Of a stretch of 64,000 nt of DNA, positions 1 through 64,000 are shown in pieces. This stretch comes from Desmodesmus armatus (Eukaryota; Chlorophyta; Chlorophyceae; Sphaeropleales; Scenedesmaceae), in the NCBI GenBank assembly GCA_007449985.2, contig VIIQ02000066.1, positions 391,501 to 455,500 on the forward strand. Direction: 5' to 3'. Positions within the stretch are counted from its first letter, which is position 1, and each line of letters opens with the position of its first letter. Below the pieces are notes generated by a model. It had not been told where the DNA came from. It saw nothing but the letters and a program-made list of their open reading frames with translations, and ran no database searches. The position numbers and the translations under genes were made by a program.

Positions 1-1104
1 GGGTGCGTGATGGGCTGGAGATGCACGTGCACAACCTGGCTGTATACGTTCACATGGCCACAAGCCTTGACACCTGATGCATACATGCAACCATCTGGGA
101 AGCTGATGGTAATAAAATTGGAGCACTCTGCCTGCCAGTGCTGTGCTAGTGTGTATACACATCCCACAATCTGTGAGTAACATGACAGATAGCGTGAGGT
201 ACAAGCTTTGAGCGCCTTGCTGGCGGAAGCTACAAACATGCAGCAACATGAGTGACAAAAGTGTGATTCACAGCCCAAACCACCACACATATACACATGT
301 GGTGCCTTGTATACCGAGACACAATACCCTTGATTGGAGCCCCCCCCCAAAGTCAGCAGGGTCAGGCTGCATCACACCAAGCCACCCCGCTGGGTCAGGC
401 TTGCTCTTACCCCATGCGACCCGCCCTGTGACTGCGAGATGGAATTATGCAGCATCTGCTGCCAGTGCGGGCAAATGCTGCCCAACCATCAGACGCATGC
501 ATGATGGCTGGCTGGCCGGCTAGCTGGCTAGCCCGATCATCCAACCACACCACAGAGTGGGTCTCACAATATGAATGATGCGCTGTGTACAGACAGCTGC
601 GTCCGACCCACACAAACACCCCCACCCCCACCCACCCCAACAATATAGCCAAGCGCTTGAGTATCACCATCTACAGCTAGCAGATGGTGCCGGCTGCACC
701 TGAAACCGGCCAACAAACTCACAGCCCTGAACAGAACGCGTGCCAACTCTGCGCTGGATCTGCACGCACATGCAGATGCAACAGGCGTGCAACACCAGCC
801 AAGCCGCCAAGACACACCAATCGCAGCCGTCAAGCTTGGACATGCAGTGCAGCAGGAGCGCACGTCACAAAATAGTACGACTGTTACGCAACAACGGCAG
901 CAGAACCCCATCAGTGGGGACTCACAACCCAGCAGATCCCGCGTGGGTGCACCCATAACCTCTGCCACACACAATCCGGGACAAGCCCTGCTACCACTAC
1001 TTCACTGTGCCGGAGCTTTGCCGGACCGCCCTATCCAAAACCCTGGAAGCAGTGTGCAGCTCGATGGGCCGCCACACTGCAACCCCTGCATGCCAGTGCG
1101 CAGA
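1..1104. other. Non-coding flank, no gene recognised
   Basis: I see no convincing gene here. The open frames are short, low in complexity, and match no family I know. The stretch contains short CA-rich and C-rich runs. It lies beyond the likely end of the xanthine dehydrogenase transcript. Confidence 0.5.
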
Positions 1105-1109
1105 TTACA
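1105..1109 (-). promoter_or_regulatory. Candidate TGTAA poly(A) signal of XDH
   Basis: Read on the minus strand this is TGTAA, the usual green-algal polyadenylation motif. It is the first one met after the XDH stop codon, about 640 bases downstream. That would be a long but possible 3' UTR. The assignment is an inference from position only. Confidence 0.3.
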
Positions 1110-1448
1110 ACCTGCGCCCCCATCACAATGACGCCTGATCACAGGTGCCACCTCCTTGCCCATATACAGCACACGCACCCCACAAACAGCTGAACACACA
1201 CCAACACCAACACCACATCAAAGCACCATACCACACCACACGCACCATACGTGCTGCTGTGCACAGGGTCTGTCCGAGTAAAAAGCACAAGCCCTCACAA
1301 CCTGAAAAAACGTGGATAGGGGCTGCAAGTCTTGGGGTTACGAACGATATGGATTGCACCACACACACATCACAACACCACCTGCACAGGTGCCCCACCA
1401 CACACCATCCTCACCGCGCATCCACAGACCCTGTTGGGGTTGCTGGTC

Positions 1449-1515
1449 AGCAGCTCACAAGTCAGCAGCAGGACGTCCTGCGGTGCATACGGTGCTGTCA
1501 GCTGGTCAGCACACA
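1449..1515 (-). pseudogene. Partial copy of XDH terminal exon
   Basis: On the minus strand this reads [13 protein letters not shown], nearly the same as the last XDH exon, and then diverges before the stop. It lies about 240 bases downstream of the real stop, so it is probably 3' UTR. It follows the pattern of downstream copies keeping the 3' part of an exon. Confidence 0.7.
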
Positions 1516-1751
1516 TGTGTGCTGCTGCTGGCAACGTCTCCTGCTTTCCCCTCCTCCTCCTGCTGCTGTCGTGCTACTCGAGCCTCATCACAAGCTGCCA
1601 GCAGCTTGGTCAGCAGCAGTTCAGTACGGACACTAGTGTCAGTGCCTGGTGGCCATACAAGTGACAGCTGCCAGACAGCATGCAGGCCCACAAGTGTTTG
1701 CCAATGGAAACAGTGCCTTGCTGCCAGATAGTGCTGCCAAGTCGTGGCCTC

Positions 1752-4700
1752 TCAGCAGCTCATGAGCGGCTGCAGGTCCTGTGGTGCGTAGGGTGCTGTC
1801 AGCTGGTCAGCACAGGCCATGCGCAGCTTCTCAGGAGTGGCTGGGGCATCCAGGTTGAACCAACCTGAAGCAGCAGCAGCAGCAGCAGCAGCAGCAGTCA
1901 CACACAAAATCAGCCATCAGCGTGAGTCACGATGTTGGCGGCAACAGAGTTTCAAACCCTAAACCCTGCATTGGTTCTTGCCGCCTCACACACCACAATG
2001 GCTGCCACTCTCCCACAAAAACAATGCCTCTCGGATACGTTGCTACTAACCAGCATATTCTGATACATGGTAGCAGCGTGGTTTGGACGTACATGCAGAG
2101 CATCCACTCCCCCCCCTAGAGGAGTACATCCAAGCTGCCAAAGTCCCCACCCTGAGCACTCTCTGAATGAGGGACTGACAGCACAGAGGCAGCATAATGC
2201 AGTGGCAGTTCCTTATAAACTTCCATCCTTTGCACACCCACCTGTGACTCCCGCGTCGGCTCTTGCTGCATACACTGCATCCTTCAGGGCAAAGTACACC
2301 GCTGCACCCAGGTGGAAGGGAGGCTCGCCCACAGCCTGAGGAGCAACAGCAACAACAACACAAGAGCACAACACTGTTGACCCATTCGTGTCACATGCTC
2401 ACACTTTCAGGGGAAGTACTGTGCATGTAGTACAGTACAGCTGGTGCAACCTTCGAAACAGGGAGTGTCCTATCAAGGCAGTGCATGTGCAGGTCAGCCG
2501 CTTTACTGAATGCCCGTCTCCCCTGCTGCGCTGGTTGTAGTTGCGTACCTTGGAGGAGTGCACAGCGCGTGGGTTGGGTGTGTTCTGCATGAGTGTGACC
2601 CTGAAGTCGAGCGGTATGTCGTTGGCTGTGGGGATCTTGTAAGTGCCAGGGCCCTTGGTGAACAGGTGCCCGGGACGCACCCAAGGATGGGCCTGTGTGA
2701 GCAGCGATGCGACGGCGATGCAGCAGCGATGCGACGGCGATGCAGCAGCGATGCGACGGCGATGCAGCAGCAGCAGTGCAGGAGCAGGTGCAGCAGCAGA
2801 TGCAGCAGCGATAAGGCAGCAGTCAGGCAGCAGCACACCAAAGATGGAGGTATGGGGGGTTGCAGCAGTGATGCGATACAACAACATGCCGAGCACTGAA
2901 GACTGCATGTCGCAAGGTGCAGCAGTGATGCGAGGATGCAGACTGCTTGAAAAGGTTGAGATGGCCTCCAGGTCAATCCAGTAGTCCAGCAGGCACCAAT
3001 CCCAACAAGTCATTCCCCTGGAAAACAAAACCCTGAGCCCACCTTGTCACCCCAGATCATCTCCTCCAGACATAGCCAGCCCATGCCCTGGACAAAGCCA
3101 CCCTCAATCTGCAGGAGCAGCAGCAGCAGCAGTAAGACACTTTTTTCTGCGGTTACAGTGCAATTGTCAGTGCCAACACCAGTCACCGGCGTTGGCACAC
3201 TACAGCCTGCGGAACAACTGCTAGGTCATTTATTACCGACGCACTGCTACAGTGCGACAGGCCACACCTGACTGCGCCATAGTCTCTTGTGGTAATGACA
3301 TAAACTGTGAACCCTCAACCCTGTCTCTATTCAAACCCTATGCCCTACCTGCCCAATGTCGATGGCGGGGTTGATGGGGTTGCCAACATCCATCACAATG
3401 TCAGAGCGCAGCAGCTGCCAGTCACCTGCACAAACAGCACCACAAGGAATCTTGGTGTCATTATGGCAGCAGCACACTAGAAACTCCATCAAATGCCGTT
3501 GCTCCCACCTTTCTCTGTCCTGATAACTTCAGACCTCCCTCCCGTTGCTCCTGACTTTCATGTCCCCACTCCTATGGTGCTGGGCATCTTTCAACAGGTC
3601 TTGGGCGGTGCAACCGCCCCTCGAACGCAGGCCAGGAGTTATAGGGTTCGGGGTTGAGCTTCAAACTTCAAGCTTCCAACCCTCAGACGCACCCCCTGTA
3701 CACCAATATACATAAAGGCAGGTCCCAATGGGGTTGCAGCCAGTCACAACGACCACAGCTGGTAGCTGCCTGATGGCTCACCTGTGAGTGTGTCCAGCTC
3801 CACCTCGCTGACAGCAGCACCAAACACAAAGTAGTTGAACGGCCGCTTGCCACCATACCCTGCACGAAACACACGCAGGCCCACATGTCACAGCACATGA
3901 GCACCAAACCCTTCTGCAAGCCGACTATCCGGCCTGTCCTTCTGCAGCTGCTTTGGTCATACATGGACTGATCACCAAACACGCTGAGCAACCCCTTGAG
4001 GGGTTGCCTCCCTGATGTAGGGTTTAGGGCACCCCTGAAACCCCAGACTATTTGCGCAACAGGCTCCATATGTGACAGGTGGTTGTCCTGTCTGCGTGCT
4101 GTGCAGGTATGCATGGAGCACTCCCAAAAAAGCGCCACTGAAGAAGGTGCACACACACAGCACACGCACACCAGGACGGCCATTTGATGCTCAACATCAT
4201 ACCATGATGCTCAGCAACAATTCATGAGTCATGTGAAGGGGTTAGGGGGCCCCTTCCCCCACCTGTGACCTCTGGTGTTGCGTAGAAGCCGTGTGCGCTG
4301 AGGTCCACCCTGTCCATGTAGGCCTGTGTGGCCAGCTTGGCAAAGCTCCAGCCCTCCTCGGCAGCACGAGCCCTGCAGGAGCAGAGCACATACAGACACC
4401 TTACAGTACAGTAAAGTCTACTCCAGTCCAGTACAGTGCATTACAGTACTTGAGGACAAAGTGCCATCTTTGGCACATACAAACACCTTCACATGCAACC
4501 TGCATATGATGCAGGGCAGACAATCACGACATGCTTGGTGCACTAGTGCCCACAAGAGAGTTCCAGCCACACACGTTTTGTCAGGAGCTTGCGTGGCGCA
4601 ACGTGGAACATCAGTTCAACTGATTGCTCAGTGAACAAATGGCTGCTGTGTTGTTGTGCTGTCGTGCTTCCTGGTGGCCGCTGCTACATGTTGATCATTT

Positions 4701-7700
4701 GCGCTGTACACATCTGTGAATGTTTTCACGCACCTGTAGGGCTTGAGGCGTTCGTTGATCTGCTTGCATGCGTCCAACACAGCCATGCCGTACAGGTCAG
4801 TACTGGCACTGCCAGCAGTAGGAGACGCGTTGGGCACCTGCACAACACATACACACACGCAGTTTGCAAGCTCTCTGTGCATTGGTACCTGCTTGTGTCA
4901 CATTCTGAACTGCATCAAATAAACCACAGAGTGTTGACAGCAGTACATACTGCAAGCAAGTGAGCTAATGATGCAGCCTCAGGTCAATGCAGAGCCACAG
5001 GCACAGCACCGACATTCAGCCAGTCAGAGCGGTACCTATCCAAAACAATATCCAAACACGAAATGTCCCACGAAAGTCACCTTGTCTGTCGATGTTTCTG
5101 CGATGAACACCTTGTTGACAGGTACTCCCAGCTCGTGGGCTGCTACCTGTGCCATCTTGATGTGCAGCCCCTGACCCATCTCCACACCACCATGCGTCAC
5201 CAACACCTGCAGCACACACCACAACAAAAAGCAGCACAGATACAGAGTGTCAGAAGTGATGTTTACACTATTGTTTCACAGCACAATCACACCAGCGCAC
5301 TGAAACCCCAACCAAGGCGGTCTTGCAGAGTACTGTGGAAGTAGACAAGACGCCCCGGCTTCCTCACACCAATGATGACTGACCCCAAGGGTGCAGTTGC
5401 AAGCTGCACAGCAGCACCCTGTGTGGTTGTTTCATGGGCCGTCTGGATTCAAGGGGAGCAGGGGTCCCTGAGGGATTGCAACCTTAGGTGATCTTGCCTC
5501 TAGCCATCGCCCGGCAAGGCCACCCAAGGTTTCGACCCCTCAACCCCTACCGCTGAACCTGGAGCCAAGCCGACAGCCCATGTCTACAGCTGGTGCCTGG
5601 TTGCCGCATGCAGATTTGATCAAAGCTCTTGCGCAGTCATCATGACCCCTGTTCCGGCTGTCCTCAGACCCAGCCGCCACCCACCGTTCCGTCTGTGTAG
5701 ACGTGCACCAGCGCCCCGCCCTGGTTGTAGGTCAGCTTGGTGAACGCAATGCCAAACTTGGTGGGGGTCACAGCCAGGCCACGCTTGCGCCAGCGGTTCT
5801 GCAGCACATCCACGGCACAGCACAGCACGGCACAGCACACAACATAATTCAGCACATAGATTTGACGACAGGGCGTGTCTGTGACATCTCAGATGTATTA
5901 GTGTTTATTTAAGAAGTGGTTGCAAAGCAAGCGTAGCAGACTATAGGTTTGGCAGACAAGCCGTGCTGACCTGCTTGTTGAAGTCGTCTGCTGCTGCCCG
6001 CCTCTCCTCCCAGCCTCCTGCCTGCTGCAGCACCGACTGCCAGCATGGCACGACCTGGCAGTTCTCCATCGTCTGCAGCACAACAGCCAGCAGAGCATTG
6101 CAGCACCAGTCAGCAGTAGTCATAATGACGCACAGCAGGGCAATAAATGGGGATCTATCCCAATAACTGTTGCGGGACCCCAACCTCTGCGCACCAACGT
6201 GCGGCATCTGCCAAGATCCACCCAATGCAGCGCGCAGGACTCTCATCCTTTGGGGAGGATGTTGGTGCGCTTGCAGAGACTGCAGCTGTCTTCCAAAAAA
6301 ACATCCAAGTGATGTGCGCGGACCGCAAATCCACTGCGCACCATCAGAAGACACCTGCCGACACCCACACACGCTACGCACAGGACTCTCTCCAAGAAGG
6401 GTGCATGCCCCCCCCCCCCCACCACCCCGCACGCACTGGCTGGAACCCCAGAAGTCAAGCAGTTCAAGCACCAGCATAGCTTGGTGGGTGCTGATGCCTT
6501 TGTACGGCTGCAAGCCTGACCCAATCTGTCCTGGCCTGTAATGCAAGTGAACCCAAATCACCTCCTTGCCCCTGAGTGACCCCTGAATCGCTGCTGGCCA
6601 TTATGGAAACACACAACCCCTCCTGGGCCTTGATTGAACCCCAACCTCCTTGGCCCTGAAAATTGGTGTGTATTGTCCAGGGACTCACTCTTGTTGTGTA
6701 CAAAATGTTTTGAACGTGATCTGTTCAATCCTGTGGCTGCCGGGGATTGATCCCGGGTTTCTGCGGCCACAACGCAGTGTTCTACCACTAAACTACAGCC
6801 ACCAGACCCAGCAGATTTGGCTTCAGAAGGCAGGGCAGGTCTGAGTGGCGCATCCTGCAGTTGGTACACACCACCGCCGCTGGCTGTCTGACTGACTGAC
6901 TGGCTGAGTGGGTGATAACCACTGGGTATGGTGACGCCTTGATTTACAAGGGCGGGACATGGATTGGGTCCCAGGGCTTGCATTGGGTCGGCTGGGCCTC
7001 TCGAGCCTTTTTGTAATGAACGCTGACACTGATACTGACACTTATACCGACTGACTGCATTTAAAAAGTCATATTGGCTCACCATGCCGAAGTGTGTGAC
7101 ATCACCCTCCCTGTACAGCAGGGGCTCCCGCACAGCTAGGGGGCTCAGGTTGACAGCGGCCGCCACGCGCTCCAACACCAACTCAGCAACCATCAAACCC
7201 TGCAGGGGACATGTGAAAGCCATGATCATGAGTGTTAGTTCTGTGCGCACACCTGCACATGCTGACCCTGGCATTGAGGGTGGTTGCCACTGGCCAGCAC
7301 ATCCAAGAACCAACAGCCTATAGACCCTGGACAGACACAGATACACTGGGCACGCACCGCCTGGGTGCTTCACCAGATGCTGCACTGTCCGTGTTGAGAC
7401 ACCCATAGCAACCATAGGGCCCTGACAAGACGAACGCAACACCCATTGCAAAAAGCAGTTTCGATATCAACCTGATACATAGCATGCTCCACAACCCTGG
7501 TCAGTCCCAGCTGCACACACAGCTCCACCCACGAGGGTTCTTGACATCCTGCTGAACCCCAGAGCTATACCTGTGGTCCGCCAAAGCCCCTGAAGGCAGT
7601 ATTGCTGGCAATGTTTGTGCGGCACATGTGGCCTCGCACGCGCTGCGCTGGGAACTTGTACACGCCGTCGGCATGCATCAGCGCCCGGTCCATCACTGCA

Positions 7701-10700
7701 CTGCTGAGGTCCCAGCTGTTGCCTGCAGGGCCAGCACAACCACGATATTCTTATGATGACGGCAAGATCTGAAATGAAACATCTAAAATTTGTTGGTAAA
7801 TGCAGGAGCTGATTGAGTCCCACACCTTGTAACTAAACCAAGACGATATAAACCAGTAAACCGTACTTCCAAGCTTACCTGCATTGTTGTAGAGCTCCAC
7901 GTCCAATGCAGTCACCTTGCCCTGCTGAGTGAAGCCCACCTTGTACTTGGCCAGGAAAGGGTGGCGAGTGCCTGGAATGGAGTGAGGGTGTCCACAGAGG
8001 GGGATACTTGGAAGACATGTGTGCCTTTCTAGGTCAACTCGCATCATGCATGGGTCTGGAAACATCGCCGCAAACACGTATGGCATGCATGGGTGATGGA
8101 AACGAGATGAGCGTGTACAGGTTTCAAGAGCAAGGGTGCGAGCAAGCTGGCCAGCACAAGCCTTATCGGATGGTGAGAGTGTGTATGCAGACCAAGGGGA
8201 CAGGCAGCATTTGCAAGAAGTGTGGGGATGCTTTCTAATAGGCACAGTCAGGCAATCTGGATCTGACCCCGGTGCTGGATCCACAATAAATTACACTGTA
8301 CGTCCGGGTCAAAGCAAGCCATGCATATCATGTTCCCTGCTGTGCCGCCCCCTCACCAGTCATCTGCATGTCCTCATCTCGGTCCAAGACAGCCTTGACA
8401 GGCCGCCGCAGGTGATAGGCTGGCACTGCTGCTGCACAGTGGATGAAGATGCTGCAGCAGGACACCACACAGCACACAACAAAACACAGCAGAACCTGTC
8501 TTCAGCGACAGCACTCAGACTCGAGAGTCCAGGGCACGAAATAGCACTGTTCCAAAGCCTGAGCGGAGTTCGCAGGTGCCTTGGGCTTACAGTCTGGGAA
8601 AATCGTCAATGCGTGGCAGCTGCGCATAGTACCTCAACGCCCTGCATGCCTGCCTGGTTCAGGACAACTGGAACATGGATTTCCTGTCGGTCTGAAACAG
8701 GCAGGCATAAAGGGTGCTCAAGACACAATGCGCTGCCGCCGCACATCTGGATAGTCTATCGCGTTTCTGCATCCGCGGTTGATTCTGAGCCCGTGCCAGC
8801 ATCTTTTTGGGCAGTCAAGGCCGGGGAGGATTCACCTGCGAGTCTCCTTGCCTCCAAAGCCACCACCAATGCGCTTCGTCTTGCAAACCAGCTTGTTCAT
8901 CGGAACACCTAGCGTACTGGCCACATACACCTGCACCAGCAGTAGCAGCACAAGGCAGCCACAGCAGCAGAAGCAGTGATGCGCTGAGAGTGGCAGTAAT
9001 GATGCAGCTGGGACGTAGAGAGTCTGCACTCACTAGGAGCTTTATTGCAGACTTACCACACAGCTACTGGCAGTACACCAAGTACACCACTGCTGAGCAA
9101 GCCAGATGAGCACATGCCCATCCTGCATGTGTCAGACACTAAGCTTGATGACAGACGATACAATCATCATGACAGTCAGAAACACTGAGGGTGTGTCTAG
9201 TCACGCACCGACGAAAAACTGTGTGAATGCAGCCTGCCTAGTGCCCACCTGGTGCTTGTTGGGTGCCTGTGTGCTGCTGATGAGCAGGTACTCATCACTC
9301 TCTGTGGGTATCACAATGGCCCCATTGGGCTCCAAGTAGAAGTGCTCCTGGCCACCCAGCTTGATGGTGCCCTCCAGCACATGGTCAGCAGCTGCACAGG
9401 TTCAAACAAATGCAAGAATGACACCAGCAGCAGTAGCGATGGATGAGGGTACAGCGTACATGTCTGCTTTGCTGAAGTCCGAACTGGCTGCTGCTGGTAT
9501 ATACACACCTAGGGGAAGGTGCCATGGCCCTGGATAGAAAAGGTGCGAAACACGGCTTGATACATTTCATTCATTCGCAGCTTGTGTACGTGATGGCTTC
9601 TTTCGTTTTGGCTTTGTACCGCTACTGCTCACCCGCAAAGCCCGCCTCGAGGTCGCCAGACACGAGCGAGTCCCCGTGGTACTGCTCGTAGTAGCTGTTC
9701 GCCTCAATTGCGTCCTCGATGCTGATCACAGCTGGCAAATCCTCGTACGTCACCTGAACGGCCTTTGCTGCGCGGCGGGCGAGGGGTTCCGTCTCCGCGA
9801 CCACAACGCCGATGATCTGCACGGCACGCAACAAGAACAGCTCAGAGACCCAGGGCAGTTCAAATGCTGCTTCTATTGATTCGTCTTGACTAGAATCTCA
9901 ACGAACCTCAACTGTATACTGCAGTTTTGATCCCAGCGACAACTGGCACCAACATGGCTGGATGTCCAAAAAGGCACCTGTGCGCTGTCGCGTGAGCTGC
10001 CTCGGCAAACCCTGACCATCACGCCAGCTCGTTGAGCTTGCAAGCCTCAAAATCTGCAGAATCGATAGTGATATAAAGAAGAATGCAACTGCACCGTGCA
10101 GCTGCGGCAGCTGGCGCTCATGTGCTGGGGCTGGGGCAGCTGCAGGCAAGGGCGGTGAAGGGGCTGCAGGGGCAGCTGCAGGTTGCTGCAGCCAGCAGCA
10201 CCAGCAGCAGGCGCAGATTGAGCACAAGCCTCACCTGTCCCACACATGTGACCTCCTTGGTTGCAAACACCTCCTCATCGTGCATGATGGGCCCAATCAT
10301 GTTGTCACCCGGCACATCATCAGCACCATAGTAGCCCACCACACCTGCATGAAAACACAGCAGCACATTAGCGCAAGAGCCAGTGACCTCCGGCGAGTCG
10401 CACACTGCAGCAGCTACCGGCCTAGTACTTCTTTTTAGTCACTAGATGACACCGACCCTGCCACCAGTGGTACCTGTGCAGCTTTGTCAAACTTGAACAA
10501 CATGTCTGTGTGGGGCATCCAGAGTCCACCTCAATCAATTCATGCACATCACTGTACAACCGTCCCGCATGAGAGCACATACAAGTAGCACTCCTGCACA
10601 CATATGGAAGGGACCAGCTGCACCTACCAGCCATTGCCAGCGCAGCAGATGCGTCAACGCCCAGCAGCTTGGCGTGCGGCTTCGTGCTGGTAACAAACGC

Positions 10701-13700
10701 GGCGTGCAGCACGTTGGGCGGGAGCGCCACATCGTCCGTGTACTGCGCCTCCCCTGACACCTGCGGCCAGCACATGACATGAACAACTTCACGCACTGTC
10801 AGTTGAAGACCAGGCTGTGTTGGCATGTCACTGAAGCTAGAACCACCCTTGCGCATCTCTTCTCCTTACGTCCATCGCACCCCCTCTCTCACCGGGTCCA
10901 CGGCCTGGAATTTTTCGAGTCTGCCTGTCCCCTCGTTACTTGTAACAGCAGCGGCCCCACATTGTTACAAGTGAATGTCATATTTCAGCGACATATGGAG
11001 CTGCAGGGCATTTGTTTTGGTGTTCAGACACCAGGTATCTGAACACACCTGAGGTCAGCACGAAAGCGCCTGTAACCCAGGTGTATCCATCTTGGTGCAC
11101 TGAAGGTCCTGTTGATGCTGTCGACATTTCGCGCACGTTTGGGCAAAAGCCCCAAACGTTTCCAGCTTACACGAACGCCACCCATGCTATCAGCTTAGAC
11201 TCACTTTGGCACATCAGACATGCAATAGCCTTATGCTTTGTTGGTGGCAGAAGATATCAATTACCGCACACTAACAAGCATAATCTGGCACACATGAACA
11301 GCGCAGAAACAATCCTGGCACGTGCAGCTGTCTGTTCATGCGCACACATCGCTCCAGACAATGTGGCGGAGCCACAGTCTCTGGAGTGATGGGGTTGCAC
11401 CCACAGCTAGCTGCACGTGCAGGGTTTGCTCATGTGCTGTTGACATCGCCGGCACAAACACTGCATGCATTGTGAGTCTTGGTTCCCTAAAACGAGCCTA
11501 AATCAAGCCCATTAAAAGCAACCAAACTGCGTAAAAATACGGGTACTTTGTTTATTGGTCCCCTCAATATGCGCTACTAACAGCACCAGTCAATGGGCCC
11601 CCTGGGCCCATTGACTGATACACGTACCCCCCCCCCCCCACCCCCACCCCCCCTGCCTCGCTCTCTGTGTAACAGCAGCAAACCCACAATGTTGAACACA
11701 CAACAACACAACTGATTGCGTGGGCTGACAAACCCACCTGCAGGTCAGCACTCGCGTGTTTGTAAGCTCAGAAAAGCAACCATACTGCTCAAGAAAACAC
11801 ACATGTAACACATAATGACATAATCAGTTGCGTATTGTGACGAAGAACCCACCTGCAGGTCAGCGCTCGCGTGTTTGTAGTCCTTCCCAACCTCCTCGGA
11901 GCCGTCAACAGCAGCAGGCACAGGGTGGTGGAACTGCACACCACGCACAGGGGGCCTGCAGCAACCGCACAAACACAAGTAGCGCAGGAGGGACCAGTGA
12001 ACATAGTCAATTGTTGATGTTGAGGGTTCAACCCAAAACCCTGACTCCTTCCCCAGCCTGTGTGATGGAGCTGCCAGACCGCATCACACACTGCCTTTAG
12101 AGCAACAGCTTTATAACGATACTATCATGTCTGCAGCTGGCACTGCTGTGCAGCTAACTAAGCTGCCATCGGAAGGCAACAATGGCAACACTGTTGCATC
12201 GAATGCAGCAGGAGCACTAAGCCACAAACCTGTGGAACACCTGTGCTGCTGACTGGTAGCCGGGAGGCAGCTGGGGCTTGAATGAGTCTGGGTGCAACGC
12301 CTCCATCTGCAGACACACCTGCAATCCCAAAACAGTACAGAACGCTTGACTCGTTACATCACAGTGCAGGGCATGTGTGCATCTGTGCTATGTTGCTGTC
12401 ACATTGCTGTTCACCGTACATCAATCTGCAATCAAGCGGCATTTTGTAGGTGTTGAATGTCATACTATGACATCTACATCATGTGTCTAGGTGCAGCACA
12501 TCTACCACCCGAAGCCGTTGAAAGCAATACTGTTACTGCCCATGTTATTTTCATCCCCCACAACGCCTCGCCAAATCCACACAACTCACATGGACGTAGA
12601 ACTTGTACAGGAATGAGGCTGCCAGGCTGTTCCTGTACTCCCGACGCCCCCCCCCCCCCCCCGGGTGCAGTTAGGACCACATTGACAGCTGGCCTCCTCT
12701 CAACACACATCACAAACCCAATGCTTCCACAATCACCCACCCATGTGGCCCCCATACGCCTCACAAGACCCTTATGACTTACGTGCACGTAAAACTTGTA
12801 CAGGAATGAGGCTGTCAAGCTGTTCCTGTACTCCCCTCGGCCCCCTGGTGCTGTTGGAGCCACGTTGACATCTTCCCTCAGCGCTGCCAGGGCTGACTGA
12901 AGGCTAGCCTCCTCCCAAGGCTGACCCAGCAATGCAGCCATCGTCTGCAGCAGTTGTTGCAGCAGCAGCAGCAGCAGCAGCAGCAGCACCAAGCTGCAGG
13001 TGGGTAGAATGCAGTTGGAGTGACAAGCACAGTTGAGGTGATGTCAAAAGTATTCAACGAGGAAATGGGGTGTGGCGTCCGGTATAGCTCATTGCATGCA
13101 CAGAGAAAAACAGCAGGAAACTTCGCCCTGTGATATTGCAAGTCTTGCCCAAACATCACGTTTAGCCAAATTGTTGTGGCCAAAGCTTCTGACACACCTG
13201 TGAGGCCATGATAGACTTGGGTGCCACTCCACCGTATGCGATCGCCACATCAGCCACCACCCAGCTGCCCTCAACATCAGGGGAAGGCTCCAGCCGCACA
13301 CGCATGCCTGCACAACACACAACAGCACACCACAGGACGCACAGTACAGCACAATATCACACGTCATGAGTGTGGTTGCCCGCCTGTCCGATTCAACAGC
13401 AAACTCAGCTTGGCATGCCCCTCTGGCCTGCTCAGAATCGCCAACAACATGCAACACAGGAGCTGCACACACAATGCAAGTCGTTGCTTAGCACCACACG
13501 CCAGGCTGGCTACAGCATCTGCCGTGACTCTGCCGACAGGAATGAAACCTTGCAACCCTCTGTCACCTGCGTTGACGATGGCAATGTCGTCGTCCCGCCT
13601 GGGCGACTGCTTGAATTCCCGTGTGAACTCCAGCTGCTGTGTGAAGGGGATGTGCACTGAGAGCAGCACCTCATCAGCCGCCATGTCCACCTTCCTGCAA

Positions 13701-16700
13701 GAGCGATGCACGGAGGCGGGGCCAGGTTCCAGATGAATAGAGGTGCAGCAGAATTGAGGCGAGACAGAACAGAACCATTGCCATGTACACCCAAGCGCCG
13801 TGCAGTGCAGCAAGTGCGTGTGTGTGACCTGACTGCACATGCTTGAGTGCCGCGAAGGTTGCCCCAAAAGTTGGAGGGTAGGGCCCCAAGGGTAAAAGTA
13901 TCCACTTGTCACCCCCCCCCCCCCGGTCCATTCACAACAGAAAGTGTCTGCCGCCACAGTGCCATCCCATTCCCACCTCACCACTTTGCACACACACCTG
14001 TAAGCCAGGAAAAACTTGGATGCTGGCACAGTGCGGATACCCCGCTCATCCTTGACCACCATGAAGGTGGCCCAAAGGTTGGGAGGTATCGCCCAAGGGG
14101 GTGAAGTGTCCAGTTGAGGACCCCCCCTCCCGGGAAGTGGTGATCCATAACACAACCTGCTCACCACCACTGTCCATTCCATTCCCATCTGCCACTCTCC
14201 CCGCACACACACCTGTAGGCCAGGAAAAACTTGGATGCTGGCACAGTGCGTGTGCCCCTCTCCTCACTGACCACGGTGTATGTTGCCCCGAAGGCCATCC
14301 ACAGGGGGTTGAGGTCAGAGATGGGGCTGGCAGTGGCGATGTTGCCCCCCAGAGTGCCTGTGTTCCTGATCTGACGACCTGCAGGCAGCATGACAGGGCA
14401 CAGTGATCTCACTCCACTATGGCTTTTGCACTGGGTTTGACCTCCAATTGTCTCTTGTGTGTGTGTGGCGGGGGGGGGGGGGAGGGAGGGCGGTGGAGAT
14501 CAGAGATGGGACTGGCAGTGGCAATGCTGCCCCCGAGCGTGCCCGTGTTCCTGATCTGACGACCTGCAGGCAGCATGACAGGGCACAGTGATCTCACTCC
14601 ACTATGGCTTTTGCACTGGGTTTGACCTCCGATTGTCTCTTGTGTGTGTGTGTGGCGGGGGGGGGGGGGGGGAGGGAGGGCGGTGGAGATCAGAGATGGG
14701 ACTGGCAGTGGCAATGCTGCCCCCGAGCGTGCCCGTGTTCCTGATCTGACGACCTGCAGGCAGCATAACCAGGACACGGCATTGTTACTGTCGCTGGCTC
14801 GCTTGTACAATGACCTCAGGGGCTTGTGCAAGAACAGCTTTCTTGTGTCTCAGCAACAGGCGCGCAGCGGCGCTGCTGCTGCAACATTTGATTAAACATT
14901 AAATTATCCAATATATAAAATAAACTAATGTATAGTAAACAAAACACGGGCCAGGCGAGGGACTCGTGGTGGCCACGGTGGGCACTAGTGTGCACGGGTT
15001 TGTGACCAGACAGCGTGCACCCCAACAAAGCAAGCCTAGGATAACTGTACCCATTCTTACTCATTGCTACCTTGCCCTGTCGCCTGGTGATGGTGCAGGT
15101 TGCTTAAAACCCAAGCATGGCTCTTGAGAAAGCATTGATGATTCAGTTCATTAGAGCCCTGCTGCACAACTGCCCTACGTCCAGCCAGGTGCCATACCTG
15201 CAAACCACCTGAGCTGCTCTGCTGCTGCTGCCAGGCCGCGGGTCTTGTGTGGCGGCTGTGAGGCCACCTGATGCCTCAACAGCTCCTCCAAACTGCTGAG
15301 GGTCACGCCTGCACCAACATCAAGGCCGCTGCTGCACACACTGACCTGTACAACACAGCACAGCACAGCACTAAGTAGCTGACCCTGCGTTGTGGACAAG
15401 ATAGGGACGGCTAGTACCCATCCTTCCCAACCAGTGCTGAGCGAGATGCTGGCACCAATATCAAGCCCACTGCTACCCACACTGACCTGCAATCATCACA
15501 TATGGGGGGGGGGGGGGGAAAGGGAGAAGGTGCAGGAAGGGGGTTGGTTAGAGTGGGCAAACATGCTACTTGCAGTGGCAGTAGTGTCGGTCGGCGGTCC
15601 TTGCTGCTGAGGAGGCCATAGCTACCCACAGGTACACTGCACAGCACACTGCGGGGGGGGGGGGGGGGGGCAAGGGGGTACTTGGGATGGCTTATGCCTA
15701 GGGCACACAGATGCATCAGCATCAGCCGTATGATTTGTTACAGCATCAGCTGCATGATGCACAGTACCCACCTTGGACAGCTGAGGCACATGTGACACCA
15801 GCAACCGCATACTTGATTTTAGAGTATTAAATTTTTAATCTACTTTATTCTTGTTTTTTCCTTTTTTTTCTATTTTTTTTTGGTTTGGGTGTTACAGCCA
15901 AACGCTGCAGGATAACTAAGAGAAGATTCAATATTTATTGGATCTATAAAAACAATACCCACCTTGCACAGCTCAGGCACGTGTGACACCGCTGCCATGT
16001 GTTTGTAGCCAGCATCCTTAAACTTCAACTCAATGCCAACCTGACAGCAGTGACAGCAGCAGCAGCGGCAGTGCCAGCAGCAGCAACGCAGCACAGGGTG
16101 ACACAAGCTTGGCAGCAGGAGGTATGCAACAAGGCAGCCGCCCGACGCATCCACCACATACAATTCCGACCATGTCTGCAGGCTGTACTGCTGCATGTTG
16201 GGCTTCACGCAAACTGTGTGCTGCGGTCCAGCTGTATGTGACACAATCTGCTGACAGCACCAGTACTCGGGCATAGTGATGCAGCCATTGGCTGCTCTGT
16301 TGCCATCTTTCCAACAGGTGCGTAGAGCCACATGCTTCGCCCGTTTACTGTTACTGTTACATGGCCTGAGGCATGGTATGAACCTACCCCTACGCGGTGT
16401 TGAACACCCCGTAGGGAGACAACGGGGCTCATGGGTCAGCATTTACCTCGCTGTTCCCTCCCACCAGCTTGAGCTCCGGCAGTGCTGCCTTGAGGGCCAA
16501 CAGCTGCTGCAGGCTGGTGGGGCGGTACCACGTGCACAGAGGACCTGGGGGGGCGGGGCGAGGGGGGGGGGGGGGGTGAAAGGAAGAGAATACTGAAAAA
16601 GGAGCCAGGGTCAAGTTGCAGCACTAGGCGGGCAAACCCCCCTTCACAACCAAGCCCCTGCGCTTTACACCATGACCCCACAGCCTTGCGTAAAGGCAGG

Positions 16701-18922
16701 CTAAGGGTGCAGTCAAAGGCAGTACGCGGGCAACACAACTACACACCACACCCAACAATATTATGCAGCATGTTGGGTGCCTCTGCTTTCAAGCCGGGAG
16801 CAGCCAACAGGCAGCACAGTGTGCCAAATTAAACAGCTGCTGCAAGCTGGTGGGCGATTAGGATGGAGCCCAGGCAGCAAACCCCTACACACACAACCCC
16901 AGCACAACCCTACCTTCCAGCTTGAGAGCTGTCGGCGCTCGACCCTTCAACTCCTTTGGGAAGATAGGCTCACTGCTGGGCTTCACATCTGCTGCTGCTG
17001 CTGCTGCTGCTCCGTTGACCTTACTGCTGCCATTGCTGCCACAGCAGCCGCCGGCGGCTGCACACTCCCCCGCCGGCGCTGCTGCCACCGAGCCGCCGCC
17101 ATTGCTGCCACAGTCACACGGCAGGCCGCTGCTTGGACACACACTGCCGCCATTGCTGCCATTGACGGCGCCATTGCTGCCATTGCTGCCGCCTGGATTG
17201 TCGGCTGCTGCTGCTGCTGCCATCCCCCGCGCGGCAGCGATGGCGTCTGCTGTGTATGCTGACGGCTCTGCCTTAGCAAAGACCTTGAAGGCGTCTAGGA
17301 TGGGCCGGTAGCCAGTGCAGCGGCTGCAGGCATAGCATGACACAGCACAGCATGACAAGGCACTTGTAGCAGCACAGCACAGCACTTAAGAAGGTGCCCC
17401 CCACCTCTCAGCCGCCCTGCTGCATACTGGGCAGCTACTGCTCATCACAAAACCTGGGGCCCACCCCTCCTTCCCCTCCTAAAGCTCCTGCCTCCTTGGG
17501 CCGCCCAAGAAGAGCCTTGAACAAGAGCCTCACCCCCTCAATACCCCTCCTGGCACCCGCACACACACTGTCTAATTGATCAAAACTTACCAGAGGTTGC
17601 CAGCTAAGCACTCCTCAATGTCATCTTGGCTGGGTGCCCCCCGCCCCTCAGCTGCCCTGCTGCGCAGCAGGCAGTACATGCTCATCACAAAGCCTGGGGT
17701 ACAGAAGCCACACTGGCTGCCGTGGCTGCTGGCGAGCGCTGCTTGTACGGGGTGCAGACCTCCACGCACACTGCCGATGCCTGCAGAAATGGCAGCAGGT
17801 GTGCGATAGCAGCGTTTTTAAATGGTGAGCAGTGAGTGTGGTGCACACAGCATGATAGCGCACAGCAGTTGGTATGGTATCTGCAGTGTGTAGCGGCACT
17901 ACACATACCCCATGGATTGCACGTTTTGGCAGCTAGAATGGATCTTGTAAGATCCAGCCCTCAGTCCTCAGCCCTCTGCTGCTGCTGCTGCTGCTGCTAA
18001 ACATATTCTTGGGGAGAGGGTCTGCCAGATCATGCACACCACACACTGTGCTGGATATACCCTCGGAGGGATGGCAACCCTAGGGCCTTTGAGTCCACAC
18101 GCACCCCCCCCCTTTCCCCCTTACACCCAGCTGCCCCGATTTCAAGTCATGGCATGTGAGGCAATCGATATGGGACATATACAGGCGGTGGTGGCGCGGC
18201 GCTGCAAATCACCAGACCCCAGCTGACACGACCAACACCACCACACGCCAGGACCCCCCCCCCCCCCGCGCCGAGCGCTCACACAGCCCGCTGCTCATGT
18301 CCCGGCATGCCACTCACCTTCCACCGTCACGACGTGGCAGCCCTCCACTGCGTACATGGGGCACAGGCAGGCGTTGACCGCCCTGTGCTGCACGTGGCCC
18401 CCCTGCCAGCTTGACACCATGACAGTGCATGCGCCACAACCGCCCTCGCCACACCCCAACTTGGTGCCAGTCAATCCGCGCTCTGCATGGCACAGTTGAC
18501 GCCGTACATTGGTTACGTAATGGTGCTGGGTGACGTAAAGAGGCTGTTGGGCAGCATGCAAGGATGGACTGGGGTGTTGCGCTGAGTTAGGGTTGCAGTT
18601 GCGGTTGGTGATTTTGTGTGCGGGTGGGGGTGTGGGATCAAGCTCAGCTTGTGTAGCTTGAAAAAGTCAAGTAAGAAGTATGTGATGGTTTCGAGTTTCT
18701 AACAAGACAAACAAGACAGGCATTAGGCAAAGCATGGAAGTTGGGTGGAAGTAGTACCACAACCTTGACCACCCTCAACCTACCTCTCAGGAACTGCAGC
18801 AGCGTGCCCTCTCCCCTGCCAGGAGGAAGCTCATAGCGCTTTCCGTTTACATAGCAGATCGGTGTGGCATCAGTGATGAATCCATCTACTGCCACCTCAG
18901 CTTTCTGATGCAGCTCCACCAT
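1752..18922 (-). CDS. XDH: Xanthine dehydrogenase, complete, 33 exons
   Basis: Molybdo-flavoenzyme that oxidises hypoxanthine to xanthine and then urate with NAD+ (purine catabolism). The exons I placed run in phase from ATG 18922 to TGA 1752: 4236 nt, 1411 residues, against about 1360 in plants. Order: 2Fe-2S domains (residues 1-180, Cys57, 62 and 65 in [11 protein letters not shown]; then [10 protein letters not shown] and CLAGNLCRCTGYRP), a low-complexity linker, FAD domain (about 300-540, [20 protein letters not shown]), molybdopterin domain. Glu825 (FYLEPNG) and Arg900 (RRPVK) match the purine-binding pair that separates XDH from aldehyde oxidase; Glu1117 ([10 protein letters not shown]) matches the catalytic glutamate. 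Exons 1-8: 18784-18922, 18318-18482, 17591-17780, 16914-17323, 16447-16544, 15963-16040, 15198-15345, 14213-14378. The other 25 are in the next entry. Boundaries are all GT-AG. Partial exon copies litter several introns. Confidence 0.95.
2701..2768. repeat. 22-bp minisatellite in XDH intron 30
   Basis: About three copies of a 22-base unit built from GCAGCAGCGATGCGACGGCGAT-like sequence, followed by CAG runs. The array lies directly upstream, in the minus-strand sense, of the acceptor of exon 31, so it fills the place of the polypyrimidine tract. Confidence 0.8.
6702..6705 (-). terminator. Candidate pol III terminator of tRNA-His
   Basis: Four T residues on the minus strand, 27 nt past the tRNA 3' end, fit a minimal RNA polymerase III stop. 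The run is short, so termination could be leaky. Confidence 0.4.
6732..6802 (-). tRNA. trnH-GUG: tRNA-His (GTG), inside XDH intron 22
   Basis: A 71-nt cloverleaf with no intron. The acceptor stem is GTGGCTG paired with CAGCCAC, with A at position 73. The D-arm contains TAGTTTAGTGGTAG, the anticodon stem is CTGCG/CGCAG around loop TTGTGGC (anticodon GTG), and the T stem is CCGGG/CCCGG. Both internal pol III boxes are recognisable. It closely resembles plant tRNA-His. Oddities: the T loop reads ATCAATC, so position 54 is A instead of T, and the variable loop is only four bases. It has the same orientation as the host gene. A T4 run lies 27 nt downstream. Confidence 0.85.
10938..11617. repeat. 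Hairpin cluster in XDH intron 13
   Basis: Within 680 bases there are five inverted repeats: 10938-10947 with 10963-10972; 11020-11028 with 11038-11046; 11135-11143 with 11151-11159; an imperfect one over about 11349-11389; and a perfect 14-bp-arm hairpin, 11587-11600 with 11604-11617, with a three-base loop. Such density is not seen in other introns of this gene. The segment may be an insertion. No coding sequence is visible in it. Confidence 0.7.
11738..11766 (-). pseudogene. 3' partial copy of XDH exon 13 with donor
   Basis: Repeats the last 29 bases or so of exon 13 (YKHASADLQ) and its GTGGGT donor. It lies 87 bases or more downstream of the intact exon in transcript sense. A poly-C stretch at 11630-11650 lies further on. 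Confidence 0.8.
12590..12648 (-). pseudogene. 3' partial copy of XDH exon 11 with donor
   Basis: On the minus strand it reads [17 protein letters not shown] followed by a GTGAGT donor, matching the end of exon 11 with a few substitutions. Its upstream edge is a run of about 14 C/G bases (12649-12662), so the duplication broke at the homopolymer. Confidence 0.85.
13998..14085 (-). pseudogene. 3' partial copy of XDH exon 8 with donor
   Basis: Reads [15 protein letters not shown] followed by GTGTGT, copying the last half of exon 8, which lies just upstream. A more decayed middle fragment of the same exon lies at about 13846-13890 ([12 protein letters not shown]). Neither has an acceptor that gives a usable frame. 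Confidence 0.85.
14385..14753 (-). repeat. Two 5' partial copies of XDH exon 8 in tandem
   Basis: Two units of about 185-190 bases, nearly identical to each other and to the acceptor side of exon 8. Each has the CTGCAG acceptor and the exon start (exon positions 14497-14563 and 14686-14753, reading [20 protein letters not shown]). Each then runs into a poly-C tract on the minus strand (14470-14482; 14657-14672). The few differences indicate recent duplication. The intact exon is 14213-14378. Confidence 0.9.
15421..15645 (-). pseudogene. Two 5' partial copies of XDH exon 7
   Basis: 15421-15486 reads [17 protein letters not shown] behind an AG acceptor, copying the start of exon 7 ([17 protein letters not shown]). 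15600-15645 is a more decayed copy (VPVGSYGL). Poly-G tracts on the plus strand lie beside both (15505-15518; 15652-15670). Confidence 0.8.
15772..15805 (-). pseudogene. 3' partial copy of XDH exon 6 with donor
   Basis: Reads VSHVPQLSK followed by GTGGGT, matching VSHVPELCK and the donor at the end of exon 6 (15963-16040). An AT-rich stretch (about 15830-15890), unlike its neighbours, separates the two. Confidence 0.75.
16344..16435 (-). mobile_element. LINE 3'-tail insertion in XDH intron 5
   Basis: On the minus strand this runs CCCATGAGCC...CTCCCTACGGGGTGTTC...CATGTAACAGTAACAGTAA. The same blocks in the same order form the 3' end of the LINE remnant at 52990-53460. It is therefore a 5'-truncated copy of one non-LTR family whose 3' tail is a TAACAG-type repeat. 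It has the same orientation as XDH. Confidence 0.8.
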
Positions 18923-19448
18923 CGATGAAGTTGAGTGTCAAGAAATGGAAGTAGAGAGAAGTATGCGCCGTGCGCGAACACGGATGGGTGAACCGGCGAA
19001 AAAAACGTAATGGGATGTGGAAAGCCTTGGAATGGCCCAGTTCAGGGTACCCTCACGCAATTGTCACGTTTCTGCGATCGCAACGAGAGCCCACAGCCTG
19101 GAATACATCAGTCTTGGGGATTGCTTACGCCAACGTATCCATAAGAAATACATGGTGCAAGGAAATCACCTGACAGAGGTATACGGTCTCAGTGCTTGAA
19201 CCGCGCAACCCTGGACAGCAAGGTAGAAGCAGACCAGATACTGTATTATCAACCCACTGCTCAGTGTCATCTAAATGCATCCTGTGATGCAGGCAATACT
19301 GTGAAAACTCGGACAACTATCACAGTGATCTGAGGCAGAACAATCGAAGTCTGCTTTTTGGCATCCTTGCCACCAGCCCAACGCTGCACGTCAGCTAGAG
19401 TTCTGATTGCAAAGCATTTGAGGCCCAGCAGCAGCGTTCAAGGCCGTC
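18923..19448. promoter_or_regulatory. Divergent promoter region, XDH / unknown gene
   Basis: A 526-base spacer between two start codons that face away from each other, so both promoters probably lie here. I see no clear TATA box or other named element, and no gene. Confidence 0.5.
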
Positions 19449-22400
19449 ATGGCCAAGTCCAAAGCCAAGCAGCAGTCCACAGCAGCAGATGCAGACCAGA
19501 TGGCAGCACCCCTGCCAAAAGGGGCTGTGGTTGACGCACTTGACGATCGCATTTTCGTTCCGATGGAACCCGTCAGCTCAGACGTCGAGGCAGTGCAGAG
19601 CACGGACACAGTAGCAGAGGTGCTGGCGGGCAACTACAGTGAAGGCATCGTGGATGAGGTGTGTGTTTGTGTGCTGGGCGCGCGTGCGTCGAATCCTTTT
19701 CTTAAAAGTGAAGAAGTGACGGCACAGAGAACTTGAGCACACTACAATGGCTCTGTGCAGCATCACATCCGCAATAGCTATCAAACAGTTGTTCCAAAGC
19801 TGCTTGGGTGGCAACCTGAACAGAATCGGAGCCGCATATTGCGTTCAGCAGTGGCTGATCCCAGCACATTGCGTTACAACACTCAGTATGCAGTTTCAAA
19901 TTGTGTTCAGGCAATCGGAACCACACATTACGTCCAGCAGCGGCTGATCCCAGCACATTGGTTGTGTATCAGCACTCAGCATGACGCTTCAAAACTGACA
20001 AAACATGTGCTGGTCACCAACAGGAGGTTCATATGCCCATCTTGACCACCTGCACACTTGCCAGACACACAATTACTGCTCAGCACAGGGCCTGCAGACA
20101 CACAACTACTGCTCAGCACAGGGCCTGCATGAAATGCTGTCCCCTCTCACAACCACTCCCTCTCTCGCAACTGCATGCCACCGCGTGTCAACAGGCAAGC
20201 TCTTAATCTAGCACACAGCTCCCCTTCTTCCAGCTGAACTCCCCCCCCCCCCCCAAAAAACACCAACCCCCACCTCATCTGCCGTTATCCCGCCTCCACC
20301 AGGTTCGTAAGTATGAGAAGCCCCAGTGGGATGTTGAGTCATCCTCCCTGGACCCCCTCGATGACATCGACACCTTCTTCCACTATGACTTCAGGCAAGT
20401 TGCATGCTTGACACAGATGCCCGGGGGGCGGGGGGGAGAGGGGAAGGCTGCTGAAGGATGGAAATTCTCTGGACGTTCGCTTGATTGCAGTAGTTGGGCA
20501 CTCCTCTTGCTTGAGTCAATCGCAACGGAGCTGATTGCATTGTCTGGCTCTGTTGGGGCGGGGGGGGGGGGGGGGGATTACGGAGTGGATTGGCCTACTG
20601 CAGACTGAGTGGCAGCTGTGTGGAGTGTACCAAAGGTGTTGCTTGCGCAAGGGGCGATCATGAATGCTGGAATGCCACTGAGTGCAACTAGCTACCACCT
20701 GATGACTGCGATACTGCTGTTTGGCAGCTGTCTGGTGAGCAGCAGCATGTTTGTGAAGACAAGAAACAAACAATTCTGGTTGCTGGCCTTGTCTGTGTGA
20801 CTGCAGGCTGCCTCCTGATGACTACGATGCCTACCAAGCAGCAGCAAAGCTCAAGCTGGACCAGCTGGAAGACCTCAAGGACAAACCAGGTGAGGTAGTT
20901 TGAATTTGAAGGTCGGTTGAGGTTTTGGGGGGTGGGGGTTTACGGCCTTAGCCACAACCCTGAACCCTCATCCGCATGAAGTCAGTGCCACAATGCAATT
21001 GGGGTGAGGACAGCAGCAGATACGCTCAGAAGCGGCAGCAGTGAGGACAGCTGCAGCAGCAGTACAGGCATTCACGGCGGCAGCGGTGGCGGCGGCAACC
21101 AGCATCGATTGCAGTAGTGGGGGCAGCGGTGGCTGCGGCAACCAGCAATGGCCGCGATAGTGTTTTCAGCTGCAGTGGGGGCAGTCACAACTTGAAGGTG
21201 TGCAAAACCTACTACAATTCGGGTGTAGGGTCGGGGTGCTGGTTAGGCGCCCAGCAGCAGCAGCCAGCACCATGTATGGTCTCGTCGTCTTGTTGGACTG
21301 CGAGTGCCATGACCGCCCCCACCTCCCCACCAACCTGCTTGCACACCTGCCATGCAGATGCTGCCACTGCTGCCAAGATCGCTGCGCGCAAGGAGCTTGT
21401 CAAAAACAAGACAGGCGACGAGCTGAGGTGGCTCAAACACAAGGCCTACTATAAGTGAGTGAGCTGTGCACGTTATGAGTGGGCTGTGCACACTCGAAGT
21501 GTCCTGCAGGTTACATGAAGTGACATGCAAAGCCTCCTGCATGCACAGTTCAAGGCAATGAATTGCTCATTGTCCTGGGGTCCTCGTGAAGGGGTGTGCC
21601 CACCTCAGTGTGTGTCGACGCGCAGGCAGGGATGTGCCTCAGCAAAATGGGTGCTTCATAGCTTGATGTCCTTAGCATTTGTTTGTGTTCCAGGCTCCAT
21701 GCTTACCGCATTGGGCTCACTCAACCTGTTCTGCTCTTGCTGTTGCTGCTGCTCTTGTTGTCCTGTCGCAGGGGCATGCAGCGCATTCGCGCAGGCAAAG
21801 CAGCAGATGCAGCGGAAGCGGAAGCAGAAGCAGCAGAACAGGCCACGCAACAGCAGCAGCAGCAGCCAGCGCAGCAGCAGCAGCAGTTGCAGCCGCGACA
21901 GCAGCAGCCGCAGCAGCGGCATGCCCACTTCTCAGAGGATGAGCTAGCTGCTGCTGTTGGAGCGCCCAGTGAATGGGAGGCAGGGTGGACTAGCTCAGAC
22001 TACACACAGCACCCAAAGGTGGGTTGCTCAAGTCCCGATGCTGCTGCCATGCCAGATCGTTGTGCGCATCAGTTGGCAAAAGCGCCGAGCACTATCCTGC
22101 TGCTCATGGTTGCAAGATCAGCATGCACCCCGACACATTTTTCTAACGCGCGCACTTTTTCAGTCGCAACTACCATCTCTCGGTCTCCTTCCTGCTCTTC
22201 TCACCGACTCACCCGCTGCGTTGCCACGCACATCACCCGCCCCCGCATGCATGGCACCCTTGACATAGTCTCCTGCCCTACCCCTTCACGCATATGCATG
22301 CTCCCACCCAAGTCTCATGCGCTGCATTCATACATTTCACGTGCCCATCTGTTGCATCCTTTATGTGACTCACTTACTCACCCATCTACCCATGCATGGC

Positions 22401-24127
22401 ATGCATGCCTCTGCTTCTCTCGCTACACTACCCACTTCACCTCCGCACCACTGCATGCTTGCGTATCGGCTGCCCCATCCATGCTGCAGGTGCTTCAGGC
22501 CCTGCGCTCCACCTTCACCAATGGTTGCGCTCGCCGCCCTCCATTGCAGGTTACAGACGTCACCAACCCACCTGAACTCACATGCTTATGTATCCATCCA
22601 ATTATTCTGCAGGTGCTTCAGGCCCTGCGCTCCACCTTCAGCAGCGGTCTGGACCTGCCACCCTACCAGACAGCAGCGCAGGCTGAGGCAGAGGCGCTGC
22701 AGCACTGGCAGGACAGGAAAGCAGCGGCGGCAGCAGCACGGAGTGAAGCAGCAGCACGGGAGGCTGCTAAGCAGGAGCTGCTGAAGAAGCACATGCCGTA
22801 CCAGGTAATGCTGCTGCATGCTTACCTACTACGCCTTTGTACTTGTTTCCCCTAGCCCGCGACTCAGAGCGCAGCAAGCTGCAAGAAAGGGTGTTAGCGC
22901 GCGTGCAGGTGCAACGGTGGTGCTGTTGCGGCTGTGTGATCGGGCGCGCATGCCGTGCGCAAGGGCGCCTGGGGCCTGAACCTTAGCTCATCGACCATCG
23001 CGCTCACCATGTTGCCGAATAGTTGGCAGCGCGCGCAGCGTATATAAGGGCGTTGCTGAGGCACTTGCGTGGTGGGGCGCGTTGAAGTTCGCCTGTGCGC
23101 CTGGGCATGATTCTTAGCTTGCTCACATGCGTGCGTAGCAAGCTGCAGAAAGCGGCATGGCAGCGCACGTGCTGCGGTGCTGAGGTAGAGCTGGGCGCAG
23201 ATGCGTGGTGGGGGGGGCACGGCAGGGGATTGAGGCTCAACTGCATCATGAGCACCCCATGCAGCAACAAAGGGTGGCAGTGCTGCTGTGCCGTGGTGGC
23301 AGCGGGTCATGTGTGCACTATGCGAAGGTGGCTCACCTTGATTACATCCCTTCCCAGTGGCTGCGCGCACACAGGCCAACAGCACTCAGCACAATCAGTG
23401 CTTTCTTGTCCGTATGTTGCTGCTGCTGCTGCTGCGCGCAGGCGTTCACCCCACAGTACCTGGAGCAGCAGCGGCGAGAGAAGACACTTGCTACACATAG
23501 GCGCACAAAGCAGCAGGCCTTCTGGATATCTCTGGGGGTGGCCCTGGGCAGCAGCGCTTACAGGTGCGGGCCGTAGTACTGCTCCGCACAACCTGTTGTA
23601 TGCTACGTGCTTGGTCTGATGTAGCATTTCCAGAGCAAAGAGTTCTGATGATAGGGACTGGGAGCTGCATGTTTCCCCCTCAGAACGGGCCACCTGTGCG
23701 CCTAGGGCCCTTGAGTGAGGTCAAAAGTGGCAATAGCTGGCTGGCAGGAAGGACCTTCGACCTAGTGCTGTTTTTGGCACAGCTTCACCGATAATATTGG
23801 GGCAGGGCACTGGCCAGCAGTAGCGCAGTGCCCAGTCTGTCAGAACAGGCCCTGCACTATATTTGTCGCATACTTCGACACCCTCAAAGTACGCCCTGGC
23901 AGCAATCCCACACCCCACAATCAAGGCCGCCCTACTTTTCAGGCACAAACTGCACTGCTGGGTTTGCTGTTTGCAGGTGGTGGCAGCAGCGTGGCAAGGG
24001 CAGCAAGCGGCGGCGTGGTGCAGCAGGGGGGCAGCGGCAGGCAGCTGGCAGTGGTGCCACCAGCAGGCGCAGCACCAGACCACCCACACCCTCCGGGATG
24101 CAGATCCAGGGGTCTATCGCGGAGTGA
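19449..24127 (+). CDS. Unrecognised 8-exon gene, 327 residues
   Basis: I do not recognise the family. Exons joined in phase: 19449-19658, 20303-20394, 20807-20889, 21358-21454, 21772-22018, 22613-22804, 23442-23563, 23977-24127; total 984 nt with TGA. The N-terminus is acidic and disordered (MAKSKAKQQ...). A conserved-looking block follows (KYEKPQWDVES, LDPLDDIDTFFHYDFRLPPDDYDAY). Next come a helical KIAARKELVKNKTGDELRWL stretch, a Gln-rich run, an Ala/Glu-rich coiled-coil-like part, a short hydrophobic segment (QAFWISLGVALGSSAYRWW) that could be one membrane helix, and a very basic tail. Intron 2 is GC-AG (GCAAGT donor at 20395). The start of exon 5 is uncertain: an acceptor at about 21693 also keeps frame but adds a poly-Leu stretch that looks like a polypyrimidine tract. 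Confidence 0.75.
19834..20130 (+). repeat. Short tandem duplications in intron 1 of unknown gene
   Basis: Two diverged copies of about 90 bases start at 19834 and 19924 and share CAGCAGTGGCTGATCCCAGC-like cores. Two nearly identical copies of about 32 bases lie at 20067-20130 (CTACTGCTCAGCACAGGGCC). No coding role is seen. Confidence 0.7.
22490..22523 (+). pseudogene. 5' partial copy of unknown gene's exon 6
   Basis: A CTGCAG acceptor followed by the first 34 or so bases of exon 6 (VLQALRSTF), 123 bases upstream of the intact exon start at 22613. It then diverges. It fits the rule that upstream copies keep the acceptor side. Confidence 0.85.
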
Positions 24128-24417
24128 GCAGTGGTTTGGCCTCGGCAGCTGGAACTGGGAGTGAGGAATGAGGCTTGACAGGCAGAAGGGCAAAGTGCCC
24201 ATGGCACTGGCAGTTGGTTTATGGTTTTGTGTGCCTGGTTTGGGGTGTTGGGGCGGCAGTGGCAGCAGGGGTACCAAGGCAGCTGCATGTAGCAAAAAAC
24301 TGTGCAGCAGCTGATGGGGGGCAGCTGCAGGTTGCTGTGACAGCTGTTGTCAGCCGGGCGATGTTGCATGCAGCAGCTGGGTTCCTGTCTGTCTCGTGTG
24401 TGTTTGTGCACAACCAT

Positions 24418-24454
<37 letters not shown>

Positions 24455-25744
24455 CGCCAGTGTGGTGGAGCAGGTGGTTGAGGCTTGTGGCTGGGTGCTG
24501 ATTGGGTGTGCTGGCTGCACACCATGCTGGGCATGTGTTGGTGACGTGCGCCCTGCAAGGTGCAGTTGCTGCTCTGCAACGTTGACTGTACCTGCATGTA
24601 TGGCTGTGTGGGTGATGTGCTGCACAGGAAGAGCACAGTTGCAGAAACAACTAGTTGGGCTGCTGAACCACTTCTGAGGCCAACCACAGCGCCACTTATC
24701 CTTGTCTGTACTCAAGGTCAAGGCTTGGGCACATCACCAGGGTGTCCCTTTCTCTTCTCTTGAGTATGCTTTCTTGGACAAAATTGCACACCATGTACCA
24801 TGCCAGTAGAACGGAATCCACAGAGACAGGTTCCTGCAGAGCCTGAAGGGTCCCCATGTGCTGGTGCACCTGCAGGTAACTTCCCCTTTGCCTTCTTACG
24901 CTCATGGATCTTGAGCAGATTGGTGTGGAAGGTAGTGGGCAGAGGGCCCCACAAATCAGCACTTGATAACAACGAGTATGTGATAACTTATAGAGCCCCT
25001 AGCCTTACAAGACAGCTGCACGTGCTTTTGCCCAGGTGGAAGGGGCGCCAGAGGCACTTCAGGCATGGCCACTAACCTAAGGTTGCAGAAATACCTTTTC
25101 CACCCGGTAAAACATATAATCAGGGGTAGTAAGGGTTTTGCTACTCTTACTCCCCCTGCATGCAATTAGCAACAGGTTTCAAGCCCAAAAACACTGTCAC
25201 TTCTGCAGGTCATCCAGTACATAAGCTCAACTGTCAGGAGGTAGTATGTGTCGCAAAATTGAGCCATGTCTTGAGCTTTAAAGCAACAAAGATGCAAGTT
25301 TGTATCAGTCAAGGAGCTGCCCAGGCAGCAGCCGACAGCCATGTGCCAGCTTCCAGGTCAGGTGGGTAGCTTTCTGGTGTCGCTCCATGTGGCCAGCTCC
25401 GCTAGGTCCCTAAGGACAGGCAAGCTCAAGGCACAACACAAGTTTTCTATATAGCTGTGACATCCGTCCCGGAGCCGTATTGGATTAGAAATGCGTTTTT
25501 CCGCGCCGGGAGGCCGCAGCAAGTTTACACCACAATGCTCCCACCCACAAGTCCACATTATCATTTTATTGCAGGTTTCCGGCTGCAATGTGACCCATAG
25601 CCGACAGCAGCCCCCAGCCCGTCACCACTGTTGAGGCCAGCAGCTGCTTCTGCGCGGGAGCAGCACGGTAACGCGGTAGGTTAACTAGAAGCACGGTAGC
25701 TGCATCATACATATTCAGACATATTCAACAGCATTAGGCATTAT
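24128..25744. other. Intergenic, no gene recognised
   Basis: It contains a CAG run at 24417-24452 and a slightly AT-richer stretch at 25080-25480. Small open frames on both strands (for example 24718-24972 minus) match nothing I know. It probably includes the 3' UTR of the upstream gene, but no TGTAA was found close to the stop. Confidence 0.4.
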
Positions 25745-25879
25745 TGAGAAAGCCAGCAGCAGCATGCATGACAGGGTTTCCAGGGGTGATGGGGCAGGCA
25801 GCAGCAGCAGCTTCTTTGGAACAAAGCAGCAGTGCAGAGGAATTTCGTGGCGCCAGCAGGTCAGCCTGTGCAGTCGGAA

Positions 25880-26950
25880 GTGCCAGGAGCAGCAACACAC
25901 GCAAAGGCTGGTCGTGGCTTTCAGCGGGTGGTGGTCCTGTTAGTGCAGCACTAGCAGGCCCCCAGCATCACGCCGTGACTGAAACATGCCTGCCCACCTG
26001 AATCTGTGAGCTTTGTGGCGACACAAGGTGCATGGGGCTGGTGGGAGTGTGTCTGGAGCAGCACAGCACCATGGTTTCTATCTCAGTTGGTGGCGGCAGC
26101 GGCAGCAACACACGCAAAGGCTGGTCGCGGCTGCAGCGGGTGGTGGCCCTGTTTGCTGAATCACTCTCAGGCCCCCATTATCACGCCGTGGCTGACACAT
26201 GCCTGCCCATCTGAATCCAGCATGCTTTGTGGCAACACACGGCATGCGGGCCTGGTGGGAGTGTGTCTGGAGCAGCATATCAGCAGGGCTACGGGTCGAT
26301 TTCAGCTGGAGCAGCAGCAGCAACAACACACGCAAAGGCTGGTCGCGGCTTCAGCGGGTGGTGGTCCTGTTTGCTGCAACACTCTCAGGCCCCCCTTATC
26401 ACGCCGTGACTGACACATGCCTGCCCACCTGAATCCGTGAGCCTTGTGGCGCCAAAAGGTGCATGGGCCTGGTGGGAGTGTGTCTGGAGCAGCATGCTAC
26501 AGCGTCATGGTTTCTGTGTCAGCTTGCGGCAGCAGCAGCACCACACGCAAAGGCTGGTCGCGGCTTTCAGCGGATGGTGGGTCCTTTCGCTGTCACAGCG
26601 CCTGCCCCCCCACCATCACGCCGTGACTGACACATGCCTGCCCACCTGAAACCAGTATGCTTTGTGGCAACATACGGCATGCGGGCCTGGTGGGAGTGTG
26701 TCTGGAGCAGCAATCCGATTGCTGACGTCAGCAGTGCTACAAATCTGCTATCAGCTGGCGGCAGCAACAGCAGCAGCAACACACGCAAAGGCTGGTCGCG
26801 GCTGCAGCGGGTGGTGGTCCTGTTAGTGCAGCACTAGCAGGCCCCCAGCATCACGCCGTGACTGACACATGCCTGCCCACCTGAATTTGTGAGAGCTTTG
26901 TGGCGACACAAGGTGCACGGGCCTGGTGGGAGTGTGTCTGGAGCAGCACC
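25880..26950. repeat. Alternating tandem satellite, about 5 x 205-240 bp
   Basis: The anchor ACACGCAAAGGCTGGTCG recurs at about 25897, 26109, 26338, 26543 and 26781. GGTGGGAGTGTGTCTGGAGC recurs in step, with a sixth half-unit ending near 26950. Two monomer types alternate. Type A has GTGGCGACACAAGGTGCATG (about 26010, 26440, 26900). Type B has GTGGCAACACACGGCATGCG (about 26225, 26665). Each unit also has a variable CAG-rich insert. No frame is conserved across units. Confidence 0.85.
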
Positions 26951-27559
26951 AGTGGCAGCTCGTTATGGATTACGCAAACCAGAATTGTTCAGCAGCTCAG
27001 ACCGTGTCAGGACAGGGCAGGGTCGGCTCTCAAGATCAGCTGCAGCTGGGGTGACGGGTTTCTTCCCATTTGAGTGGTGGGGTGGCAGGGTGGTGCAGCT
27101 TCCACAACAGGAGGTGTACTCTGGTCCGATTCACAGATTCACAGCACTAGACACTGCATAGTGAGAATGCAATCAGCTGCACACATTGCATGTTCAGTGC
27201 ACTCAGCGGCCGCATCCTCATGCATGCAAGCACACATACCTGCCTGCATGCTGCATGGGGGGGCTGGTGCCCTGTAGCAGTCCAATTCTGCTTCCCCCTG
27301 GCACAGTTTCTCACTTAGAGGCTATATCTTATCTCCCAGTAAGCACAGCCGCACCAACAAAAACGGAAATTTCGTTGACACCAACATCGTCCCACTTTCA
27401 CCCTCACGTGGAATCACGGGTGACCAATTCATGCTCCGTGTAGCAGCAGATCATCCAGAACAGCAGAACACACAGGGCGTGACAATGGCACAGAAACACC
27501 CCCCTGCCCAGCAAAACCCAGGAGCCCTCCAGCCAGTATGAAAAAAAAGCAGAGCTGTG
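26951..27559. other. Intergenic, no gene recognised
   Basis: I see no gene or repeat family here. The stretch separates the satellite from the MED12 3' end. Confidence 0.4.
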
Positions 27560-27583
27560 TTACAAAAGGTGTTACACATTACA
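27560..27583 (-). promoter_or_regulatory. Three TGTAA poly(A) motifs of MED12
   Basis: TGTAA occurs three times on the minus strand (27579-27583, 27572-27576, 27560-27564), 90-115 bases past the MED12 stop. This is where a green-algal polyadenylation signal is expected, and it supports the chosen 3' end of the gene. Confidence 0.6.
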
Positions 27584-27673
27584 GAGCCTCTGTGCACTCA
27601 GCACAGCACTCAGTGACCAGCTACATCCTCCCCTCTCACTCAGATTTGATCACGCAATCCGTCATTCTTTCAC

Positions 27674-29084
27674 TCAGTCTGACTCACAGCCAGAAGCCTG
27701 TAGGTACAGCAGCGCCTGCCGCTGCTGCCGCACACAACCCCCCAGCAACACCGCCGCCGACGCAGCCGCCGCAGCAAGCGCGTCAGCAGCAGCACCACCC
27801 TGCCCCATCCCTCCTCCTCCTCCTCCTGCTGCTGCTGCAGCAGACCTTCCAGCACCAGCTGCACCCCTACTGCCAAGTGCAGGGTGGGGTACCGGGCACA
27901 GAGGAACCCATGCATCCCACGGCTGCGCCACCCCTGCTGCCACCAGCTGCTGCTGGGTGGACCCAGCAGCATTGCTGCCAGCAGCGACGGCTGCATTGCT
28001 GCCAGCCGCCGCAGCAGCAGCAGCAGCGACGGCTGCATTGCTGCCAGCCGCCGCAGCAGCGGCAGCGACGGCTGCGGCGGCGTCAGGGAGAGCCGCCGGT
28101 GTGGGCAGGTGAATGACTGCGGGGCCAGGGAGCGGAAGCATTGCCAGCACGCGCTGCAGGTAGTGAGCGGGCATGTGCTGCTGCTGCTGCACAGCCGCCA
28201 CGCCAGCCCTTTGCTGCTGCTGCTGCTGCTGCTGCTGTGTAGCCTGTGACAGGAGCTGCACCAATGCAGAAGGCATCTCACTGCCAGCAACAGCAGCAGC
28301 AGCAGCAGCAGTATGACCAGCAGTGTGCTGCTGTGGTGGTGGCGGCCACACCATCACGCCGCCCAGGTCCCCGGTTCGATCCCAGCCACTGCCATGACTC
28401 CTTCCCAGCTTCCGCATCATGCCCGGCCACACCCGCGGCAGCTGCTGCTGCTGCTGCTGAGGGCCCACCACCCACGCCTCCGCCGGACCAAACCCTTTTC
28501 CTGCTGCTGCTGCTGCTGCTGCTGGGGCAGCAAGCTGCGCAGCAGAGGCCTGTATTTGTGCCCGTACTGCTGCAGTGACATCCCCCTGCACCCCCACCTC
28601 CCTCAACCTCTTGTTAGGGCCCCTCAGCCACCCCGCCCAGTCACCAGACAGCAGAGCACCCAGCATCAGCAGCAGGCACTCACACAGCGGCATCTCCACC
28701 GCCGCCGCCGCTGCTGCTGCTGGCGGCGGCGCCCTGCAGCCGTCGCTGCCGCAGCCGCCGGCGGCTGCCACTGCTGCCGCCACTGCTGCCGTGTGCCATC
28801 CTCACCAGCAGCAGTGGCAGCAGTAGTGACACTAGGGTCTGCGCGTATGTAAGGTGAGAGAAGAAGCTGTGGGAGGGCTGTGCTCAGTTTTGTTCGTAGG
28901 TTCCTGCGGGGGTTGGGCTCTCTGTCTGCACGGACAGTCGGCAGCAGCGGCAGCAGCAGCTGCAGCTGCAGCCACACACACGCCTGCACATCTGCGACAC
29001 TGCCAACACGAGTGGGACCAGCAGCAGCAGCTGCTGCTGCTGCTGTAGAGGTGCCTGCTGGGGGCGTGTTGGCTGCGCTGCTGT

Positions 29085-29118
<34 letters not shown>

Positions 29119-30340
29119 GGTGTTACGAGGGGCACCGCTGGCCTGGGCTACCCCTACCCCTCCTGCCTTGGATCCAGCAGCAGCAGCAGCAGCAGCTGCG
29201 GCTGGTTTGCCGCTGCCTTGCGTCCCTTCCTGCTGCGCCCGAGCCGCTGCTATCGATGCCCCAAACCGACGCGGCAACTTGCCCCCTGCTGCTGCTGCTG
29301 TTGATGCAACTCCTGCCCCACCACCATCATCAGCAGTCGCTGCCGCTGCTGCTGCTGCTGCTGGTGGGCCCCAGGCTCCCTCTCCCCACCCCCCCCCCCA
29401 GAAGCCACCCCCCCTCCCCGTTGGCCTCCAAGTGGGGGCGGTGGGGGTGTGGTGTGTCCCCTGTGGGTAGGAGGGGGAGGGGGTGGCTGTGGAGGGGGTG
29501 GGGTGGGGGTCCTCCCTTGCAGTGTGGGTCCTACCCATTGCTGCTGCTGCTGGTGGGGCGGGGGTGGGGGAGGGGGTGTCCACCTGCCGTGGAGGTGATG
29601 TGGGGGTGACCCCCTCCCCGGCTGATAGCCCCCCCTACCCGCCGGCTGACCCAAGGGGGGTGGCGGCGGCTGCCACAGCTGCTGCTGCTGCCATTGCTGC
29701 TGCTGGGGGGGTGGGGCCCCCAGCAGGGGTGGGGGAGGGGGGGTGGTCCTGTGGAGGGGGTGGAGAGAGCCTGCTGGGGGGGAAGGGGGTGGGGGGAAGC
29801 CACCGCGCATGCTGCCTGGGCTACTGCCAGCAGCAGCAGCAGCAGCAGCAGGCGCGGGAGGAGGGGGGTACTGTGGCTGCTGCTGGCCCCCTGCCTCTCC
29901 TTCCTCCATCCCCCCAGCATCTTCCATCTCGACATCCTCACCCTGCTGCTGCTGCTGCTGCTGCTGCACACCTGACCCTCTAGCAGCAGCAGCAGCAGCA
30001 GCACCTGGCTCACCATTTTGTCTGTCTGCTGCTGCCGCTGCTGTGCCCGCCGTGCTGTCCCCTGCCCCCACCCCAACACCCCCTCCCCTCCCCGCCATTG
30101 GTACCCCCACCCCTGCTGCTGCTGGCTTCGCGACCTCCCCTCCATGCCTCATTCCCTGCTGCTGCTGCTGCTGCTGCTCTGGCGGCCAGGGTGCTTTCTG
30201 CAGCAGCTCCCCCAGCAGACTCAGCTGCCTCACTACTGCTGCTGCAAACTCCCGCTGCCTACTGTACGAAGAGCGAGCCAGCAGCAGCAGCGCCACATCA
30301 CACAGGCTCCCCTCCAAAACATACCCCCGCCGCTGCTCTC

Positions 30341-30371
<31 letters not shown>

Positions 30372-32596
30372 GGGATGCTTGTCTGCTGCTGCGCCCGCGC
30401 TGCCGCCGCCACTGCTGCTGCCGCCGCCACTGCTGCTGCTGCCGGCTACTGCTGCTGCCAGTGCCCTTGCTGCTGGTGTGTTGTCCAGCAGCTGCTTGAG
30501 GGAGCCCACTCCATACAGCCAGCAGCTCGAACGGTCCTGCATCAACACCCCACAGCACAGCACAGCACAGCACAGCACAGCACATCACGGCAATCAGCAA
30601 TGCACCACAGCATGGATTGTGTTTCAGCACAAGTCAGGCGGTTCAAGGGTAAAAGCAGGACAGAACTTTGGCATGAAACTCTGGCCCATCGGCCCTCCTC
30701 TCCCTGAAAATGTCCACTCACTGGAAACTGTCAAGTCATGCTGTACCACCACCCCTTTCCCCCCCCCACCTCCCCACACCCCAAAACCACATACCTTGAG
30801 CATCAATCCTTCGAGCTCTTTCAGCAGCAGTTCAGCAGCACCAGGCAGCAACCCCACCACCAACTCAGCAGCAGGCAGGGCAGCAGCAGGAGCAGCAGCA
30901 GCAGCCGCCAGCAGCACACCCACAGCCAGCCTGTCAGCATCAGCGATGAGCGACTGATGACTCATCACTGCTGCTGCTGCTGCTGCTGCTGGTGGTGGGC
31001 TGGTGGCTGAGGGTACACTGCTGCTGCTGCTGCTGCTGCTGAGGGTGAGGCTTGACAGCAGGGGTGCAGCAGCTTCTAGGTCCTGGGGGGTGGTAGGTAT
31101 CAGTGAAAGGGGTAAGGAAGGGGGGAGGGGGGGATAAGAAACGTGCAACCAGGTTGGTGAGAGAACAGTGACACCGAGCGCAGCAAGTCCTGCATTCAGC
31201 TTTTGGGAGGGGAATGCCGGCGGGTTCCGTGAAACGCGCTGCTGTACATGTTTCGCTCTGTTCTGTCCGGTGTGTGCCGAGGTACGCTCACTCCCCCCCC
31301 CCCCCCCCCCCCCCCCCCGGGCGCCCCTCCATCCCCAACAACGCCACCACCCAAACCACAGCCGTCCTCCTGCACACACCTGCAAGAACGTGCTCCTGGC
31401 ACCAGCAGCAGCAAACTTCCCCCAGGTACCCCCTGCCCTGCTACCCCCAGCCTCACTCGCCCCTGCTGCTGCTGCTGCTGCTGCCCTGAGGCACTGCAGC
31501 CACAGCTGTTCTGCTAGTGACACCCGCAGCAGCAGCCACGCAGCATCGTGGTCCAAACCGCTGCTGCTGCTGCTGCTGGGTGACAGGCTGCCAAGCACTG
31601 CTGCCTGTGCCAGCACATAGGGCACGCAGGACTCGGCATCTGACACACCACTACCAGCAGCAGCAGCAGCAGTAGCGTCACCAGCAGCTGTTGCTGCCGC
31701 TGCTGCCGCAGTGACGTCAGGAGTGAGGGCGTCAGGCAGGCCGAGTGACACGGGTGACGGCCGCACCCCTGCTGCTGCTGCTGTACTACTGTTGGGTCGC
31801 AGAGGCTTGAGCAGCAACTGCCCACCAAACCCCTGCTGCTGCTGCTGCTGCTGCTGCTGCGAGTTAGGGTTTGTACAGGGGGTAGGTTTCAGTTGGCCCG
31901 ATGACTCATCCAGCAGCAGCAGCACCTGACCATCAGGTGTCATCACGTGAAGCACACCAACAGCAACACTCTGCAGCACCAATCGCTGAGGCAGCGCCCA
32001 CAGCACCTGCTGCTGCTGCTGCTGCTGCTGCGGTTCGAGCCTCCCATCCACCCCTTGCTGCTGCTGCTGCTGCTGCTGTCGGTCCACGGTCCCGCCCAGC
32101 AGCTGCAGCAGCAGCTGCGGTCGTACTGCCCCCACCAGCTTGCAGTACAGCAGCTGTACATCAGACAGCAAGCAGCTCTGGAGGGGCGGGTGACGGATGA
32201 CAGCTGCAACAGCAACGGCGAGGCTCCTGTGAAGCACTGGCGGGCTAAACCCTGACTGCCATGACCCCAACTGCTGCTGCTGCTGCATGGCAGGTGAAGG
32301 TACACCCTTCCCTCCATTTCCTGCTCCTCCTGCTGTTGCTGCTGCTGCTGCTGGGACAGCCCCTCCTGCTGCTGCTGCTGCTGCTGCTTTGCCAGGCTGT
32401 AGCAGCTGATGCACTGGCGGGGTGTCCTCAGAGTGAGAGATGAGTGAGGCTAGGCCAGTGGGGTGTAAGCCTGACAGAACCGCAGACAGCAGGGGCAGCT
32501 GCAGCCAGCTGCAGACTAAGTCGGCAGGCAGCACACCCTGCAGACGGCAGAGAGTACTGGCCGTACCAGCATCACAGCAGCACCAGCCGCCGCCGC

Positions 32597-32629
<33 letters not shown>

Positions 32630-32945
32630 AAGAACTGCTGCTGTGGGGAGTTGCGCCACCGCCCAAGACACACCGAAGCACAAGCGCTGTGGTGTCAGCA
32701 TCCAAACCGGAGCTGCTGCTGTTGCTGCTGCTGTTTGCACCAACAATACTACCGCCACCAGCAGCAGCAGGTCGAGCCATGCCGGCATTGCCCTGCTGCC
32801 GACTACCACTACTACCAGCAGCAGCAGCAGCAGCAGCAGCGGGTGGCAGGCAGAGCGTCTGCAGGTCGCGCAGAAGCTCCCCTGCCAAGTCTGGCAGCAG
32901 CACAAGGCCAGCAGCAGCAGCTGCAAGCACAGCATCCAGCACCAA

Positions 32946-32981
<36 letters not shown>

Positions 32982-33651
32982 CAGGAGGCACTGTTTTGCC
33001 CCAAGCAGCAGTGCCCTCGCCAGACTCCAACTGATGTCTGTACCAAACCCCCCAGCACCCACAGGCCACCTTGCTCAGGTGACCGCCAGCAGCAGCAGCA
33101 GCAGCAGCAGTAGCACCGAGTGACGCCGACGCACCCTGCTGCTGCTGCTGCTGCTGCTTTACTGCTGCTGCCACGGTGCCAGGGTCTTGCACCAACAGCA
33201 ACTGCAGCTGGGACAGCACAGTCACAAAACAGCAGCTGCATACAGCAACGGGACTCAATCCTAAACTCACGAGCTGGTGTCTGCTGCTGCTGCTGCTGTC
33301 TTGCTGGGCCGCCGCCGCCGCTGCTGCTGCTGCCTCCACTTGGCCAGCAGGCAGCCTGCCGGCAGCACCACCTGGTCCTGCTTCCGATCCTGCTGCTGCT
33401 GCTGCTGATAGTGTGTTGGCGTACACGTTGAGCAGACGAGCCACAACGTCACAAAGTGCCTTGCTTGTGCCACTAGCACCTGCAGACAAGCCCCCTCCTC
33501 TCCCTCCTCCCGCTGCTGCTGCTGCTGCTGCTGCTGCAGGGGTTGCTGTCGCTGCCAGGACCTGCAGAATGCCAAGAGCCACTCGCCTGCAGCCCCACAT
33601 CAGTTGCTGCATGACGTCACCAGCAGTACCAGCAGAAGTACCAGCAGCAGT

Positions 33652-33688
<37 letters not shown>

Positions 33689-33848
33689 GCAGCGTCCTGG
33701 GCCTGCTGCGAGGAAACTCCACTGTCGGGTACCTCCACACTCCTGCTGCTCGATGTGCTCACTGCCGCTGCTGCTGCTGCTGCTGCATTGATGCCGTCGT
33801 CCAGCAGCTGCGCCCACGACCTTTCGACAGCCTGCAATGCAGCACTGT

Positions 33849-33884
<36 letters not shown>

Positions 33885-35462
33885 TGCTGCTATGGCCCAC
33901 TACTGCTGCTGCCCTAGACACGGCTGTGGTCAGCACCACCTCAGCAGCAGCAGCCCTGTCACTACCACCACCAGCAGCAGCAGCTGTAGCAGCAGTGGTG
34001 GCACCTGGCAGCCCAGGCATGCCCCCTGGCCGCACGACACCACTCTTCAAGAGGCCGTCAGCAGCAGCAGCAGCAGCAGCAGTAGTAGCGCCAGACGCAT
34101 CCAAACCACCCTTTGTCTGCGCTGGCGCCGCAGCCGTTGCTGCTGCTGCTGAGCCAGACCCAGCAGCAGCAGCAGCAGCAGTGCGGTAATGCTCTACTGC
34201 CTCCAGCAGATGCCTGACGGCCCAGTGCTGCCCTCCAACTGCTGCTGCTGCTGTAGTGTCCCTACCCCCAGCAGCAGCAGCAGTGCTGGTGCGTGCAAGG
34301 AAACCCTCCCACCAGTTCCTCACACAATGAGTCGTCCACCTGCCAGCAAGCAGCCGGCCTGCCGCGCTGATTACGTAATGACGTAACCCTGTGGCGTCAT
34401 CCTCTGTCGGCAAGGTGCCAGGAGGTGCGGCACCCCCTGATGCTGCGGTGGCAGCAGTGGCAGTAGTGGCGGCGGCTGGTGGCAACACCCATGCCAGGCT
34501 GGCTTCCAACAGCAGCGGCATGAGCCCTGCTGCTGCCAGCACATCCTGGAGTCCCTCTAGGAGGGAAAACACAGCCGGGAGGGGTATCAGTATGCTTGCG
34601 GCCCCCCGCTGCTGCTGCTGCTGCTGCTGCGCTGCTTTGCTGCGTGGGGGTTTGAGCCCGGCGTGCTTGACGGCCGAGTCCAGCAGCTGCAGCAGCAGCA
34701 CAGCAGCGTCGATGCCCCCGTCAGCTGCCACCAGCACTGCCACCACCCGCTGCAGCCACAGCACTGCACACGGGCCCAGCAGCCATGCATTCCCTGCTGC
34801 TGCTGCTGCTGCCACTTGCTGCTGCTGACTGCTGCTGCTGTGAACGGGTTCAGTGAAGCCCAAAGCCCCAGCAGCAGCTGCTGCCATGCTGTGCCGCAGT
34901 ACCGCCTTCTCCCAGGGCTTTAGAAGACTCACTGCTGCCAACTGGGCCTCAAACCCCACCTCAGCAGCAGCAGCAGCAGCAGCGACGGCTGCGCTGGCGG
35001 CTGCTGGGGCAGCAGCAGCAGCGGCAGTGTCTAAAGGCTGCTGGCGCTGTGCTGCAGCTCCAGCTGTGTAGGAGTCCCAACAGTCTCCATCAACATCCAT
35101 AATCTCGGCAAGTTCAGCAGCAGCAGCAGCAGCAGGGGCTGTGCCACCCAACGAGCTGCAAAACCCCAGAGAACTGGCCAGCATCTGCTGCAGCTTTGTC
35201 AGACCAAATGTTGCGCCACCACCAACGCCACCTTCAGCCGCCGCCGCCGCAGCAGCAGCAGCAGCAGGCTGCTCGCCATCATCCTGTGCATCTGGTTGCG
35301 CCACACTGGCCACTGCTGCTGCTGCTGCTGCTGCTGCGTTGGAGGTACCAGCAGCAGCAGCTGCAAACTTGCGCCGTTTTGACGCCGGGTAAGGCTCAAA
35401 GCCCGGCTGAGGTACAGGCATGCCACTCGCATCCAAGCCAGGGTGTGCCCTGTCTTCGACAT

Positions 35463-35504
<42 letters not shown>

Positions 35505-37297
35505 CTGCTGCTGCTGCAAGCATACTGCGCCTGCTGGCAGCATAGAGCCTCCTGGCTTTGGACCAGCGCCTGCCGTGCCGGCCCCCACTGCTGCTGCTGC
35601 TGCTGCTGCTGCTGGAGCCGTACCGGAACTTCAGCATGGCTTTTGCAGGCACCACTGACGACCAACACAGCGACAGCATGCCCACCACACCACCACTACT
35701 ACTGCTGCTGCTGCTGCTGTTTGTAGTTGTGGCTGTGGCTGGGGGTGTGCCCTTGGCTTGTCTGCCACTGTCACTCGCGGTGCTGTCTGTGGCTGTTTTG
35801 GCAGTCCTCGCTTTCTTGCTATTGGGGAGGGTGGTGTGCGGGCCTGGTTCGCCCCCAGCAGCAGCAGCAGCAGGATCACACTGCTGCTGCTTACCCCTGT
35901 GCCGCAGTCGCAGGACTTGCTGCTGCTTCTGGGGACCCCGACGCACCCCCTCCCCTTGAAACGCCGATGCTTCAAGATCACAGCAGGCAGGCGGGGGTGT
36001 AGCTGCCTCAAGAGCCGCCGGTGCCGCGTGGCCACTGCTGCCGCTGCTGCTGCTGCTGAGCCGCCGGCGGCTGCCTGTGGCGGCAGCAGTACTGCTTGGG
36101 CCACCAAGTCGTGAAGGTACTGCTGTGCATTAAACAGGCCGGCACTCAGTAGCTGGATGACGAGAGTAGCTGTGGCAGCAGCCGAAGGCTGCAGCCCACC
36201 ACCACCACCAGCAGCAGCAGCAGCAGCAGCAATGGCGGCGGCTTGTAGGGCCCCAGGCGGCAGCAGCTGCTGACTGCTGCTGAGCTGGCCCCCAATCCAA
36301 GCAGTGATGAGGGGCTGAAACACCAGTTGGTGGGCAAGACCGCCCTTGCTACTGCTGCTGCTGCTGCTGCTGGTAGGGACAGGCACTGCACTGCCACCAC
36401 CCACTGCCAGTCCGTGTAAGCTTCTGTTCCACCTTACCCTGCTGCTGCTGCTGCTGCTGTGCTGCTGCTGCTGCTGCTGCTTTTGCCCAGAGGTGTGCTT
36501 CCCCGCCTGGCCCCCTACACCAAGCTGCTTCGGGCAGGCCCACCTGCTGCTGCTGCAGCAACGTCACCCCCTTCCCAGCCCCTTCTGCTGCTGCTGCTGC
36601 TGGGTGTTGCTAGGCTGGCTCCCCTCCTGCTGCTGTGCTGCGCTGTCCCTTTGCTCGCCGGTCAGATGCTGCACATACTTCTCCCGTAGCTTCACAAGTA
36701 GCCGGCAGGCAAACACCCCCTACGGCAGCATCAGGTGCCGGTGCCAGCCACCCCCACCCTGCATGAGTCCCCAGTACAACTGGGCTCCTGCCACACCCGT
36801 GCACCCGCCCAGCGCGCCACCACCACCTGCTGCTGCTGCTGCTGCTCCGTGCTGTGCTGCTGCTGCTGCTGCTGCTCCACCGCCCACCACCTCCTCCACC
36901 TCCCCACCCTGCTCCGGGGTCGCAGGCTGCACTGCTGCTAAACCCTGGCCGCCCCCTGGCGCTAAACCCGGCCGGCCCCTGGAGCAAAACCCTGGCCGCC
37001 ACTTGGCGCTAAACCCTGGCCGGTGCGGGCTGCATTACGCAGTGGCCCCTGAGGCAGTAGGTGCCAGGGCAGTGCTGCTAGGGCTGTAGGGAGTGACTCT
37101 GCAGCACAGGCCCAATCCAGCACTAGGCCGATCACAAGGCTGAACCCTGCCTCGGTGTCAGCAGGGGTGAAGCCTGAAGCACAGCACAGCACGGCACAGC
37201 ACAGCATGACACAGCAGGACATGGCAGACATGCCATTTTCAGGGTTCCCAGGCATTGGGACATAAGGCACAGCAGAGCATGTCAGCAGAGCACAGCA

Positions 37298-37334
<37 letters not shown>

Positions 37335-39073
37335 TGGCAGTGCTGCCAGGGCTGTTGGAGTGACTCTGCAGCACAGGCCCAGTCCAGCACTAGGCGATGA
37401 CTAGGCTGAACCCGGCCTCAGTGTCAGCAGGGGTGAAGCCTGAAGCAGCACAGCATGGCACAGCAGGACATGGCGTTGGCACAGCACAGCCGTGGCACAT
37501 CAAGCACAGCAGAGCATGTCGGCAGAGCATGGAATGGGGCTTGGCAAGCATAGCAACAGCATCATGGGCAAGTCCAATGGTGAAAGGCAAAGTTGGTTCT
37601 GCATGCTTTGATACACACTGCCTCTTGCACCACCACACGCTCTGCATCGTCAGCAGCAGCAGCAGCAGCAGCAGCAACCCTTTAGCAGCATAGTAAGGTC
37701 CCCCACATTCACACCATCTATCTACGAATTCTTGTAAATGCAGCAGAAACGTCAGCTAGTATTGCAGGCTTGCCACATGGTAGTCCCTATGCTCACACCC
37801 TGCCCCCCCCCACACACACACAAACCTTTGAGTGCGGGTGCCAGTGCTGCCAGCGCTGCATGCATGTCACCAGCCAAGCAGCTGCTGCTGAGCTGGGCAT
37901 AGGCTGCATGCGGCGAAAACGACAGCAGCCTGCAGAAGCAGCAGCAGCAGGAAGCAGAAGTGACGGCGAAAACAACAACAGCAGCAGCAGCAGCAGCAGC
38001 AGCAAGACGTCCACAGCTACCCGCCGCCCGCCTTTGCTGCCCATCCACATTCCACCAATCAAATCACCAGCCCCCGATGCCAGGCCGCAGCAAAATCGTC
38101 TGTTGATGATACGCATAAGGCGCACGCTTCTGCCACATCCCAACATTGGAAGAAACACCAGGTTTCAACAGCCAAACTTGGACGCACCTGGGGCTGACAG
38201 CCGTCGCCATGTGTCTCGCCATCCGCAGCACACCCGCAGGCTGCCCGCAACACCAGCACTGCTGCCACAGCCGCCGCCCACTGCTGCCACCACTGCTGCC
38301 ACATGCGCTGCTGCAGGTGCTGTGCTGATACAGCATGGAGTGAGCAGCAGAAGGACCCAGCAAAACCCTGCAAAGCTGCGGTAGGCAATCTAAGGCTGTG
38401 AAGTTTGCAGGTGCCAGCAGCAGCATCTTCTCCAGCAGCCGACCCGCCGAATGCCGAAAGTGCTGAGCCGCCACCAACGCATTGCTGCACTGCTGCCGCC
38501 GGCATTGCTGCCACTGCGCCGCCTCCCCCTGTGCTTGAGCCCCTGCCGCCCCCGGGCAGCAGCAGTGGAAAGCTGCTGAGAACCCCCGGGTTGATTACTC
38601 ACACCTGCTTGGATGACGTAATGTCGGTTGGTTGATTAGTCAACCCTGTGCGATTAGTAACCCCATTGGTTGAGTCAAGGTGAGTGTAAAGAGTGGTCAG
38701 GCAGCTGCTCAGACTGGCCACGAGTGGCTGGCAGTTGCACAACTGCTCAGCAGCAGCATCAGCAAGCAGCAGCGCTGTCTCCCGAAGCTTGTTCGCGCTG
38801 CTGCTGCCACTCTTACTACTCAAACACTTCACTAGGAAGTTCACAAGCTGCTGTAAGTCCATCCAGCCATGCTCTGTGGTGTAGCATGCGAGTCGCACCC
38901 CCTGCTGCCATTGCCAGTTGGCAGTGGCGGCGGCGGCTGCAGCAGCAGCGGCACGTGCAGCAGTGGCTGCGACATGCTTCTCTGCTGTCTCAAGTGCTGC
39001 TGCCGCTTGCTGCTGCTGCTGCTCCTCTGTCAGCGTGGCACCATAGATGCTGCCGAGCAGGCTGTCGGCCCCT

Positions 39074-39109
<36 letters not shown>

Positions 39110-41330
39110 TGAGTGACAAACATGATTTCCTACTTCCTGCATTCAGCCCTGCAGAGCTGGCCCGCCAGGATTGTACTGCTGGCGCATCACACCACATGCT
39201 CAGCTTCCATTCCTTGACACCCCAAAGTGGATACCCCCAGACCCCCCCCCCCAACCTCTTGCGCTGGCAGTCTGTACTGTGTGGCCAGGAATGACTTCGG
39301 TGTGATTCTGGGCTGCTGTATGCCTGACACCCTCGAACCCCAAACCCCAACTGAACCGAATACCCCCACTTACCTCCTGGGTTCAGGCCGGCGGAGCTGG
39401 CCCGCCACAAGAGCTGTACTGCTGGTGCATCACACCAGTTGCTGACCTACCATGTTCCTGACACCCCAAACCCAACCCACAATCGAACGCACCCGCCTAC
39501 CTACTGCAATTGCACCTGCTGAAATACGGTGTCCTGACACCCCAAACCCAACCTACAACCTACCCCCCCCCCCAAAAAAAACCTCCTGCACTGCTGGAAT
39601 GGCCCGCCTTGAGCTTTTCTGCTGGCGCATCACACCAGTTGCTGACCTACCATGTTCCTGACACCCCAAACCGAACCCACAACCGAACACACCCCCACTA
39701 CACCTCCTGCGCTCGAGCCTGCTGAAGTAGTGTGTCATGACACCCCCCAAACCACAACACAACCAAACATACCCCTTACCTCCTGCGCTCGGCCCTGCTG
39801 AACTGGCCCGCCTTGAGCTGTACTGCTGGCACATCACACCAGTTGCTGCACTACAGCATTCCTCACACCCAAACCAAACCCACAACTGAACACACCCCCA
39901 CTACCCCTCCTGCGCTCGAGCCTGCTGAAGTAGTGTGTCATGACACCCCCAACCCACAACACAACCGAACATACCCCCCTTACCTCCTGCAGTTGGCCCT
40001 GCTGAACTGGACAGCATGGAGCTGTACTGCTGGTGCATCGCACCAGTTGCTGAATTACTGTGTCCCTGACACCCCAAAGTTGGATACCCCAGATCAACCC
40101 CCCCCCCCAAAACTCTTGCGCTGGCAGTCTGTACTTGTTTGGCCAAGAATGACTTCGGTGTGATTCTGGGCTGCTGTATGCCTGACACCCTCGGACTCCC
40201 AACCAAACTGGACCCAACACCCCCACTTACCTCCTGCACTCGGCCCGGCTGAACTCGCCCGCCGGGAGCTGTACTGCTCCGTATGATGCGGCAGCGGCTC
40301 CTGCTGCTGGCTGGGAGTGGCAGCACTGAGGTACGCCCCACGCCCGGCGGCTGCAGCCGCCGCAGCCGCCGTAGCCGCCGACGCGGCGGCTGCTGCTGTG
40401 CCGGCAGCGACGGCTGACTTGCTGCCACCACTGCATATCTTTGCAGCTGTTGCAGAGCTGCCAAGGTCCAATGCTGCTGCTTGTTCTGCGATGATGACCC
40501 AGTCAACATGCTGCCGTTGTTGTTACTGCTGCTCTCATGCGTTGTGCCAACAGCAATGTTGCCACCACTGCTTCCGCCTGCTGCTGCTGCTGCAGCGGCG
40601 GCAGCACTGCCTGGCCTGTTGCCACTGCTGCCACCAGCAGCAGCGGCGGCTGCATTGTGTGGATGGGTCGTGTGTCCGGGTCCTGCTGCTGTCTGTCCTG
40701 TCTGTGCTGTCGTTGCTGCTGCAGGCGTTGGTGGGTTGTTCCAGTATACAGCTTGAATGAGCCAGAGGGCCCGGGGTAAGGGGATACACTGCTGCACCAG
40801 CAGCTCAAAGAGACTGTTCCTGTGGCAAGCAAAGCACAGAAGGACGCAAGCAAACAGACACATGTCAAGGCAGTTGCGCAGTCAACCAAGGTTTGGCATA
40901 TAGCTTTCCATGTTTTACCACTGAAGCCGTCTTGTTTGCACATATAAAGCTGCCAGAATCGGCTCCGTTGGCGCATCCGGCTCTCTTCCCTCCCCACTGA
41001 TACCACACCAGACCATTTCTCCACCTGTCGATTTTGGCAGGGACCTGTCTACAAGTATAGCGTCTTACACACACACCAACCTTCATACCGTACCTGACAA
41101 CAATCACACTGCTCCCACCTGCAAATCTCGGTAGGTATGCCCCGGGCTGCCAGCTATGGCAGGGGGCATGTGCTGGCAAGGTCTAGCAGCCATGCAGCAG
41201 CCTCCTGGTCAGACATTGCCTCCCCCCCCCCCCTTCCTCCACACCATCCATCATCGCGTATCAAGACTAACCACTCTGCACACCTTTCGGCCGCCGGTCC
41301 CGTTGGCACAGCCTGCCCCCTCCCTCCCCC

Positions 41331-41361
<31 letters not shown>

Positions 41362-41503
41362 GCCTCACCCATCATAGCGCATAGAAAAAAACACTGCCCA
41401 CCTGTCAATCTTGGTAGGTATACCGCGGGCTGCCAGCTGTGCCAGGGGGCAAGTGCTAGCAAGGTCCAGCAGCAGCCTCTGCGTGTCCGCTTGGCACGGC
41501 CTC

Positions 41504-41538
<35 letters not shown>

Positions 41539-42841
41539 CGCGCGCCAACGATCGCCCACCTGTCAATCTTGGTAGGGATGCCCCGTGCTGCCAGTTGTGC
41601 CAGGGGGCAGGTACTGGCGAGGTCCAGCAGCCATGCAGCAGCGTCCTGGTCAGACATTGCCTCCAGCTGGGGGGCAGGCATGAGGGAGGAGCTGCAAGCT
41701 TCTTGGCCCAGCACACCCCCAGAAGCCTGGCCAACCTGCAGGACAATAACATGATGTTACAATAACAGAGTCAGTACCCGCGAGAGATCCCAGGGCTCAT
41801 GAGGGATGTGCACAAGATGCAGGGTCATATTGGTGTGTCCAAGGGCAGGACCCCGGGTCATGGTGGTGTGTTGAGTGGGTGACGTGATGTCATGCTTGAC
41901 TGAAGAGGCGCTTTGCAGTAGTAGCGGCGTGTTTTCAGAAGGTTCAGGTGATGTGACGTCTATCCTAGCTTTGTTTTAGAACCTTTTGGAACCTTTGAGG
42001 TCAAAAGTCAACTGTAGATAGTCAAGCTTGTTGACCACATCGCCGTATGCTTACGGAGGGATCAAGCTGTAAACACATCGAGTATCCTTTGCACTTGCTT
42101 GCCTTTGCACTTGCTTGCCTTTGCACTTGCGCCATTGCAACAGCAGCCGGCATACATTGGTCAGCTTGTGTTCTGACATGCTGGTCAAAACAGCGCTGTT
42201 GGTCACAAACACTGCTCGCTGCAGCTGTCAATGTTGTAGCTGCCTGTAATTGCCACTCACCCGCTGCTTTGCTTCTTTGTGGCGCAGCACTGCAGCCAGC
42301 CGGGAGTGCACACACTGCAAGCAGGACGCAGCACACCACAGCACAGCACAGCACACATCACATGCACAGCAGCAGACGCGTCAATTGAAGGCGATGTGCT
42401 GCTTGGTAATTTATACAACAACGGGTTTGACCCTGGCTTGATTTGATGCCGCCAGGCCACACCATCCGCTTGGCCTGCAGGAAAGCAGCCCCACCGGCTG
42501 CATGCAGTACGGTTTGCAGGGCGGACCCAGTCCACCCCAGCAACGTCTCACCAATCACATCCCAACACAGCCTATGAGACCCACAGCAACCACACCCCAG
42601 CACAGTTCACCATTCCCGACTACGCCATGGGGTGTCAAGCCAAATCACGCTGCACAACAGGACCCACCCTTCCACCCACCTGGCGCAGTGCATCTGCGTT
42701 GTGCCTCTCCCAGTAAGCAGCATTGTAGCACGTGAGTGACAGCAGCGGCTCATTTGCCTCTGTGATGCGCAGGGCATCCGGCACCCACTTGTAGCCATGT
42801 GCCACAGTTGCTGCATCAAGGCTGTCCTCTGGGCAACTCCC
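27674..42841 (-). CDS. MED12: Mediator subunit 12, 5' end unresolved
   Basis: Scaffold of the Mediator CDK8 kinase module in the nucleus. Secure N-terminal exons: 42680-42841, 41560-41735, 40231-40819 (in phase). They carry WLLDLASTCPLAQLAARGIP, then RNSLFELLVQQCIPLPRALW, matching the plant MED12 block with LFEVLIRNNVPLLRATWF. Further matches in order: EAGFSLVIGLVLDWACAAES (37030-37173), WLLLRVSLAEQLWLQ (near 31.5 kb), WLYGVGSLKQLL (30.5 kb), LLLPLLPTVRADREP (28.9 kb), LLLMLGALLSGDWAGWL (28.6 kb), and a C-terminus (GGCVRQQRQALLYLQ) that aligns with the end of plant MED12 before TGA 27674-27676. The conserved blocks are islands in poly-Ala, Gln, Ser, Gly and Pro encoded by CAG/CTG runs. Many middle exon borders are unresolved. 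The first exon probably lies in 42.9-43.4 kb, but no candidate donor keeps phase. Confidence 0.85.
27700..36650 (-). repeat. CAG/CTG runs inside MED12 exons
   Basis: Dozens of runs of 4-14 CTG triplets on the plus strand (for example 29084-29116, 33658-33688, 35463-35502). They are read in different minus-strand frames as poly-Gln, poly-Ala or poly-Ser. Because the repeat is stop-free in every frame, long mirror frames of poly-Leu and poly-Cys appear on the plus strand. These are shadows and not genes. Confidence 0.9.
36937..37028 (-). repeat. 23-24 bp minisatellite in MED12
   Basis: Four imperfect copies of a unit like GCTAAACCCTGGCCGCCCCC (plus strand) lie just downstream, in transcript sense, of the exon carrying DWACAAES. 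The array has no stop codon in that exon's frame, so it may be coding or a short intron. Confidence 0.7.
37299..37332. repeat. Poly-G tract of 34 bases
   Basis: An uninterrupted G run on the plus strand inside a MED12 intron. A partial exon copy ends exactly at its edge. The true length in the genome could differ, because such tracts are hard to sequence. Confidence 0.9.
37333..37439 (-). pseudogene. 5' partial copy of a MED12 exon
   Basis: Repeats the TTCAG acceptor and the first 100 or so bases (GFTPADTEAGFSLVI) of the exon that is intact at 37030-37173. It then has a frame break and ends in the 34-base poly-G tract. It lies upstream of the intact exon in transcript sense. Confidence 0.85.
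39120..40110 (-). repeat. About eight 3' partial copies of a MED12 exon
   Basis: The end of exon 40231-40819 (SSTAPGGRVQPGRVQE followed by GTAAGT) recurs in decayed form near 39985-40055, 39895-39925, 39780-39850, 39700-39730, 39585-39650, 39375-39450 and 39130-39200. Most copies keep a CTCCTGC.CTC..CC(C/G)GC core, and several keep a GTAAG-like donor. Intron pieces (CCTGACACCCCAAACC...) are repeated along with them. Divergence is graded. All copies lie downstream of the intact exon in transcript sense. Confidence 0.85.
41120..41475 (-). pseudogene. Two 3' partial copies of MED12 exon 41560-41735
   Basis: 41401-41475 and 41120-41225 repeat the exon end (LDLASTCPLAQLAARGIPT) and a GTGGGC/GTGGGA donor. 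Both break into long poly-C tracts on the plus strand (41219-41231; 41505-41537, 33 C). The intact exon lies upstream in transcript sense. Confidence 0.85.
42086..42130. repeat. 16-bp tandem repeat, three copies
   Basis: CCTTTGCACTTGCTTG repeated about three times inside the MED12 intron between 41736 and 42679. No function is seen. Confidence 0.7.
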
Positions 42842-44112
42842 CTGCAGGAACAACACCAGCACAAGGAACAAGTAGGAAGGAACAACAGTCAACGGGTCAT
42901 GTTGTCACCTAGCAAAGAGCTGCTGTGTTGTGACAACATGCTTTGAAAGACAGCAGCCATGCCATCTGCAGCAGGCTCTGCTGTTTGGTGGACTTTGTTT
43001 GACTCGGCGCCGTGCCCGCCAGCAGCAGAGTCGCTGCTTACGGCTGGTGTGGCCGCCTGCTGTTGGATTGCCGTGTTGAAAAGGTACAGCAGTGCGGGGA
43101 GTAAGTAGCAGGGGCCACCTGTGGCAATTGCTGCTGCGCTGAGGGACAGCTGCAGCAGTGGGCCTATCGCGTGTCTGCGTGTGTATGTCTGTATCATGCG
43201 GCAGAGCATGTAGCCTTGTCCAAGCAGTAGCCAACCATGAGCTGCGTTGCTGTAGGTACACGCAGCTCCCTTCTGCTGCGCCTGCTGCGCTGGCTGGCTA
43301 CTGGATGATTGGCAGTGCCTCTGTGTAGAACGAACATGACTCTGACGTTTCACCTGCTGCTGCACTACACATAGTGCATGGACTGTACTCAACAGTATGC
43401 ACTACTGATGAGCCTGCATCACCCTGTATGTCCTACGTGCAGGACTGTGCCTCCCCACCCTTCCTTTCGAGCATATGCTGGCCAGCCTAGCCCCGGCAGT
43501 GGAGTGTCTGTCATCACGCCAGCACACATGCACTCATGCCAGGCTCACCGGTACGAGGGGGTAGAAGTCTGGAGGCCCCAAGTCCGGCATCAGGTCCGGC
43601 TGGTCACATTCCAGATGATAAGGCACCAGATCCGGATGCATCGCAGCTGTCCTGCACCCAAACTGTTGCACCTGCTGGTGTTGTGGCGTCACTGGTGTCT
43701 CACAGATGCCATATGCGCCATTTTGTCTTCATTGTAAGACTTTCTGAGCCACAACACAGACTTTTGTGCCACAGCAGCATCACAACACATCAGTCCAGCC
43801 CAAGTACTGTTGAGTGGGTCAGTCCGCTCAAGTAACTTCGTGAATGTACAGTTACAAAATCAAAGGTGTCAATGGGTGGATTGGAAGCCAGTGTTGTCAC
43901 AAGTCCGAGCTTTTGTATTCATCAGTTCGCCCAAACCTCCACCATGACTTGCAAGGACAACTTGAAAGTGTACAAATCATTCATTCTAGATAAAACCTTT
44001 GTCAAGCCTTTGGTGCCGGGGTCGTCATTGCAGCGTCTTCCAGTGATCTAAATCCATTTCAGTGATCTCAGCTTTTGCTGTGCCAACTCAGCTGACACGC
44101 AACACAGGCCGG
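42842..44112. promoter_or_regulatory. MED12 5' region and divergent promoter
   Basis: This stretch lies between the first secure MED12 exon (minus) and the ATG of the next gene (plus). A minus-strand open frame at 42889-43392 could hold the MED12 start (MAAVFQSMLSQHSSSLL before a GTGACA donor), but its phase does not fit the next exon. Promoters of both genes should lie here. No clear TATA box is seen. Confidence 0.4.
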
Positions 44113-46349
44113 ATGTCAGAAGATTTCAAAGCTGCTTTCAGGGCAGCACAAGCACAGAGAGGTCTAGCGGCCAAGCCGGTATGCAGCAGCACCATGCTCT
44201 GCAGCAGCTGCTGCAGCAGCAGCCCTCGCCAGCCTGTCTGGTCCCTCACACATCCATCCACCGCTTTCTTTGCACTGTACAGTCCAAGGAGCAGCTGAAG
44301 GCGCTCAAGGCGAAAAAGGTGCGTACACATCAGTCCTCACTGACGTGCACTGCACTCTATCGACATATGCTGTCAATGCATGTTGAGCTGTGCTGGCCCT
44401 GTATGCTGCAGGCGTCAGCAGCAACACCCAACACTCAAGCAGCCTCCAGGCAGCAGCCAGCAGCAGCGGCCAAAGCAGCTGGACCGCCAGTTGCAAGCAG
44501 AGCAGGGGCAGATGCTGGCCTGCCGTCAGACTTCTTTGATACAAAGGTGGGGCAATATAGCCCGCTTGATGGTGTTACCCAGCAAATTGTATGTAGACAC
44601 AGGGAGTGCATCCAACCAATGCAACCATCCAAGGATGTGACATTCCAAAGTTGGGTATAAGTATATGTATGTTGCCTGTCTGTACAGCTAACCACCATAG
44701 TTGACATGCCAACAGATGACACAGGCCCAGCGCTGGCACTTGCAGTGTGTCCAGCAGTATGTGCATCTCGCTCACTGCCCACCGTTCACTACCACACTGC
44801 AGCTTCCTCTCAGGACCAGCAACAGCCCCTGCACATCACGGCAATCTGCGCCAATCAAAGAGCTAATGGTGTGTTTTTGCATTCTCTTGGCAGGCTGCAG
44901 GTGGCAGCAGTGTAAGCAAGCCCCAGCAGGCTCAGCAGCAACAGCAGCAGCTAGCAGGCACCAAGCGCCCTGCATCCAGCATACAAGCAGCAGGCCCGCA
45001 GGGAGCAGCAGCACCAACAGCAGCAGCGCCAGCAGGAGCAGATGCTACAGCAGTACCCAAGGGTAAGTGACGCCTGTCGCAGTGGCCGGCATATGCAGTG
45101 CCCAGCACGTACGCACCAACAATGAGAAGTGCATCCAATCTGTGCATCAATCACTTCCCACCGGTCACATCCTCCATACTGCAGGTTTCTTTGATGACAA
45201 AGCAGCAGACAACCTTGCGCGCGGCATCAAAGCGTGAGTGCGCCTATTGCAGTAGCTGGTGGGCAAATGCAGGGCAGCAGCGCATAATGCATGCATGTCG
45301 TCCTTGGGTGTGGCTTTCAAAGAAAGGGGGTGCACAGCTGGTCTCTTGCAGCAGCTATAAAGCTCTTGCAGCAGCTATAAAGGGTCAACCAGGGCAGATG
45401 CGCAGGTGCGCATGCACCATGCCAGGGTACTTGTGGTGTGGCACCCGCCGGCTGCATCTGCCAGATGCAAGCACTGTTTGCTTGCCAGTAATGCCTGCCT
45501 GCTGTGCTGGGCATGACCCAAGCACGTGGCATGCATGTGTACACGTTAGTTGCATTCAACAGGTGCACGTCATGTTGACAGTCTAGTCTAGTCACTAGTA
45601 GTGTGTCCTGTGTCACTAGTCACTAGTAGTGTGTCCTGTGTCACTGAGTAGTGTGTCCTGCAACGTGACACGGCACAGGACCCAGGACCCAAGAACGTTG
45701 TATGCATGTCCGTCCTGCAACGTGTTCTGCTCGTCTGTGTGTGACTTGTGTGGCGCACAGGCCTGACAAGAAAGACAAAGAGGCAGCCTTTGCTGAGTTC
45801 GCTGCTTCCATGGATGACCAGCTGAAGGAGCAGGCAGCTGCAGAGGACGATGAGGCAGAGGCAGCAGCGCTGGAGCGGGAAGAGCGGGAAGCACACGAGC
45901 AGCAGTGAGTACATGTGCTGCTTGGTATGTGCACATGTGTGCATTTTCCAGTCACACAGATTTGATTTGCAGGCAGCAGCAGGCTCAACAGCATCAGCTT
46001 TGTGGTGAGAGAGACAGCACAGTGCAAGACATATGTGTTGTTCGTTGGTGTTGCGCTGACTTATGTGTGCCTGCTCGCCAACTCTGTACTGCATGGTTTG
46101 CTGCTGCTGCACAGCATGAGGGTGCAGCGAGCTGCTGAATTGAGAGCACTCAAGGAGCGCCCTTCTGCTGTCAAGGGAGCGATTGAGGTGGATGCTGACA
46201 TAGCAGCGGCGGCAGCAGCAGCGGGCAAGAAGCGGAGAGTGGTGGATGTGCTGCAAGAGGTGCTGGGCTCCGATGAGGGGTCTGGGGAAGATAGCAGTGA
46301 AGAGGGCGGAGCTGCACTGGATTGGAGGGCCAAAGGCAGCCTGAAATGA
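44113..46349 (+). CDS. ZNF830-like coiled-coil nuclear protein
   Basis: Exons in phase: 44113-44178, 44283-44318, 44412-44546, 44894-45062, 45185-45233, 45761-45904; then a final part ending at TGA 46347-46349. Joining across 45905-46130 is uncertain, because the acceptors I see break phase. Product: a short basic start (MSEDFKAAFRAAQAQRG), SKEQLKALKAKK, two FFD boxes (LPSDFFDTK, VPKGFFDDKAADNLARGIK), a KDKEAAFAEFAASMDDQLKE acidic coiled coil, and an end with ALDWRAKGSLK. This order resembles the ZNF830/CCDC16 family (spliceosome- and replication-linked nuclear proteins). The family's C2H2 finger would fall just before SKEQL, exactly where a 104-base intron is placed, and no finger is visible. 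Family call moderate. Confidence 0.55.
45340..45382 (+). repeat. 20-bp direct duplication containing TATAAAG
   Basis: CTCTTGCAGCAGCTATAAAG occurs twice in a row in intron 5 of the ZNF830-like gene. The TATAAA look is probably chance. Confidence 0.7.
45586..45661. repeat. Three tandem copies with CACTAGTAGTGTGTCCTG core
   Basis: A unit of about 27 bases repeated three times, the last shortened, in the same intron. Each core contains the short palindrome ACTAGT. Confidence 0.75.
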
Positions 46350-46603
46350 CAGCCAGACCTTGAACGGCTGCTGCTGCTCTGGCCTGTGCAGTCCAAGTGT
46401 GAGAGGACATGTACTGCTAGAGTGAGGTACAAAGTGCCTCGTCGTCTTCAATGCGTATTTCGACGCTCTGGCTTTCATTCTTCACACTTATCGTGCGTGG
46501 ACGTTGAGGACGTGTCAAACAGCAGAAAACCTTTCAAGTTGGTCGAAGCTCGCTTCATCGATGGTGCACGCGAAGCTGCTTGCGAATCTCTAAGTCTTCC
46601 ATA
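46350..46603. other. Short spacer between co-directional genes
   Basis: 254 bases between the stop of the ZNF830-like gene and the ATG of the b561 gene. It must hold the 3' UTR of one and the promoter of the other. No TGTAA and no TATA box were seen. Confidence 0.4.
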
Positions 46604-49600
46604 ATGAAAGACAGCAACCTTGCTTCCTGGGCCTGCATCCTTGCTGTAGCGCTAGCATGCCAGACTGGCATAGCACAGGGGAGGGATTTCACCTCTGCTG
46701 CAGCTCAGCCCAATTCCCAGCCGGCCAGCCACGGCATTGATGCTTCAGTGCACCAGGCTACAAAACCTCCCCAGCAGCAGCCAGCTCAGAGCTCGGCAAA
46801 GGCCGCAGAGCATCATGCTGACAGGCGAATGATGAGGAGTGAGCCAACAGGGCCTGCTGTCTTCACCGAGCTGGATACCAGGGTACCAGAGGTGAATGCC
46901 AACAAATTCAAGAAGATTGGTGAGTGATAGCGCCTCTTCATAACAGCAGCAGCAGTCATCATCACGTTGATGTGCTGTGACAGTTTGGTGCAGACAGCTG
47001 TCTCCTGCTGTCAGCACGATCCTGAAGCCTGAGCAGTGCATGTACCAGACAGCATATGCCTTTGAATCCAGATCACTAGCACAATGAGATTGCTGTTGAG
47101 GAGGAAGCCCTTGCTTCAGCCAGCATGACATGCACGCTGGCCCCGTTTGAATGTGCTCAAGTGAACTCGGTCTGGTCATCCACATGCTGCTGCCACGTGT
47201 GCATGCCACAGCCATGACCACCAGCAGTCCACTTGGCACAGCCCTGAACGGCAGTGCTTGGGCTCCTGGGGCATGTGGGCCTCACCCAACTGCCCTGGGT
47301 TATCAGTGCAGCTGGGTTGGTGCTGAGGGTGCTGCCCTGCACTGGACTTACAGCAGCCACAGCAGCTCTCCACCTATCAACAGGTGCACCAGGCAGCCCC
47401 AAGCAGTGCCAAACCTTGAGATACAGGAGCTAGATGGACCCACTGTGCACTTTGCACTGCAAGCTGCCACAAAGGTATGCAGGAGGGCGTGTGTGCTGGC
47501 CATGTGCTGACCCCATGCACGCATGACTGGCTTGGACTGGCTGAGAAGGCTGCAGGGTTTGTGGTGACGGCATTGTGGTATGCATGGCAAGCATGCATGG
47601 CTGCTGCAAGCACAGCTTGACCTGATTGGGTGTGCTGATCTGCAGGAAAAGCTGCACTTGGCCTTCATGGACCCAGAAGCGCGCTTGTATCCCAGCGAGG
47701 GCGTGCATGGACGAGCAGTGAACCCATGCAACAAGCCAGCTGAATGCAATGTCACCTCAACACCAGAGGTAACCATTCACGCTGCACTCAGCTACGCATG
47801 TGATACCTGCTGTGAATGCTTGCTTTAGCAGGTAACTGCCTGTTTCTTCACCCCTTCCTGCACCTCTGCTGGCATGCCATTGAAAGCAGTATCTCTGCAC
47901 AGCTAGCAGCCGCACATGGGTGAAGCAGTGAAGGGTACGAGCCAGTTGGACAGCAGTGCAGCAGCCGTGCTGACCTTGTTTTGCCCCTGCCTTTTGGCAT
48001 TTCAAGAGTAACAGTCATGCCTGCTGCTGTGCTTGCATCCATGCTGCAGGTGGAGATATTGCATCACAATAGCCCTGGGGTGTTCTTTTCCACGGGTAGG
48101 GTCAGCTCCTGGAACTCTGAGCTCATGCAGGGCTGGGCGGGATGGGTGTCTGCCGACACAGAAGGTAGGCAGGTGGTTGCAGCAGTATGGCCAGAGTGGC
48201 TGCCAGCACTCATCAGTTTGCATGCAGCGCAAGGCCGGGCATCCTGCAGTTGGTCTCTGACGTGGTGTTGTCAGCAGGCGGCAGCTGGCTGCAGCGGTTG
48301 GGGTACTTGAGCTGCTGGCACTGCATAGTTTGCTTGCAGCAGGCGGCCAGCATCCTGCAGGAGGTCTCCAGCATGGTGTGGCTGTGACTGAGCTGTGCTG
48401 AGCTACCTGCAGCAAGTGAACCAAATGGCAGTGAGCAGGAGGTGGCATAGATGCAGCATTTCTCTGCCTGGCAGCACACCCAATATTGCTTCGCCATCTG
48501 ACAGTGGGTCATGTGTGGTGCTGACATTGCTGTGCTGTGCATGTTCTGTGGTGCAGGACAAACACAAGTGCTGTGCTTCAGCAGGTGGGTTTCAAGTGAT
48601 GAGGTCCCTGGATTGCTGCCTCAGCCAACCCAGCAATCATCGTTTGTTGGCAGTAACACCAGCTCAGCAGCTTGTGGTGTCACCCCTGAGAGTCTGAAGT
48701 TTGGTTGCCTGCCCAGGCCTTGCTGACCAAGTTCTGTTGTTCCTTTGTGTCCTGCAGACATGTCTACACGAAGCAAATGAAGATGGGTCCACAGAACAGT
48801 CTGGGTGAGCACAAATCCCTGGGTGTCCTGCAAATGATGCTTGCCGTCACCAGCATGACTCGCCATACGCACAGGCAGAGCCTTCATGCGATCTACTGCC
48901 CTGCCACAAGGTCAAGCAGTGCGCATGTTCGTACAGCTGGTGTCCTACCAAAGCCATTGTGACCACGCCATGCCAAAGCGCTTGTTGCTAGCAATCGCTA
49001 GCAACAGACAATCAACAGTGCTGAACTTATCATTGCACACACCTTGCTGCACTGCAGAGCTGCTGATCCAGTATGCCGCAAGCGACGGGGACAACTACAT
49101 GGGCTATGGCAAGCTGCAAGGCGCTCTGTCCTTGGACCTCCTGTCAGGCAAAGCTACCGAGGTGAGGCCACAAAGCGATGATCATGCAGCAAGCATACTA
49201 GGGGCAGTGAACGGAGGAATGCAAGCATGGCCGTGCTGAGACAGTATGAAACCCAATCAGGCATGCATCTTCGAGGTGTCGCCATGCTGCGTGCTGCATG
49301 CGTCACACCTACGGAGTGTCCTGCCATCCTGCAGATGCGATGCATGCGCTCTGGCAACTCGACCCTGAGGCACGTCAGCCAAACTTGAGCACTAGCGCTG
49401 TGTTGCTCGCATGCCCATGCAGGTCAAGAAGCCAACCGAGGTGCTGCTTGCGCATGCAGCCCTCATGCTGATAGCCTTTGGAGTCCTCCTGCCGACCGGG
49501 CTCCTGCTTGCAAGGCACAAGTGGCTGTTTTGGCGTGAGGAAGAGGTGCGGCCTTGCTGACGTGCACATGGCTCTTGCATGCTGAACAGTCCCTGCTGCA

Positions 49601-51487
49601 TTGCAGCCCTCACCCATGCAACCCTTCAAGGATGGAGATGTTGCAGTGCGCAGCTGCTTGCGTGCATGCCGCCGGCAGCGGCACTGCAGTGCGTTCAAAG
49701 CGTTCAAATCAGGACTTTTCCAACAACCCTTCTGAGGTGTGGTCCTGGCTGCATGCTGCTGTGCTGTGCCGTGCAGGGCCTGAGCCCTCTTTGGGCGCTG
49801 TCCCACTTTGGTGTGCTGCTGCTGTGCGCGATGGTGGCTTTGGCAGGCATGATTGTGGCTTTGGTGCGGTTTGGAAACACAGTCACTGGGCTGGTGATGT
49901 CCACACACCAGGTGCTGGGACTTCTGTCAGTAGGTGAGGGCCTGTCCACGTGGCTCCTGCATATTGTTGTCGTACCGGCAAGGAGGGGTGCATGATGCAG
50001 ATGTAAGTCTGCTTGCCTTTCACCTGCAAGGCTTCTGAAACTGTGCTAGGCACCATGGGGCCTGTTGGGTGTGCGGTGTGTCGCCCCTGGCAGCTTACAC
50101 CAATGCCATCACACACGTGTCCTGCGGCTCTGCCTGGACATGCTGAGTGTGCGTCATTGAAGCCCTGGCAAAGAAGGAATTCTGCTGGATTGTTGCTGGC
50201 TAGTGCCACAGACTCTGCCACAGATCACTGTACTGTACCTCTACTGTAATCCTGCTTCCAACCATACTGTTGCATTCTTCCTGCAGGCCTGTCTGTTGTG
50301 CTGGCTGTCATGTACGGCCTGCGGCCCTTCCTAGTGAGCAGCCAGAAGCACAAGCACATGCCCTCACCGCTACTGGGGCCTCAAAAAGTTATTGGCGTCA
50401 TCACCATTGGCACCAGCTGGTCGTCGCTTTTCTTGGGCTGCGTAGTGATCCACCAGCACTGGGTGAGTGGCGCAGACGCTGGTAGAGTAACCTTGGTAGT
50501 GCAACTGCCATCATATGTGTGATGTGAGCGTTGGTAGGCACAGCAGAGACCATGACACGTATGCTTCATGTTGGCAGACCTGAGGTGCAGCAGCCGCAGC
50601 GTGCCAGCCGGTGCTTGTCATCCAATCGTCGGATGTAGCTTGCGCCTTCTCAAGACTCTAATTTCCAGACTCGAGCAAGGGGGGTGGATGCCTAGTTTGT
50701 GTGTGACCCAGATTTCAACATGTTTCATGGCTGACAGCCACTGATGTGTCATGCAGGCTGCACCATACCTAACCTGGCTGACCCCATGCATCCTGATGAC
50801 GGCGCTGGTGGCATGTGCTGCAACACTGCTGGAACTGCGGTACCAGAAGCTCGTGCGCACGGGGGCCTACAACCCCAAGACATGCACGATGTCAAACAAG
50901 GGCCCCGTCATGCCGCTGGCACGCATCCGCACACACAGGTGGGTGTTGATGCAGTTTCCTGCAACGATGGCTGGACTGCAGGAAGGTCGAGGTTTTCAGC
51001 AAGTGCCTGCCCATGTTTGCGCCCTTGTGTGTTGTGCCACTGCAGAGATCATCCGTAGTTGCGTGCCGATCTCAACATTGTGCGCTCCCACAACACTACT
51101 CTTCTCCAAGTGTCGCACCAGCATCATAAATGGTTGATCAACAAAATTCTGGTGTTACACACTGTCCTACCCCTGTCCCTGCCTCCCAGGGAGCCCATGA
51201 TGCCCAAGAAGCAGGAGCCTGACGTGGTGGGGGAGGCCCACAGAGACAGCCCCACCATTGCTGCCATCCACATGCACGGCAGCGACGGCTCCCCTGCAGC
51301 CGCCGTGGCCGCCACCATGCTGGCTCGCAGCAACGGCATCGACATCACTAACCAGCTGCCGGTGTCAACTGACAGCATCACGCCGCGCAGCAGCTCGGCA
51401 GGCGGTGCGGTGCGCCGCAGCACCCGCCACAGCACTCCGAATGCAGCTGCTGTTGCGGTGCATGTGGTGCAGACGGGGTTTCCGTAG
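46604..51487 (+). CDS. DOMON/cytochrome b561 membrane protein
   Basis: Probable transmembrane ascorbate/ferric-type electron carrier. Secure exons: 46604-46919, 47384-47474, 47646-47768, 48050-48164, 49058-49161, 49423-49545, 49777-49933, 50287-50462, 50757-50938, 51190-51487. Two joins (46920-47383; 48165-49057, where an exon near 48756-48803 reads HVYTKQMKMGPQNSL) are not resolved. N-terminus: a signal peptide (LASWACILAVALACQTG). Next comes a DOMON-like lumenal part (VEILHHNSPGVFFSTGRVSSW; IQYAASDGDNYMGYG). Then b561 helices with heme-type His: LLAHAALMLIAFGVLLPTG, ALSHFGVLLLCAMVALAG, STHQVLGLLSVGLSVVLAVM, two further helices (VIGVITIGTSWSSLFLG, TPCILMTALVACAATLL), and a disordered tail. 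Start chosen as the first ATG before the signal peptide. Confidence 0.8.
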
Positions 51488-52740
51488 CAGTCCCCGCTCG
51501 CACATGGGCCGTGCTGACGCTGCATGACGTGGCAGGGGGCGTGAGCAGCAGCATGCCTGTGGCGGTAATGCACCACGTGATAAGCGATAATGATGGCTGT
51601 GCAACGATTGATGATGATGTGTGCAGCAACGGCGGCACACGGTGATGCATGCACGCAATGATGCTGCTGCTGCTGGGTAGGTAGCTGGGGGTGCATTGGG
51701 TGCAGGCGATGTCTGATGTATTGCCTGTTGTCCGTCCTGGGTGTGATGACAGAGCGAGTGTCTAGAGATGTGCCGCTCGTGCTTGAAACATGTACTGTAT
51801 GTGACGCATGTGGTGTTTGATTGTGCTGTCTGAATTTATCTGTGTTTGGGCGGTGTGATGCTGAGCAGCCCTGTGCATGCTCTGGGAGACCATGATTGCA
51901 CCTTGACCGTGCCTTGTGGTGGTGATGCTGGCTGTGTGGTCCCCCTGGACCTTAGAAGTGGACCTTGCTGGTGGGGATGAAAGAGCCCTTGCTTGTGGGT
52001 AGGAGTGGGTGCAGATGCGTAGGATGCGGCTGCGTTGCTGAGCTGTTCAAGCTTGTTCTGGGTCCCTCGCAGCTATCCAGGCTGGCGCCCACCATGTTTT
52101 GCTGTGGGTAGCGTATATACATGTAGCTTCAGGCTGTATGAAAAGCGTGCGGTTTGCATGCAGCCTTTCCATGGTGTGACTCACAGACGGTCTGTGTGCC
52201 ATGTGCGCGCCTTTCATCTAGGATGGTCACAATCTGCGGAGTCCCTGGAAGCCAGCAAGGCTGGTGACAAACGTGGCTGTCAGTGGGAGGCTTGTACTGT
52301 ATGCACGTAGCTTCTGACTCTGAGGAAGATGTTATATGCCTGGGCCCCCAGATGTCTGACATGTGTGCGCTGATTGTGTGCATGTTCAGGATGTTAACAT
52401 GCACGTGCCCCTGCTGTTGCCGACAGTACCAGTGCTCTTGTTTTTCAAAACAGGCTCAGGATGAGGGTTGCAGCTGTTGGCTGATGTGATCAGTGTGTGG
52501 ACATGGCTCAAATGACCCCTGTGTAAAAGCTGAAGCAGGGCACTTTAAATCACTTCACACTTTGACGTTGTTGAACTTACTCAAAGGTACCCAGCCACGG
52601 GAGGCGCCTTGGCACAGGGCTGAAAAGGCTGACCATATGCAGAGCTTCCCCATGTACTTAAGCATAGAAGCCGCCGAATGTGTAAATGGTCACTTTTGCT
52701 GCTAATGTACTGTAACCGCCAGTGGTTGGGTGTGGCCCTA
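51488..52740. other. 3' flank of b561 gene, no gene
   Basis: No coding sequence recognised. A TGTAA at 52522-52526 is a possible but distant poly(A) signal, about 1 kb past the stop. Confidence 0.4.
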
Positions 52741-52924
52741 CTCCAAGACAGAACTTCTGGAATTCTGTCTTGGAGATGTCGTTCAACACGACTGCGGCTG
52801 CTTCTGAGTACTGCTACTGCTCCTTTCCTGCGTAGGCAACACTTGTGGGTGTCTCATGCACTTGATAATCGGATGCAGAACCTGTCAGCTGACTCAGCTT
52901 TCAGGGACTGACAGTCCCTGAAAG
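52741..52924. repeat. Two perfect hairpins next to LINE remnant
   Basis: 52741-52753 pairs perfectly with 52763-52775 (13 bp, 9-base loop; CTCCAAGACAGAA/TTCTGTCTTGGAG). 52898-52909 pairs perfectly with 52913-52924 (12 bp, loop GAC; CTTTCAGGGACT/AGTCCCTGAAAG). They resemble the hairpins in XDH intron 13 in size but not in sequence. Confidence 0.85.
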
Positions 52925-52989
52925 GGGCTATCCTGAACATCGAGGGGGGCTGAATTCCCCTGGGGGCAGAAATCCGCTCTGAGTGTAAT

Positions 52990-53460
52990 AGAGTTGTGCC
53001 GTTTTTGTCATCAGGGGATAGGCGACGAGATGCACATGATTGCTGAGTGTGAAGCTTATGATGTGTTGAGGCGCTCGCATGCTGCTCTTTTCGCTGACTT
53101 TGGTGGTTGGATGGAATTCCCATGCAATGTGTCTGCAGCCCAACTGCGGTCCTTCATGCACCAGCCTGCCCGTCGTGTTGGTGCTTTTCTGCGTGAGTGT
53201 GGCCAACGCCGGTGGACCAACCCCCCGTTGGAGGTCCTGTTTGCAGACGGGCTGTCAGCTGAGGAAGCTGATACCCTCTTGGGTGTCGATGAGGATGGGT
53301 TGGCCCCTGATGCTTCCGATATGTTCGTCAGTGCATTCTCAGATGAGTTCTACGATGTCTATTCAGATGCGTTCTATGATGCCGATACCCCATGAGCCTC
53401 GTTGGCTCCCTACGGGGTGTTCAGGCTCAGCCTGAACCATGTAACAGTAACAGTAACAGT
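52990..53460 (+). mobile_element. LINE (non-LTR retrotransposon) 3' remnant
   Basis: The open frame to 53395 encodes CRFCHQGIGDEMHMIAEC followed by YDVLRRSHAALF and an acidic end. This is the zinc-knuckle-like C-terminus typical of plant and algal L1-type reverse transcriptase proteins. The rest of the enzyme is absent. After the stop come CTCCCTACGGGGTGTTC and a tail of GTAACA repeats (53440-53462), then an ACAGT-type microsatellite. The same tail is found in XDH intron 5. Confidence 0.75.
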
Positions 53461-55174
53461 AATACAGTACAGTACAGTGATTGGGGGACAAAGTCCCAAC
53501 CTCGGCACTAGCCAGCGAGCCAAGGGCTCATGAGGGTGCCCACAGGGCCTTCAATTTGTCGTACGCCAGTCTCTCAGGTCAAGGATGAGGGGAATGAATA
53601 TAGAATGAGGGGACAAGAATACACTGAGATCCTAGTACAAGAGAAGCAGTTATATTCACAGTAGCAGCAGAAGCTCACGCCCCAGGCGATAAGGTGTTCA
53701 CGCAGGTATCCAGCATCAGCATGAGCCGGCTTGACACCCGGCATTGACGGCAGCTTGCATGCACAGCAGCTTGCAACCTGTACTGCAGGTGATGCCGAGT
53801 CAGTGCCTATCTGACAAGGCGCCAATGTTGTACGGCAGCTGATTCAGGAGCCGCAACTCTGTGAAAGACCAGCAGGAACTGCTTCCATTCACACTCGTGT
53901 GACTATCCTTGTAAAACTATGTTGGTTCCCTCATTAGAACTGCTTGCGCAAGTTCCCTCATAGAACTGCTTGCATGCGATTGGCATGCTTACTGCATGTT
54001 GGCTACACATGTAACTTCTGTGCCTAACACACACAGGGGACGTTACACAGCGCTGTGCTAGCACAAAAACGATCCAGCACATCGCATTGTGTGACTCTGT
54101 AGCACAGAGGGCGCTGACAGCTTCACACAACCTTGACAAACCTGGCTGCCCATACGCCAGCCATTGCCACCAGCCCCTAGCTAGCTGCTTCGGATCAATG
54201 GCGCTGCAACGCCCCAATAAGGATGTAGCAACAAGGAGCCCGCATGCATCACTGCGTGAAGGGGGGCGAGAGCTGGAGAGTAAGATGCTGACCTGTCTAT
54301 AAGGCGGCAAACAGCAGCTTACCCAACCCACCACTGAACAAGCACCAAGGAGACACAGCGTGAGCTCATGCTTGACTCTGTCCTGTCAACCCCCAGGCAC
54401 ATTCATGCGACAGCAGCACAAGAGCCCAGAACGGAGGGGGAGGGGACACTGCATGTGGACAGCTCGGAACAGAACACCACCTCTACAGCACATGGAAGCG
54501 CATGATACGCTGCAGCGTGGCTGCATAAAGTCCTGACGACACGAGTCATGGACACGCGCCAAATTGATAGAAACATGCGCACTGCGCACCTGCATGCTGC
54601 AGACTCAGTAGACCCCCTGGGCTCTAGCTGATATGTGTCAGATGGCTCTCTGGCACCAGCAAGAAGAAAAAGAAGAAAAACGGAAAACAAGCCTGACAGC
54701 ATGCACTCTACGCCACTCACTGAAGCACTGCACTGGGTGGGGGGAGGGGGTCACATAGAGGTACAAACACTCTGTACAGGGGCACTGCGCATCCACAAAG
54801 TACAAATCGTGCCCTGAAGGGCTGCGAAGTGTGACCTGAAAGGATGAGCTCAGCCAGCACGCAACAACACATTGGAACCACACTGTGCACTCGCTCATAT
54901 CAAGGATAAGCCCCAGATCACAAAGTTGCGTGACAGCTGCTCTCCAAGCCCGAGAGCATCCAACGCCAACACGACAAACCCACAGCAGCACAACGAGACA
55001 CACAGGTTGCCGCGGGGCAGATCCCGAACTCAAAGCACCACCCGGTCGCTAGCGCGCCAGCGTGAACGCGAGTTCGCAGTCAAGCATGGAGACTGCGCCA
55101 CCAGCATTGGTTCCTTGCTCCGATTGAGCGGGTCCGCTTGCGATATTGTTCACCAGTCGACGAAGCGCCGCTGT
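53461..55174. other. Intergenic, 3' flank of POLD1, no gene
   Basis: No recognisable gene. Between convergent transcripts; it includes the POLD1 3' UTR. A partial repeat of the POLD1 stop region lies at 55148-55166. The first minus-strand TGTAA is at 54043-54047, more than 1 kb away. Confidence 0.4.
55147..55170 (-). pseudogene. Partial copy of POLD1 stop region
   Basis: GTTCACCAGTCGACGAAGCG repeats the last exon's end (GTTCACCAGTCAACGAAGCG at 55173-55192) with one change. It lies just past the stop, in the 3' UTR. Confidence 0.7.
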
Positions 55175-58100
55175 TCACCAGTCAACGAAGCGCGACAGAG
55201 TGGCGTGCGCCTCGTTGAGCTCCTTGGCCACCTTCTTGCGCCTGCAGCGTTCGACAACACAGCGTGACACAAAACACTTGGTTTGTTGTCCCGTTTTTAT
55301 GGGAAAGATACTAGGGTACTTGGGTTTTTGATGGGGAGAAAGGCGGAGTAGTGACAAGCCTTTCATGATGGCGTGGAGCGTCATGTGGACGGTTCTTCAA
55401 CACACGTCAGTGATGGGGCAGGACTACAGAGGGACTTCACATGATTGAAGCAGTTGCTACTTGCAATAAGTCTGCAGGCACGGAAGTACTGTGAGTGAGA
55501 CCAGGGTTGGTGATCCAGCCGAGCCTGCACGCTTTCCGAAATGAAGCTTCACATCATACCTCTTCAGACATACCAGACACACCAAATCACACCAACACTT
55601 TCATCATGAAAGCAACAGCCTGTTGGCAACAGCCTGTTGGCAACAGCCACACACGCACCTGTAGAAGATGGGGCAGTCCCTGCTGGTGCAGAGCACGTCC
55701 TGGTGGAGTGAGCCCTGGCAGCGCTGGCACTGAGACCACAGCGCACCTGCGGCAGCAGCAGCGGAGGCGGGGGCCGGGGGGGGGGGGAGGGAGAGGGAGA
55801 GGGAGAGGGGGGGGGGGCATCAGCATGATAAGTCTTCATGAAGGTGGCAAGGTGTGGAGGGATTGCAGCAGCAGCGGGGGGTGGGGGATGGAGGGCTGCA
55901 GCAGCAGCAACCGTGGCAGTGTCAGTGCTCAGTCAGAGAAGCAGCTGCTGCTGCTGCTGCTGCGGCAGTGGTAGTGGTGCGCTACAACAACAGCAGCTGC
56001 ACCAGCAGAAGCTCAAGGGACACTCAGAAACCCAAACCAACACTGGCACCACCAAAAATGCTTCCAAAACAGGAGGTTCCTCGCCCTACCTTCTCCTACC
56101 CTCCTTCCCTATGCTGCGTCACACTAAGCAGAGGTTCGAGCAGCCTGATACCCGATCCCCCTCCCACAGCCCGCAGGTGTGCCAGTTGTGCCAGATCTCA
56201 ATGCTGCTGCTGCTGCTGCTTCACACTTTGAAGAATTCTTTGCTCCACCACGCTGCCCCCCCCCCCACTCACTCACCGAACTGCTGCTCCAAGCTGTTGA
56301 CTGCTGCCAGTTTTCTCGCGTAGATCTCGCCCTCTCTGCTGGCGCAGTGGCTGCACAGGCTGCTGCTGCCGTTGCCGCTCTTGCCCGATGCCTCCTCAGA
56401 CGTCAGGGTGGCCCTGTGTGTGTAGGGGGGGGGGAGTTAGGGGGAGAGAGTGCACAAGGGTTGACACATGAGCTGCAACCAGCCAATCCACTTGACAGGA
56501 ATGTGTGTGTTGTTGGGTGGTCAAGTGCAAGACGCCTCCTCAGACGTCAGGGTGGCCCTGTGAGAGCATGTTGGAATCGCACATGAAGTTGGTTACAGAT
56601 TGCTGACATTTGAATTGGGTACCAGGCCAAGCCTCCAGCCCATCTCATCCCCTGCATGTCATAACTGGAAGCCTTTCACAGGCTGTAGGGCACTGCCCTA
56701 CGCCAGGCAACTTGCCTAACTTCTACAAACCCGCTTGGACATATTCTGTCGCCCACCAGCTCACCCCCCCCCCCCGCGCACACAATCAACGCACCTGCAC
56801 GCCAGGCACGTTGGCTTGACCTTTGCAAAGCGCATGATGCCCCCAGAAGCTGTGGAAGGAGTGGCCACCGATATGCTGCGCGTGTGTGCACCTGGGAACA
56901 CAGCCAGACAGGCAGGCAGAGGCGAACAGGCAGGTCAAGACAGGCAGACGATCAACAAGCCACCACACAGACCAGCAGAGCAGGCCTGCTCCCGCGCACC
57001 ACCTAGGCGGAAGGGAGCTCGGCACAGCGGCTGTGCTAGCACTTCCCTAGGGATGTAAGGGGGCGTATCGTAGGTACTATGCCGTAGGTGGCTTCGGCAT
57101 AGAATACGGCGTAGGTTGCGGTTTCGACCCCGAAATACAAGGCGCATATATGCTTGCGGAATCGGGATTACGGAACTGCGCCTACGGAAAATACGGAACT
57201 ACGCAAGTAGGTGACCTTGAAACCTACGGTTGCTCACACCCCCTCTCACACCACACCACTTATCTGTCGCTGCCCCCCCCCTCCCCCCCGTCCCTGACCA
57301 CACCGCATTGCCGTACTCTCCCCCACCCCCCACCCCTCGCCCCGCCCCCATCGCTCACCGCTGAGCAGTTCTGCCTTGACGTCCTTGCAGACTGGTTCAA
57401 AGATGCCTCCCTCCCCCCCTCTACCACCAGTCTTCCCGCTTCACAAGTATTTAAAGTATGTAAGTCTTCAGCCTCCCTCCCCCAAACACGCCACCAACCA
57501 CCAAGCAGCCTGGCAGCCAGGCTACCAGGCTGCTAACAAAAACCATCGCTCACCGCTGAGCAGTTCTGCCTTGACGTCCTTGCAGACTGGTTCAAAGATG
57601 CGCATGAGTGGCTGTGTGAGGTGGTGGTCCAGGTAGTGCTGAACGTCAATGGGAAGGTTGTGCTCCAGGGCGTAGATGGGGTCCTCAGCCTTCTCATACG
57701 CCTTGGCTCCTGTAAGGGGGGGGGGAGTGGATGGAGGGGGGGAGTGCCAAGGAGGGGCAAAGGTGAGGGTGGTCTGGTGTGAGTGCAGGCACTAAGGTCA
57801 TTGGGTGCAGGTGTGTGTGTGTGTGTGGGGGGGGGGGGGGCGTGGTGGTCCAGGTAGTGCTGAACAACAATGGGAAGGTTGTGCTCCAGAGCGTAGATGG
57901 GGTCCTCTGCCTTCTCATACGCCTTGGCACCTGGGGGAGGCGGGGGGGGGGGGGTGCGCAATGAGCAATCGGAGCGGTCCGGGGATGTCTTACAAGGTAT
58001 GCAGGCTTCCTGCACAGAGAGCATGTGGTGCGAGCGGCACACGGGAAGCTAGGATGGCAGCTGCAGGTGCTTGGGTGGGCGCAGTCGACACTGTCACACC

Positions 58101-61100
58101 ACATCCATGGGTGTGTGTGCACGCCTTGATGTATGTGGTACTTGCCCCCTCCCATTTTACCCTTGGCTGCATCATGCCAATGATTGGCACATGAAGCACA
58201 AGATTCTGGCCCCCCTCTGATGGTGTCCCCTAGCCCACCGCCGCACAGCTTGTCACGCTGCGTCGTTGTCGCAGTCAAGAAGCAAGCATACTCTCCCTGA
58301 GCTGCTTTGGTAATGGCGTAAGGCGCTCGATTCCCTATGGCAGGTGTGGCGCCTGGCCAAGCCCCCCCCCCCCCCTCACCCTTGGCTGCCTTGATGATGA
58401 CAAAGGGCACTGGCTTCCCTATGGCTGGTATGGTGCGGGGCAAGCCCACCGCTGGGAGGATCCCCCCCGCCCCCACGCACCTCTTCAGTCCCCCCCCCTC
58501 ACCCTTGGCTGCCTTGATGATGACAAAGGGCACTCTGTTCCCGATGGTTGGTGCTGTACGACTCATTGAACCCCCCCTGCCCACCCCCCTAGCTGCCTTT
58601 GGTGATGACAAACGGCACTCTGTCGCTAATGGCAGGTGCGGTGGCTGGGCATCCCCCCTCCCCGCCGCACTCCCCCCCCCCCCCCCCCGCCCCCACGCCC
58701 CTCACCCTGTGCTGCCTTCAGCATGACGTATGGCATTCTGTCTCCAATGGCAGGTGCTGCTAGCCTCCGAGCCCCCCTAACCGCCCTCTTAAGTCACCCC
58801 CCCCCCACCCAAATGCTCTCCCCCCCCCTCACCCTTTGCTGCCTTGATGATGACAAAGGGCACTCTGTCCCCTATGGTTGGTGCTGTTGCTAGGTCCCTC
58901 TTGCGCCCCCCCCCCCCCCCCACACACACCTCTTGAGTCCCCCCCCCCCCGCTCGCCCCCCTGCCCCTCACCCTTTGCTGCCTTGATGATGACGAATGGC
59001 ACTCTGTCCCCGATGGTCGGTGCTGTTGCTGGGTCCCTCTTGCGCATCTTCTCAGCCAGTTCAACGTGGGCACTCTTCACCTTGTAGTCCTCAGCCTCCT
59101 GGGCCAGGGCCTGGGAGGAAGAACGGGGGGGGGGGGCATTCAGCAGAAAGGAGAACATTGTGTGGAACGATTGGAGACAGTATTCTGACTGTTAGCCCTC
59201 AGCCTCCTGGCAAGGGCCCGGGGGGGGGGGGGTGTAAGGGGGGAGGGGGAGAGGGAGGGAGGGGCAGGGAAACAGTAGCAGGGGGAGTGTGTGTCTGTGT
59301 GTTGTGATAGGGGACTTAACGAGCTTGTAGTCCTCAGCCTCCTAGGCAAGGGCCTGCGGGGGAGGGGGGAGGGACGGGGGGCGGGGGGGGGGGGGGGGGG
59401 GGGGGGGGGGAAGGAGAGGGTCTTCACCTTGTGGTTCTCGGCCTCTGGGGCCGGCCCGGGCAGGGGGGAAGGGGGAGACTGAAGCATTGGACTTGCGTTG
59501 GGAGTGGCAATGGGGGGGAGTGTGGTTGTGTTACATGCGTGGTGGTGATTCAGGAAGTGGGGGCGGGGATAGGGTCAAGTCTCTCTGACCCACCTTAGTG
59601 ACCACCAGCTGGCTCATCTACCTTGTTCAGGAGCAGCCCATTCACGCACGCTCCCAGCTCCCCCCCCATCCCTCGCAGCCCCCAGTTGCTGCCCTCCCTC
59701 ACCCCCTTCTTGTACCCCTCCCCCCCTTCCGCCGTCCGTCCCACCTCCCCCCCCTCTGCCCTCTGCCCTCCGCCCCCCCCCCCCACCCCACCCCCGTTTC
59801 ATCCCCCCCCCCACACACACACACCTTAGTGACCACCAGCAGGCTCATGTCCACCTTGTTCATGAGCAGGTCCCGGATGATGCCCTTCACATACTCAATG
59901 GCACCAGCCTCGTCACGCTCTATCAGAATCTTGTCAAGACCTGGGGTGAATTGGGGGGGGGGGGGGGGATAGCACAGGGCATAGGGGACACTGAGCCTCA
60001 TGACCGGGTAGACACATAAAGTTCCTGCCCAACTTGTGGTGAAGGTTTGGACACAACCCCTGCGCATACTGCATGCGCGTTTGCTTGATGAACGGCAATG
60101 ACTGACAACCTTGCACAAGGCTTACGGACCGCTTAGGGGGGGGGGGTGCAGTGACATGCCATCTCGCTCCTCTCACTCTTCTCACTCACTTGTTGCCACC
60201 ATCTTGCGCACCAGCTCACAGTTGTCTCGCCGCACAGTCTCAATGCCCTGCGGTACAGCACGTCACACATACGACATGTACAAAAAGAGTGAGAGCAGGA
60301 CGCCACAGCCATGTTGTCAAGGCGCACACTCCCAATGCCCTGCAGCACAGCACGTCACACAATTATGCCACAACTACGCCACCACACTCGAGTGATAAGC
60401 AAGAAGAGGCAAACACAAACGGGTCGATGCACAGTTTGTTGCCTCGCAGAACATATCATGGCGCCAGAAATGACAATGATGAATCTGATGCAAAAAGACA
60501 GAGGGGTGTGAGCATGTAGAACTGCAGTGCTGCCCTAAGTCTGCCCTTGGGGCGGGGGGGGGGTGGGGAGGGGCAACAGACCTGATCTTTGTGTCCCCCC
60601 TCCCCCAGAACCCCCCTCCCCCCCCCCCCCCCCAGTTTTAAACTCCCTCAGTCTGCAATGTGTCAGGAGTTCACCTTGCTGTCCATCTTGTCCCACTTGT
60701 CAGGCTTGGTCCACAGCAGCCCCGCATACCGCTTCTTGTTCATCAGAAGGTACGGGAAGTACACCTGGGGAGGCAGGAAGGGGGGGGGGAGGGGGGGGGG
60801 GGTCTCCCGAAAGGGGGGGGGGTGTAAGTCAACAACTGTTCATATGGAGAGCCACTGGCTCAGGGGATGTGAGCATGTTTAGCATGCTGGGCGACCACAC
60901 GCCCCCAACTCCGGACTGCAGTCCAGCTGGATGACCATGTCCTGCTACGATGCTTACGACTCGGTGATAGACTGGGTCTACACACGCAGGGCTGGATGCA
61001 ACATATGTGACCACACACCTTCCTGCGCCCCTACCAAAGCTGGCACCCACTCCCTTGTGCCCCACACACCTTTTCGAACTCCAGCTTGACGGGTGGTGGG

Positions 61101-62125
61101 AACTTCTGGCTGATGAGCGTTGCTGCCTTGAGGCCCAACTCCATGGCCTCACCAACATCAGGGACCTGGGGGGAGGGGGGGGGGGCGGCAGAGAGGGGGT
61201 TTGTGGGTGTGGGTGCGGTGTTGGAAGCAGTGGGGGCCAGGTTTTTTTTCTTCAAAAAAAGCTCAGCGTTTATAGCACAATGCAAGTGGCCAACTGTGCT
61301 CTACGCTATCAACACAATCGGATGTTTGTATGCGATGTGCGAGCATGAATGCCTGTTACGACCCCCCCCCCCCCCCTCTCTCCCTCTGCCCCCCCCCCCC
61401 CCCTCTCACATACCCCCCCCCCCCCCCCTCACCTTGAAGTTGACCATGACTGAGTCGGTGTCTTCGTAGACGACCTCACAGTCCGCCTTGTAGCCCTTGG
61501 CCTTATCATTTGTGTCTTTTGATGTTACCAAGATTGGAGAACTATATGCGGTGCATGAATCTCTCGCACGAACACCCTCCCTCCCTATGCCCTCTCTCTC
61601 CCTCCGCCCCACTTGCACTGTACACCCCCCCCCCCCCTCCCCGCTGCCTCCCCACCTTGAAGTTGACCATGACTGAGTCAGTGTCTCCGTAGATCACCTC
61701 ACAGTCAGCCTTGTAGCCCTTGGCAACACAGAACTCAGACTGGACACACACAGACACACACACAGTGGCAGCCTTCAGCCCCTCAGCCATGTTGTCAGAA
61801 TGCAGCCCATGTATATGTATACCAAAGGCTTATGTAGACCACAGGTGGGAGGAAGAGGGGGAGGCAGGCAGGGAGTGTTTGGCACCCGCACAGCGTCAAC
61901 ATAAAAGGCGATGGGCATACAACAAACATCACACATTCTGACTCAACATAAGTTGAGTTGATCACACACCCTCTTGGTGCACTTTTGCAGTGTAGGTTTA
62001 TCTCTGTACCCTCACCTGCACCCACTCCCGTGTTGCGTTGATCATCTGCCGCCCGTATGCTGTGGTGGTGGCGCTGATGGCTAGGCACGGCATCTTGCCA
62101 ACAGTGGCACCTGAATGACACAGTA

Positions 62126-62167
<42 letters not shown>

Positions 62168-63035
62168 CAAGCAGCAGCAGTGGCAGCAAAGCATCACAGC
62201 GTTAACCTGGCGCTGCCTGCCAACACCTTACAGACCAAGTGCCGTCTGTCTGCCTGCTGTTGGCGGACACTTTGAGTGCCACTGCCACCCTATTGCAAGC
62301 TGCATCACACCAATGCACAACCTGACAAACCCTCGTCCTCACTTCAACACCCCCCCCCCCCCCCGTTGCCCCTTCCGGCCGTTCACCCCTTTTCAATCGC
62401 ATTATACCTGTGAAGCCATACACGCTGACACCTTGAGTGCCAGCTGCTGCCCTGTTACCAGCTGCGACACACCAATGCACAAATACCACATCCCCATGTA
62501 GCCACTTTGACCGCTGCACCCCCCTCCCAGGGCCGTCATGCCCCCCCCCCCTCCAATCACAAATTACCTGTGAAGCCGTACACGCTGTTTGCTGACACCT
62601 TGAGTGCCAGCTGCCGCCCGTGTGCAAGCTGCGACACACCAATGCACAATTCACTCTCCCGCTGCGCAACATCCCCCCCCCCCCCCCCCCCACACACACA
62701 CCACTGCAGCCCCCCCCCCCCCCCCCCCGGGCGTCAACCCCTTTCTTACCTGTGAAGCCGTACACGCTGTTTGCTGACACCTTGAGAGCCAGCTGCCGCC
62801 CGTCCAGCACTGCACGCCTGAAGGGGTCAGACTCCTTCTTCAGGTCAGCCTTGGCCCTGCACAAAATATGACAGCAGCATATATGAGGATACGGCAGCAA
62901 GAGGTCAGCCTTGGCCTTGAACAGGAGGAAACAGGGGGGGTGTATTGGTGAAGTGAAAAAGGGGGAGATGGATTCCGGCCCCGGGGGGGGGGGGGGGGGG
63001 GGGCTGCCTTTATCTGTTGTGTTGGTGGTGGGGTG

Positions 63036-63080
<45 letters not shown>

Positions 63081-64000
63081 GGGTCAGACTCCTTCTTTGA
63101 ATCAGGGTGTGTGGTGTTTGGGGGTGTGCTGCACGGACTTGTTGCAAAAACATTGTGCTGTATCGTTGTGGTGCTGTTGACAATGACAACTGCACCAGCA
63201 AGGGTAGCAACTGATCTCCATTGATGATGCTGGGGTATGACATGCACACCGGGGTCTATACAGGCGTCTAGGTGGCATGCAATTAGACAACGTGCCCCCC
63301 CACCCCACACACACAAAGCGACCAGGATGCATGTGTTCTTCAGCGCCCCCCCCCCTCCATACCACACAACTACCGCCTGCCCACCTCTTCCTAGCTGCCA
63401 GCAGTTCCTGTAGGATCTCAGGCACTGGCAGGGTGCCCCTCTGCACACCACACGGTATGGAGTGCATCTAGGTGGCATGCATTTAACCCCCCCCCACCCC
63501 CACCCCTGCCTGCCCCCCGCCCAGCACCCAGCTACACAGGATGCAGGTGTGGGGCATCAGCCCCCCCACCCCCACCCCCCCTCCCACCCACCTCTTCCTG
63601 GCTGCCAGCAGCTCCTGTAGGATCTCAGGCAGGATCCCCTTCTGCACACCACACGGTATGGCGTGCGTCTAGGTGGCATTCGCTTCGACACCCCCCCCCC
63701 CCCACCCCCACACACCAGCCCCAGCTACCAAATGCAGGTGTGGGGCATCAGCTCCCCCCCCCCCCCCCCCGCCCTCCCACCCCCCCCCCCCCTCCCACCC
63801 ACCTCTTCCTAGCTGCCAGCAGCTCCTGCAGAATCTCCGGCAAAATTCCCTTCTGCACAGTCGCCTTCACAAACATGTCGCCACACGGACTCTTCTCAAA
63901 CGACTCAGGGGGCAGCCGAGATGCTGCAGAGAAGAGAAAGCAGTACAGGACAGGACAGGACAAGACATAGCATTGAGTATGGCAGTGCAGTACACTTCAT
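55175..64000 (-). CDS. POLD1: DNA polymerase delta catalytic subunit, C-terminal part
   Basis: Replicative polymerase. Fourteen exons in phase give the last 483 residues: 63803-63923, 62750-62856, 62016-62110, 61656-61739, 61070-61165, 60675-60764, 60190-60247, 59825-59940, 58972-59110, 57554-57709, 56795-56891, 56277-56413, 55659-55746, 55175-55241 (stop 55175-55177). Motifs: [15 protein letters not shown], the B-family template/primer block [13 protein letters not shown], catalytic [43 protein letters not shown], and the cysteine modules CLACR...CSHC (CysA) and [19 protein letters not shown] (CysB, the 4Fe-4S site). The end is [13 protein letters not shown]. The exonuclease and N-terminal parts lie past the window edge. 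Most introns hold poly-C/G tracts and partial exon copies. Confidence 0.95.
56533..56562 (-). pseudogene. 5' partial copy of POLD1 exon 56277-56413
   Basis: A CACAG acceptor followed by about 24 bases (ATLTSEEA) identical to the start of the exon that lies 120 bases downstream in transcript sense. Confidence 0.85.
57055..57235. other. TACGG-rich island in POLD1 intron
   Basis: About 180 bases with many TACGG/CCGTA words and several short inverted pairs (for example CCTACGG and CCGTAGG), unlike the C-rich sequence on either side. It could be a small non-autonomous insertion. I see no clear terminal repeats or target duplication. Confidence 0.4.
57360..57940 (-). repeat. Partial copies around POLD1 exon 57554-57709
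   Basis: Upstream copy, about 57842-57932, keeps the exon's 5' part ([20 protein letters not shown]) and ends in a G/C tract (57829-57840). Downstream copy, 57358-57404, keeps the 3' part ([16 protein letters not shown]) and the GTGAGC donor. The intact exon lies between them, so this one locus shows both halves of the pattern. Confidence 0.9.
58299..58900 (-). repeat. Six 3' partial copies of POLD1 exon 58972-59110
   Basis: The exon end ([14 protein letters not shown] followed by GTGAGG) recurs at about 58827-58895, 58703-58770, 58586-58650, 58497-58565, 58376-58445 and 58299-58345. All lie downstream of the intact exon, with rising divergence, and several are separated by poly-C runs. Four keep a perfect GTGAGG-type donor. 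Confidence 0.9.
59197..59460 (-). repeat. Three 5' partial copies of POLD1 exon 58972-59110
   Basis: 59197-59222, 59325-59355 and 59423-59460 repeat the beginning of the exon ([12 protein letters not shown]) in decayed form, with G-rich tracts (plus strand) beside each, including about 59384-59410. All lie upstream of the intact exon in transcript sense. Confidence 0.8.
59593..59640 (-). pseudogene. 3' partial copy of POLD1 exon 59825-59940
   Basis: The exon end ([15 protein letters not shown]) recurs with an internal frame change and the GTGGG donor. It is separated from the intact exon by a C-rich stretch. Confidence 0.85.
60316..60342 (-). pseudogene. 5' partial copy of POLD1 exon 60190-60247
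   Basis: CTGCAG acceptor followed by [10 protein letters not shown], against [10 protein letters not shown] in the intact exon 70 bases downstream in transcript sense. Confidence 0.8.
61433..61500 (-). pseudogene. Copy of POLD1 catalytic exon with YEDTDS
   Basis: Repeats most of exon 61656-61739 ([21 protein letters not shown] plus a GTGAGG donor). The invariant Gly of YGDTDS is Glu here, and no proper acceptor precedes it, so it should not be used. Poly-C runs flank it (61361-61376, 61390-61402, 61411-61427, 61626-61637). Confidence 0.85.
62126..62176. repeat. AGC trinucleotide run in POLD1 intron
   Basis: About 15 AGC triplets on the plus strand (CTG-rich in transcript sense), just upstream of the acceptor of exon 62016-62110. 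Confidence 0.9.
62255..62650 (-). repeat. Three 3' partial copies of POLD1 exon 62750-62856
   Basis: Copies of the template-binding exon end ([15 protein letters not shown]) lie at about 62567-62650, 62406-62490 and 62255-62330. The first two keep a GTAA/GTAT donor. The second has lost SANS. Poly-C tracts (62352-62364, 62670-62690, 62711-62728) lie between them. The intact exon is upstream in transcript sense. Confidence 0.9.
63037..63083. repeat. GT dinucleotide run joined to poly-G
   Basis: About 13 GT units followed by 20 G on the plus strand, in the POLD1 intron between exons 62750-62856 and 63803-63923. Confidence 0.9.
63380..63640 (-). repeat. Two 3' partial copies of POLD1 exon 63803-63923
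   Basis: 63583-63640 and 63380-63435 repeat the exon end ([19 protein letters not shown]) with the GTGGG donor. Both end in C-rich tracts on the plus strand. About 200-base spacing between copies matches a repeated exon-plus-intron unit. Confidence 0.9.

Follow-up and report, generated by a model that had tools for sequence, protein, structure and literature searches.

Partial copies of exon edges, together with their splice sites, are present in the introns flanking exons of XDH, POLD1 and a MED12-like gene in the 64,000-nt window (the whole stretch of DNA analysed), and this observation is confirmed. The copies follow a rule of sides, in that those upstream of an exon keep the acceptor and the exon start and those downstream keep the exon end and the donor. 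They are in excess at exon–intron junctions, and they differ from their exons in a coding-like manner. As an explanation we favour short tandem arrays which start at splice junctions, where the exon serves as a permanent template and units pass between the exon, its copies and probably diverged alleles; we give this slightly less than an even chance of being correct.

Partial exon copies in the window and beyond it

Three genes in the window were examined for copies:

1755..18883, minus strand: XDH (xanthine dehydrogenase), 33 coding exons, from spliced alignment to T. obliquus XDH (P0121)
27674..43590, minus strand: MED12-like gene, 30 exons predicted by the gene finder
56272..63996, minus strand: POLD1 (DNA polymerase delta catalytic subunit), 3' part, 12 modelled exons, from spliced alignment to homologues

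The exon models of XDH and POLD1 (45 exons), obtained by spliced alignment to homologues, replaced those of the gene finder. This was self-trained and its recovery of held-out exons fell from 40/45 to 34/45 during training; the final version was trained with the window included and gave 39/45 exons exactly. The identity of the MED12-like gene comes from a Pfam match (PF09497, Med12) in its N-terminal part (E = 5e-13). POLD1 is split between contigs, with its 5' part on C514 and its 3' part in the window (C62), where there may be one more 3' exon at ~55178-55276; a single POLD1 locus was found and no second one was seen. The closest named proteins were those of Tetradesmus and Scenedesmus, which points to a scenedesmid-like host instead of the “volvocalean” relationship assumed by the first-pass annotation. 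Introns were treated as pre-existing throughout.

Each exon of XDH and POLD1, with 60 nt of flank, was compared to its own introns. The copies in XDH were as follows:

1447..1513, minus strand: donor-side copy of the end of exon 33 (1755-1864), 82% identity
11731..11764, minus strand: donor-side copy of exon 13 (11853-11955), 97% over 34 nt
12555..12652, minus strand: donor-side copy of exon 11 (12783-12944), 81%
13951..14073, minus strand: donor-side copy of exon 8 (14213-14378), 80%
14489..14777, minus strand: two acceptor-side copies of exon 8
15435..15489, minus strand: acceptor-side copy of exon 7 (15198-15345), 80%
15761..15799, minus strand: donor-side copy of exon 6 (15963-16040), 90%
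17393..17459, minus strand: exon-internal copy of exon 3 (17591-17780), without a splice site, 84%

Those in POLD1 were:

56531..56562, minus strand: acceptor-side copy of exon 12 (56272-56413), 97% over 32 nt
57348..57406, minus strand: donor-side copy of exon 10 (57554-57709), 59/59 identical
57842..57956, minus strand: acceptor-side copy of exon 10, 89%
58364..58906, minus strand: five scored donor-side copies of exon 9 (58972-59110) in an array, with G-rich intron between them
59193..59475, minus strand: three acceptor-side copies of exon 9
59588..59636, minus strand: donor-side copy of exon 8 (59825-59940)
60313..60361, minus strand: acceptor-side copy of exon 7 (60190-60247)
61366..61501, minus strand: donor-side copy of exon 4 (61656-61739)
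62256..62649, minus strand: donor-side copies of exon 2 (62750-62856), two of them scored and another, decayed, visible in alignment
63295..63648, minus strand: two donor-side copies of exon 1 (63803-63996), in tandem units of ~210 nt

The MED12-like gene contained:

37333..37529, minus strand: acceptor-side copy of exon 37065-37173
39131..40278, minus strand: tandem array across short predicted exons (9-10), where the gene model is unsure
41114..41473, minus strand: two donor-side copies (41396-41473 and 41114-41223) of exon 41560-41735

These lists agree with the first-pass annotation, which had named XDH exons 6, 7, 8, 11, 13 and 33 (junction copies at all six), at least eight POLD1 exons (junction copies at exons 1, 2, 4, 7, 8, 9, 10 and 12) and at least three MED12 exons (right-side copies at gene-model exons 5, 14 and 15). 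Copies were found in unrelated genes on several contigs; the “exon 6 of the unknown gene” which the annotation included was not located.

With the homology models of XDH and POLD1, an adjacent intron held a partial copy for 16/45 exons, and 26 of the 29 copies obeyed the side rule (17 donor-type downstream and 9 acceptor-type upstream), the others being 3 exon-internal copies, with none on the wrong side. When exons were compared to foreign introns, 0/258 trials reached 32 bits, and the 118 weaker matches had a maximum of 24.7. A wider survey covered 304 kb, with 25 gene models and 344 exons on several contigs. Such copies were present in 14/25 gene models, and 41/344 exons bore right-side junction copies. 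The 91 exon-overlapping copies comprised 63 right-side, 10 wrong-side, 14 exon-internal and 4 whole-exon copies, beyond which there were 28 matches to intron flank only. The side rule, which had been said to hold always, has no wrong-side exception in the homology models but is too strongly put for all gene models, where 10/91 copies break it. These ten came from MED12-gene exons 9-10, from L019, L024 and L025 and from C62 models upstream of the window, and several lie in doubtful models or low-complexity sequence.

Identity of the right-side copies ranged from 68 to 100% (median 85%), in line with the graded divergence described earlier, and arrays held up to five scored copies. Repeats were mostly local and direct: over the 304 kb, pairs within 1 kb were direct in 186 cases vs 27 inverted, and self-BLAST of the window gave 50 non-self pairs, 48 of them direct repeats at most 5 kb apart. 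Recognisable copy-derived sequence made up 5,861 of 139,363 intron bases (~4%). For the proposed general intron-growth route, this figure therefore does not support a major share of intron length.

Tandem geometry, array order and decoy splice sites

A local direct duplication at the DNA level, with one end in the exon and the other in the intron, would give the side rule. At 47 junctions we determined how much of the predicted head-to-tail tandem unit was covered by the nearest copy, using a permissive alignment: at least 0.8 in 19, between 0.5 and 0.8 in 11, and below 0.5 in the remaining 17. The 30/47 which cover at least half of the unit fit the suggestion of tandem duplication with one exon and one intron breakpoint, whereas the other 17/47 do not support simple head-to-tail duplication for every copy. 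Among the nearest copies with at least 90% identity, 6/14 also matched less than half of the predicted unit.

Copies of this second kind would be expected from a patch-type repair, in which staggered breaks near junctions are filled in and joined, leaving a short direct repeat whose copies are separated by unrelated filler; filling in of break ends and their subsequent joining has been described to produce small tandem duplications (PMC8355091). The clearest example is the donor-side copy of POLD1 exon 10, which is perfectly identical to its source, has flanks as unlike the source flanks as foreign ones are, and is separated from the exon by a 136-nt spacer for which a search skipping common words found no other genome match. 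However, most nearest copies do cover at least half of the unit, and random breaks leave unexplained both the match ends lying at most 16 nt from the splice site (28/63 copies) and the scarcity of intron-only duplications. We regard this explanation as quite unlikely; it concerns the birth step only and could be combined with the one that we favour.

The unmatched spacers between copy and source in 17/47 cases might also suggest transposon- or introner-like elements inserting beside splice junctions. Against this, the one spacer tested had no other match under the search just described, 48/50 repeat pairs in the window were local, and most of the duplicated exon parts (12-118 nt) greatly exceed the usual length of target-site duplications, making such elements exceedingly improbable.

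Unit order within arrays looked shuffled and not age-ranked. The most exon-like copy was the nearest one in only 4/11 arrays, two of those four being ties, which does not support steady outward growth from the exon. A four-gamete test for mosaic units had just 1-6 informative sites per array. In exon 3 of L023, a LON-domain gene, four tandem units of similar length encode one shared peptide, with pairwise differences of 4-10 synonymous and 0 nonsynonymous; the ends of this exon were placed alike by three homologues.

Splice dinucleotides were intact in 51/63 copies, which is about the level of neutral decay. The decoy sites, lying beside the true site, scored like real ones, with 32/37 donors and 15/21 acceptors reaching at least the 10th percentile of true splice sites.

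Junction excess and coding-like divergence

The simplest explanation of the copies would be ordinary tandem duplications at random places, with exon sequence making those at junctions recognisable and with the copies as neutral relics. The side rule follows from this without further assumptions, and the graded identities, the 30/47 nearest copies covering at least half of a head-to-tail unit and the approximately neutral decay of splice dinucleotides fit it as well. Two results speak against it, and we consider it unlikely. Firstly, random placement predicts more intron-only than junction families, but junction families outnumbered intron-only ones by 42:6 overall and by 16:0 in XDH and POLD1. 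Random tandem duplication simulated with the same detection, with unit lengths drawn from 35 spacings of observed copies, gave an expected ratio of 0.63-0.90 to 1, so that junction-spanning families were ~8-11 fold above expectation and random breakpoints are not supported.

Secondly, the copies do not differ from their exons as neutral relics should. Codon counts were made for 58 of the 63 right-side copies, leaving out 2 in L019 and 3 low-complexity copies in L025, and gave 207 synonymous differences in 749 sites and 136 nonsynonymous differences in 2260 sites. The nonsynonymous/synonymous ratio was 0.22. Neutral copies simulated and passed through a similar BLAST and counting pipeline gave 0.52-0.60, and detection bias was therefore rejected as the source of the synonymous excess. 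Copies with at least 4 synonymous changes and nothing else numbered 7/58, compared to 0/495 or 1/383 in the neutral simulations, though these seven sit at four junctions and are not independent. Faster synonymous change in the exon alone (3.6-fold) was also rejected: it matched the mean ratio of 0.22 but gave only 8/470 clean copies. Among individual copies, the two of POLD1 exon 1 had synonymous:nonsynonymous counts of 7:0 and 4:0; in the MED12-like gene, copy 41396-41473 had 9 synonymous and 0 nonsynonymous changes, and copy 41114-41223 had 7 synonymous and 6 nonsynonymous changes with a stop. A further set, from a POLD1 exon on C514 that had not entered these counts, gave 22:7 over seven right-side copies; the same contig held nine weak intron-flank matches (33-41 bits) and one exon-internal copy with 1:2.

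Indels whose total length was not a multiple of three occurred in 15/58 copies, indicating that much of the set is decaying. Mismatches were not clustered within copies overall (42 copies, Fisher p = 0.30), so patchy conversion inside copies is not visible. In the 21 copies with at least 30 aligned intron sites, the intron parts were less diverged (0.151) than fourfold sites (0.273), which fits no simple clock.

Protein-like conservation could arise if the copies were functional coding pieces, such as alternative cassette exons. One of the two annotated T. obliquus XDH proteins with the same gene name does have an extra 23-residue exon-end copy (P0122 vs P0124). However, the ten copies whose splice sites and frame would fit a cassette show no constraint (26 synonymous, 32 nonsynonymous), while the 48 without cassette potential show 181 synonymous and 104 nonsynonymous differences; indel lengths break the frame in 15/58 copies, and the repeated L023 peptide is absent from the aligned LON-domain proteins of five relatives. 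With potential in only 10/58 copies and no constraint there, cassette function is rejected as the general cause, and we consider this explanation highly improbable.

Allele-like differences, mostly synonymous, would also be expected if diverged haplotypes or strains had been laid side by side in the assembly as false partial exons. Haplotypes are known to give rise to false exon gains (PMC9516828), and the POLD1 gene is divided between contigs C62 and C514. We nonetheless think an assembly artefact very unlikely: the loci counted contain no Ns, there are arrays of 3-5 copies, with similar unit lengths in L023, frame-breaking indel lengths in 15/58 copies are unexpected of alleles, identity falls to 68%, and POLD1 was found at a single locus.

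Proposed exchange among exons and copies, and comparison with known systems

Junction-seeded arrays with the exon as template could account for these results in four steps. In the first, a local duplication, typically at 100-250 bp spacing, would put an exon edge and its splice site into the adjoining intron, with break repair or template slippage as likely causes. In the second, selection would probably retain only duplications which leave one complete exon; since a complete exon must remain, the spare piece is either acceptor and exon start upstream or exon end and donor downstream. Thirdly, the exon, being constrained in change, would serve as a lasting homologous seed, and the exon and its copies, and probably diverged homologous chromosomes too, would undergo unequal exchange or conversion, by which units are repeatedly re-made, moved and mixed, while unanchored intron-only duplicates would decay. 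This turnover would explain the junction excess, exon-like pieces in unmatched intron surroundings, mixed unit order and coding-like divergence. Finally, copies outside the exchange would decay as decoys with frameshifts, the true site presumably still being found by splicing although most decoys are equally strong.

We infer the exchange of units between exon and copies from sequence comparison. It would fit XDH exon 8, whose two acceptor-side copies are identical to each other at 75/75 exon positions and both differ from the exon at 9/75, while the nearer copy shares recent intron sequence with the true acceptor (116/117 aligned positions). It would likewise fit POLD1 exon 2, whose nearest copy is 98% identical to the exon over 58 nt inside old outer flanks like those of the older copies. 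Allelic exchange would need high allelic divergence, because synonymous differences in L023 reach 10 in ~20 sites. More tentatively, and as something we think less likely than the arrays themselves, exon edges and intronic copies might form one recombining pool, within their own intron and across diverged homologues, in which untranslated fragments evolve in a coding-like way and splice junctions continually renew a supply of tandem DNA which feeds intron growth. If it holds, coding-like divergence in apparently untranslated fragments would imply frequent exchange of essential exons with intronic copies.

Minisatellite arrays turn over by unequal and inter-allelic exchange, and the arrays described here resemble them in their short tandem units, mixed variant order and presumed gain and loss of units; they differ in that an essential exon holds one of the units in place, so that selection on the protein sequence would sieve the variants. 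Intron gain by tandem genomic duplication of an AGGT-bearing exon segment (PMC3443670, PMC2891723) is similarly a short tandem duplication within a gene whose outcome is settled by splicing. There, however, an exonic segment becomes a new intron, whereas here existing introns acquire parts of exon edges along with the splice sites belonging to them, in some genes more than once. Intronic and inter-boundary exon matches have been catalogued as classes of internal exon duplication (Exonize, PMC12343006), including partial or degenerate matches in introns like ours; our cases differ in affecting 41/344 exons (a prevalence measured by a different method), in forming arrays of up to five scored copies and in following the side rule. 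Small tandem duplications derived from breaks are also local, direct and short, but in the account drawn on here they are not linked to splice junctions (PMC8355091). False heterotype duplications and exon gains share partial exon copies within a gene and allele-like differences (PMC9516828); the present case differs from them in having arrays of several units, indel lengths that break the frame and stretches free of Ns.

A comparative Chlamydomonas study considered the mechanism behind intron length to be probably ancient and its advantage to be unknown (PMC8226300), and T. obliquus has a mean intron of 462 bp with coding sequence making up only 15.7% (PMC5966456). Junction-anchored arrays offer a concrete and countable source of chlorophyte intron length, yet are recognisable in just ~4% of intron sequence. 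With most decoys scoring no lower than the 10th percentile of true sites, these genes are also natural experiments on how the spliceosome chooses among near-identical sites.

Exon-edge copies and their splice sites

Exons of XDH (33 exons, minus strand) and POLD1 (12 exons modelled within the window) were placed with a purpose-written spliced protein-to-DNA aligner. A trained gene finder was used for the other loci, including the MED12-like gene, in which Pfam PF09497 is present. Over four rounds it recovered 40, 35, 34 and 34 of 45 held-out exons exactly; the final version, trained with the window included, recovered 39 of 45 exactly and gave 25 gene models across 304 kb.

In XDH and POLD1 we found 29 partial copies of exons in flanking introns, at 16 of 45 exons: 17 lay downstream and kept the exon end plus donor, 9 lay upstream and kept the acceptor plus exon start, 3 were exon-internal and none was on the wrong side. 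None of 258 trials of the null comparison exceeded the threshold. The first-pass annotation had described such copies in four genes. Those at the exons it named in XDH and POLD1 were reproduced, but its rule of sides, with no wrong-side copy in these two genes (0/29), weakened over all 344 modelled exons, where the 91 exon-overlapping copies comprised 63 right-side, 10 wrong-side, 14 internal and 4 whole-exon copies. Right-side copies are present in 14 of 25 genes and 9 of 19 sequence blocks. They belong to 41 exons, involve 47 junctions and fill 5,861 of 139,363 intron bases. Such copying is general within the part of the genome read.

Splice dinucleotides were whole in 51 of the 63 copies, about the neutral expectation for their divergence, and 32/37 decoy donors and 15/21 decoy acceptors scored no lower than the 10th percentile of true sites. 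Judged by sequence, decoy splice sites do not seem to be purged.

POLD1 is spread over at least two contigs, the window end of C62 (the window being its terminal 391501-455500) and C514, in an assembly of 115.8 Mb and 831 contigs. The 5' part of the gene is on C514. Copy arrays are present in both parts and may have hindered assembly. A diverged second B-family DNA polymerase gene (L034, C9:1-4000) has conserved motifs in common with POLD1, and a cysteine-rich protein gene (L025, C600:20001-30000) seems to contain tandem repeats of entire predicted exons within its coding sequence.

Tandem geometry and the excess at junctions

Using permissive alignment, we scored the nearest copy at each junction (n = 47) against the predicted head-to-tail unit: coverage was ≥ 0.8 in 19, 0.5–0.8 in 11 and < 0.5 in 17, including 6 of the 14 nearest copies with ≥ 90% identity. 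Clean arrays include those at exon 3 of the LON-domain gene (L023; units of 159, 153 and 156 nt) and at POLD1 exon 1. At POLD1 exon 10 a copy matches its source at all 59 nt, yet its flanks are unrelated, and a genome search skipping common words found no other match for the 136-nt spacer. The match extends ≤ 16 nt into the intron in 28/63 copies. Flanks were more alike than foreign splice-site flanks (p ≤ 0.05) in 19 of the 28 copies with exon-part identity ≥ 90%, not in the other 9, and in 17 of the 35 copies below 90%.

Clustering local direct repeats into families gave 42 junction, 6 intron-only, 2 exon-internal plus intron and 15 exonic families (16, 0, 1 and 1 in XDH and POLD1). One of the only six intron-only families is a tandem array of ~200-nt units inside one intron (L024:3926-4718). 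We then simulated random tandem duplications which left coding sequence whole, using the same gene structures, observed unit lengths and an identical search, and obtained junction to intron-only ratios of 0.63–0.90 (four age ranges, two gene sets), under which 0/16 intron-only families has, by our own arithmetic, a probability < 1e−5. Junctions are thus over-represented about ten-fold relative to random tandem duplication. This sets them apart, whether the difference lies in how copies arise or in which ones survive.

Divergence of the copies and proposed exchange of units

Exon and copy differed at 0.065 of first, 0.056 of second and 0.211 of third codon positions (58 copies), with similar values in homology-modelled and predicted genes. 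We counted 207 synonymous differences per 749 sites and 136 nonsynonymous per 2260, a ratio of 0.22, whereas neutral copies simulated through the same steps gave 0.52–0.60. Fifteen of the 58 copies had no nonsynonymous change or indel and hold 58 synonymous differences in 180 sites; 7 had at least four synonymous changes and nothing else (simulated: 0/495 and 1/383). These seven sit at four junctions (both sides of L023 exon 3, MED12 exon 5 and POLD1 exon 1) and are therefore not independent. The four units of L023 exon 3, whose ends are placed identically by three homologues, encode one peptide, with 4–10 synonymous and 0 nonsynonymous differences pairwise, and intron sequence differs between the first three units at 4–9 of about 70 sites. 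A POLD1 exon on C514, fresh to the analysis, is accompanied by seven copies, five on the donor side and two on the acceptor side; together they show 22 synonymous and 7 nonsynonymous differences, a sum that excludes an exon-internal copy of a different exon there (1:2). Indels totalling a non-multiple of three, in 15/58 copies, speak against a purely constrained view. The fragments do not resemble neutral relics. Tandem duplication, proposed in the first-pass annotation as a general route of intron growth, accounts well for the geometry, but its simple form is incomplete given these fragments and the junction excess.

Present coding use could explain such a pattern, and two T. obliquus XDH proteins with the same gene name (P0122 and P0124) differ by a 23-residue exon-end copy with one residue changed, so that this relative seems to carry a spliced-in copy at XDH exon 19, where no copy was found in the window. 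Cassette-capable copies were no more constrained (26:32, synonymous to nonsynonymous) than the rest (181:104), and we rejected coding use as the general cause. A faster rate of synonymous change in the exon reproduces the mean ratio but not the clean-copy class; both are accounted for by divergence before copying. In that case the duplicated piece would derive from a functional exon version that had already diverged, as expected if homologues exchange units or if units pass in turn through the position of the exon.

At XDH exon 8, two copies are identical to each other at 75/75 exon positions and both differ from the exon at 9/75, and the nearer matches the true acceptor's intron at 116/117 aligned positions, which suggests exchange of units. 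Order within the arrays does not follow age: the copy closest to the exon was the most exon-like in 4/11 (two being ties), and in the C514 array the third of five was the most similar. No clustering of mismatches within copies was seen, and mosaic tests on the arrays had few sites to compare. We infer exchange between homologues or through the exon position.

Partial exon duplication inside introns (PMC12343006), small tandem duplication at breaks (PMC8355091) and intron gain by tandem duplication (PMC3443670; PMC2891723) are described in the literature; among titles and abstract openings of open-licence papers we found no junction-anchored exon-edge arrays as a genome-wide algal trait. The mechanism behind the arrays is testable.

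Host affinity and intron composition

The first-pass annotation implied a volvocalean host; protein similarity indicates a scenedesmid-like one instead. The two nearest POLD1 proteins share 92% and 89% identity (the latter Tetradesmus obliquus), against 76–77% for Chlamydomonas reinhardtii and Volvox, XDH shares 70–72% with T. obliquus and Scenedesmus, and the nearest relative of the LON-domain protein is from Scenedesmus. Introns of predicted genes (mean 439 bp, median 296 bp) and G+C (0.54–0.66 across the window in 4-kb steps, 0.578 overall) resemble the values quoted for T. obliquus (462 bp, 57%; PMC5966456).

In 302 introns ≥ 60 nt of the modelled genes, the first tenth has G 0.354 and C 0.219 and the last tenth G 0.251 and C 0.306; G runs of ≥ 8 number 89:22 between first and second halves, and C runs 12:39. 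As a speculation, the G-rich start and C-rich end could pair or promote R-loops. Short dispersed repeats (30–80 nt, 78–100% identity) at window 30000-30400 have matches on several other contigs and are apparently low-complexity or mobile.
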